Under the pieces are notes generated by a model that was given only the letters and a program-made list of their open reading frames with translations, did no database searches and was not told the origin of the DNA. A program made the position numbers and the translations under genes. A stretch of 39,782 nucleotides of DNA from an uncultured Lachnospiraceae bacterium (GTDB lineage Bacteria; Bacillota; Clostridia; Lachnospirales; Lachnospiraceae): contig CANREE010000018.1 of NCBI GenBank assembly GCA_947629545.1, forward strand, positions 1 to 39,782, read 5' to 3'. Positions 1-39,782 of this stretch are shown in pieces. The first letter of the stretch is position 1. Each line of letters opens with the position of its first letter.

Positions 1-104
1 CTAAAATATAACACAAAAGAGGGATCTCTGCTTTATTAATTATTCAGTTGTAACACATGTATTGTAAACCTACAGTCAGTGTCGGCGGGAGACCGGAAAT
101 CCGC

Positions 105-133
105 TTGCAACGCATGCCGGACTGTGATAAAAT
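105..133 (+). promoter_or_regulatory. Sigma-A-type promoter of the thioesterase operon
   Basis: TTGCAA at 105-110 and TAAAAT at 128-133 are 17 nt apart. The -10 is preceded by TG plus one base, an extended -10 arrangement. It lies 36 nt before the preferred ATG at 170. Nothing else is visible in the first 100 bases. Confidence 0.55.
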
Positions 134-169
134 CAAAAGGTATCTCCCGAGAAACAGGAAGTGATTATT

Positions 170-880
170 ATGTATGAATTCCAAAGCCGTATCCGGTACA
201 GTGAACTTGATTCCGAAGGCAGACTGTCCCCTGCGGCCATTATAAATTATCTGCAGGACTGTTCCACATTCCAGTCTGAGTCCGTAGGGCTGGGGCTGGA
301 TTACTTAAATGAACGCCATCAGGCCTGGTGGCTGTCTTCCTGGCAGATCGTCATTGACCGGTATCCGAAGCTGGGGGACGAGATTCGGATTGGCACCTGG
401 CCCTATGATTTCCGGGGAATATACGGGTACCGTAATTTTTATATCCGCGATATGGCCGGACAGTATATGGTTCGGGCCAATTCCATCTGGTTTCTGTTTG
501 ATACCGCGGCAGGACGTCCGATCCGCGCCGGGGAGGATCAGATTCGCGGCTACGGCGGGCTGGAGGAGCGAATTCCAATGGAATATGCTCCGCGGCATAT
601 TGCGCTTCCTGCGGAATATGAAGAAGGCTCTCCTGTCACGGTGGCGAGGCATCATCTTGATACGAACCATCATGTCAACAACGCCCAGTACGTGCAGATT
701 GCCCGGGAGTATCTTCCGGAGGATATCAGAATCGCTGAGCTGCGGGTTGAATATAAGAAGTCGGCTTATCTGGGAGATGTGATGATCCCCCGTATCAGCC
801 GTGTTCAGGAAGGTTATGTGGTTGCGCTGTGTGACAGCGCGGGAAGCTCTCACGCCATTGTCTGGCTGCGGGAGGAGTAG
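170..880 (+). CDS. Acyl-ACP thioesterase (FatA/FatB-like family)
   Basis: This encodes a 236-residue protein of the bacterial acyl-ACP thioesterase family. Such enzymes release free fatty acids from acyl carrier protein in the cytoplasm. The N-terminal hot-dog fold is recognisable from the region around Arg-Tyr-Ser-Glu-Leu-Asp and Asp-Cys-Ser-Thr-Phe-Gln. The second half has LDTNHHVNNAQYV, the Asn/His-containing motif typical of this family. Length matches the family. A GTG at 161 is in frame, but the ATG at 170 sits about 8 nt after AGGAAG and is preferred. It is first in a run of three same-strand genes; the S1 protein begins 28 nt after its stop. Chain-length specificity cannot be read from the sequence. 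Confidence 0.85.
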   Translation: MYEFQSRIRYSELDSEGRLSPAAIINYLQDCSTFQSESVGLGLDYLNERHQAWWLSSWQIVIDRYPKLGDEIRIGTWPYDFRGIYGYRNFYIRDMAGQYMVRANSIWFLFDTAAGRPIRAGEDQIRGYGGLEERIPMEYAPRHIALPAEYEEGSPVTVARHHLDTNHHVNNAQYVQIAREYLPEDIRIAELRVEYKKSAYLGDVMIPRISRVQEGYVVALCDSAGSSHAIVWLREE

Positions 881-908
881 GGACGGCTTCGCAGCCGCCG
901 GAGGTATT

Positions 909-1742
909 ATGATCGAGTTGGGAAAGATGCAGGAACTTGTAGTGGTGCGGGAGAAGAACTTCGGTGTCTTTTTAAGCGAGACGGTTGGAGATGAGGCGGC
1001 AGTGCTCCTGCCTAAAAAGCAGGTGCCGGAGGGAGTCGGGATCGGCGATAAGCTGAATGTGTTCATTTACCGGGATTCTTCAGACCGGCTGATTGCCACC
1101 ACGCGTACGCCGCTTCTTACCGTCGGAGAGGTGGGTGTGCTGACAGTCAAGGAGGTCGGGAAGATCGGCGCGTTTCTGGACATGGGTCTGGAGAAGGATC
1201 TCCTGCTTCCATTTAAGGAGCAGAACCGCCCGGTTCAGGCCGGGGAGCAGTGTCTGGTGGCCGTCTACCGGGACAAATCCGACCGTCTGGCAGCGACAAT
1301 GAACGTGTACGGCTATATGAGCAGCAATTCGCCCTATCATAAGGATGACAGGGTAACAGGAACCGTCTATGAGGTCAATGAGCGTCTGGGTGCGTTTGTG
1401 GCAGTGGACAATAAGTATTACGGCATGATCCCGGAAAAGGAGCTCTACGGCCCTGTAAGACCCGGCGATGTGGTGGAAGCACGGGTCTTAAAGGTGCGCC
1501 CTGACGGGAAGCTGGATCTGAGCCCCAGGGAGAAGGCCTATATCCAGATGGACGCCGATGTGCGTCTGATCTGGGAAGCGATTGAGGGTGGCGGGGGGAG
1601 CCTCCCGTTTAATGATAAAGCGTCTCCGGAGGTCATTAAGGAAACGTTTCATTTGAGTAAGAATGCGTTTAAGCGAGCCGTGGGACATTTGTTGCGGGAA
1701 GGCAGGATCCGGATCACGGACCATTCCATCGAAAAGGTGTAG
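909..1742 (+). CDS. S1 RNA-binding protein, CvfB/YitL family
   Basis: A 277-residue protein with the CvfB layout: three S1-like OB folds (about 1-66, 67-133 and 140-205) followed by a winged-helix domain (about 215-277). The second and third repeats show GKIGAFLDMGLEKDLLLP and ERLGAFVAVDNKYYGMIP, typical S1 surfaces. CvfB-family proteins bind RNA and affect virulence-gene expression in staphylococci; the role here is unknown. The ATG at 909 follows GGAGG at 900-904. A longer in-frame opening to 801 overlaps the thioesterase and has no binding site, so it was rejected. The stop is 3 nt before the yitT start, so translation is probably coupled. Confidence 0.85.
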   Translation: MIELGKMQELVVVREKNFGVFLSETVGDEAAVLLPKKQVPEGVGIGDKLNVFIYRDSSDRLIATTRTPLLTVGEVGVLTVKEVGKIGAFLDMGLEKDLLLPFKEQNRPVQAGEQCLVAVYRDKSDRLAATMNVYGYMSSNSPYHKDDRVTGTVYEVNERLGAFVAVDNKYYGMIPEKELYGPVRPGDVVEARVLKVRPDGKLDLSPREKAYIQMDADVRLIWEAIEGGGGSLPFNDKASPEVIKETFHLSKNAFKRAVGHLLREGRIRITDHSIEKV

Positions 1743-1745
1743 CTT

Positions 1746-2588
1746 ATGTTCAAAAACAGACCGGTCTGTGTTGACTATGCGCTGATTGTGGCCGGCGCCT
1801 TCATTATGGGGTTCGCCATTAAGAATATGTACGATCCGGTAGGGCTTGTTACCGGCGGCGTGACCGGTATTGCCATTATTGTGAAGAACTACACGGATAT
1901 CCCCCTGTGGTTAACGAATACGGTGCTGAATATCCCGCTGTTTCTTGTTTCCTGGAAGCTTCAGGGCTTCACTTTTATCAAGCGGACAGCAGTGGCAACG
2001 GCGGCTCTTTCACTGTCGCTTTATGTGATTCCTGAACTTCCTGTGGCCGTGGATGATATGCTTCTGGCCGGACTTTTCGGCGGAATCGTGTCCGGCGCCG
2101 GAACCGGTCTTGTGTTTCTGATGCAGGCCACCACCGGCGGGACGGATATGCTGGCGGCGCTGATGCGGAGGAAACTTAAGCACTATTCCATCGCGCAGAT
2201 CATGCAGGTGCTGGACGGCCTGATTGTGCTGGCCGGCGCGGGGGTGTTCGGTATTACCAGCGCGCTTTACGCCTGCATCGCCATTTTCATGGTTTCCAAG
2301 GTCTCCGACGGTATTCTGGAAGGTATGAAATTTTCCAAGCAGGCGCTGATCATTTCGGATAAAAGCGACGAGATTGCACGTGCGATCCTCTACCGGCTCG
2401 ACCGCGGCGTTACGGCGGTTCCGGCCGTCGGCATGTATTCCGGACAGGAGCGGAAGATGCTGTTCTGTGTGGTTTCACGCAAGGAGATCGTGCGGATCCG
2501 GGAACTGGTATGGGAGATGGATCCGAAGGCCTTTGTAATAATGAGCGATGTCCGGGAAGTGCTGGGAGAGGGATTTATAGAATATTGA
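1746..2588 (+). CDS. YitT family membrane protein (DUF161 + DUF2179)
   Basis: A 280-residue membrane protein with several hydrophobic helices in residues about 8-190, then a soluble C-terminal DUF2179 domain (about 205-280). The N-terminal region has the glycine-rich DPVGLVTGGVTGIAIIV segment and later AGTGLVFLMQATTGGTDMLA, both hallmarks of YitT proteins. The biochemical function of the family is not established; a transport or ligand-sensing role is often assumed. It is the last gene of the thioesterase-cvfB-yitT run, starting 3 nt after the previous stop. No strong terminator follows; 2589-2801 is AT-rich. Confidence 0.85.
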   Translation: MFKNRPVCVDYALIVAGAFIMGFAIKNMYDPVGLVTGGVTGIAIIVKNYTDIPLWLTNTVLNIPLFLVSWKLQGFTFIKRTAVATAALSLSLYVIPELPVAVDDMLLAGLFGGIVSGAGTGLVFLMQATTGGTDMLAALMRRKLKHYSIAQIMQVLDGLIVLAGAGVFGITSALYACIAIFMVSKVSDGILEGMKFSKQALIISDKSDEIARAILYRLDRGVTAVPAVGMYSGQERKMLFCVVSRKEIVRIRELVWEMDPKAFVIMSDVREVLGEGFIEY

Positions 2589-2743
2589 CCTAAATCATCA
2601 GACAGCTGGAATTGTTTTTTGGAATTTTGGTCAAAATGTTGCCAGAATATGCAGATTAAACAAATTAGAAAAAATTTTTTTGGTAATTTGCAATATGGTA
2701 AAACCCCCCGATTTCGTGTATGATAGGTGCAGAAGCAATACGA

Positions 2744-2764
2744 GGGACAGATGCTTCGTGTCCC
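2744..2764 (+). repeat. Short hairpin in the msmK leader
   Basis: GGGACA (2744-2749) and TGTCCC (2759-2764) can form a 6-bp stem with a 9-nt loop, ending about 20 nt before the AGAGGAGG binding site of the next gene. A -10-like TATGAT is at 2719-2724, but no good -35 lies 17 nt upstream (TGGTAA only). The hairpin may shape the 5' leader. No known riboswitch is recognised. Confidence 0.3.
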
Positions 2765-2801
2765 GATATATCAATTTACTCATAAGAGGAGGATATTTGC
2801 T

Positions 2802-3914
2802 ATGTCAAGTCTGTCACTGAAGAACATTACTAAGGCATACCCCAACGGTTTCGTTGCGGTAAAGGATTTCAGCCTGGAGATTGCCGACAAGGAATTCATC
2901 ATTTTCGTAGGCCCCTCCGGTTGCGGAAAGTCCACCACCCTGCGTATGATCGCCGGTCTGGAAGATATTTCTTCCGGTGAGCTGTACATCGACGGCAAGC
3001 TGGTCAATGACGTAGAGCCGAAGGACAGAGACATTGCCATGGTTTTCCAGAACTACGCTCTGTATCCGCATATGTCCGTGTATGACAACATGGCGTTCGG
3101 CCTGAAGCTGCGCAAGACCCCGAAGCAGGAGATCGACAAGCTGGTTCATGAGGCAGCCAGAATCCTTGACCTGGAGCATCTGTTAGACCGTAAGCCGAAG
3201 GCTCTGTCCGGTGGTCAGAGACAGCGTGTTGCGATGGGACGTGCAATCGTTCGTAGTCCGAAGGTATTCCTTATGGACGAGCCGCTGTCCAACCTGGATG
3301 CGAAGCTGAGAGGCCAGATGCGTATTGAGATCTCCAAGCTGCATCAGAGACTGCAGGCGACGATCATCTACGTAACCCATGACCAGACCGAGGCTATGAC
3401 CCTTGGTACCAGGATCGTTGTTATGAAGGATGGCGTTATCCAGCAGGTTGACACACCGCAGAATCTGTATGACAAGCCCGGCAACAAGTTCGTGGCCGGA
3501 TTCATCGGCGCTCCGCAGATGAACATGGTTGACGCTGTTGCTTCCAAGGAAGGCGGCGATGTTGTTCTGACCTTTGGCGAGCACAAGATCACTGTGCCGG
3601 CTGATAAGGCGAAAGTGCTTGAGGAGAAGGGCTACATCGGCAAGACCGTTACCATGGGCATCCGTCCCGAGGATCTGCATGATGATGAGCTGTGGCTGGA
3701 GAAGGCTGCGAAGAGCACTATCAAGGCAACCGTTCGTGTATACGAGCTTCTTGGTTCCATCGTTAACCTGTATTTCGATATTGTGGATGCGAACTTCACG
3801 GCCAGCGTGAACCCGAGAACCACCGCCAGAGTCGGCGATGAGGTTAAGGTTGCTCTGGATACCAGCAAGCTTCATATCTTCGACAAGGACACCGAGCTGG
3901 TGATCGTGAACTAG
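2802..3914 (+). CDS. MsmK/UgpC/MalK-type sugar ABC transporter ATPase
   Basis: A 370-residue ABC ATPase of the carbohydrate-uptake CUT1 class. The N-terminal nucleotide-binding domain has Walker A GPSGCGKST (residues 37-45), Q-loop FQNYALYPHM, signature LSGGQ, Walker B VFLMDEPLSNLD and the switch histidine in THDQTEA. Residues about 240-370 form the MalK-type OB/regulatory domain, including GIRPEDL. The ATG at 2802 follows AGAGGAGG at 2785-2792; an in-frame opening from 2727 covers the leader and lacks a binding site. No permease or binding protein is adjacent, and a terminator follows directly. This fits the known MsmK pattern of one ATPase energising several sugar importers encoded elsewhere. 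The exact substrates are not inferable. Confidence 0.92.
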   Translation: MSSLSLKNITKAYPNGFVAVKDFSLEIADKEFIIFVGPSGCGKSTTLRMIAGLEDISSGELYIDGKLVNDVEPKDRDIAMVFQNYALYPHMSVYDNMAFGLKLRKTPKQEIDKLVHEAARILDLEHLLDRKPKALSGGQRQRVAMGRAIVRSPKVFLMDEPLSNLDAKLRGQMRIEISKLHQRLQATIIYVTHDQTEAMTLGTRIVVMKDGVIQQVDTPQNLYDKPGNKFVAGFIGAPQMNMVDAVASKEGGDVVLTFGEHKITVPADKAKVLEEKGYIGKTVTMGIRPEDLHDDELWLEKAAKSTIKATVRVYELLGSIVNLYFDIVDANFTASVNPRTTARVGDEVKVALDTSKLHIFDKDTELVIVN

Positions 3915-3936
3915 TTTCGGATTGGATGAATGACCG

Positions 3937-3967
3937 GGAGCGCCCCGCAGACGGGCGCTCCTTTTTT
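3937..3967 (+). terminator. Rho-independent terminator after msmK
   Basis: A perfect 9-bp stem, GGAGCGCCC (3937-3945) with GGGCGCTCC (3953-3961), closes a 7-nt loop and is followed by six T residues (3962-3967). It isolates the ATPase gene as a single transcription unit. Confidence 0.93.
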
Positions 3968-4046
3968 GGTTTCATGCAGGCAGGGCGCCGGTGGCGTCCT
4001 GCCTGCATGGTTACTGTGATTTTTATGTGAACGGTCTGGAAAGTCC

Positions 4047-4075
4047 TTGCATTTTTTGCGTGATTGCTTTAAGAT
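4047..4075 (+). promoter_or_regulatory. Possible promoter of the CdaR-like gene
   Basis: TTGCAT (4047-4052) and TAAGAT (4070-4075) are 17 nt apart, 39 nt before the ATG. The alternative -10 GATAAT at 4073-4078 would need a 20-nt spacer. The match is moderate. Confidence 0.4.
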
Positions 4076-4113
4076 AATATATGGGTAAATTTACGAAAAG
4101 GAGAGAGGATGCC

Positions 4114-5202
4114 ATGATTTCGAACCAGATACTTCAAAACACGATTGACGGCCTGAAATCAATTACGAGAATCGATTTCTGTATTTGTGATACGGAGGGA
4201 AAGACGCTGGCGACCACATTTCCGGATCCGGCGCAGGATGAGACGGCTATCCTTATGTTCGCGGAGTCACCGGCGGACAGTCAGGTGATTCAGGGGTATC
4301 AGTTTTTTAAGGTATTCGATGAGCATCAGCTGGAGTATATTCTGCTGGCCAAGGGCGGCAGTGATGATGTATATATGGTAGGCAAGCTGGCCGCGTTTCA
4401 GGTACAGAACCTGCTGATTGCTTATAAGGAGCGTTTTGATAAGGATAATTTCATCAAGAATTTGCTGCTTGACAACCTTCTGCTTGTGGATATCTATAAC
4501 CGGGCAAAGAAGCTGCACATTGAGACCAATGTCAAGCGCGTCGTTTATATCATTGAGACGAAGAATGAGAAGGACGCCAATGCACTGGAGACTGTCCGCA
4601 GCCTGTTTGCCACGAAGGTCAAAGATTTTATTACGGCTGTCGATGAGAAGAATATCATCGTCGTCCGGGAGGTAAAGCAGGGTGAAACCTACGATGATCT
4701 GGAGCGCACGGCCAATGTGATCCTCGATATGCTGAATACGGAGGCCATGACCAAGGTCCATGTCGCTTTCGGCACCGTGGTCGGCGATCTGAAGGAAGTT
4801 TCCCGTTCCTACAAGGAAGCTAAGATGGCGTTGGATGTAGGCAAGATTTTCTACAGCGACAGGAATGTGAACGCATACAATAAGCTGGGTATCGGACGGT
4901 TGATCTACCAGCTGCCGATCCCGCTGTGCCGTATGTTTATTAAGGAAATTTTTGACGGTAAGTCCCCGGATGAGTTCGATGATGAAACTCTGGCGACGAT
5001 CAATAAATTTTTTGAGAACAGCCTGAATGTCTCTGAGACTTCCAGACAGCTTTATATCCATCGGAATACATTGGTTTACCGTTTGGATAAGCTGCAGAAG
5101 AGTACCGGGCTGGATCTGCGCGTTTTCGAGGATGCGATTACATTTAAGATTGCGCTCATGGTTGTCAAGTATATGAAGTATATGGAGAATTCCGATTTTT
5201 AA
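4114..5202 (+). CDS. CdaR/PucR-type helix-turn-helix regulator
   Basis: A 362-residue transcription regulator with the CdaR layout: an N-terminal sensor (about 1-130), a central GGDEF-like fold (about 140-260) and a C-terminal PucR-type helix-turn-helix (about 290-355). The end carries NVSETSRQLYIHRNTLVYRL, the strongly conserved recognition helix of this family. Relatives respond to sugar diacids or purine catabolites; the ligand here is unknown. The ATG at 4114 follows AAGGAGAGAGG; an upstream in-frame ATG at 4081 lacks a binding site and overlaps it. ftsE begins 16 nt after the stop, so the regulator is probably cotranscribed with ftsEX. It may have no direct role in division. Confidence 0.85.
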   Translation: MISNQILQNTIDGLKSITRIDFCICDTEGKTLATTFPDPAQDETAILMFAESPADSQVIQGYQFFKVFDEHQLEYILLAKGGSDDVYMVGKLAAFQVQNLLIAYKERFDKDNFIKNLLLDNLLLVDIYNRAKKLHIETNVKRVVYIIETKNEKDANALETVRSLFATKVKDFITAVDEKNIIVVREVKQGETYDDLERTANVILDMLNTEAMTKVHVAFGTVVGDLKEVSRSYKEAKMALDVGKIFYSDRNVNAYNKLGIGRLIYQLPIPLCRMFIKEIFDGKSPDEFDDETLATINKFFENSLNVSETSRQLYIHRNTLVYRLDKLQKSTGLDLRVFEDAITFKIALMVVKYMKYMENSDF

Positions 5203-5218
5203 GGGGCCTTAAGGACAG

Positions 5219-5941
5219 ATGATAGAGATTTCTAACGTGACGAAGGAGTATGTGGAGGGTAATAAGGCCCTCCGCAACGTCAGTATTACGATCGACGACG
5301 GTGAATTTGTCTTCATTATGGGCCGCAACGGTTCCGGTAAGACGACCATTTTTAAGCTTTTAATGAAGGAGGAAGAACTGACTTCCGGCCGCATCGTCGT
5401 CAATGACATGAATCTGGGCAGGATGCCCAGAAGCTATGTGCCGAAATACCGCAGGAGGCTGGGCGTCGTATTTCAGGATTTCCGCCTTTTAAAGGACCGC
5501 AATGTCTATGAGAATGTGGCCTTTGCACAGCGTGTTGTGGGCGCACCCACGAGGCGCATCCGGGAATCTGTTCCCGCGATGCTCCAGATGGTGGGACTTT
5601 CTTCCAAATATAAGATGTATCCGCACCAGCTCTCCGGCGGAGAGCAGCAGCGCGTGGCCATTGCCAGGGCGCTGATTAACCGTCCGGAAGTTCTTCTGGC
5701 TGACGAGCCTACCGGGAACCTGGACAGCCATAATGCGATGGAGATCATGAAACTTCTGGAAGAGATCAATGAGATGGGGACCACGGTCGTTGTTGTTACA
5801 CACAGTCATGAGATCGTGGAGAAGATGCAGAAGCGGGTGATTTACATGGAACGCGGCTGTGTGGTCAGCGATGGAGCAGAGGGCCTCTATGGGGACGATG
5901 ACGAATGGGTGACAGAAAGCGGAGAGGACTATGAGAATTAG
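5219..5941 (+). CDS. ftsE: Cell division ATP-binding protein FtsE
   Basis: A 240-residue ABC ATPase matching FtsE. Features are Walker [10 protein letters not shown] (residues 35-43), the FtsE-typical FQDFRLL Q-loop region, signature LSGGEQQR, Walker [12 protein letters not shown] and switch histidine in VTHSHEIV. FtsE pairs with the membrane protein FtsX, and the complex controls cell-wall hydrolases at the septum or side wall. The usual Pro-Ser after the first Walker A Gly is replaced by Arg-Asn; catalytic residues are intact. The reading frame overlaps ftsX by 11 nt, indicating translational coupling. A short acidic tail follows the ABC fold. Confidence 0.95.
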
Positions 5942-6839
5942 CACATTTTGGTATTGCCTGAAACAGGGTGTGAGGAATATCTGCAGGAATATCTGGTTCT
6001 CGCTGGCTTCGGTTGCGACGATCGCGGCCTGTATTTTCCTTTTTTGTATGTTCTTCAGCATCATGGTAAATGTCCGGCATATCGTGCGGCTGGCTGAGAC
6101 AACCGTAGGCATCACGGTGTTCTTTGATGAGAACCTGACAGTCAGCCAGATTCAGGCGATCGGTGAGGAGATCGCGAAGCGGCCGGAGGTGGACCATATG
6201 GAGTTCATTTCCGAAGAGGAAGCCTGGGATATCATGAAGGAAGAATACTTCGAGGGACTGGAGGAATTGGCGGAGGGTTTCGAGGAAGACAATCCGATGG
6301 CCGGTTCATCATCGTATCAGATCTTCTTAAATGACATTTCGCGGCAGGCGCAGTTCGTGGCTTACTTAAATGGGCTGGAGGGTGTGCGCCGTGTGAATTA
6401 TTCAAACAGCGCCGCGGCTGGTCTGACCAGTTTCAATACGGTTGTGGGTCTCCTTTCAGTGGTCATTATCGGTGTGCTGCTGGCTGTGTCGGTATTCCTG
6501 ATCAGCAATACGATCAATGTGGCAGCGGCTTTTCGAAAAAATGAGAACCAGATCATGCGCTATATCGGCGCTACGAACGGTATGATCCGTGCACCGTTTG
6601 TTGTGGAGGGTGTGATCATCGGACTTCTGGGAGCCATTATCCCCCTTGGCGTTATGTTTTACCTGTACCGTCAGGCGGTCGGATATGTGCAGGAGAAGTT
6701 CCAGATCCTGTCAGGGATTTTTCAGTTCCTGCCGCTCGAGACGATTTTTCCGTATATGGCGCTGGCGGCGACACTTCTGGGATTGGGAATCGGCTTTTTT
6801 GCGAGTTTTTTTACGATACGGAAGCACTTGCGTGTATAG
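5931..6839 (+). CDS. ftsX: Cell division protein FtsX
   Basis: A 302-residue membrane protein with the FtsX pattern: one helix near residues 20-47, an extracellular domain (about 55-165), then three helices in the last 140 residues. The segment FRKNENQIMRYIGATNGMIRAPF between helices two and three is the conserved cytoplasmic signature. The extracellular loop of FtsX relays the FtsE ATPase state to peptidoglycan hydrolases or their activators. No M23 peptidase or coiled-coil partner is encoded next to it here; the next gene is an S41 protease. The start lies inside ftsE, with GGAGAGG just upstream. Confidence 0.95.
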   Translation: MRISTFWYCLKQGVRNICRNIWFSLASVATIAACIFLFCMFFSIMVNVRHIVRLAETTVGITVFFDENLTVSQIQAIGEEIAKRPEVDHMEFISEEEAWDIMKEEYFEGLEELAEGFEEDNPMAGSSSYQIFLNDISRQAQFVAYLNGLEGVRRVNYSNSAAAGLTSFNTVVGLLSVVIIGVLLAVSVFLISNTINVAAAFRKNENQIMRYIGATNGMIRAPFVVEGVIIGLLGAIIPLGVMFYLYRQAVGYVQEKFQILSGIFQFLPLETIFPYMALAATLLGLGIGFFASFFTIRKHLRV

Positions 6840-6951
6840 GCGGTATATTGTGGCGGTTTTAGGATAAGATATCATAAACTACCTTTTATTTTACACTTGC
6901 GGCGGCCGGCAGAGCGTCGGCTGTCTGTCGCGGGAGGAGTTGTGTCAGACG

Positions 6952-8331
6952 ATGGAAAATGGTGAGTCAAAGAATAAATTCTGGAAGGGCGTTCTGGTGG
7001 GAGCCCTGGTCATGGCCTTTGTCGGTCTGATCGTAGTGGGGATTTCTGCCGGGATGTTTTTGATCGGGCGGTCGGTCATTGGTAATCAGGCGCTCGTGCA
7101 GGGTGAAAGGCAAACAGACGCTTTGGAACCCGGCGCGGCCGGCGGCGGAACAGCGGATGATGCTGCAGGCAGCGAGGAGAAGGAATTGAATCTGGAGGAA
7201 GTCGAACGGAAGATGGAATATATTCAGAGCATGGTCGATGAATATTTCCTTTACGATGAGGATCCGGAGAAAGTGGAGGACGGGATCTATGTCGGCCTGA
7301 TGTACGGTCTTGATGATCCCTACGCAGGGTACTACAATGAAGAGGACTACGAGGCCTTCACAGAAGACGCGGAGGGCGAATACTGCGGCATTGGCGCGAT
7401 GGTGCAGCAGAATATGACGACCGGCACGATGACGATCGTTCGCGTGTTCAAGGACGCACCTGCCTATGAGGCCGGTATGCTGCCGGGCGACGTCCTTTAC
7501 AAGGTCGATGACGTATATGCGTCCAGCAAGGATCTGGACCTGCTGGTTCAGGACGATATCCGCGGTGAGGAGGGAACATTTATTAATATCACGGTTCTGC
7601 GCGGCGAAGAGATGGAGGAAGTGGAACTGCGTGTGGAGCGCCGGCATGTGGAAGTCCCGTCGGTGGAATATCAGATGCTTGAGGATCAGATCGGCTATAT
7701 CAGCGTAATGCAGTTTGATGTTGTCACGTCCCGTCAGTTCAGTGCGGCGGTCGACGATCTGGAGCGGCAGGGCATGGAAAAGCTTGTCATCGATATGCGT
7801 GACAATCCGGGCGGCGTATTGGATACGGCAGTGGAAATGATGGCCTATGTGCTGCCGGAGGATAAGCTTGACGGTCTTTTGATCTATACTGAGGATAAGG
7901 ACGGTAAGGGGGATCACTTCTACTGTAAAGACGGCCAGATCATTCAGAAGAACGATTACGGCTACCCGACGCCGGGCTATCCGAAGGCGGACGACCATGA
8001 GATTACGGTTCCGATCGCGGTTTTGGTCAATGGCAATTCTGCGAGTGCCTCGGAGTTGTTCACGGGAGCGCTTCAGGACTATGGCGCAGCGACGGTCGTA
8101 GGCACGCAGACTTTCGGCAAGGGAATTGTCCAGAATCTGATTCCCTTAGGCGATGGGACTGCGATTAAACTGACGACTTCCCGTTATTATATTCCCAGCG
8201 GCGTCTGTATCCATGAGATCGGTGTGACGCCGGATGTTGTGGTGGATCTTAGCGAGGAACTGAAGGGGCAGGCTGTTGTGGAACTTGAAGAGGACAATCA
8301 GTTGGCGGCGGCAATAGAAGCACTTAAATGA
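6952..8331 (+). CDS. S41-family C-terminal processing peptidase (CtpA/CtpB-like)
   Basis: A 459-residue secreted or membrane-anchored serine protease. One membrane segment lies near residues 15-38, followed by an acidic linker, a PDZ domain (about 145-225) and the S41 catalytic domain (about 230-430). The Ser/Lys dyad is visible in NGNSASASELF and TFGKG. CtpB-like enzymes cleave regulatory or envelope proteins outside the membrane. The ATG at 6952 follows GGGAGGAG at 6932-6939 with a 12-nt gap; an in-frame TTG at 6940 abuts the binding site and is unlikely. An ftsE-ftsX-ctp order is common in Firmicutes. A 112-nt gap separates it from ftsX, so it may have its own promoter. Confidence 0.9.
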   Translation: MENGESKNKFWKGVLVGALVMAFVGLIVVGISAGMFLIGRSVIGNQALVQGERQTDALEPGAAGGGTADDAAGSEEKELNLEEVERKMEYIQSMVDEYFLYDEDPEKVEDGIYVGLMYGLDDPYAGYYNEEDYEAFTEDAEGEYCGIGAMVQQNMTTGTMTIVRVFKDAPAYEAGMLPGDVLYKVDDVYASSKDLDLLVQDDIRGEEGTFINITVLRGEEMEEVELRVERRHVEVPSVEYQMLEDQIGYISVMQFDVVTSRQFSAAVDDLERQGMEKLVIDMRDNPGGVLDTAVEMMAYVLPEDKLDGLLIYTEDKDGKGDHFYCKDGQIIQKNDYGYPTPGYPKADDHEITVPIAVLVNGNSASASELFTGALQDYGAATVVGTQTFGKGIVQNLIPLGDGTAIKLTTSRYYIPSGVCIHEIGVTPDVVVDLSEELKGQAVVELEEDNQLAAAIEALK

Positions 8332-8450
8332 GAGTAAGCAGCTTCCTTTCCGGAAGCGCATAGGAAAGATCCGGCGGCCTTGCCGTTGCAGGGAGAAGGA
8401 CTGCGGGGGAGCGGAATTTTCATATAGAAACAGGGGATGGGTATGAGTAA

Positions 8451-8483
8451 AGGGGTATCTGGCAAACCGCAGCAGATACCCCT
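8451..8483 (+). repeat. Perfect 10-bp inverted repeat, possible weak terminator
   Basis: AGGGGTATCT (8451-8460) is mirrored by AGATACCCCT (8474-8483) around a 13-nt loop. Only a loose T-containing stretch follows (TTTATG, then TGTTTT), so termination would be weak. It lies between the S41 protease and the MATE gene. The rest of 8332-8599 shows nothing recognisable. Confidence 0.5.
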
Positions 8484-8599
8484 CGGTTTATGTCCTGTTT
8501 TGACAAATGCGGTCTTTACCCGGCAATTCGCTAATATGATTGATGGTCGTGTTCGGGCAGGGCGGAAGCTTCGTGAATTGTGAGACAGAGGTGATTTTT

Positions 8600-9994
8600 A
8601 TGAAAACAAATGACAAAAAGAAACTTTTTGAGACGATGCCGGTGCCAAAGGCCATCGCGGCCATGGCCATACCGACGATCATCAGCCAGCTGATCAATTT
8701 GATCTACAATATGGTGGACACGTTTTTCATTGGCCGCACTGGTAATTCCTACATGGTGGCGGCGGTAACGGTGGCCTTCACGCTGTTCATGATGACCATC
8801 GCCTTCTCCAATCTGTTCGGCATCGGCGGTGGAAGTCAGGTGGCCAGGATGATTGGAAGCGGCAGGGACGCGGACGCGAAGAAGGTCAGCGCGTTCAGCT
8901 TTTACGCCACCATCGCCATTGCGGTGGCGTATTCACTGTTGATCGGACTGTTCATGACGCCTGTTTTAAGGCTTCTGGGCGCGTCGGAATCCACTATGGG
9001 ATACGCGAAGCAGTACGTGTGGCTGGTCGTGGTGGCCGGAAGTCTCCCCACGATTCTTTCCATGATGGGAGCCCATCTGCTGAGAAATGTGGGCTATTCC
9101 AGACAGGCCAGCATCGGCCTGTCCGGCGGCGGGATCCTGAATATGGTGCTGGATCCGCTGTTTATGTTCGTGCTGCTTCCCGACGGCTGGGAGGTGCTCG
9201 GCGCCGCGCTGGCGACGTTGATCTCCAATATCGCTTCCTGCATCTATATGCTTTATATGCTGAATAAAGTCTCGAAGACCTCCGCCCTCAGTATCCGCCT
9301 TGCCGACGTCCGCGGCGTGAAGCGGGCGGATATGAAGGGCGTCTTTACGGTAGGTGTGCCGTCGGCAATTCTGACGGGGCTGTTCGATGTAGCCAATATT
9401 TTCCTGAACGCGCTGATGGCAGTTCACGGGGATCTGGCTCTGGCGGCTGTGGGGATCGTCATGAAGGTGGAGCGCCTGCCCAACGCCATCAACATCGGCA
9501 TCTGCCAGGGAATGCTTCCGATCGTGGCCTATAACTTCTCCTCCGGCAACCGGGAGCGGATGAAGAGCACGATCAACACGGCCCGCGTCTGCGGCCTGGG
9601 GATCTCCCTGCTGAGCCTGGCGCTGTTTCAGGCGTTCGCAGCTCCATTGGTGCGGATCTTTTTAAGCACTTCCGCGGGGGACGTGGAAGCGGCGCTTGTC
9701 ACCATCGGCTTCGCCGTTATCTTTATCCGGATCCGCTGCGTGGCGTCTCCGTTCCAGTTTCTCAACTATCACACGTCTTACTGCATGCAGGCCATGGGTG
9801 ACGGCTTCGGGACACTGCTGCACGCCGTGGTCAGGGAGCTGGTCTTCTACATACCGTTCATGTTCCTGCTGGATCGTCTGGCCGGAGAAAATGGCCTGGC
9901 CAGCGCCCTGCCGGTGGGCGAGGCCTGCGGCGCGGCCTTCGCGCTTCTCCTGCTTAAGGTCAGGATGGGGAGAAGGCCGAAACAAACAGCTTAA
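8600..9994 (+). CDS. MATE family multidrug/cation efflux transporter
   Basis: A 464-residue integral membrane protein of the MATE family, which exports drugs or metabolites in exchange for Na+ or H+. About twelve hydrophobic helices are arranged as two related halves. The N-terminal AAMAIPTIISQLINLIYNMV and VDTFFIGRTG segments are typical of the DinF/NorM superfamily, as is GIGGGSQVARMIGSG. The ATG at 8600 follows GAGGTG at 8588-8593; an upstream in-frame ATG at 8540 lacks a binding site. It converges on the ABC permease, whose stop is only 13 nt away. The substrate is unknown. Confidence 0.9.
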   Translation: MKTNDKKKLFETMPVPKAIAAMAIPTIISQLINLIYNMVDTFFIGRTGNSYMVAAVTVAFTLFMMTIAFSNLFGIGGGSQVARMIGSGRDADAKKVSAFSFYATIAIAVAYSLLIGLFMTPVLRLLGASESTMGYAKQYVWLVVVAGSLPTILSMMGAHLLRNVGYSRQASIGLSGGGILNMVLDPLFMFVLLPDGWEVLGAALATLISNIASCIYMLYMLNKVSKTSALSIRLADVRGVKRADMKGVFTVGVPSAILTGLFDVANIFLNALMAVHGDLALAAVGIVMKVERLPNAINIGICQGMLPIVAYNFSSGNRERMKSTINTARVCGLGISLLSLALFQAFAAPLVRIFLSTSAGDVEAALVTIGFAVIFIRIRCVASPFQFLNYHTSYCMQAMGDGFGTLLHAVVRELVFYIPFMFLLDRLAGENGLASALPVGEACGAAFALLLLKVRMGRRPKQTA

Positions 9995-10007
9995 AGTCCT
10001 GCTGCCG

Positions 10008-10814
10008 TCAGCCCTGTATCCGCTTCTCCAGCATGCTGATGAGCTGGTACAGCGCCGTGGATACCAGGCAGAGGATGACGATCGACATGACCAGCATATC
10101 CATTTTAAATACCTGGCTCGCGTAGATGATCAGGTATCCCAGCCCGGCTCTGGCCGAAAGAAATTCCCCGATGATGACGCCTACGAGGCAGAGTCCCACG
10201 TTGACCTTCATATTGCTGATGATCAGCGGGACGGACGCGGGGATCAGCACCTTCGTCAGAACGTCGCGGCGCGATCCGCCCAGAGACGTGATCAGGCGGA
10301 TCTTATCGGCGTCGGTCTGCATGAAGCCGGTGTGAAGAGTCAGGACGGAGCCGAAGACTGCTACCGAGACGGCGGCCACGATGATCGTCTTCATGCTGTT
10401 GCCGAGCCAGACGATGAGAAGCGGCGCCATGGCCGATTTGGGCAGACTGTTGAGCATGACCAGATAAGGCTCCAGCACTTCCGACAGGCTGCGGCTGCTC
10501 CACAGAAGGACGGCGGCGGTCACGGCGATGACCACGGTCAGCAGAAAGCTGACAAGTGTTTCCAGCAGCGTGATTCCGGCATGCAGAAATATACTGCCGT
10601 CCGCTGCCATCTGAAGGAAGCATGTCAGAACGCGGGCCGGGCTGCTGAAGATGAAGGAATCGATCATGCCCAGCTCCGAAAGCAGCTCCCACAACGCCAG
10701 AAAGAGAACCAGAAGCATGACGCGGACGATCCGTACCTGAACGCGGTGGCGGCGTTCGGCTGCCAGATACGCCAGCTGCCGGGGACTCGGATTGCTGTCA
10801 TTGGGATGTTTCAT
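10008..10814 (-). CDS. ABC transporter permease, NitT/TauT (SsuC-like) family
   Basis: A 268-residue permease of the SsuC/TauC class, with about six membrane helices. The family EAA-type coupling loop is seen as SLGGSRRDVLTKVLIPASVPLI. These permeases take up sulfonates, nitrate, taurine or thiamine precursors. The start overlaps the end of the upstream ATPase gene by 17 nt, so the two are coupled. No substrate-binding protein is encoded within the pair or next to it, so specificity is open. No thiamine riboswitch was seen upstream. Confidence 0.88.
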   Translation of the reverse strand: MKHPNDSNPSPRQLAYLAAERRHRVQVRIVRVMLLVLFLALWELLSELGMIDSFIFSSPARVLTCFLQMAADGSIFLHAGITLLETLVSFLLTVVIAVTAAVLLWSSRSLSEVLEPYLVMLNSLPKSAMAPLLIVWLGNSMKTIIVAAVSVAVFGSVLTLHTGFMQTDADKIRLITSLGGSRRDVLTKVLIPASVPLIISNMKVNVGLCLVGVIIGEFLSARAGLGYLIIYASQVFKMDMLVMSIVILCLVSTALYQLISMLEKRIQG

Positions 10815-11619
10815 CGCATTTCAACTCCTTCCATAATTGATCGAAATAAGCGGAGAATTCCGGCGCGTTCCGCCGCTTTAGGGGGCCGGCGGCATTCGGG
10901 CCGAAGGCGACCGTGAGGATGGCCTTTACGCGGCCGGGCCGGCTGCTCAGCACCAGGATCCGGTCTGCCACGGAGATGGCTTCGGACAGGTCGTGGGTGA
11001 TCAGGACGGCGGTCTTTTTCTGCGTCCGGATGATCGTGCTGATATCGTCGCAGACTTCCAGCCTTGTCTGATAATCGAGAGCGGAAAACGGTTCATCCAG
11101 AAGCAGGATGTCCGGTTTTAAGGCCAGCGTGCGGATCAGCGCAGCCCGCTGTCGCATGCCGCCGGACAGTTGGGACGGTTTCGCATCGCGGAAGGATTCC
11201 AGTCCGTACGCGCGCAGCATCGCCGTCAGGGTTCGGAGGGATTCTTCGCTCTGCAGACGCCGCGGCCAGGTCGCTCTGTGTGTGCACAGTTTCTGTCGGG
11301 CGTCCCGGATCTCCAGCCCCAGGGCAGTATTTGACAGGATGGTCCGCCATTCAAGCAGATGATCCCGCTGCAGCATATATCCGATGACGGCGCCACTCTC
11401 GGCGCGGGGAATACCGTCGATGAGGATTTCCCCCTCCTCCGGCTCCAGAAGGCCGCACAGCAGGGAGAGAAGCGTGGATTTCCCGCAGCCGGACGGGCCG
11501 ACGACCGCGAAGAATTCTCCGTCTCTGACGTCAAAGGATATATGGGAAAGGGCGGTGGTCTCGCCCGATAATTCGTGGTAGGAATAGCTTAGGTCTTTCA
11601 CTTCCAGTTTCGGTTTCAT
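10798..11619 (-). CDS. ABC transporter ATPase, NitT/TauT (SsuB/TauB-like) family
   Basis: A 273-residue ABC ATPase. Walker A is GPSGCGKST (residues 41-49), signature LSGGMRQR (151-158), Walker B ILLLDEPFSALD and switch histidine ITHDLSEA. The GMRQRAALIRTLA stretch places it in the nitrate/sulfonate/taurine group. Compared with relatives, a basic insert of about 18 residues (109-127) sits in the helical subdomain just before the signature region. The start has an ideal AAGGAGG a few nt upstream. It is first of a two-gene minus-strand operon with the permease. Confidence 0.88.
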   Translation of the reverse strand: MKPKLEVKDLSYSYHELSGETTALSHISFDVRDGEFFAVVGPSGCGKSTLLSLLCGLLEPEEGEILIDGIPRAESGAVIGYMLQRDHLLEWRTILSNTALGLEIRDARQKLCTHRATWPRRLQSEESLRTLTAMLRAYGLESFRDAKPSQLSGGMRQRAALIRTLALKPDILLLDEPFSALDYQTRLEVCDDISTIIRTQKKTAVLITHDLSEAISVADRILVLSSRPGRVKAILTVAFGPNAAGPLKRRNAPEFSAYFDQLWKELKCDETSQ

Positions 11620-11640
11620 ATGGCACCTCCTTACCCTATT

Positions 11641-11669
11641 ATTTTATGTCGGGGCCCGGAGGACGTGAA
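11641..11669 (-). promoter_or_regulatory. Possible promoter of the NitT/TauT-type operon
   Basis: On the minus strand TTCACG (11669-11664) and TAAAAT (11646-11641) are 17 nt apart, 21 nt before the ATPase start codon. The -35 matches four of six consensus bases. Confidence 0.4.
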
Positions 11670-11705
11670 GGACAGTGTGAAACAGAAAAATGTTGAAAAA
11701 ACAGA

Positions 11706-11734
11706 TTTACTTTTTATAAAAGGATTTGTATAAT
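11706..11734 (+). promoter_or_regulatory. Sigma-A-type promoter of mscL
   Basis: TTTACT (11706-11711) and a perfect TATAAT (11729-11734) are separated by 17 nt. The predicted transcript begins shortly before the AAGGAGG at 11753-11759. Confidence 0.75.
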
Positions 11735-11768
11735 AAAAAGAAAGCGATTGAAAAGGAGGCGGTTTGAG

Positions 11769-12215
11769 ATGGGAAAAGTACATGACACAATTGAGGAGTT
11801 TAAGAAATTCATTTTCCGTGGAAACGTTATAGATATGGCGATTGGTGTTGTCGTCGGCGGTGCATTCAGCACGATTGTGAATTCTCTGGTGAACGATATC
11901 ATTATGCCGGTTGTCGGTGCAATCGGCGGCGATACATCGTTTACTAATTATAAAATCGTGCTCCATCCTGCGGTGCTGGATGAGGCGGGGAATGTTGTGA
12001 CGGCCGAGGCCGCCATCCTGTACGGCAGTTTTATTCAGAACATCATTAATTTCCTGATCATTGCGGCCTGTGTTTTTGCCGCTGTTAAAGTAGTGAATAC
12101 GATTACGGATCAGTTCAAGGCAAAGGAAGAAGAGGCACCTGCGGAGCCGGCGGGCCCGACATCAGAGGAGCTTTTGGCTGAGATCCGTGACCTGATGAAA
12201 GAAAAAAAAGCATAA
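11769..12215 (+). CDS. mscL: Large-conductance mechanosensitive channel MscL
   Basis: A 148-residue membrane channel that opens under membrane tension to release solutes during osmotic downshock. The N-terminal FKKFIFRGNVIDMAIGVVVG is the near-invariant MscL signature, covering the amphipathic helix and pore-lining TM1. A second helix (FIQNIINFLIIAACVFAAVKV) precedes a charged C-terminal helix. Length fits the family. The ATG at 11769 follows AAGGAGG at 11753-11759; the in-frame upstream opening from 11748 was not used. It is flanked by its own promoter and a terminator, so it is a single-gene unit. Confidence 0.96.
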   Translation: MGKVHDTIEEFKKFIFRGNVIDMAIGVVVGGAFSTIVNSLVNDIIMPVVGAIGGDTSFTNYKIVLHPAVLDEAGNVVTAEAAILYGSFIQNIINFLIIAACVFAAVKVVNTITDQFKAKEEEAPAEPAGPTSEELLAEIRDLMKEKKA

Positions 12216-12240
12216 TGGATCTGTGGAATGGCGAATGACT

Positions 12241-12265
12241 GGCCTCCGGTTTCGGAGGCCGTTTT
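12241..12265 (+). terminator. Rho-independent terminator after mscL
   Basis: GGCCTCCG (12241-12248) pairs with CGGAGGCC (12253-12260) around a 4-nt loop, followed by G and four T residues. Confidence 0.88.
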
Positions 12266-12313
12266 GCTGCTCGGATTCATGTGTTTTTTGCATGAAAATA
12301 TCGGTAAAGTATC

Positions 12314-12342
12314 TGGACAGTCTGAGAAGTTTGTTCTATACT
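12314..12342 (+). promoter_or_regulatory. Sigma-A-type promoter of the L,D-transpeptidase
   Basis: TGGACA (12314-12319) and TATACT (12337-12342) are 17 nt apart, each five of six matches to consensus, 40 nt before the ATG. Confidence 0.75.
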
Positions 12343-12381
12343 GTACGTTAGATTGATTTGAGGGAAAGGAATTTGTTCATA

Positions 12382-14280
12382 ATGGATGAAGAGGAGAGGC
12401 GTGTACCCAGAAGCCGCAAGAAGAAACCGATGTCTGCTGCTGCAAAGATAGGAATGGGTATGGCTGTCGTTGCGGTATTGGGGGGAATTGCGGGAACAGC
12501 CGGCTATCTGTATTATACGGGTCAGGGAGCGCAGTATTGTACGGTGTTTTTCCCGAATACCGTGGTAAATGGCTTTGATGTCTCGATGAAAACTGTGGAT
12601 GAAGCAGAGGAAATTGTCGCTTCGAAGTCCGGTGATTATGTCCTGACGATCGTAGGGAGAGGCGGCGTTGAGGAGAAGATCACCGGCGAGGAAGTCGGGA
12701 TGCATTATGTGTTTGACGACTCCCTCAATCAGTATCTTGCGTCGCAGGATCCGATGGACTGGTGGGGACATCGAAATGTCACGACAGAGTATCAGATCGA
12801 TACCATGCGTGTGGCAGACGAGGATATGCTCAGCGAACGTATTGAGAAGCTGGTATTTCTGGATGATACGCAGATCGTGGAACCCAAGGATGCTTATCTT
12901 TCGGATTACATTGAAGGCGAGGGATATAAGATCATTCCGGAAGAGGAAGGTACTGCGCTGGATAAGCTGAAAGTGAAGAAGGCTGTCAGAGATGCTGTAC
13001 ATAATCTTGATACAGTTTTGAATCTGGAGGATTTGGACGTTTACCTGGATGCGGATGTAATGTCCGATGATAAGACGTTAAATGAAACCGCGGATAAACT
13101 GAACGGTTATTTGGCTGTAACAGTGACATATCAGTTTGGTGATGAGACTGAAGTGCTTGATAAAGATACGCTTGCAGGCTGGATCACATTAGGAGAAGAC
13201 GGAACGATTGTGTTGGACGAGGAGCAGGTTGCGGCTTTTGTGAAAGGACTTGCCGACAAATACGATACGGCCGGAAAGCCAAAGATGCTCAAAACCACGT
13301 CCGGAGAAACTGTGACAGTGCCGGGCGCGACTTACGGCTGGCGCATTGATCAGGAGAAAGAGGCGGAGGAGCTGTGCGCGTTGATCAGCGCGGGTGAAAG
13401 CCAGATCAGGGAGCCGGTATATGCCCAGGAAGCCAGAAGTCATGGGGTAAATGATTATGGCGACACTTATGTGGAAGTGAATCTGACAGCCCAGCACCTT
13501 TATTTTTACAAGGATGGAAAGCTGGTCATCGATTCAGATTTTGTGTCGGGAAGCCATTCAAAGAAACATGATACGCCGACGGGGGCATATTTTATCAATT
13601 ATAAGCAGAGAAACCGGGTACTGCGCGGAGAGAGGCGGGCGGACGGCAGTTATGAGTATGAGTCTCCGGTCAGCTATTGGATGCCGTTTAATGGTGGGAT
13701 CGGATTGCATGATGCCAGTTGGCGCGGCGCGTTCGGGGGGAAGATATACCTTACGAATGGGTCCCATGGATGTGTGAATCTGCCGACATCGGTGGCGAAA
13801 ACGATCTACGCAAGCATTTCTACCGGGGATGCGGTACTTTGTTTTACGACGGATGACTCCGGCAGCAATGTCTATCCCGGTTCGTCGAAACCGGCTGCGT
13901 CTAAGACCGATGCTTCGGACCAACCGAAAGAAACACAGCCTGCGGCGACACAGCCGGCAGAAACGCAGCCTGCGGTGACGCAGCCGGCAGAAACACAGCC
14001 CGCGGCGACGCAGCCGACAGAAATACAGCCGCAGCCGGGTGCTGACCTGAACGTGCCGAATCCTGAAACGGAATCGCAGGCGGCGGCCGGGCCTCCGGAA
14101 GCGTCTAATTCAGGGCCGTCTGCGCCGATAGGACCTGTGGGAGGGCAGGTGTCGCCAGCAGCGACACAGCCGGCGGAAACACAGCCGGAGACGCAGATAC
14201 AGCCGGAGTCGGAGACCCAGCCGTCAGGTCCTGTGGCGCCGGGAAAAAGGACCGGGTCATGGGGACCGTTGGCTGAATGA
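12382..14280 (+). CDS. L,D-transpeptidase (YkuD) with peptidoglycan-binding region and repeat tail
   Basis: A 632-residue envelope protein. A basic N-terminus precedes one membrane helix (about 22-46), so the rest is outside the cell. Residues about 50-350 resemble the PG_binding_4/VanW-like region common in clostridial L,D-transpeptidases. The YkuD catalytic domain (about 360-490) has GIGLHDA and SHGCVNL, with catalytic Cys464. Such enzymes cross-link peptidoglycan stems or attach proteins. The last about 130 residues are Thr-Gln-Pro-Ala/Glu repeats, a probable wall-spanning spacer. The ATG at 12382 follows AAAGGA with an 11-nt gap; an in-frame TTG at 12358 has no binding site. It has its own promoter and terminator. 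Confidence 0.9.
   Translation: MDEEERRVPRSRKKKPMSAAAKIGMGMAVVAVLGGIAGTAGYLYYTGQGAQYCTVFFPNTVVNGFDVSMKTVDEAEEIVASKSGDYVLTIVGRGGVEEKITGEEVGMHYVFDDSLNQYLASQDPMDWWGHRNVTTEYQIDTMRVADEDMLSERIEKLVFLDDTQIVEPKDAYLSDYIEGEGYKIIPEEEGTALDKLKVKKAVRDAVHNLDTVLNLEDLDVYLDADVMSDDKTLNETADKLNGYLAVTVTYQFGDETEVLDKDTLAGWITLGEDGTIVLDEEQVAAFVKGLADKYDTAGKPKMLKTTSGETVTVPGATYGWRIDQEKEAEELCALISAGESQIREPVYAQEARSHGVNDYGDTYVEVNLTAQHLYFYKDGKLVIDSDFVSGSHSKKHDTPTGAYFINYKQRNRVLRGERRADGSYEYESPVSYWMPFNGGIGLHDASWRGAFGGKIYLTNGSHGCVNLPTSVAKTIYASISTGDAVLCFTTDDSGSNVYPGSSKPAASKTDASDQPKETQPAATQPAETQPAVTQPAETQPAATQPTEIQPQPGADLNVPNPETESQAAAGPPEASNSGPSAPIGPVGGQVSPAATQPAETQPETQIQPESETQPSGPVAPGKRTGSWGPLAE
13930..14035 (+). repeat. 30-bp tandem repeats encoding TQPAxTQPAE
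   Basis: Three near-identical 30-nt units (13930-13959, 13960-13989, 13990-14019) and a partial fourth encode Thr-Gln-Pro-Ala rich decapeptides at the end of the L,D-transpeptidase. A second, looser set is at 14161-14223. Unit differences are mostly synonymous or Ala/Val/Thr changes. Such repeats can expand or contract by slippage or recombination. Confidence 0.9.
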
Positions 14281-14395
14281 TGCGTATGATTGATGAGCGC
14301 AAAGGATCGGCACGAAACGCCGCACGGTCCGGCTGAATAATGGGGGCGGCAGAAAATGGCTGCTAAATGCGGCAGGTTTTCTATGAGACAGAAAT

Positions 14396-14431
14396 ACAGG
14401 CGGGGGATACGGGTCTTCCGCCTGTGTTTTT
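14396..14431 (+). terminator. Rho-independent terminator after the L,D-transpeptidase
   Basis: ACAGGCGG (14396-14403) pairs with CCGCCTGT (14418-14425) around a 14-nt loop, followed by G and five T residues. It occupies the 320-nt gap before uvrA, together with the LexA-type box and uvrA promoter. The rest of that gap shows nothing recognisable. Confidence 0.75.
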
Positions 14432-14467
14432 CGCTATTGTTTCGAGAGCCTGTTGCAATAATGCTAT

Positions 14468-14481
14468 CGAACAAATGTTTG
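14468..14481 (+). promoter_or_regulatory. LexA (SOS) box upstream of uvrA
   Basis: CGAACAAATGTTTG fits the Gram-positive LexA/DinR operator consensus CGAACRNRYGTTYG at every defined position. Its right end overlaps the candidate -35 (TTGCAT, 14479-14484), where bound LexA would block polymerase. uvrA is a known SOS gene in Firmicutes. Confidence 0.85.
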
Positions 14482-14507
14482 CATTTTTGAGCCGGATGTG
14501 CTATACT
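14479..14507 (+). promoter_or_regulatory. uvrA promoter
   Basis: TTGCAT (14479-14484) and TATACT (14502-14507) are 17 nt apart. The -35 shares three bases with the LexA-type box. The start codon is 93 nt downstream. Confidence 0.6.
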
Positions 14508-14600
14508 GTTGACATTGGCGGTAAACGGCAGTCGTTGCGGAAAACGACGGAACAGGCGAACGCAGGCGGTTATATTAGATACAAAAGGAGTTATTGTTTC

Positions 14601-17423
14601 ATGGCAAAACAGTTTATCAAAATCCGAGGTGCCAGCGAGCACAATCTGAAGAATATCGATATCAATATCCCCCGGGATGAGCTGGTGGTGCTGACGGGCC
14701 TGAGCGGTTCGGGCAAGTCGTCCCTGGCGTTCGATACGATCTACGCAGAGGGACAGAGGCGCTATATGGAATCGCTGTCCTCCTATGCGCGGCAGTTCCT
14801 GGGCCAGATGGAGAAGCCGGACGTGGAGAGCATCGAAGGCTTGTCACCTGCCATTTCCATCGACCAGAAGTCGACGAACCGGAACCCCAGGTCTACCGTG
14901 GGAACGGTGACGGAGATCTACGACTATATGCGTCTTCTCTACGCCCGGATCGGTATTCCCCATTGTCCGAAGTGCGGCCGGGAGATCCGCAGGCAGAGCG
15001 TGGACCAGATGGTGGATCAGATTCTGGCGCTGCCGGAGCGGACCCGGTTCCTGCTTCTGGCGCCGGTGGTGCGGGGGCGCAAGGGCGAGCACGCGAAGGT
15101 GCTGGACCAGGCCCGCAAGGGCGGCTACGCTCGCGTGCGGATCGACGGCAATCAGTATGAACTGAACGAAGAGATTAAGCTGGACAAGAATATCAAGCAT
15201 AATATCGAGATCATCGTGGATCGCCTTGCGGTGCGGCCGGGAATCGAGAAGCGTCTGACCGATTCGATCGAGACGACGATGAATCTGGGCAACGGCCTGA
15301 TGATGGTGGAAGTCGTGGACGGTGAGACCATGACGTTCAGCCAGAGCTTCGCCTGCCCGGACTGCGGCATCAGCATCGAGGAGGTGGAGCCGCGAAGCTT
15401 CTCCTTCAATAATCCCTTCGGGGCCTGCCCGGACTGCTTCGGCCTGGGCTATAAGATGGAGTTCGACGAGGATCTGATGATCCCGGACAAATCCTTAAGC
15501 ATTATGCAGGGAGCCATTACGGTGCTGGGCTGGCAGTCCTGCGTGGATCCGGGAAGCTTCACGAGGGCTGTTCTGGACGCGCTGGCGAAGGAATACCATT
15601 TCAGCCTGGATACGCCTTTTGAGCAGTATCCACAGGAAGTGCAGGACGTGCTGATACGGGGCACCGGCGGCCATGAGGTGAAGGTGCATTATAAGGGCCA
15701 GCGCGGCGTCGGTATCTATGATGTGGCGTTTGAGGGGCTTCTGAAAAACGTGGAACGCCGATATCGGGAGACATTTTCCGAGAGCAGCAAGGCGGAGTAT
15801 GAGACATTTATGCGGATCACGCCCTGCACCTTATGTAAAGGGAAGAGGCTGAAGCAGTCGTCCCTTGCGGTGACGGTGGGCGGACTGAATATCTATGACG
15901 CGACGGATATGTCGGTGGTGAAGTTCAGGGAATTCCTGGACGGTCTGCAGCTGAGCAGCATGCAGCAGGCCATCGGCGCGCAGATATTAAAAGAGATCAG
16001 AGCCAGGGTCACGTTCCTGATCGACGTGGGACTCGATTACCTGGCGCTTTCCCGCGCCACCGGGACGTTGTCCGGCGGCGAGGCCCAGCGGATCCGTCTG
16101 GCGACCCAGATCGGCTCCGGCCTTGTCGGCGTGGCTTATATCCTGGACGAGCCCAGTATCGGACTTCATCAGCGGGACAACGGAAAGCTTCTGCAGACGC
16201 TGTTCCATCTGCGGGATCTGGGCAACACGGTGATCGTGGTGGAGCACGACGAGGAGACCATGCGGGCGGCGGACTATATCGTGGATATCGGGCCGGGAGC
16301 CGGCGAGCACGGCGGTGAGGTAGTGGCGGCTGGAACCGTGGACGACATCATTGCCTGCGAGGGCTCGATCACCGGCGCTTATTTAAGCGGCCGGCTGCAG
16401 ATACCGGTGCCGAAGGAGCGGAAGAAACAGAACGGCTGGCTGACCGTGCGGGGCGCGAGGGAGAATAACCTGAAGAATATCGATGTGAGCTTTCCTCTGG
16501 GGGTCATGACCTGCGTGACCGGCGTGTCCGGCTCCGGCAAGAGCTCCCTGGTGAACGAGATCCTGTACAAGGCTCTGGCGCGGAAGCTGAACCGGGCCAG
16601 GACCATCGCCGGAAAGCATACCGGGATCGACGGCGTGGAGAAGCTGGACAAGGTGATCAACATCGACCAGTCGCCCATCGGACGGACGCCCCGGTCCAAC
16701 CCGGCTACCTACACAGGCGTCTTTGACATGATCCGCGATCTGTTCGCCTCCACGACGGACGCGAAGGAGCGCGGCTACAAGAAGGGCCGCTTCAGCTTTA
16801 ACGTGAAGGGCGGACGGTGCGAGGCCTGTTCCGGCGACGGCATCATCAAGATCGAGATGCATTTCCTGCCGGATGTGTATGTGCCCTGTGAGGTCTGCGG
16901 CGGAAAGCGCTATAACCGGGAGACGCTGGAGGTCAAGTACAAGGGCAAGAGCATTTACGATGTGCTGAACATGACCGTGGAGGAGGCGCTGAAATTTTTC
17001 GAAAATGTTCCGACGATCCAGCGGAAGATCCAGACGCTTTACGATGTGGGACTTTCCTACATCCGTCTGGGACAGCCCTCGACAGAGCTGTCCGGCGGCG
17101 AAGCCCAGCGGATCAAGCTGGCCACGGAGCTGAGCCGCAGAGGAACCGGCAGGACGATCTACATCCTGGATGAGCCGACGACGGGGCTTCATTTCGCGGA
17201 CGTGCACAAGTTGGTGGAGATCCTGCGTAAGCTGGCCGAAGGCGGCAACACGGTGGTCGTGATCGAGCACAATCTGGATGTGATCAAGACCGCGGACTAT
17301 ATCATCGATATGGGACCGGAAGGCGGCGACCGGGGCGGCACCGTGATCGCCCAGGGCACGCCGGAGGAGATCGCGGCGTGTGAGAATTCGTATACGGGGC
17401 AGTATGTGAAGAGGTATCTGTGA
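14601..17423 (+). CDS. uvrA: Excinuclease ABC subunit A
   Basis: A 940-residue DNA-damage recognition ATPase of nucleotide excision repair; it loads UvrB at lesions. Two ABC modules are present: Walker [10 protein letters not shown] (residues 33-41) and GVSGSGKSS (from 641), with signatures [12 protein letters not shown] and [12 protein letters not shown]. Zinc-binding cysteine pairs include CPDCG with CPDCFG and CEACSG with CEVCGG. Length equals the usual UvrA. The ATG at 14601 follows AAAAGGAG at 14583-14590; the longer in-frame opening to 14367 runs through the promoter and is spurious. No uvrB is adjacent. A LexA-type box overlaps the promoter. Confidence 0.97.
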
Positions 17424-17441
17424 TATTTTCCGATTTCATAC

Positions 17442-17470
17442 TTGTACGGTTATGAGAAAATCTGTATAAT
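17442..17470 (+). promoter_or_regulatory. guaA promoter
   Basis: TTGTAC (17442-17447) and a perfect TATAAT (17465-17470) are 17 nt apart, just after the uvrA stop. The short leader (about 40 nt) leaves no room for a purine riboswitch. Confidence 0.7.
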
Positions 17471-17514
17471 GGAGAGTATCTTTTTTGAGAATACAGCGTA
17501 CAGGAGGAAGCAGC

Positions 17515-19059
17515 GTGGGCAGAGAAAAGATCGTGGTGATCGACTTCGGTGGCCAGTACAATCAGCTGGTGGCGCGCCGGGTGCGGGAATGCAATGTGTA
17601 CTGTGAGATCTATTCCTATAAAACGGATCTGGAGAAGATCCGGGAGATGGAGCCGAAGGGGATCATTCTGACCGGCGGACCCAACAGCGTATATGAGGAG
17701 GGCGCGCCTTCCTGCGGCAGGGAGCTGTTCGAGCTGGGCGTACCGGTTCTGGGGCTGTGCTACGGCGCCCAGCTGATGTCCCATGTGCTGGGCGGCCATG
17801 TCTGCAAGGCGCCGGTCCGGGAGTACGGCCGGATCGAGGTGACGGTAGACCAAAGCAGCAAGCTGTTCGGAAATGTATCGGAGAAGACCATCTGCTGGAT
17901 GAGCCATAACGACTATATCGAGAAGCCGGCTCCCGGCTTCCGCGTGACTGCCCATACGGCGGACTGCCCGGTGGCCGCGGCGGAATGGGCGGAGCGTGGA
18001 CTTTACGCGATCCAGTTCCACCCGGAGGTGCTGCATACGCAGGAAGGCTCGAAAATGCTTCACAATTTCGTCTACGAGATCTGCGGCTGCGCCGGCGACT
18101 GGCGCATGGATTCCTTTGTGGAGACCAGTATCAGGGCGATCCGGGAGAAGGTCGGAAGCGGCAGGGTGCTCTGCGCCCTTTCCGGCGGCGTGGATTCCTC
18201 GGTGGCGGCGGTGATGCTGGCCAAGGCCGTGGGCGATCAGCTGACTTGCGTGTTCGTGGATCACGGCTTGCTCCGGAAGAACGAGGGCGACGAGGTGGAG
18301 GAGGTCTTCGGGCCCGACGGTCCTTACGATCTGCATTTCATCCGCGTCAACGCCCAGGAGCGTTTTTACAGCAGATTGAAAGGCGTGGAGGAGCCGGAGC
18401 GGAAGCGGAAGATCATCGGAGAGGAATTCATCCGCGTCTTTGAGGAGGAAGCGAAGAAGATCGGCAAGGTGGATTTCCTGGTGCAGGGAACCATTTACCC
18501 GGATGTGGTGGAGAGCGGCCTGGGCGGCGAGTCGGCCGTGATCAAGTCCCACCACAACGTGGGCGGCCTGCCGGACTATGTGGATTTCAAGGAGATCATC
18601 GAGCCGCTGCGGGAACTGTTCAAGGACGAGGTGCGCAAGGCCGGCCTGGAGCTTGGCATTCCGGAGAAGCTGGTATACCGCCAGCCGTTCCCCGGCCCCG
18701 GTCTGGGCATCCGGATCGTCGGCGAGGTGACGGCGGAGAAGGTGAAGATGGTGCAGGACGCGGACGCGATCTACCGCGAGGAGATCGCCGCGGCGGGCCT
18801 TCCCCACACGCCGGACCAGTATTTCGCGGCTCTGACCAATATGCGCTCCGTCGGCGTCATGGGCGACGAGCGCACCTACGATTATGCGGTGGCGCTGCGC
18901 GCCGTGAACACGGTGGACTTTATGACTGCCGAGGCGTCCCAGATCCCCTGGGAGGTGCTGCAGCGGGTCACCAGCCGGATTGTCAACGAGGTGGCGCATG
19001 TGAACCGGGTGCTTTATGATATTACTTCGAAGCCGCCGGGGACGGTGGAGTTCGAGTGA
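17515..19059 (+). CDS. guaA: GMP synthase (glutamine-hydrolysing)
   Basis: A 514-residue enzyme converting XMP to GMP with ATP and glutamine, in the cytoplasm. The N-terminal class I amidotransferase domain has the nucleophile Cys82 in GLCYGAQ and the triad His/Glu in FHPEV. The ATP-pyrophosphatase domain begins near residue 215, with PP-loop LSGGVDSS at 223-230. The C-terminal dimerisation domain ends in KPPGTVEFE, the usual GuaA terminus. The likely start is a GTG at 17515, 7 nt after AGGAGG at 17502-17507. It is a single-gene unit with its own promoter and terminator. Confidence 0.97.
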
Positions 19060-19068
19060 TGGGATTTC

Positions 19069-19108
19069 AGGCCGGGAATCCAGTATTTATGCGGGTTCCT
19101 GGCCTTTT
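19069..19108 (+). terminator. Rho-independent terminator after guaA
   Basis: A 13-bp stem (19069-19081 with 19093-19105, including two G-U pairs) closes an 11-nt loop and is followed by a T run ending at 19108. Confidence 0.85.
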
Positions 19109-19119
19109 CATATGGATCC

Positions 19120-19308
19120 ATGACATCAATATGACGCTAAAAAATGGAGATAGATTGTGTCAATAGTTATCCTCAGAATTCTCATTATATCAATATATAA
19201 TCAATTATATCAAAACCTATAAAATGAACAAATTGCACTTGACAACGAGCAAATGAAATGCTATCATTTAATTACATCAATTTTTGCAGAATGAGCAAAT
19301 TACATCAT
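19120..19308 (+). repeat. Iterated ATTAYATCAA boxes upstream of the Fic gene
   Basis: Identical ATTATATCAA decamers lie at 19184-19193 and 19204-19213, exactly 20 nt apart. ATTACATCAA is at 19271-19280 and ATTACATCAT at 19299-19308; a weaker ATGACATCAA is at 19120-19129. They flank the Fic promoter on both sides, as operator repeats would. The region is strongly AT-rich, which raises the chance of coincidental matches, but the two identical copies at two-helical-turn spacing stand out. Confidence 0.55.
19239..19267 (+). promoter_or_regulatory. Sigma-A-type promoter of the Fic operon
   Basis: A perfect TTGACA (19239-19244) and TATCAT (19262-19267) are 17 nt apart, 58 nt before the preferred ATG. 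Confidence 0.8.
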
Positions 19309-19325
19309 TGCATGAGGTAATTGGA

Positions 19326-20384
19326 ATGAGATCTTTTGATTTTAGCAATAAATGGGAAAAGCTTCTTACGCCGGACATCGTGGCCCTGCTTACGCAGATC
19401 CACGAATTTAAGGGCGAGCAATCGCTATTTATAGAGGCAAAAGCGGATATGCTGACGAAGCTTGTCGATATAGCCAAAATACAGAGCACGGAAGCGTCTA
19501 ATAAGATAGAGGGTATCTATACATCAGATGATCGGCTAAAAGCGCTGGTTAGGGACAAGACGACTCCCAGAACCAGAAATGAGCAGGAAATCGCAGGATA
19601 CAGGGATGTGTTGAATACCATTCATGAGAGCCACGACCATATACCGGTCAGGCCCAACATAATACTGCAGCTTCACAGAGACCTTTATAAATTCGAAGGC
19701 TACGATATTGGCGGCAAGTATAAATCTGTCGACAATGTAATTGAAGAAGAGGATGCGCAGGGCAACAAATCCATAAGGTTCAGACCGGTTGCTGCCTGGG
19801 AGACCCCGGAAGCCGTGCAAAATCTTTGTGACGAATTTGACAGGGCGATGGGAGAAGGCCGGATCGATCCGCTTATTTTAATCCCGATGTTCATTCTGGA
19901 TTTCCTCTGCATTCATCCATTTAACGACGGCAATGGCAGAATGAGCCGGCTCCTTACGCTGCTTTTGCTTTACAGGGCCGGATATATCGTGGGAAAATAT
20001 ATCAGTATCGAGCGTCTGATCGAAAAGACAAAGGATTCTTATTACGCGCGCCTGCAAGAAAGCTCTGCCGGATGGCATGAGGAACAAAATGATTATATTC
20101 CTTTTGTGCAGTATATGCTCGGCGTAGTGGCCGCCGCCTACAGAGATTTCTCCATGAGAGTGGAGGTATTAATCACCAGCGGCTTGTCCAAACCGGATCG
20201 GATCGCGAAGCTGATCCAAAGCACTTATGGGGAAATAACCAAATCGCAGATTTTGGAGCGGTGTCAGGATATCAGTCAGATCACGGTGCAGAGAACGCTT
20301 GCCGCGCTGCTGGAGTCGGAGGATATCATAAAGATAGGCGGCGGCAGATACACGAAGTATGTTTGGAACAGAAAGAAGGAGTGA
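19326..20384 (+). CDS. Fic domain protein (probable AMP transferase), class II
   Basis: A 352-residue Fic protein. The catalytic motif HPFNDGNGR (residues 197-205) is intact, followed by MSRLL. An N-terminal inhibitory-helix motif S/T-x-x-x-E-G is present as SNKIEG (58-63), placing it in the self-inhibited class II. The last about 70 residues resemble a winged helix (KSQILERC, ITVQRTLAALL), as in many Fic-wHTH proteins. Fic enzymes usually transfer AMP from ATP to protein hydroxyl groups; the target is unknown. The ATG at 19326 follows GAGGTAA; an in-frame TTG at 19284 has no binding site. One row of the gene (19381-19440) counts 48% GC, below neighbouring guaA, suggesting acquisition. Confidence 0.9.
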   Translation: MRSFDFSNKWEKLLTPDIVALLTQIHEFKGEQSLFIEAKADMLTKLVDIAKIQSTEASNKIEGIYTSDDRLKALVRDKTTPRTRNEQEIAGYRDVLNTIHESHDHIPVRPNIILQLHRDLYKFEGYDIGGKYKSVDNVIEEEDAQGNKSIRFRPVAAWETPEAVQNLCDEFDRAMGEGRIDPLILIPMFILDFLCIHPFNDGNGRMSRLLTLLLLYRAGYIVGKYISIERLIEKTKDSYYARLQESSAGWHEEQNDYIPFVQYMLGVVAAAYRDFSMRVEVLITSGLSKPDRIAKLIQSTYGEITKSQILERCQDISQITVQRTLAALLESEDIIKIGGGRYTKYVWNRKKE

Positions 20385-20420
20385 AGGCAATCCAATACCA
20401 GAGTCATAAAGGAAATATGT

Positions 20421-21098
20421 ATGAAACAGTTAAAAGAAAAAGAATATGAAGAATTTCGGCAGTACCTCTATAACAAAACACACGGGTACATTTGGACGCC
20501 AGATACAATGGAGCTTATCTGCAGCGGGAACGATAACAATCCTGAGCAGATCGGTAAACAAATGCTTGAGATGATGTACAGGATGCGAAACGAGCATGTT
20601 TCCCATATGACGAGCGATAAGCGAAGGAAGTATGTGATCCGCAGCCTTCGCAGGGGTGAGGCCAGTCTGCTGAAGGACTTCCTGTATGAAGCTGTCTTCG
20701 TGCCGGAAGGAACGGAACCGCCTGCGCGGGACATCATAGAGAAGCCTGAACTGCGCGTGTACACGGATGATTTCGGTTCCCGGAAAGGCGATAACTGTCT
20801 GGTGGCCGATCTCGGCGGAAAGGTGGTCGGAGCGGTCTGGGCAAGGATCATGAACGATTATGGGCATGTGGATGAGGAAACGCCGTCCCTCGCCATTTCA
20901 TTATATAAGGAATATCGCGGCCAGGGCATTGGTTCACAGCTTATGGTAAAGATGCTCGAACTGCTGAAATGGCAGGGTTTTGAACGGGTGTCCTTAGCGG
21001 TTCAGAAAGCGAATTATGCTGTGAAAATGTATAAGGATATCGGATTTAAGACGGTTGATGAGAAGGCGGAAGAATACATTATGGAGTATGAATTATAA
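20421..21098 (+). CDS. GNAT-family N-acetyltransferase with a 70-residue N-terminal extension
   Basis: A 225-residue protein. Residues about 72-225 form a GNAT fold with the acetyl-CoA loop YRGQGIGSQLM (165-175) and the closing ANYAVKMYKDIGFK segment. The first 70 residues, rich in charged and aromatic residues (EEFRQYLYNKTHGYIWTP), precede the normal GNAT start and were not recognised. The start at 20421 follows AAAGGAAA. It begins 36 nt after the Fic stop and ends 14 nt before the serine hydrolase, so the three are probably one operon. The substrate is unknown; small molecule, peptide or protein are all possible. Confidence 0.82.
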   Translation: MKQLKEKEYEEFRQYLYNKTHGYIWTPDTMELICSGNDNNPEQIGKQMLEMMYRMRNEHVSHMTSDKRRKYVIRSLRRGEASLLKDFLYEAVFVPEGTEPPARDIIEKPELRVYTDDFGSRKGDNCLVADLGGKVVGAVWARIMNDYGHVDEETPSLAISLYKEYRGQGIGSQLMVKMLELLKWQGFERVSLAVQKANYAVKMYKDIGFKTVDEKAEEYIMEYEL

Positions 21099-21112
21099 GG
21101 AGAGATAAAACA

Positions 21113-22456
21113 ATGAACCTGAAAGCACAACTGGAATCCGTCATGCAGCAGGCAGTGGAGAGCTGCGAGGTGGCGGGCGTGAACCTTCTGGTGGAGAAGG
21201 ACGGAGAAGAGATCTGTTACTGTGAGGCTGGAATGGCCGATGTGGAGAAACAAAGGCCCATGCGCCGGGATACGATCCTGCGGCTCTATTCCCAGACGAA
21301 GCCCATTACAGCGGCTGCAGTGATGATCCTGATGGAGCGCGGCGTGATCGATCTGTGCCAGCCAGTGTCCGATTTCCTGCCGTCGTATGGGAAGCTGAAG
21401 GTTTGGGAGAACGGAAGCCTGCGGCCGGCGCAGACGCAGCTTCGTGTATTCGATCTTCTGAAAATGACTTCGGGCTTGCTGTATCCGGATATGCAGACAG
21501 ATGCCGGGCGGCATTCGATGGCTGTTTTTCTGGAAATGGACCGGCGGCTTTTTACGGATCACGCGATGACCACACGGGAAGTGGCGGACGCGCTGGTGGG
21601 CGGCGGTCTGGCTTTTGAGCCGGGCAGCTCGTGGCAGTACGGCACCTCGGCGGATGTCCTGGGAGCGGTGGTGGAGGCGGCTTCCGGCATGCCGTTTGCG
21701 GCATTTCTTAAGAAGGAGCTGTTCGATCCGCTCGGGATGAAAGACACGGCGTTCTGGGTGCCTGCCGGTAAGCAGGACAGGCTCGCGTCGGTCTATGAGA
21801 CGGTGACGGAGCCGGACGGAACGCGCAGCCTGCAGCTCTATACAGGCAATCATCTGGCGATCCGGAATGACATGAAGGAGGAGCCGGCGTTTGCGTCGGG
21901 CGGCGCGGGACTGGCTTCCACACTGGACGATTATATGAAATTCGCGCGGATGCTGATAAATGAAGGCGTGGTGCGCGGCGCGGGAAGCGCGGGAGCGTCC
22001 CGGCAGGACAGCGCGGGAGCGGCGTACGACGGGAAGGTTCCGGGGAAGCCGCAGCAGGATAAAGAGACTTCTGGGCAGCAGGACAGCGCGGCGCCGGCTC
22101 GGCAGGAAAGCACGGTGCCAGATGGAGCGGTTGCAGGCGCCAGGCTCCTTCGCCCCGCGACAGTCCGCTACATGACCACAGGCGAGCTGACGGATGTCCA
22201 GCAGCAGGGCTTCAACCGATGGCAGAATCTGGAGGGCTTCAGCTACGGCAGCCTGATGCGCGTCTGCAAAAATCCGTCCCGTACCGGATTTTTCACCCGG
22301 CAGGGCGAGTACGGCTGGGACGGCTGGCTGGGCATGTATTTCGCCAATTTCCCGGAGGAGAGGCTGACGATCCTGATGGGGACCCAGAAGCGGGACGCGG
22401 GTACATTTGCATTGACCAGAAAGCTGCGGAATATTGTTTTGACAGCTTTGGCCTGA
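21113..22456 (+). CDS. Serine hydrolase, beta-lactamase class C (S12) family
   Basis: A 447-residue penicillin-binding-protein-like hydrolase without a signal peptide, so probably cytoplasmic. The nucleophile motif is SQTK (Ser60-Lys63) and the Tyr motif is at Tyr176 (QYGTSAD). The C-terminal part, GWDGWLGMYFANFPEE, is typical of esterase-type members. A low-complexity insert of about 56 residues (288-343, rich in Gly, Ala, Ser, Gln, Asp) breaks the conserved ARMLINEG-RLLRPATV stretch. It contains repeated RQDSAG/QQDSAA/RQESTV units. GGAGAG precedes the start. It is last in the Fic-GNAT operon. Activity (esterase, peptidase or amidase) cannot be decided. Confidence 0.85.
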   Translation: MNLKAQLESVMQQAVESCEVAGVNLLVEKDGEEICYCEAGMADVEKQRPMRRDTILRLYSQTKPITAAAVMILMERGVIDLCQPVSDFLPSYGKLKVWENGSLRPAQTQLRVFDLLKMTSGLLYPDMQTDAGRHSMAVFLEMDRRLFTDHAMTTREVADALVGGGLAFEPGSSWQYGTSADVLGAVVEAASGMPFAAFLKKELFDPLGMKDTAFWVPAGKQDRLASVYETVTEPDGTRSLQLYTGNHLAIRNDMKEEPAFASGGAGLASTLDDYMKFARMLINEGVVRGAGSAGASRQDSAGAAYDGKVPGKPQQDKETSGQQDSAAPARQESTVPDGAVAGARLLRPATVRYMTTGELTDVQQQGFNRWQNLEGFSYGSLMRVCKNPSRTGFFTRQGEYGWDGWLGMYFANFPEERLTILMGTQKRDAGTFALTRKLRNIVLTALA

Positions 22457-22597
22457 TCGTGCTTTTTCAGCGACAGAACCAGAATAATCGCTGGCGTGAA
22501 GACTGTGAATCGCTTTGAGCAGAAATCATGTGTGGAGAAATAGAAGTGATTTTCAGGGGCGGAGAAACTCTGCCGACAGAATCAGGAGAGGGAGACG

Positions 22598-23341
22598 ATG
22601 AACCAGAATTATAAACTGCTCATTTCCTATGACGGGACCCGGTATCACGGCTGGGAGGCCAAGCCGGATGCTGAGATGACGGTTGAGGGGAAAATGGAGA
22701 CTGTGCTTGAGCGGATGGTGGGCCATCCGGTGAAGCTGACCGGCGCCGGGCGAACGGACGCCGGCGTCCACGCAAGAGGCATGGCGGCGAATATGTTTTT
22801 GGATGTGGAGATGAGCGAGGAGGAGATCCGTGATTATCTGAACCGGTATCTGCCGGAGGACATCTGCGTGCTGGAGGTGAAGAAGGCCTCGGAGCGTTTC
22901 CATGCCCGCTATAACGCCGCCGGGAAGACTTACCGTTACACCTGCTATTGCGGCCCTGTAAAGCCTGTGTTTGACCGCAAATATGTGTGCGTGCTGGATG
23001 AGGAGCCGGATATGGAGCGTATGAGGAAGGCCGCGGCTTATCTGACGGGCGAGCATGATTTTGCAAGCTTCTGCGGGAATCCGAAGATGAAAAAGTCTAC
23101 CGTGCGCACCGTTACGTCCATTGAGATTGTGCGAAATGGCCCGTATTTCTATTTTACGTATCAGGGAGACGGTTTTCTGAACCATATGGTGCGTATTCTT
23201 ACCGGGACGCTGTTGGAGGTCGGCTATGGGATGCGTACGCCGGAGAGCATGACGAAGCTTCTGGAGGCGAGGAACCGGGCGGAGGCCGGGTATTTAATGC
23301 CCGCGAAGGGATTGTGTCTGATGGAGGTTTATTATTCCTGA
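22598..23341 (+). CDS. truA: tRNA pseudouridine(38-40) synthase TruA
   Basis: A 247-residue enzyme that isomerises uridines 38-40 in the tRNA anticodon arm. The catalytic aspartate is Asp54 in GAGRTDAGVHA. Other family motifs are YDGTRYHGW near the start, FHARYNAAGKTYRY and FLNHMVRIL. Length is normal. The ATG at 22598 follows AGGAGAGGGAG. The truA start is 141 nt after the serine hydrolase stop, and that gap shows no clear promoter or terminator. A short hairpin follows the stop (GGGGCGG 23347-23353 with CCGCCCC 23361-23367). Confidence 0.96.
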   Translation: MNQNYKLLISYDGTRYHGWEAKPDAEMTVEGKMETVLERMVGHPVKLTGAGRTDAGVHARGMAANMFLDVEMSEEEIRDYLNRYLPEDICVLEVKKASERFHARYNAAGKTYRYTCYCGPVKPVFDRKYVCVLDEEPDMERMRKAAAYLTGEHDFASFCGNPKMKKSTVRTVTSIEIVRNGPYFYFTYQGDGFLNHMVRILTGTLLEVGYGMRTPESMTKLLEARNRAEAGYLMPAKGLCLMEVYYS

Positions 23342-23387
23342 CAAAAGGGGCGGTCAGTGTCCGCCCCGGAAAAGGAGGCAGTTTCAT

Positions 23388-25979
23388 ATGTTATATGCAG
23401 TAAAACCGCCGTCGCCCGCTATCACGAATGTTCGGCGGGAGGGCGGCAGGCTGATTCTGGAATCGGAGCTTTTTCTGACGGTTCTGGAGCCGAAGACAGC
23501 GGGAATCGTCCGGGTGACGGTCACGCGGGAGAAGGAGCTTTCGGATATGCCGCGGCCGGGCATCGTCCCGACGCCTGCGGATGACGATGGCATGCGGAAA
23601 GCAGAGCCGGGAGATTGCGTCCAACATCGTGGCAGCACATCGGAGGCTGAGCAGGCAGAGTCCCTGTCGTCCAAGGACTGGACATACGAGGAGACCCCGG
23701 ACGAGATCATCCTGACGACCGGCAGGACGGTTCTGCGAATCTTGCGGGAAACCGCTTCTTTCTCGTGGTACGATGAAAGGGGCTGTCTGCTTCTCGCCGA
23801 GGCGGAGAAGGACAGCAAGGTTCTTGAAAAATTCCCGAAATATCGGATGGTCACGGGCCGGACCGAGCGCGTGAAAACCTCCGACGGTGAGAAAGAGATC
23901 ATCCGGGAGGCGGAGCGGGCCGAGGACGGCTTCAGCTATCATGCGACGCTCAATGTCCGTTTTCAGGACGGCGAGGCGATTTACGGCTTCGGACAGCATG
24001 AGGAAGGTTACGGGAACCTTCGGGGCAAGACGCTCTATCTCTATCAGGAGAACCGGAAGATCGTCGTTCCGATGATGGTTTCAAGTCTGGGCTACGGGAT
24101 TCTGATGGATACATATAGTCCGCTTATTTTCTGCGACGGCGGGTACTGCCAGTATGCGGGAGCTGCGGCTGGCAGAGGGAGGGATGCGTTGCAGCAAAAT
24201 ACAGGAAACGGCGTTGCCGGTACTTCTGCGTTTTTCTCAGCTGGCGAGACCTCTGCCTTCCCGGCGTACATCTACTCCGAGGCGGTGCCGGAACTGGATT
24301 TCTATTTCATAAACGGCGGCACGATGGAAGGCGTCGTCCGGGGCTATCGGTATCTCACCGGCGGCGCGGCGATGCTGCCGAAATGGGCGTTCGGCTACAT
24401 CCAGTCGCAGGAGCGCTATGAGACCCAGGAGGAGATCGAGCACGTGGCCGACGAGTACCGGAAGAGAGAAATCGGGCTGGACTGCGTGGTTTTGGACTGG
24501 TGTTCCTGGGAGGATGGAAAATGGGGCCAGAAGACCTTCGACGCGAAGCGCTTCCCGGACCCGGCAGGCATGGTGGAGCGGCTTCACGGGCAGCATACCC
24601 ATTTTATGATCTCTGTCTGGGCCAACAGCGATCCGGGCTGTGAGAATCATGAGGAATTCAAGGCCGCCGGACTGTTCCTGCCGGGACAGAACATTTACAA
24701 CGCCCTGTCCGCGGCCGGCCGGGAAATGTACTGGAAGCAGATGAAAGAGGGACTGTTCCGGTACGGGATCGACGCGTGGTGGTGCGACAACAGCGAGCCG
24801 ATCACGCCGGAGTGGAACCATGTGGAGCGCCCGGCGGCGCCGAGGGCCTACGACGAGTACGTCAGGACCGTTTCGGATCATCTTCCCGCCGAGCAGATGA
24901 ACGCGTTCGCGCTTTACCATGCGCAGGGGGTTTATGAGGGCCAGCGGAAAACCACCGGTTTAAAGCGGGTCTGCAACCTGACACGCAGCGCCTATACCGG
25001 TTCCCAGAGATACGGCACGATCCTCTGGTCGGGGGACATCGCCGCGACGTGGGACACGCTGACGCGGCAAATCGCGGCGGGACTGAATTTCTGCGCTTCC
25101 GGCCTTCCGTACTGGACCACCGACATCGGCGCGTTCTTTGTCAAACGCGGGCTTAACTGGTACTGGCGCGGCGATTTCGAGGAGACGGTCAATGATTACG
25201 GCTACCGCGAACTGTTTACGCGATGGTACCAGTGGGGCGCGTTCCTGCCGGTCTTCCGCGGCCACGGAACCGACTGCCGCAGGGAGCTGTGGCTGTATGA
25301 AAATACGGAGGATGTGAACTTCTACGACGCGATCCTTAAGGCCAACCGGACGCGCTACCGGCTTATGCCTTATATTTACTCTGTCGCGGGAAACTGCCGG
25401 CTGAACGGCGGGCTGATGATGGAACCGCTGGCCTTTGGCTGGAGCGATGATCCGGTCGCATTGGAAGTGAAAGATCAGTATATGTTCGGACCGTCGCTCA
25501 TGGTCTGCCCGGTGCATGAGCCGATGTATTATCTGCCGCAGTCGCAGCGGATCACGAAAGAGCAGTCCCGCCGGGTCTATCTGCCCGAGACGCCGGGCGG
25601 ATGGTATGATTATGAAACCGGGGAGCATCTGGAGGGCGGTCAGTGGATCTCAGCGCCAGCGCCGATCGACCGGATCCTGGTGTTCGTAAAGGCCGGCTCG
25701 GTGATTCCTCAAGCGGATTTTGCACTGTCTACGGAGGAGCAGAGCGGGGAGATCCGCGTAAAGATATATCCCGGCGCAGACGGCGTATTCAGTCTCTATG
25801 AGGACGACGGCGACGGGTACGGGTATGAAAACGGCGAATACCGTCTGACCAGACTCTGCTGGGATGACGGAAACGGAGAGCTTTCTGCGGAGATCGTTCA
25901 CGATTATGAAGGCGGGAAGCAGAGATATCGCATGAAAGAGCAGATATTGGCTGACCGTGAAAGATGTCAGTATCGTTGA
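23388..25979 (+). CDS. GH31 family alpha-glycosidase
   Basis: An 863-residue glycoside hydrolase family 31 enzyme. An N-terminal beta-sandwich precedes the TIM barrel (about 325-650). The nucleophile is Asp467 in DAWWCDNSEP and the acid/base Asp550 in ILWSGD, with RSAYTGSQRYGT just before it. Residues about 660-863 are beta domains including a DUF5110-like end. No signal peptide is seen, so it probably acts on imported oligosaccharides. The WWxDxxEP form belongs to a subgroup with varied alpha-glucosidase or xylosidase activity; specificity is not predictable. Two low-complexity inserts (about 62-98 and 257-292) interrupt the N-terminal domain. GGAGG lies just before the ATG. Confidence 0.9.
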   Translation: MLYAVKPPSPAITNVRREGGRLILESELFLTVLEPKTAGIVRVTVTREKELSDMPRPGIVPTPADDDGMRKAEPGDCVQHRGSTSEAEQAESLSSKDWTYEETPDEIILTTGRTVLRILRETASFSWYDERGCLLLAEAEKDSKVLEKFPKYRMVTGRTERVKTSDGEKEIIREAERAEDGFSYHATLNVRFQDGEAIYGFGQHEEGYGNLRGKTLYLYQENRKIVVPMMVSSLGYGILMDTYSPLIFCDGGYCQYAGAAAGRGRDALQQNTGNGVAGTSAFFSAGETSAFPAYIYSEAVPELDFYFINGGTMEGVVRGYRYLTGGAAMLPKWAFGYIQSQERYETQEEIEHVADEYRKREIGLDCVVLDWCSWEDGKWGQKTFDAKRFPDPAGMVERLHGQHTHFMISVWANSDPGCENHEEFKAAGLFLPGQNIYNALSAAGREMYWKQMKEGLFRYGIDAWWCDNSEPITPEWNHVERPAAPRAYDEYVRTVSDHLPAEQMNAFALYHAQGVYEGQRKTTGLKRVCNLTRSAYTGSQRYGTILWSGDIAATWDTLTRQIAAGLNFCASGLPYWTTDIGAFFVKRGLNWYWRGDFEETVNDYGYRELFTRWYQWGAFLPVFRGHGTDCRRELWLYENTEDVNFYDAILKANRTRYRLMPYIYSVAGNCRLNGGLMMEPLAFGWSDDPVALEVKDQYMFGPSLMVCPVHEPMYYLPQSQRITKEQSRRVYLPETPGGWYDYETGEHLEGGQWISAPAPIDRILVFVKAGSVIPQADFALSTEEQSGEIRVKIYPGADGVFSLYEDDGDGYGYENGEYRLTRLCWDDGNGELSAEIVHDYEGGKQRYRMKEQILADRERCQYR

Positions 25980-26095
25980 TCAGACAGAAAAAAGAGACAG
26001 CGCGGCTGTCTGGATCGGATTTTCGGGAACCCGGGCAGGCAGCCGTTTCTCTGTGTAAGCGATAGAAACCCTTCATCTGCAAGGAGGCTATCCAT

Positions 26096-26494
26096 ATGGA
26101 AGAAAATCTTACTCAGATAAGGCAGGATACAATGATGTTCTTTGACGGGCACCGGGAAGTTTTCCTAATATACGAAGCTTTTGAAAACAGGCTCCTTCAT
26201 CTGTACCCGCAGACGAAAATGAAAGTTCAGAAGACGCAGATCACATTTTCGAACCGACATGTTTTTGCCTGCGTTTCTTTTATGCGGCCCAAAAAGAAAT
26301 CCGAACTTCCCGCGTCCTATTTTGTACTTACTCTGGGATTATCCTATCCGCTGGAATCGGAGCGGGTAGCAGTCAAAACAGAACCGTATCCCGGGAGATG
26401 GACGACGCATATCGTTATTTCTGCCTTATCCGATCTTGATCAGGAATTATTTGACTGGGTTAGAGAGGCGTATGAGTTTGCAGAATGTAAATGA
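26096..26494 (+). CDS. DUF5655-like protein
   Basis: A 132-residue soluble protein resembling the DUF5655 family. Shared features are an N-terminal FFDGHREVFLIYEAFENRL helix and the central VQKTQITFSNRHVFACVSF, which is the most conserved segment of the family. The function of DUF5655 is not known; relatives are small and sometimes fused to other domains. An ideal AAGGAGG (26081-26087) sets the ATG. It follows the glycosidase by 116 nt and is separated from the next gene by 205 nt with no clear signal. Confidence 0.7.
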   Translation: MEENLTQIRQDTMMFFDGHREVFLIYEAFENRLLHLYPQTKMKVQKTQITFSNRHVFACVSFMRPKKKSELPASYFVLTLGLSYPLESERVAVKTEPYPGRWTTHIVISALSDLDQELFDWVREAYEFAECK

Positions 26495-26699
26495 AGCCGT
26501 AACTTCAGGTTTGGGCCGTTCTGGTTGTGTCGTTCTGGTTTTTTGATGGGATTTTGACGGATTTTATTGGGATTCAACTGTCGGGTTATAAAAAATCAAC
26601 CTTCCGGTTACTGTATTCCCCGTTTGGTTTGTGTTCAAAAGATACGTTTCGGCTTAAGATTGAGATGCAACGAAAGAACATAGCAAAGGAGGATTTCAT

Positions 26700-27212
26700 A
26701 TGCTCGACACACTTGATGAACGCATCGCATTTTACCGCAAAAAATGCGGACTTACGCAGGAAGAACTGGCGGAGAAATGTTCCGTCACGCCGCAGGCAGT
26801 TTCAAAATGGGAAAATGCCATAACGTCACCGGACATTTCGCTCCTGCCGCGGTTGTCGGAAATTTTTGGCATCAGCTGCGACGAGCTTCTGGGCGTGCGG
26901 AAGCCCGAGGCTGTCGCGATCGCGCAGAACGAGTTTGATCCGTCGCGCGCGATACTTAAGATACGCGTTATTACGGATGAAGCCAGGGTGAACTTAAATC
27001 TGCCGCTTGAGATCGTAAAGCTCCTTCTGGCAAGCGGAGCTATCGGAGCTATCGATCTTGTCGAAGACGAGTCGCTTAAGGGCGCGAAAAGCGCGCTCGA
27101 AAACATCGATCTCGACCGCGTAATCGCGCTCGCGAACGCCGGCGTCATGGGGAAACTGGTCGAGATTGAAGTGAACGAGGAAAACACGAAAGTGGAGATC
27201 TGGGTCGAATGA
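26700..27212 (+). CDS. XRE-type regulator with LiaX/YvlB-like C-terminal domain
   Basis: A 170-residue protein. Residues 1-66 are an XRE-family helix-turn-helix (LTQEELAEKCSVTPQAVSKWE). The C-terminal part (about 80-170), with LKIRVITDEARVNLNLPLEI and GKLVEIEVNEENTKVEIWVE, resembles the SHOCT-like/LiaX-YvlB N-terminal family seen near envelope-stress genes. The start follows AAAGGAGG (26685-26692). The stop overlaps the next ATG by 4 nt, so the small partner is translationally coupled. No sensor kinase or transporter is adjacent. An envelope-stress role is a guess from the C-terminal family. Confidence 0.75.
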   Translation: MLDTLDERIAFYRKKCGLTQEELAEKCSVTPQAVSKWENAITSPDISLLPRLSEIFGISCDELLGVRKPEAVAIAQNEFDPSRAILKIRVITDEARVNLNLPLEIVKLLLASGAIGAIDLVEDESLKGAKSALENIDLDRVIALANAGVMGKLVEIEVNEENTKVEIWVE

Positions 27213-27448
27213 CGGTCCGGATCCGCGTGGAGGGCGTGCGTCTGCTGTTCATTTTCCCGCGCTTTCTTCTGCCGGTCGGACTGCGCGCCGCCGTCCGCTT
27301 CGGAGGCGAAGAGATGAGCGACAGTCAGAAGGCACTTATGCTCGCACTCTCGAAAGCGGTGCGCAAGATGCACTGGCGCCGATACCGGGGTCTTGAGCTC
27401 GTCCGCGTCAGCGTATCAGACGGAACGGAGATCGTTATAAAATTGTAG
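27209..27448 (+). CDS. Small partner protein of the XRE regulator
   Basis: A 79-residue basic protein beginning within the stop codon of the regulator (ATGA overlap). The N-terminal half (VRIRVEGVRLLFIFPRFLLPVGL) alternates strand-like and hydrophobic residues, and the C-terminus ends in a short strand (VSVSDGTEIVIKL). It is reminiscent of small proteins that accompany LiaX/YvlB-like genes, but was not recognised with confidence. It could be soluble or membrane-associated. A terminator hairpin follows 40 nt later. Confidence 0.6.
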   Translation: MTVRIRVEGVRLLFIFPRFLLPVGLRAAVRFGGEEMSDSQKALMLALSKAVRKMHWRRYRGLELVRVSVSDGTEIVIKL

Positions 27449-27488
27449 GAATGAATTGTTGAGTGCTCATAAGGCAGTATAAAAAGTA

Positions 27489-27535
27489 GAAAGCGGCATA
27501 GTCCTGAAAACAGGGACTGCGCCGCTTTCTTATTT
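27489..27535 (+). terminator. Long terminator hairpin after the XRE pair
   Basis: GAAAGCGGC (27489-27497) pairs with GCCGCTTTC (27521-27529); inside, AGTCCTG pairs with CAGGGACT with a one-base bulge. A T-rich tail (TTATTTC) follows. Confidence 0.85.
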
Positions 27536-27584
27536 CTATACGAGCAGGTGTTAATAGATATGTAAAATGTTAGATTATGGGATG

Positions 27585-27643
27585 AGAATTAACGATTCAG
27601 ATTAACGCAATCGTTAATTCTTGTATTTTACAGTTAATTCTTG
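27585..27643 (+). promoter_or_regulatory. Operator-like repeat cluster upstream of the NCS2 permease
   Basis: A perfect 13-bp inverted repeat (AGAATTAACGATT at 27585-27597, AATCGTTAATTCT at 27609-27621) surrounds a further ATTAACG (27601-27607). GTTAATTCTTG occurs at 27613-27623 and again at 27633-27643, exactly 20 nt apart. The cluster is about 120-180 nt upstream of the permease promoter, within a 395-nt gene-free gap (27449-27843). No T run follows, so it is unlikely to be a terminator. Confidence 0.6.
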
Positions 27644-27761
27644 GCTTTCTTGTCGAGATGTGATAAAGGGATGCTTTGACGATTTTGAAGGCAGAAAAAG
27701 ACGAGCCGTCTGCGCCGCTGCAGCTCTGACGCGATTTCTGTCATAAAATGTAAATTAGGGA

Positions 27762-27790
27762 TTGATTAATTCCGGGAAGTCCACTATAAT
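27762..27790 (+). promoter_or_regulatory. Sigma-A-type promoter of the NCS2 permease
   Basis: TTGATT (27762-27767) and a perfect TATAAT (27785-27790) are 17 nt apart. The leader is about 45 nt; no purine riboswitch aptamer is seen in it. Confidence 0.75.
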
Positions 27791-27843
27791 ATGCGTTGTT
27801 TGTTTTTTTAATCCCCCAATAAAAAGACAAGGAGAATCGTACA

Positions 27844-29262
27844 ATGGAAAACAAAAACGGACTTTCCGAGGAGGCATTTCAGTTTGAGGGCAAGATGCCT
27901 CTGTCTCAGGCAATCCCGCTGGGCCTGCAGCATGTGCTGGCCATGTTCGTGGGAAACCTGACGCCCCTTCTGGTGATCACCGGCGCCTGCGGACTGGCGG
28001 GCAACGCGGAATTCGCGGATCTGCGGGTGGCGCTTCTGCAGAACGCCATGCTGGTGGCCGGTATCGTGACCCTGATCCAGCTGTTCTCGATCGGGCCCAT
28101 CGGCGGCAAGGTACCGATCATCATGGGTACCAGCTCCGGATTCATCGGCGTGTTCAGCGGCGTGGCAGCTTCTATGGGCAGCGGCATCCTGACTTACGGC
28201 GCAATGATGGGCGCATCCCTGCTGGGCGGCCTCTTTGAGGGCGTGCTGGGCTTCTTCTTAAAGCCTCTGCGCAAGTTCTTCCCGCCGGTCGTCACGGGCA
28301 CTGTGGTGCTGTCTATCGGACTTTCGCTGATCTCCGTCGGAATCAATTCCTTCGGCGGCGGCAATACGGCCAAGGACTTCGGTTCCATGGAAAACCTCCT
28401 GCTGGCGACCTTCGTGCTGGTGGTGATCCTGGTCGTGAAGCACTGCACGAAAGGGTTCTTAAGCTCCTCGGCGATCCTGGTGGGCATCGTGGCCGGCTAC
28501 ATCGCCGCGGTGATCATGGGCCTGGTTCTTCCGCACACCGCGATCGACGCGGAGGGCGTGGAGTACACCAAGTCCTGGGTCCTGAACTGGAGCCAGGTAG
28601 GTACCTCGGCCTGGATTGAGATCCCGAAGCTTATGCCGGTGAAGCTGGTCTTTGACCTGCGTGCGATTCTCCCTGTCATGATCATGTTCATCGTGACAGC
28701 GGTGGAGACAGTGGGCGATATCTCCGGCGTAATCGTTGGCGGTATGGACCGTGAGGCGACGGACAACGAGCTGGCCGGCGGCGTGATCTGCGACGGTATC
28801 GGTTCTTCCATCGCGGCCCTGTTCGGCGTACTGCCGAATACCTCCTTCAGCCAGAACGTGGGTCTGGTGGCCATGACCAAGGTGGTCAACCGCGGCGCTC
28901 TGGCCTGCGGCGCCATTTTCCTGGTTCTGTGCGGTCTCGTTCCGAAGCTGGGCGCGATCATTTCCATCATGCCCCAGTCAGTGCTGGGCGGCGCGGCCGT
29001 GATGATGTTCTCCTCCATCGTACTCAGCGGTATCCAGCTGATCACGAGGAAGCCCCTGACAGCCAGAAGCCTGTCCATCGTGGCGGTGGCGCTGGGCGTT
29101 GGTTACGGCATGGGCGCCAATACGGGCATCCTGGCCCATACGCCCCAGTACATCCAGCTGATCTTCGGCGGCTCCGGCATCGTGCCGGCGGCCATGGTGG
29201 CGATCATCTTAAACATCGTGCTTCCGAAGACGAAGGAAGATCTGGAGCAGGAAGCGGCGTAA
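27844..29262 (+). CDS. NCS2-family purine permease (xanthine/uric acid type)
   Basis: A 472-residue membrane transporter of the nucleobase:cation symporter-2 family with about 12-14 helices. The family signature is present as QNVGLVAMTK (from Gln337), the form seen in xanthine and uric acid carriers rather than uracil carriers (inference from the family). FVTAVETVGDISG-like sequence in helix 8 carries the conserved Glu. AAGGAG precedes the ATG at 27844. It has its own promoter with an upstream repeat cluster, and a terminator follows. Its position near purine-hydroxylase-type genes supports uptake of a purine for oxidation. Confidence 0.9.
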   Translation: MENKNGLSEEAFQFEGKMPLSQAIPLGLQHVLAMFVGNLTPLLVITGACGLAGNAEFADLRVALLQNAMLVAGIVTLIQLFSIGPIGGKVPIIMGTSSGFIGVFSGVAASMGSGILTYGAMMGASLLGGLFEGVLGFFLKPLRKFFPPVVTGTVVLSIGLSLISVGINSFGGGNTAKDFGSMENLLLATFVLVVILVVKHCTKGFLSSSAILVGIVAGYIAAVIMGLVLPHTAIDAEGVEYTKSWVLNWSQVGTSAWIEIPKLMPVKLVFDLRAILPVMIMFIVTAVETVGDISGVIVGGMDREATDNELAGGVICDGIGSSIAALFGVLPNTSFSQNVGLVAMTKVVNRGALACGAIFLVLCGLVPKLGAIISIMPQSVLGGAAVMMFSSIVLSGIQLITRKPLTARSLSIVAVALGVGYGMGANTGILAHTPQYIQLIFGGSGIVPAAMVAIILNIVLPKTKEDLEQEAA

Positions 29263-29375
29263 GAGGCGCGGAGAGCGCGGCGAAAACGGCGAGAGTTTCT
29301 TTGAAAGGATAGAGAAACTGAGATAAATGCAATGCGGACAGTTTGTCACTGACATTCTGTTCTCAGGGAAATATG

Positions 29376-29430
29376 AAGGCGTGCTGCGGCACCGGGGATT
29401 CCGGGCGGGCACGCCTTTCTTTCATTTTTC
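29376..29430 (+). terminator. Terminator after the NCS2 permease
   Basis: AAGGCGTGC (29376-29384) pairs with GCACGCCTT (29409-29417), with an inner CCGG/CCGG stem, followed by TTCTTTCATTTTTC. It also separates the permease from the convergent ModE-MocA gene. Confidence 0.75.
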
Positions 29431-29461
29431 CGTGTGAGCAGAGTGCCAATGATGCCTTGCT
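29427..29461 (+). repeat. 35-bp dispersed repeat, intergenic copy
   Basis: This stretch, beginning TTTCCGTGTGAGCAGAG, matches 33125-33159 at 31 of 35 positions, with the first 17 bases identical. The partner copy is inside the coding sequence of the FecCD-type permease. Here it lies between the NCS2 terminator and the ModE-MocA stop, which is otherwise featureless. Confidence 0.7.
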
Positions 29462-29547
29462 TTATTTAACGCTTCTTGCACTTCTGCAAAGGGATGAATG
29501 ATAAATAAGCGGTCATTCTCCTTATTTTCTGATATAAGATTCGATAT

Positions 29548-30654
29548 TTAGTCAGAAATTATTCTCTCCAGAAGAGTCAGGTCCTCCGACGTATCAATGT
29601 CTCTCAGCTCCATCGCAGAGGCGGCCTCGATCAGGCGAACCTGCTGCGGGAAGGATTTTGCCACGTAGGCGCCGCCTTTTTCCTGAGGAAGATCCCTAAG
29701 TGCCGGGAAATGCTCTTTCGGAAAAATGATCGGGTTGCCTGGTGTGCCTCCGTGTGCGAGACGGTAAATGAACTGTGGTTCGTCCAGAAAGGCGCGGGCC
29801 ATCCGCTCGACGGTCTCACGGGACAGCAGAGGCTGGTCGCAGGCGCAGAACATGCAGCCGTCGGGGAGAGGCGGAGCGTCGGAAGAAGGACTGTCGTCAC
29901 AGACCGCTTCCACCCCAAGGCGGACGGTATCGTTTCGGTACGGAAATGAATGAAGCACCGCCCGGATTCCCATTTCTTCGCATAATCCGGCAATCTCCGG
30001 GTATCTGGTTACAACGACGCGGCAGGAGAACAGGGACGAGTCGGTGGCATTCAGGATCCTGCAGATCAGCGGTTCTCCATGAAATGGGGCCATAAGCTTG
30101 TTGCTGCCGAAGCGTTGCCCCAGACCGGAGGCCATGAGGACGCAGGCAAGTTTGGGGTACTTTGGCTTTGGTGTATCCGATGCTTTCTTTTCAATCGAGT
30201 TAGTCTGTAAGGCAGGGCAATGGCTGCCCGATTCTGCTTTCGTCTGTGGGGAGAGACGCTGGCGGTCTTCTTCAATGTTAGCATGTGAGATGAAATGCCG
30301 ACAGTCGTTTTCCTGCGTTTCTTCACGAAAAACCGTACGATAAATTTCCAGATTCGCCTGATAGCAGGCGTCACGATAAGTTTTATATTTTTTAACAAAA
30401 TCCCGCGCCTCGGCGGTGAGTCGGCTGCCGCCGCCTCCTTTTCCGCCGATGGTTCGCTCGGTCAGTGGAAAACCCAGCGTTTCCTCCGCATGCTTTAACA
30501 GATGCAGGGCTTTGGTGTAGGCCATTTGCATTTCCTGAGCAGCGGCGCGGAGCGAACCGGTGCGCTCAATGCCTTCCAGAAGCCGGCATGGGCCTTCGCC
30601 GAAGAATTTGTCTCCGTTGTCATCTTTCAGGAAAACACGGGTGGTTGGATACAT
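29548..30654 (-). CDS. ModE-like HTH fused to MocA-type molybdopterin cytidylyltransferase
   Basis: A 368-residue two-domain protein. Residues 1-109 match the ModE N-terminal DNA-binding domain (GSLRAAAQEMQMAYTKAL, then the Gly-rich GGKGGGGSRLT wing). Residues about 168-368 are an NTP-transferase of the MocA/YgfJ group: LMASGLGQRFGSNKL (nucleotide-binding), ACDQPLLS and GTPGNPIIFP. MocA adds CMP to molybdopterin to form the cytosine dinucleotide cofactor of xanthine-dehydrogenase-type hydroxylases. A polar linker of about 58 residues (110-167) joins them. No molybdate-binding TOBE domain is present. AAGGAG precedes the ATG. It is expressed from its own promoter, downstream of the FecBCD-type operon. 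Confidence 0.88.
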   Translation of the reverse strand: MYPTTRVFLKDDNGDKFFGEGPCRLLEGIERTGSLRAAAQEMQMAYTKALHLLKHAEETLGFPLTERTIGGKGGGGSRLTAEARDFVKKYKTYRDACYQANLEIYRTVFREETQENDCRHFISHANIEEDRQRLSPQTKAESGSHCPALQTNSIEKKASDTPKPKYPKLACVLMASGLGQRFGSNKLMAPFHGEPLICRILNATDSSLFSCRVVVTRYPEIAGLCEEMGIRAVLHSFPYRNDTVRLGVEAVCDDSPSSDAPPLPDGCMFCACDQPLLSRETVERMARAFLDEPQFIYRLAHGGTPGNPIIFPKEHFPALRDLPQEKGGAYVAKSFPQQVRLIEAASAMELRDIDTSEDLTLLERIISD

Positions 30655-30703
30655 GGCGGACTCCTTGTTTCTGTATATGACTGAATGATATCTTTATTCC
30701 ATA

Positions 30704-30732
30704 ATCATAGCAGATTCGGAAGAAATCGGCAA
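30704..30732 (-). promoter_or_regulatory. Promoter of the ModE-MocA gene
   Basis: On the minus strand TTGCCG (30732-30727) and TATGAT (30709-30704) are 17 nt apart, and the -10 is preceded by TGC, an extended -10. The start codon is 50 nt downstream. Confidence 0.65.
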
Positions 30733-30841
30733 GAAGGACAGTTTACCAGATGCGGGAATGTGTGCAAGATTTCTTTTTCATTTCCGGGAAAACGGCCGAG
30801 TTTACGCGGGAAAGTACGGAATTCGGTAACGTGATGGAAAT

Positions 30842-31825
30842 TCAGACGCGTGGCAGCAGGATGAGGCTGAGACAGCCCTTCTCCTCGAAGGCGCGGAGCC
30901 GGATAGGGCCGTAGATTTCGGACAGAGCGTCTTCCATATCAGGGAGGCTGTCTTTGGCCGGCTGCAGAATGGCAGTGCAGACACCGTTCTTCAGAAGTAT
31001 CAGACGGCTGCAATATTTCAGAGCCAGCTGTGGGTCGTGAAGCGTGACAAGGGCTGCTTTGCCGTAGAACGCGGTTCGTTCATTAGAGGTGTCTTCGGCT
31101 GAGGTGTGACTGTCAGCGTGGGAGGAATCCTGCCCGCGGATGATCTCTGTCAGCAATTCCATGCTCCGGTGCCTGTGCGGGAAATCCAGAGAGCTTTCCG
31201 GCTCGTCCAGAAGGAGCAGAGAAGCGTCTTCTACGATGGTACGGGCCAGGATGCAGAGCTGTTTCTGCCCCTCGCTGAGCGTCTGGTAATCCTGTCCGGC
31301 GTAAGATTCCAGCCCCACGGCGCGAAGCGCCTTAAGGGCTTTTTCTTTTTGCGCGCGGGACGGCTGCGCCAGAAGGCTGAGTACCGGATTAAAGCCCATC
31401 AGAACCACATCGATCACCGGAATGGAGATGGCGATGCCGCTGCGCTGGGGAATGTAGCTGATCTGTTTCGCCAACTGGCGGGCGGTCATCTGCTCCAGAG
31501 GCCGGCCGTTTAAGAGACAGGAGCCGGTAAAGGGAAGCTGGCGGCAGAGCGCCCGCAGAAGCGTAGTCTTGCCGCAGCCGTTGGGGCCCAGAAGGCCGGA
31601 GATTTCGCCCTGCTTCGCGCAGAATGAGACGTCCTTCAGGATTTGGGAGCGGCCGTAGCCGGCGCTTAGGGAGGACACCTGAAGGCAGGTGTGAGATTCT
31701 GCTGCCGGCGCGTCATAGCGGGATGCTGAGACCCGCGTCGAAGAATGATCCGCATGGAATGGTGAGGACGATAATTGTCGGTGAGCAGTGTCTGTGCCGG
31801 AATTTCTTTGCGTGCTATTCAGCAT
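30842..31825 (-). CDS. ABC transporter ATPase, FecE/BtuD type
   Basis: A 327-residue ATPase of the iron/cobalamin/molybdate importer group. Walker A is GPNGCGKTT (80-88), followed by the family-typical QISYIPQR, signature LSEGQKQL and Walker B LLLLDEPESSLDF; the switch histidine is in VTLHDPQLA. The first 46 residues are a Ser/His/Thr-rich extension absent from relatives, and about 20 polar residues (about 230-250, SSHADSHTSAEDTSNE) split the region after Walker B. The start is firm: CCTCC on the + strand (GGAGG) lies 8 nt upstream, and the gene overlaps the permease by 11 nt. Substrate probably set by the binding protein in the same operon. Confidence 0.88.
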   Translation of the reverse strand: MLNSTQRNSGTDTAHRQLSSSPFHADHSSTRVSASRYDAPAAESHTCLQVSSLSAGYGRSQILKDVSFCAKQGEISGLLGPNGCGKTTLLRALCRQLPFTGSCLLNGRPLEQMTARQLAKQISYIPQRSGIAISIPVIDVVLMGFNPVLSLLAQPSRAQKEKALKALRAVGLESYAGQDYQTLSEGQKQLCILARTIVEDASLLLLDEPESSLDFPHRHRSMELLTEIIRGQDSSHADSHTSAEDTSNERTAFYGKAALVTLHDPQLALKYCSRLILLKNGVCTAILQPAKDSLPDMEDALSEIYGPIRLRAFEEKGCLSLILLPRV

Positions 31826-33209
31826 TGTTTTTTCCTCCGTTTCCGCTCATGATCAGGTACAGTAAAAACGGCGCGCCCAGAAGCGATGTGAAAATGCTCA
31901 CCGGCAGTTCAGACGCGGTTACAGTACGGGTCAGGATGTCAGCCGCGGTCAGAAGAACACCACCCAGCAGTCCGCTTAGGGTCAGTGTGTGAAGCCGGTT
32001 GTCGCGCATTAGAAGCCGGGCAATGTGCGGGGCCAGCAGGCCGATGAAGCTGATGACGCCGGTGACGCTGATCACAGAAGCGACCACCAGAGTGGCCAAC
32101 AGCAGGATCAGCAGGCGCATCCGCCCGACGGGAACGCCCAGCATCCGGGCTTCCGCTTCGTCTACTGACAGCAGAATGATCTGTCGGTGGAGAAGGAAGA
32201 GACCGGCGAGTCCGGCAGCGCACACGGTGCAGTAAAACGGAATCCGGCTCAGCGTGATTGCGTTTAAGCTGCCCATGATCCAGTATTCGATGGAAGCCAG
32301 CTGGCGCTCCGGGTCGGCGGTCAGCTTCAGAATCATGAGAACGGTCTGGGCCAGTGAATGGACCGCGATGCCGGCCAGCACGATACTGCCGCTGCCGGCG
32401 GAGGCAGCTCCGCCGGTGTACCGGCGCGAGTACGTCCATCTGTGGCTGGATGTGTTACTTTTATCGGAATATTGGTGGGAGTGCATCTCATCATCGCTGG
32501 ATGACGCAGTTTTGCGTGAATATCGGTACAGCCCCAGTCCGCCGCCGTATCCGCCGGCGGCGGAAGCTAACCCAAGGGCGATTCCCACAGCCAGCAGGCC
32601 GCCCGCGAAGGCGGAAAGCGTGACCGCAGCAGCCGACGCCGGAAGAACCAGGATCGCGAATGCGGCCCCGGCGCTGGCACCGGAGGAAACGCCGATCATA
32701 TCCGGCGCGGCCAGGGGATTGCGGAACACGGTCTGGAACACGAAGCCGGCCGCGCCCAGGGCGAAGCCGCCGAGGACGGCCATAAGCGTTCGCGGGATCC
32801 GAAGCGTTAAGAGAACCTGAAGCTGCATGGCGTCGCCTGCGAGGATTTTCTCCAGAGAGAGCGGATATTTGCCGGCCAACAGGGAGATGACGCAGGCGGT
32901 AAGAAGCAGAAGAGCGGAGAGATACAGAGCGGTGCTGCGCTGCATATAGTTGTGCCGCGCCGTATGTCCCGGGGTGTGCTGTACAGATTCACAGGACGCT
33001 GAATCAGAAACGTTAGCCGCCGGAGCGTGCAATGCGGCTGAATCAGGATGATCGGTCTGCGAATACGGTACGGCAGAATCAAGCTGGTCGGTCTGCGTTT
33101 GCAAATAGCCAGCCTGAGTCTGTGTTTCCGTGTGAGCAGAGCGCCAGTGATGCGTTGTTCGCCTGAAGTGAGTATTCGGATTTGCGTTTTTCTTCTGCTC
33201 TGTGCGCAT
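31815..33209 (-). CDS. ABC transporter permease, FecCD/BtuC type
   Basis: A 464-residue permease of the FecCD family with about nine to ten helices. Family segments include LRIPRTLMAVLGGFALGAAGFVFQ, ending in the coupling region, and later GVISFIGLLAPHIARLL. The first about 75 residues are a His/Thr/Gln/Ser-rich extension, and a polar insert of about 45 residues (Ser, His, Tyr, Arg) lies between helices near 32395-32545. Relatives are about 330-350 residues, so roughly 120 residues are extra. The ATG at 33209 has AGAGGA upstream; an in-frame GTG at 33269 is possible but has a weaker site. It lies between the binding protein and ATPase genes. Confidence 0.85.
   Translation of the reverse strand: MRTEQKKNANPNTHFRRTTHHWRSAHTETQTQAGYLQTQTDQLDSAVPYSQTDHPDSAALHAPAANVSDSASCESVQHTPGHTARHNYMQRSTALYLSALLLLTACVISLLAGKYPLSLEKILAGDAMQLQVLLTLRIPRTLMAVLGGFALGAAGFVFQTVFRNPLAAPDMIGVSSGASAGAAFAILVLPASAAAVTLSAFAGGLLAVGIALGLASAAGGYGGGLGLYRYSRKTASSSDDEMHSHQYSDKSNTSSHRWTYSRRYTGGAASAGSGSIVLAGIAVHSLAQTVLMILKLTADPERQLASIEYWIMGSLNAITLSRIPFYCTVCAAGLAGLFLLHRQIILLSVDEAEARMLGVPVGRMRLLILLLATLVVASVISVTGVISFIGLLAPHIARLLMRDNRLHTLTLSGLLGGVLLTAADILTRTVTASELPVSIFTSLLGAPFLLYLIMSGNGGKNNAE
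33035..33097 (-). repeat. Degenerate 36-nt-period tandem repeat in the permease extension
   Basis: Two 27-nt units, 33035-33061 and 33071-33097, match at 23 of 27 positions and are 36 nt apart. They encode QTDxxDSAxxxx-type units in the N-terminal extension. A fainter third copy (GCTGAATCAG) lies near 32998-33007. Confidence 0.7.
33125..33159 (+). repeat. 35-bp dispersed repeat, in-frame copy inside the permease gene
   Basis: This copy matches the intergenic copy at 29427-29461 (31 of 35). Read on the minus strand it encodes the TTHHWRSAHTET part of the permease extension without disturbing the frame. Confidence 0.7.
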
Positions 33210-33346
33210 ATCGGATCCTCTAGTTTTTCTGATTCCTGCCGTTTTGAATCTTTCCTTTATCATCGACACTTCAAGAGTTTCAGGGCAATCTGCCTGAAGC
33301 CGAATGTCGGAAGCAGTTTATATTCGAGTTTTGCCGTGAATGACGG

Positions 33347-34624
33347 TTATTCTGCCGTACTGTACAGATTCTCCATATCCGGCGAAAATCCGTAGAACAT
33401 CTCATAATACTCCGCTGCGGCCTGTTTCCAACTATCCGCCGGATAGTTGTCCGGATGAATGACACTGGCCAGCCACATGCTTCCCAGGATGCTGCTGGGG
33501 ACAGGGCTGTCCCAGGATTCGATGGCGTTGGGGAACTGGTATATATTTCCGTTTGTGACGGCTTTCAGGCCCTTCAGATTCTCGTCCTTCAGGACGGAGT
33601 CCACAGTATATTCTGCGTCGGCGGCAAGAATGATGTAGTCCGGATCCCACGCAAGAAGCTGCTCATAGGAAATGTCCGCCCAGTAATCGTCGCTGATTTC
33701 CGCAGCCGCGTTCGCACCGGCGGCCTGCCCGATCAGGCTGTTCTGGTACATAGCCGGACCAGCCACGGCCAGAAGGGAGCTGTTGCTGGCAAGATACACT
33801 GTGGGCGCGGACGCGGCGTCGATATCGGACAGCGCTTCCGTCAGGGGCGCCAGCTGTTTATCGTGGAAAGCCAGAAGCTCATTGGCGCGGTTCGCCGTAT
33901 TTGTGGCAGTTCCCAGCAGAGTCACCGCTTCCTCCAGAAGCGCCTTATCCTCCGGATTCACGACGATGGCGGTCAGGCCCAGCTCTTCCAGCGACGGAAT
34001 GACGTCTTTCAGCTTGGCCGGAAGCACGATCAGATCCGGTTCGAGGGCGGCGCAGCCTTCCAGATCGAATTCCTTGGCGGTACCGACGCTGGGCAGATCG
34101 ATGACATCGGGGGCGCTCAAACGGTAGATGCTGCGGCTTTTCGCTTTGGCTTCGATACCGACAAGCTTCTCCTTAAGCCCCAGCGCGATCAGCAGACTGG
34201 TGGAAATATAGTAGCCGCTGACCAGGGTCTCCGGTTCCTTTTCGATGACAACCTCGCGGCCGATCTGGTCCGTGACGGTTACGGGGTAGGTTACCGCGGC
34301 GGAAGTTTCCACGCTTGCCGAGGTCTCGCCGACTGTATTTTCGGTGGAGTTTTCCGCTGCAGCATTATCCGAAGCGGTGGTTTCGGTTCCGATTTCTCCT
34401 GCTTTATTAGAGGATTCAGAAGCGGAATCTGCATTGACAGTTCCTGTTTCTGTGATTTCCGCAACGGAAGCTCCGGCTTTGGCCGTTTCCGCGGCAGTTG
34501 TCCCTGCGTCAGCAGATTCCGCAGTCGTTGTTGCGGCAGAAGTGGAAGTCTGGTTCTCCGTGCCGTTGCAGCCGGCCAGGAGAATCATAGTGGTTGACAG
34601 TACGATAGCAAGTCTTCGTTTCAT
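33347..34624 (-). CDS. Substrate-binding lipoprotein of a FecBCD-type ABC transporter
   Basis: A 425-residue lipoprotein. The signal peptide ends in the lipobox LLAGC with Cys19. A Thr/Ala/Ser/Glu-rich spacer (about 20-115) precedes a TroA/FepB-like periplasmic-binding fold starting at VTDQIGREVVIEK. The closing half has EISDDYWADISYEQLLAWDPDYIIL. This class binds iron-siderophores, cobalamin, haem or molybdate/tungstate (MolA); key ligands cannot be read here. The ATG at 34624 has GGGAG upstream. It is the first gene of a minus-strand operon with permease and ATPase. Its promoter carries a ModE-like dyad. Confidence 0.87.
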   Translation of the reverse strand: MKRRLAIVLSTTMILLAGCNGTENQTSTSAATTTAESADAGTTAAETAKAGASVAEITETGTVNADSASESSNKAGEIGTETTASDNAAAENSTENTVGETSASVETSAAVTYPVTVTDQIGREVVIEKEPETLVSGYYISTSLLIALGLKEKLVGIEAKAKSRSIYRLSAPDVIDLPSVGTAKEFDLEGCAALEPDLIVLPAKLKDVIPSLEELGLTAIVVNPEDKALLEEAVTLLGTATNTANRANELLAFHDKQLAPLTEALSDIDAASAPTVYLASNSSLLAVAGPAMYQNSLIGQAAGANAAAEISDDYWADISYEQLLAWDPDYIILAADAEYTVDSVLKDENLKGLKAVTNGNIYQFPNAIESWDSPVPSSILGSMWLASVIHPDNYPADSWKQAAAEYYEMFYGFSPDMENLYSTAE

Positions 34625-34638
34625 AAGTAAAGCTCCCA

Positions 34639-34666
34639 ATCGTTATAGTTTTAAAACAACAACGAT
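34639..34666 (-). promoter_or_regulatory. 28-bp dyad, candidate ModE-type operator
   Basis: ATCGTT (34639-34644) and AACGAT (34661-34666) are centred on the palindrome GTTTTAAAAC (34648-34657). In all, 12 of 14 base pairs are symmetric. The left part ATCGTTATA equals the half-site of the E. coli ModE box; the right half is less similar. It directly abuts the -10 box and covers the likely transcription start, the position of a repressor site. Confidence 0.6.
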
Positions 34667-34695
34667 ATTCTAGCAGGCAGGCAGTAATCTGTCAA
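34667..34695 (-). promoter_or_regulatory. Sigma-A-type promoter of the FecBCD-type operon
   Basis: On the minus strand a perfect TTGACA (34695-34690) and TAGAAT (34672-34667) are 17 nt apart. The start codon of the binding protein is about 43 nt downstream. Confidence 0.8.
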
Positions 34696-34732
34696 TAGAA
34701 ACAGGATATGCAGATTTCAACATGCTGGAGGC

Positions 34733-34991
34733 GTGCCGTGGTGTATTACCTATACTTTCATGCCGGATGAACTGGAGCGGCTGCTCGGCCGCTTCGACGT
34801 AACGGATATCAGGCTGTCGGGCCCCGGCGCTTATGCAAGGACAATCCCCCCGCGAGATACTCGTAAAGATCATGAACGATTCCGCGCAGCAGAAGGATTT
34901 CCTGGACTTTTGTTATCAATACGATTCGAATCCGTAAGTGTGCGGTATGGGGAAGGATAATCTGCTGGCAATGGGAAATATACGCGCTTGA
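34733..34991 (+). pseudogene. Decayed C-terminal fragment, probable SAM-dependent methyltransferase
   Basis: Three pieces read as one protein tail. The first (TYTFMPDELERLLGRFDVTD then GPGAYARTIP) is in one frame. Removing one C from the run at 34846-34851 continues as REILVKIMNDSAQQ and FLDFCYQYDSNP. A TAA at 34935 then interrupts, after which VCGMGKDNLLAMG runs to a stop at 34989-34991. The pattern resembles the end of a class I SAM-dependent methyltransferase, which is a tentative match. No 5' part or start signal is present; the fragment abuts the FecBCD-type promoter. It lies within the 445-nt gap 34625-35070. Confidence 0.5.
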
Positions 34992-35012
34992 GGAACGATG
35001 AATAAAAAAGAG

Positions 35013-35041
35013 TTGTTTTTATGCGGTTCTTCATTTATGAT
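35013..35041 (+). promoter_or_regulatory. Promoter upstream of the YunG-like gene
   Basis: TTGTTT (35013-35018) and TATGAT (35036-35041) are 17 nt apart, 30 nt before the ATG at 35071. It may also drive the hydroxylase genes. Confidence 0.6.
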
Positions 35042-35070
35042 AGGATAAGAACGGAAAGGCGGACGGACAG

Positions 35071-35511
35071 ATGAAAGAATACTATTTTTACGGATGGGCA
35101 GCGGCGGACGTCCCGGCGGTTTCAGATACCTGTCCCGGGATTGCGAACCCGCGTGATCTATATGACGCGCTTTCGGATGTCTGGTGTGCGGAGACGTGCG
35201 CGCCGCGGATGCGCGATAACTGGAGTCGGGCGAATCGGACGCTGGGGCAGTGTTCGATCACGGCGTTTCTCGCGCAGGATATATTTGGCGGGAAGGTTTA
35301 CGGCGTTTTGCTGTCGGATGGGCACTTCCATTGCTATAATGTGGTCGGCGGCTGCGTCTTTGATCTGACCAGCGAGCAGTTCGGGGATACAGAGCTGTCT
35401 TATGAGAATAACCCGGAGCAGTTCCGTGAGGTGCATTTCGCGGATCCGGATAAGAAAATGCGGTACGAATATCTGAAGCAGCTGCTGCTGAAGCGGCAGC
35501 GGGGACGGTAG
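35071..35511 (+). CDS. YunG-like protein
   Basis: A 146-residue protein resembling the YunG family of Firmicutes. The conserved core is GQCSITAFLAQDIFGGKVYG, then HFHCYNVV and VFDLTSEQF. Cys61, His85/His87 and Asp98 occur in the order of a papain-like or transglutaminase-like triad, which hints at thiol chemistry; this is my inference and the family has no established function. No signal peptide is seen. It has a promoter just upstream and precedes the FAD subunit by 130 nt, so it might be in the hydroxylase operon. The link could equally be accidental. Confidence 0.65.
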   Translation: MKEYYFYGWAAADVPAVSDTCPGIANPRDLYDALSDVWCAETCAPRMRDNWSRANRTLGQCSITAFLAQDIFGGKVYGVLLSDGHFHCYNVVGGCVFDLTSEQFGDTELSYENNPEQFREVHFADPDKKMRYEYLKQLLLKRQRGR

Positions 35512-35641
35512 GACGGCGCAGGCGGCAGATATTGAAGAGCAGATCGCCGGCGGCGCGGTGGAAGCGCCGGGTGAAGATAGCAGTGTGCAAAGTGCGCGTA
35601 GCAGTATATTTTCATGCGGACAGAATCCAAAGGAGACACGG

Positions 35642-36571
35642 ATGATTTCGATTAAGGAATACAGAAAAGCAGAGAGCCTGGACGAGGCCTGGGAGCTGAA
35701 CCAGAAAAAGGCCAACCGGATCATCGGCGGCATGATGTGGCTGAAAATGAGCCGCGGCCGGGTACAGACGGCCATTGATCTGTCAGGTCTGGGGCTTGAT
35801 ACTATCGAGGAACGGGACGACGCCTTCGTCATCGGCAGTATGGTCACGCTGCGGCAGCTGGAGACACACCCGGGCCTGAATGCGTATACGGACGGGGCCG
35901 TGAAGGAAGCGCTCCGGCATATTGTAGGCGTCCAGTTCCGCAGCGGCGCCACCGTGGGCGGGAGCCTGTTCGGGAGATACGGCTTTTCGGATGTGCTGAC
36001 TATATTCATGACGCTGGACGCTGAAGTGGAGCTCTATAAAGGCGGCGTGATTCCGGTATCCGTATTCGCGGAGATGTCCTACGACCGGGACGTGCTGGTG
36101 CGCGTGATCGTGAAGAAGAAGCCGGAGAGATATTATTACCAGTCAGTCCGAAATACGGATACCGATTTCCCGGCGCTGACCTGCGGGGCGGCGCTTACGG
36201 CGGACGGCAGCCTGCGGCTCTGCTTCGGGGCGCGGCCGCAGAAGGCGATGATGCTTATGGACCGGGACGGTGTGCTGGATGGGCTGCGCGCGGGAGAGAA
36301 TTCTGCCGGGCGCACGGAGAACGGTGCAGGAGATGAACCGAAGGACTATGCCGGAGTTGAATTGCAGAATAACGCCGGAATCGAGCAGGGGAGCGGCACC
36401 AGCGCCGGATCGGGAGACGCCGCTGTGAAACGCGCCGAGGCGATCGGCGTTTACGCAGCGGAAAACATTCCTACCGGCTCGAACATGCGCGGCAGTGCCG
36501 CGTACCGAAGCCACCTGGTGAAGACGCTGGCGTCGCGGGCAGCGGAGCATTTTCTGACGGAGGCATTATGA
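35642..36571 (+). CDS. FAD-binding subunit of a molybdenum hydroxylase
   Basis: A 309-residue protein of the FAD-binding domain of xanthine-dehydrogenase-type enzymes. It passes electrons from the iron-sulfur centres to NAD(P)+ or another acceptor. RIIGGMMWLKMSR is an altered form of the usual FAD phosphate loop, similar to the subunit found in selenium-dependent-type clusters. GATVGGSLFGRYGFSD and the C-terminal GSNMRGSAAYRSHL fit the family. A 47-residue low-complexity insert (about 216-262; Ala, Gly, Glu, Asn) separates the main domain from that C-terminal part. AAAGGAG (35629-35635) fixes the ATG. The stop overlaps the next ATG by 4 nt. Confidence 0.88.
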   Translation: MISIKEYRKAESLDEAWELNQKKANRIIGGMMWLKMSRGRVQTAIDLSGLGLDTIEERDDAFVIGSMVTLRQLETHPGLNAYTDGAVKEALRHIVGVQFRSGATVGGSLFGRYGFSDVLTIFMTLDAEVELYKGGVIPVSVFAEMSYDRDVLVRVIVKKKPERYYYQSVRNTDTDFPALTCGAALTADGSLRLCFGARPQKAMMLMDRDGVLDGLRAGENSAGRTENGAGDEPKDYAGVELQNNAGIEQGSGTSAGSGDAAVKRAEAIGVYAAENIPTGSNMRGSAAYRSHLVKTLASRAAEHFLTEAL

Positions 36572-39500
36572 AGATACAGTTTACATTAAACGGCAAAAAA
36601 TACGAGCAGGAGATCCGACCGGACCTGCTTCTCATCGATCTGGTTCGTTCCCTGGGCTGTTACAGCGTGAAACGGGGCTGCGAGACATCCAACTGCGGCC
36701 TTTGCACCGTCTGGCTGGACGGCCAGCCGACGTTGTCCTGCTCGATTCTGGCGGCGAGAGCGGACGGCCGTACGGTCACGACGCTGGAGGGCCTGCAGGA
36801 GGAAGCCGCCGAGTTCGGCGCATTTATCGCGGATCAGGGGGCGGAGCAGTGCGGCTTCTGCAACCCGGGATTTATGATGAACGCACTGGCGCTTTTCCGG
36901 GACAATGAAAACCCGTCTGAGCAGGAGATCCGGGAGTACCTGGCGGGAAATCTCTGCCGTTGTTCGGGGTATGAAGGGCAGCTGCGGGGGATGATGAATT
37001 TCATGGAGTGGCGGAAGGCGCGCGGGAAAGCGGAGTCGGAAGATGACGCGGAATCTGGCAGTTCGGCTGGAGAAGCCTCCGGGAAAATCGCAGCTAAAAT
37101 GCAATGCAGCAATGCAGAGAAGGCATCAGCAGTGTTGCTTACCAGCAGTATATCGGATAGATCAGTATTGAACAGAACTGTAAATGATGAGACAATATCG
37201 GACAGGGCCGCGGCAAGGCTGGCAAGCGGAGCGTCTGTAACTGAGCAGGTGCGTCGGATTTCATCTGATGCGGCTCCCCAGACCCACCACGAAAAGGAGA
37301 CCGCCCAGCTCCTGCGTACGGTCAATAAAGCCGTCCGCAAAAAGGACGCCATGCAGCTTCTCACCGGCCAGCCGGTCTACACCGACGACCTGGCGCCGGA
37401 AGACTGCCTGATCGTGAAGGTCCTGCGCTCGCCCCACGCCAACGCGCTGATCGAGCGCGTCGACACGGCTAACGCCATGAAGGTGCCGGGGGTGGAGGTC
37501 ATTTACACATGGGAGGACATTCCGGCGGACGCGAAGCGCTTCACCTGCGCCGGTCAGACCTACCCGGAGGCCAGTCCCCACGACCGGCTGCTGCTGGACC
37601 GCCATGTGCGCTATGTGGGCGATCCGGTGGCTATCGTGGCTGGTGAGACGGAGAAGGCTGTGGACCGGGCGCTGGCCCTGATCAAGGTGACGTATCAGGT
37701 GCTTACGCCGGTTCTTGATTACCATACCGCCCTCGACAATCCGGTGCTGGTGCATCCGGAGGACAACTGGGAGAGCCTGTGCCCGGTGGGTGCGGACAAC
37801 CGGAGAAATCTGTGCGCCCACGACGAGAGCCGCGGCGGCGACATCGATAAAGTGCTGTCCGAGTGCGACATCGTTCTGGACCGGACCTATCACACGAAGG
37901 CGGCCCAGCAGACCATGATGGAGACGTTCCGGGTTTTCTGCACCATCGACGCCTACGGGCGGCTCCATGTGACCAGTTCGACCCAGATCGTGTTCCATTG
38001 CCGCCGCATCGTGGCCGCCGCGCTGGGGATCCCCCAGTCGAAGGTCCGGGTGACCAAGCCCAGGATCGGAGGCGGGTTCGGCGCCAAACAGACCGTGGTC
38101 GCGGAAATATTTCCGGCCTTCGTCACCTGGAAGACGAAGAAGCCCAGCAAAATGATCTACACCCGCGAGGAGTGCATGACCGCTTCCACGCCCCGCCACG
38201 AGATGGAAATGCACGTGCGCCTGGGCGCAATGAGGGACGGCCGCATCCGCGGCATCGATCTGTACACTATTTCCAATACCGGCGCCTACGGCGATCACGG
38301 TCCGACGACCGTGGGCCTGTCCGGCCACAAATCCATTCCGCTCTACGGAAAGGCGGAGGCGTTCCGCTTCGTCAGCGACGTGGTCTACACCAATATCATG
38401 GCGGCGGGCGCGTACCGCGGCTACGGCGCGACCCAGGGACTTTTCGCGGTGGAGTCGGCGGTCAATGAACTGGCGGCGGAGCTTCATATGGATCCGTTCG
38501 CGCTGCGGGAGATGAACATTGTCAGGGAAGGCGATGTGATGCCGGCTTATTACGATGAGCCCAACACCAGCTGCGCCCTGGACAAATGTCTGGCCCGTGT
38601 GAAAAAAATGAGCGGCTGGGCGGAGAAATTCCCGGTCCGGCGCCTGCCGAACGGCAAAATCCGCGCCATGGGCATGGGCATGGCCATGCAGGGCTCCTGC
38701 ATCTCCGGCATGGACGTGGGCAGCGCCACATTGAAGGCCAATGAGGAAGGCTACTACACGCTGACCATCGGCGCCGCCGATATGGGGACCGGGTGCGACA
38801 CGATCCTGGCCCAGATCGCGGCCCAGGTGCTGGAGTGCCCGGTGGACGCCGTCACGGTGTTCGGCGCGGATACGGACGCTTCGCCCTACGATTCCGGCTC
38901 CTACGCGTCCAGCACCACATTTGTCACCGGCAAAGCGGTGGAAAAATGCGCCCAGGATCTGCGGGAGCGAATCTGCAGGCTTGGTGCGAAGCTGCTGGGA
39001 TGTGAGAAGGAGCAGGTGGAGTTCGACGGGACGAAGGTGTATGTGCTGGAGGAAGAGGGGGCGGCGGATGCTGCCGCAGTGCGTGATTCGGACACAGATT
39101 ATAATGCGAAAGCGGTGAATGATGTCGGAACAGTATGTGTTGCGGAAGTGATGCATGGTGCGGATGTGATAAGCGATTGTAGTGTGAATGCGGTACGCAG
39201 CGAAGACGTGTCGTGTGGAACGGATGCGGCATATGGCGCAAATTCAGCGGATATAAGTGGTGTTGCTGAAGCAGAGAGAAAAGCAGAATGTTTAGAAAAC
39301 GGTGAAGTGGGGCTAACGGGAGTTTCGGCTGAAAAACAGGAATCTGACAACCAGCCGCGCTCTGTCTCCCTGCAAGACATCGTCATCGCGTCCATGTGCG
39401 GTAACGACATCGCGCTGGAGACCACCTATACCCACAGTTCCATGGTCTCTCCGCCCCCGTACATGGTAGGCGCGGCCGAGATCGAAGTGGATCCGCAGAC

Positions 39501-39782
39501 CGGCCATGTGGAGGTGGTAGATTTCTACGCCGCCGTGGACTGCGGCACACCAATCAATCCGAACCTGGCCCGCGTCCAGGCGGAGGGCGGCATCGTTCAG
39601 GGAATCGGCATGGCGCTGTCCGAGAATATTTCCTATAGTGCTGATGGACACGTCCATGAGAATTCGCTGATGCAGTACAAGATCCCGGCCAGGACTGATT
39701 TCGGCCATATCCACGTGGCGTTCGAGAACAGCTACGAGGACGGCGGCCCGTTCGGCGCCAAATCCATCGGCGAGATCGTGAT
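36568..39782 (+). CDS. Fused [2Fe-2S] and molybdopterin subunit of a xanthine-dehydrogenase-type hydroxylase (partial)
   Basis: At least 1071 residues, running off the right edge. Residues 1-151 carry two [2Fe-2S] clusters: CETSNCGLC with a later Cys, then CGFCNPG and NLCRCSGY. A 99-residue low-complexity linker (152-250) leads to the molybdopterin domains, with GGGFGAKQ and AYRGYGATQGLFA (the Arg corresponds to the purine-contacting Arg of xanthine oxidase). The catalytic Glu is at 1069 in SIGEI. A second insert (about 830-931) splits the C-terminal part. I checked the frame base by base across both inserts and found no stop. Such fused proteins are known in selenium-dependent-type hydroxylases; the substrate is probably a purine, but others are possible. 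Confidence 0.9.
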   Translation, partial: MKIQFTLNGKKYEQEIRPDLLLIDLVRSLGCYSVKRGCETSNCGLCTVWLDGQPTLSCSILAARADGRTVTTLEGLQEEAAEFGAFIADQGAEQCGFCNPGFMMNALALFRDNENPSEQEIREYLAGNLCRCSGYEGQLRGMMNFMEWRKARGKAESEDDAESGSSAGEASGKIAAKMQCSNAEKASAVLLTSSISDRSVLNRTVNDETISDRAAARLASGASVTEQVRRISSDAAPQTHHEKETAQLLRTVNKAVRKKDAMQLLTGQPVYTDDLAPEDCLIVKVLRSPHANALIERVDTANAMKVPGVEVIYTWEDIPADAKRFTCAGQTYPEASPHDRLLLDRHVRYVGDPVAIVAGETEKAVDRALALIKVTYQVLTPVLDYHTALDNPVLVHPEDNWESLCPVGADNRRNLCAHDESRGGDIDKVLSECDIVLDRTYHTKAAQQTMMETFRVFCTIDAYGRLHVTSSTQIVFHCRRIVAAALGIPQSKVRVTKPRIGGGFGAKQTVVAEIFPAFVTWKTKKPSKMIYTREECMTASTPRHEMEMHVRLGAMRDGRIRGIDLYTISNTGAYGDHGPTTVGLSGHKSIPLYGKAEAFRFVSDVVYTNIMAAGAYRGYGATQGLFAVESAVNELAAELHMDPFALREMNIVREGDVMPAYYDEPNTSCALDKCLARVKKMSGWAEKFPVRRLPNGKIRAMGMGMAMQGSCISGMDVGSATLKANEEGYYTLTIGAADMGTGCDTILAQIAAQVLECPVDAVTVFGADTDASPYDSGSYASSTTFVTGKAVEKCAQDLRERICRLGAKLLGCEKEQVEFDGTKVYVLEEEGAADAAAVRDSDTDYNAKAVNDVGTVCVAEVMHGADVISDCSVNAVRSEDVSCGTDAAYGANSADISGVAEAERKAECLENGEVGLTGVSAEKQESDNQPRSVSLQDIVIASMCGNDIALETTYTHSSMVSPPPYMVGAAEIEVDPQTGHVEVVDFYAAVDCGTPINPNLARVQAEGGIVQGIGMALSENISYSADGHVHENSLMQYKIPARTDFGHIHVAFENSYEDGGPFGAKSIGEIV

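Follow-up and report, generated by a model that had tools for sequence, protein, structure and literature searches.

Length-variable low-complexity protein inserts and a dispersed hairpin repeat in a Lachnospiraceae genus

Inserts in the proteins of the locus

We have analyzed a contig of 39,782 nucleotides (hereafter the window) from a Lachnospiraceae MAG, G000, in which at least eight unrelated proteins carry polar, low-complexity segments. The comparators were congeners from the same genus, with one genome per species, and all genomes compared are MAGs or drafts. A first-pass annotation had described low-complexity inserts in eight named proteins of the window, and these are indeed present and length-variable among the congeners. 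Length variation recurs at the same places in orthologs from three to seven congeners for the S12 hydrolase, GH31, MocA, FecE, FecCD, the FAD subunit, the hydroxylase and a binding protein (PBP). Several of the inserted segments are spanned by Pfam domains.

The S12 hydrolase, which has a beta-lactamase fold (gene 21113-22456, forward strand), contains an insert at 21974..22144 (residues 288-344) made up of degenerate 24-nt units (tandem p<0.01). The position first given for this segment was correct; the segment is missing in G001, nearly so in G002, and varies in 24-nt steps among the others. The GH31 gene (23388-25979, forward strand) has two inserts, at 23550..23675 (residues 55-96) and at 24159..24257 (residues 258-290), the second of a length unlike that in G015 and others. 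Both have dN/dS values of 0.37-0.56, compared with 0.09-0.12 for the GH31 core. On the reverse strand, the ModE-MocA linker insert lies at 30154..30327 (residues 110-167 of gene 29548-30654), and the G009 ortholog has at this place a 39-nt tandem array that is not the hairpin described below.

The Fec-type genes, also on the reverse strand, have inserts both at and away from their N-termini. The FecE-type ATPase has an N-terminal extension at 31676..31819 (residues 3-50) that differs in length between congeners and is short or absent in L007, L008, L011 and L014, together with an internal insert at 31061..31129 (residues 233-255) that has differing lengths in L002, L003, L005 and L009 and is lacking in L007, L008, L011, L012, L014 and L018. 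The N-terminal insert of the FecCD permease, at 32940..33221 (residues 17-110), differs in length across nine congeners. The internal insert of the same protein, at 32400..32558 (residues 238-290), adds 53 aa relative to G015; there is none in G015 or G009, and nearly none in others. The cores of FecCD and S12 are 81-95% identical between congeners, yet the same loops differ by up to ~100 residues. A linker following the lipoprotein start of the PBP (34286..34561, reverse strand, residues 27-118), which was absent from the first list, has a GC3 of 45.7% against 69.3% and a dN/dS of 0.22-0.62 against 0.10-0.16. Inserts are carried by two unrelated Fec-type operons of the window's genome.

The remaining inserts are on the forward strand. 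That of the FAD subunit (36296..36442, residues 247-295) corresponds in L026 to a 24-nt tandem array. Insert 1 of the hydroxylase, at 37030..37302 (residues 155-245), lies in the linker joining the 2Fe-2S and molybdopterin parts and is 70 aa longer than in G015; it is kept in L026, but the linker is short in the seven other congeners or near kin that were aligned. Insert 2, at 39052..39351 (residues 829-928), is 32 aa longer than in G015 and is shrunken or missing in L003, L005, L006, L007, L008 and L010. Nor is an insert at this second site peculiar to the closest kin of the window, as L012 carries a different tandem-repeat insert of its own there. The first-pass annotation had put the GC content of 60-nt rows within the hydroxylase inserts at 37-48%. 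This holds for four of the ten rows, but the other six are at 55-65% and the flanks at 57-70%. Whole-insert GC is 53.5% and 50.7% as against 62.0% for the remainder of the gene, with third-position GC at 44.0% against 81.5%, but low GC is not a general feature of the inserts.

Rate of length change and constraint

At 85-97% identity the neighborhood of the window, which was chosen for its inserts, has 145 in-frame indels of at least 10 aa in 80,137 aligned aa, or 1.81 per 1000. The equivalent rates are 0.15 per 1000 in Blautia (8 in 54,864 aa), 0.06 in Mediterraneibacter (3 in 50,076 aa) and 0.21 in a wide Lachnospiraceae set (2 in 9,610 aa), and there are no such indels in 20,450 aa of Anaerotignum or in 2,579 aa of a Dorea-like set. 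At 70-85% identity the neighborhood reaches 2.43 per 1000, compared with 0.16 in Blautia, 0.49 in Mediterraneibacter, 0 in both Anaerotignum and the Dorea-like set, and 0.49 in the wide Lachnospiraceae set. These final rates are derived from called genes in place of raw ORFs, which include antisense ORFs. Unselected genes (the window's own genome against G015, window excluded, 85-97% identity) show 11 events in 16,473 aa, or 0.67 per 1000, an excess that is smaller than at the window and comes from 5 of 46 pairs, three of the five in one operon.

The housekeeping genes of the window had been described as free of such inserts. This stands to the extent that no event of at least 10 aa occurs in ten other genes, compared over two to six species (11 window genes, all within 801-14277, are without a comparator), but it fails outside the window, where NadE, ScpB and SpoIID bear such segments. 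The share of proteins with low-order segments does not make the lineage an extreme one: G000 has 36 of 314, G015 has 76 of 586 and G014, a congener free of hairpins, has 8 of 72, but Blautia loci have 19 of 117.

Constraint on the inserts is relaxed, and the coding signal seen in the cores is missing from them. For each of the 22 usable comparisons (of 24 planned, 23 were made, one having no ortholog, and one of these had an undefined dS) dN/dS is higher in the insert than in the core, with medians of 0.44 and 0.11. In 46 of 50 genes the GC3 of the insert is below that of the core (p 2.6e-12), the medians being 0.56 and 0.73, the hexamer score per codon is 0.003 for inserts against 0.54 for cores, and the residues W, C, F, I, Y, V and L make up 15.5% of inserts but 32.2% of cores. 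On this composition the inserts are probably mostly disordered, and we infer that they are nearly neutral. Two outcomes that would speak against the first-pass reading did not appear: codon use and conservation are not ordinary inside the segments, and no segment was found conserved in distant relatives; the FecCD N-terminal insert is missing from all six orthologs from other genera. We rejected the notion that insert-bearing genes are less expressed or have worse codon use, as the hexamer score of their cores shows no difference (p 0.30). Core GC3 and length are higher in these genes (p 0.017 and 0.0096).

Tandem duplication and a 39-nt hairpin

About a quarter of the inserts grew by local tandem duplication. 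Tandem self-similarity at p<=0.02 is present in 25 of 104 insertion records, compared with 7 of 104 control segments, and 24 of the 25 tandem shifts are multiples of 3 nt. These records are not independent, many being one hotspot seen in several species. The units include 15, 24, 36, 39, 54 and 72 nt, and most are not hairpins. A second dispersed repeat family was sought within the inserts. Matches to the sampled genomes at E<=0.05 are slightly more numerous than for shuffled sequence (20 of the 99 inserts without a hairpin; shuffle mean 8.2), but the alignments are weak and define no family.

A REP-like hairpin family, restricted to the genus, has a 39-nt unit with AATA at its borders and is mostly intergenic but sometimes in frame within genes. 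G000 has copies at no fewer than 81 loci, counted among 90 matches of at least 30.5 bits out of 132, these having come from the scoring of 150 of 1,725 candidates. Ten of the 26 genomes in the genus, that of the window included, are hairpin-rich, and G014 has 0 matches. Covariation supports the stem, with 17 double-change cells where shuffling gives 6.7. Of the 82 available copies with full flanks, 76 are 48 nt long, and in these the borders are sharp, AATAC and GGAAATA(C), the left being AAT A/G C in most. Across 47 high-scoring copies, which were also used for the remnant scans, the six frames in turn are open in 46, 45, 43, 45, 2 and 46 copies, and at least five frames are open in 85% of copies as against 19% of shuffles. 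Neighboring copies within 90 nt form eight same-strand (head-to-tail) and two opposite-strand pairs. Rfam has no family at the hairpin copies; its sole match in 11 sources is 6S RNA in L113. Carriage by plasmid or phage was set aside, one 151-nt array having no match.

The window itself contains an intact intergenic copy at 3965..4012 (reverse strand, 55.2 bits; z -8.0 when folded as single-stranded DNA) and three further copies. A decayed in-frame copy at 33121..33168 (reverse strand, 54.4 bits, E 4e-14) lies within the FecCD N-terminal insert and has lost its fold (z -0.21). Another decayed copy at 29423..29470 (reverse strand, 50 bits) is intergenic, separating a permease gene (27844-29262) from MocA, and the same intergenic stretch has a weak, probably decayed copy at 29328..29375 (forward strand, 22.6 bits, E 1e-4 over 18.7 kb).

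Filled and empty sites, together with stepwise unit numbers among orthologs, show that the hairpin inserts and multiplies. An AraC-type gene of G000 contains an exact 39-nt hairpin insertion; four congeners lack it, and three of these have AATA at the site. The intergenic copy at 29423..29470 is present in the window and G013 and absent in G015 and G002, with AATA at one of these two empty sites, and one site in a DUF4179 gene has 0, 1, 2 or 3 hairpin units among orthologs. In-frame hairpins occur in the unrelated genes for FecCD, DUF4179, MocA and a transglutaminase-like protein of G015; in MocA of G013 and G009 the hairpin is inside the catalytic domain. The linker of a G000 histidine kinase contains a decayed copy (in a set of 18 of 28 and 34 of 50 match rows, from which opposite-strand readings of the palindrome and weak rows were left out). 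Hairpins lie inside 5 of the 104 insertions, against 0.1 per shuffled set, and a few inserts arose by capture of the mobile hairpin. The open frames and missing alternative starts suggest that such stretches may be translated within the host protein.

Origin of the inserts and relation to known systems

We consider it likely that the segments arose as insertions inside a single genus, at tolerant loops and linkers, by tandem duplication with some hairpin capture. Such inserts would grow and shrink by whole codons, with purifying selection probably removing frame-breaking or misplaced events so that the survivors lie in tolerant loops. The first-pass proposal of growth by duplication or captured repeats in the lineage is partly supported, the tandem and hairpin records agreeing with it but 75 of the 104 showing neither tandem similarity (p<=0.02) nor hairpin. 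It could instead be that most inserts are old hairpins that seeded a loop and then mutated to low complexity. Hairpins do lie within low-complexity inserts of FecCD, the G013 and G009 MocA, the G015 transglutaminase-like protein and the G000 histidine kinase linker, and the five hairpin-bearing inserts far exceed the shuffled expectation. Nonetheless, beyond known copies the weak remnants show no excess in inserts over cores (6 of 104 against 4 of 104 at p<=0.02; 8 against 9 at p<=0.05), the tandem units are mostly not hairpins, and G014, with few or no hairpins, has a similar share of proteins with low-order segments, making this origin unlikely for most inserts. We are equally doubtful that the inserts are adaptive, kept as disordered linkers for functions such as regulation, localization or phase behavior. 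None of the 22 usable comparisons gives them a dN/dS as high as 1 (range 0.18-0.83), their frames are open, and both Fec-type operons bear them; but repeat misalignment can inflate dS and so lower dN/dS, neither sequence nor length is conserved in close species, unrelated proteins are hit, and the codon signal is gone.

That the excess is lineage-wide and not bound to one protein family would fit a higher insertion rate after loss of mismatch repair or of a hairpin nuclease. This is very improbable, and such a loss is not supported, given that MutS has matches in all 26 genomes of the genus (22 above cut-off) and SbcD is above cut-off in 19 of the 26 and in 8 of the 10 hairpin-rich genomes. 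Misassembly, misplaced starts and pseudogenes are a concern with MAGs and drafts, the more so where several hairpin copies near an N-terminus could be leaders, as in the AraC-type gene with its Met directly after the element. However, independent assemblies of different species share the same insertions (S12 in G000, G013 and G009; the MocA hairpin in G013 and G009), open frames are kept with dN/dS below 1, the DUF4179 and MocA copies are internal and cannot be leaders, and several FecCD orthologs have no further Met between the conserved upstream Met and the first membrane helix. We give artefact hardly any credence.

Returning to insertion within the genus, the hairpin can enter genes in several frames and leave them intact because its unit is 13 codons long and usually has stops in one of the six frames only, and more units can follow head to tail because each ends in AATA, the left-border motif. 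The hairpin may be mobilized in trans, with an IS200/IS605-type or RAYT-type enzyme working on single-stranded DNA. It is conceivable, and we suggest it tentatively, that a still active frame-neutral hairpin transposon, with ends that restore its AATA site, and in-frame tandem duplication together act as a standing generator of loops, and that loop growth is thereby a general way in which proteins of the lineage change. In-frame palindromic repeats are best known in Rickettsia and some REP-rich genomes; if the suggestion is true, a free-living gut genus would have a hairpin transposon as a standing source of new protein loops. With dozens of close species, the 0-1-2-3 steps and matched empty sites, the system offers a view of new protein segments arising and of the loops that tolerate them. 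Annotators and structure predictors should be cautious, as long loops in these genomes may be recent and nearly neutral.

The hairpin may resemble IS200/IS605 elements, which use a Y1 transposase, as a peel-and-paste element would likewise have subterminal hairpins beside a short fixed flank. A Y1 gene or remnant lies 95-250 nt from a hairpin copy in four hairpin-rich genomes, and in three of these an IS end abuts the copy. Of ten loci inspected, four have a Y1 gene near the hairpin. Yet the one IS type seen beside copies has other end hairpins, and Y1 transposase (PF01797) has no match in six of the ten hairpin-rich genomes, the window's own and five others, so that we reject it as sole mobilizer. 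Some REPs are known as IS targets, and the IS beside the copies may likewise just use the repeat as a target.

The inserts as a whole are like intragenic tandem repeats and low-complexity regions in their unit-wise change in multiples of three and their relaxed constraint. Intragenic tandem repeats elsewhere are generally found in surface proteins, whereas the inserts here are spread over unrelated cytosolic and membrane proteins. Like REPs of the GTAG and CGTC superfamilies, which go with RAYT (Y1) transposases, the hairpins are short, dispersed stem-loops that are mostly intergenic and sometimes intragenic. As given in the text of PMC3733652, REPs have tens to hundreds of mostly intergenic copies, with stems of 5-13 bp and loops of 2-20 bp in the GTAG families; the main text of that paper uses neither the word Firmicutes nor Clostridi. 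The hairpin differs in having neither GTAG nor CGTC at either end, with CGTC only inside it, and in that head-to-tail is the common kind of neighbor, head-to-tail REP dimers being described there as absent, under-represented or negligible. Rickettsia palindromic elements (RPEs) are found between genes and in frame in unrelated genes, with several frames open (PMC10969869, PMC3733652); they are given as ~150 bp in the review PMC10969869, the REP-like RPE-4 and RPE-6 being shorter and ending in CGTC. Set apart from these descriptions by its 39-nt, AATA-bounded unit, its head-to-tail growth and its Lachnospiraceae genus, the hairpin is nevertheless alike in kind, if not in lineage, through its in-frame insertion in unrelated genes, its intergenic copies and its several open frames.

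Inserts at loops and linkers

The extra segments that the first-pass annotation placed at loops and linkers of unrelated window proteins are real and young. Their length differs among congeners (one genome per species) in the FecCD permease, S12 hydrolase, fused hydroxylase, FAD subunit, FecE ATPase and MocA. In FecCD, whose core is 81-93% identical across nine congeners, the N-terminal segment ranges from 0 to ~95 residues and the internal segment from 0 to 53, and both are missing in all six orthologs aligned from other genera. The S12 insert is absent from the congener G001, almost absent from G002, and differs by 24-nt blocks among the others. Ortholog comparison gives the same pattern for the hydroxylase, FAD, FecE and MocA sites. 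The FAD site of relative L026 is a 24-nt tandem array, and the second hydroxylase site of L012, one of the named relatives (all Lachnospiraceae MAGs), holds a tandem repeat of a different kind.

The 2Fe-2S and molybdopterin parts of the hydroxylase (36568-39780) are fused in the window and close kin and occupy separate frames in relatives L014 and L018; the first hydroxylase insert lies at their junction. Further low-complexity sequence, unnamed in the first-pass annotation, occurs at 13929-14223, where tandem arrays of 30-nt and 18-nt units lie within the C-terminal part of an L,D-transpeptidase gene (12358-14280).

Insertion rates and insert evolution

The window corresponds to contig C18 of a draft genome (G000; 2.95 Mb, 162 contigs, 83% complete), which we compared with 25 further species of the genus. 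Rates were computed on called genes as events of at least 10 aa per 1000 aligned aa. At 85-97% identity the window neighbourhood shows 1.81 events, versus 0.15, 0.06, 0, 0 and 0.21 in the Blautia, Mediterraneibacter, Anaerotignum, Dorea-like and wide Lachnospiraceae sets, respectively; at 70-85% identity the values are 2.43 versus 0.16, 0.49, 0, 0 and 0.49. Because the window had been picked for its inserts, we also compared unselected stretches of G000 and its congener G015, which at 85-97% identity yielded 11 events in 16,473 aa (0.67 per 1000). The events fall in 5 of 46 pairs, of which three belong to a second Fec-type operon. Relative to those comparison sets in which any event occurred, this rate indicates a genome-wide excess of roughly 3- to 11-fold, on small counts.

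Beyond the window, inserts are found in genes such as those for NadE, ScpB, SpoIID and a glycosyltransferase. In the second Fec-type operon (L215:2210-5767, G000 contig C19), the ATPase, FecCD permease and binding protein all have inserts relative to G015. Congeners also differ in the length of the open frames around SbcD, with 378 to 550 aa in several of them, which may reflect further inserts.

The inserts evolve under weaker constraint than the cores around them, with dN/dS of 0.18-0.83 (median 0.44) against 0.05-0.16 (median 0.11), and higher in the insert in all 22 usable comparisons. GC3 is 0.73 in cores and 0.56 in inserts, where the hexamer coding signal drops to zero; inserts are richer in serine, asparagine, histidine, alanine and threonine and poorer in leucine, phenylalanine, tryptophan and methionine.

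A 39-nt hairpin repeat

In congeners G009 and G001 the FecCD N-terminal insert consists of hairpin-forming 39-nt units, with stem covariation seen in a covariance model. The conserved layout is AATAC, a stem enclosing the loop TCACYGG, then GCATGGAAATA, with sharp edges of conservation on both sides; AATA at both borders defines the 39-nt unit, and single insertions and tandem steps agree in size. The hairpin is usually open in five of six frames, and coding copies use three sense frames. The window holds an intact copy at 3965-4012 and decayed copies at 33121-33168 (in FecCD) and 29423-29470 (intergenic), the latter adjoined by a weak copy.

With 150 of 1725 candidates scored, the model found at least 132 matches in G000 at E<=1; the 90 at 30.5 bits or more represent at least 81 loci. 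One of the best copies adjoins a 6S RNA gene (L113:1250-1430). Ten of the 26 genus genomes are rich in the hairpin (53-69 matches each, 61 candidates scored), while four have 3-11 matches, four have one and eight have none. Outside the genus, 5 of 73 genomes gave one or two weak matches, and a survey of 299 family genomes found the hairpin in G000 and G015 only, plus two single weak matches. Copies in unselected stretches are intergenic in 13 of 18 cases (G000) and 27 of 34 (G015). One copy in G000 and three in G015 lie well within called genes; of the three, two share a gene and one is probably upstream of the true start.

Presence differs between species at single sites. An AraC-type gene of G000 contains exactly one unit, missing in four congeners; with a Met directly after it, the unit may be a leader. 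Across eight congeners the unit count of a DUF4179 gene is 3, 2, 2, 2, 2, 2, 1 and 0; four more distant congeners have no unit there. G000 and G013 share the permease-MocA intergenic copy, which G015 and G002 lack, and G021 has another copy close by. MocA of G013 carries a copy within its MobA-like domain, and this domain still matches its profile over the full length.

Y1 transposase (PF01797) matches occur in 10 of the 26 genus genomes, and none was found in six of the ten hairpin-rich genomes, G000 among them. When the best transposase locus of each of these ten genomes was inspected, a hairpin copy lay 95-250 nt upstream of the gene in four, all of them from hairpin-rich genomes; in three of the four the IS end abuts the copy. 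The end hairpins of these IS differ from the repeat. Given this difference and the six genomes lacking PF01797, an IS that targets the repeat is as likely as one that mobilises it. At L335, L332 and L339, IS200-like Y1 elements or a remnant touch the hairpin at its AATAC border, as if it were their target.

Sources of the inserts and known relatives

Tandem self-similarity beyond codon shuffles (p<=0.02) was found in 25 of 104 insertion records, versus 7 of 104 control segments drawn from the 50 genes concerned, the records being species-level and non-independent. The shifts are multiples of three in 24 of the 25. The clearest case is the MocA linker of G009, a 39-nt array of sequence other than the hairpin; this gene (L188:12679-14106) also has a tandem segment around residue 336, and its catalytic domain contains a hairpin.

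The proposal that spacers grew by duplication or captured repeats thus holds in part: duplication marks those 25 records and hairpin copies lie inside some inserts, but neither source is seen in 75 of the 104. Inserts show no enrichment of weak hairpin remnants. Low-order segments are comparably frequent in hairpin-free G014 (8 of 72 proteins) and G000 (36 of 314), and higher in Blautia loci (19 of 117, perhaps one gene counted repeatedly). Together these observations make the hairpin a minor contributor to the inserts, though the most striking one.

Searches of a library of open-licence papers found no publication that describes repeats or inserts of this sort in Lachnospiraceae. The kind of element is already known, since in-frame Rickettsia palindromic elements (RPEs) and intragenic REPs are described in PMC10969869 and PMC3733652.
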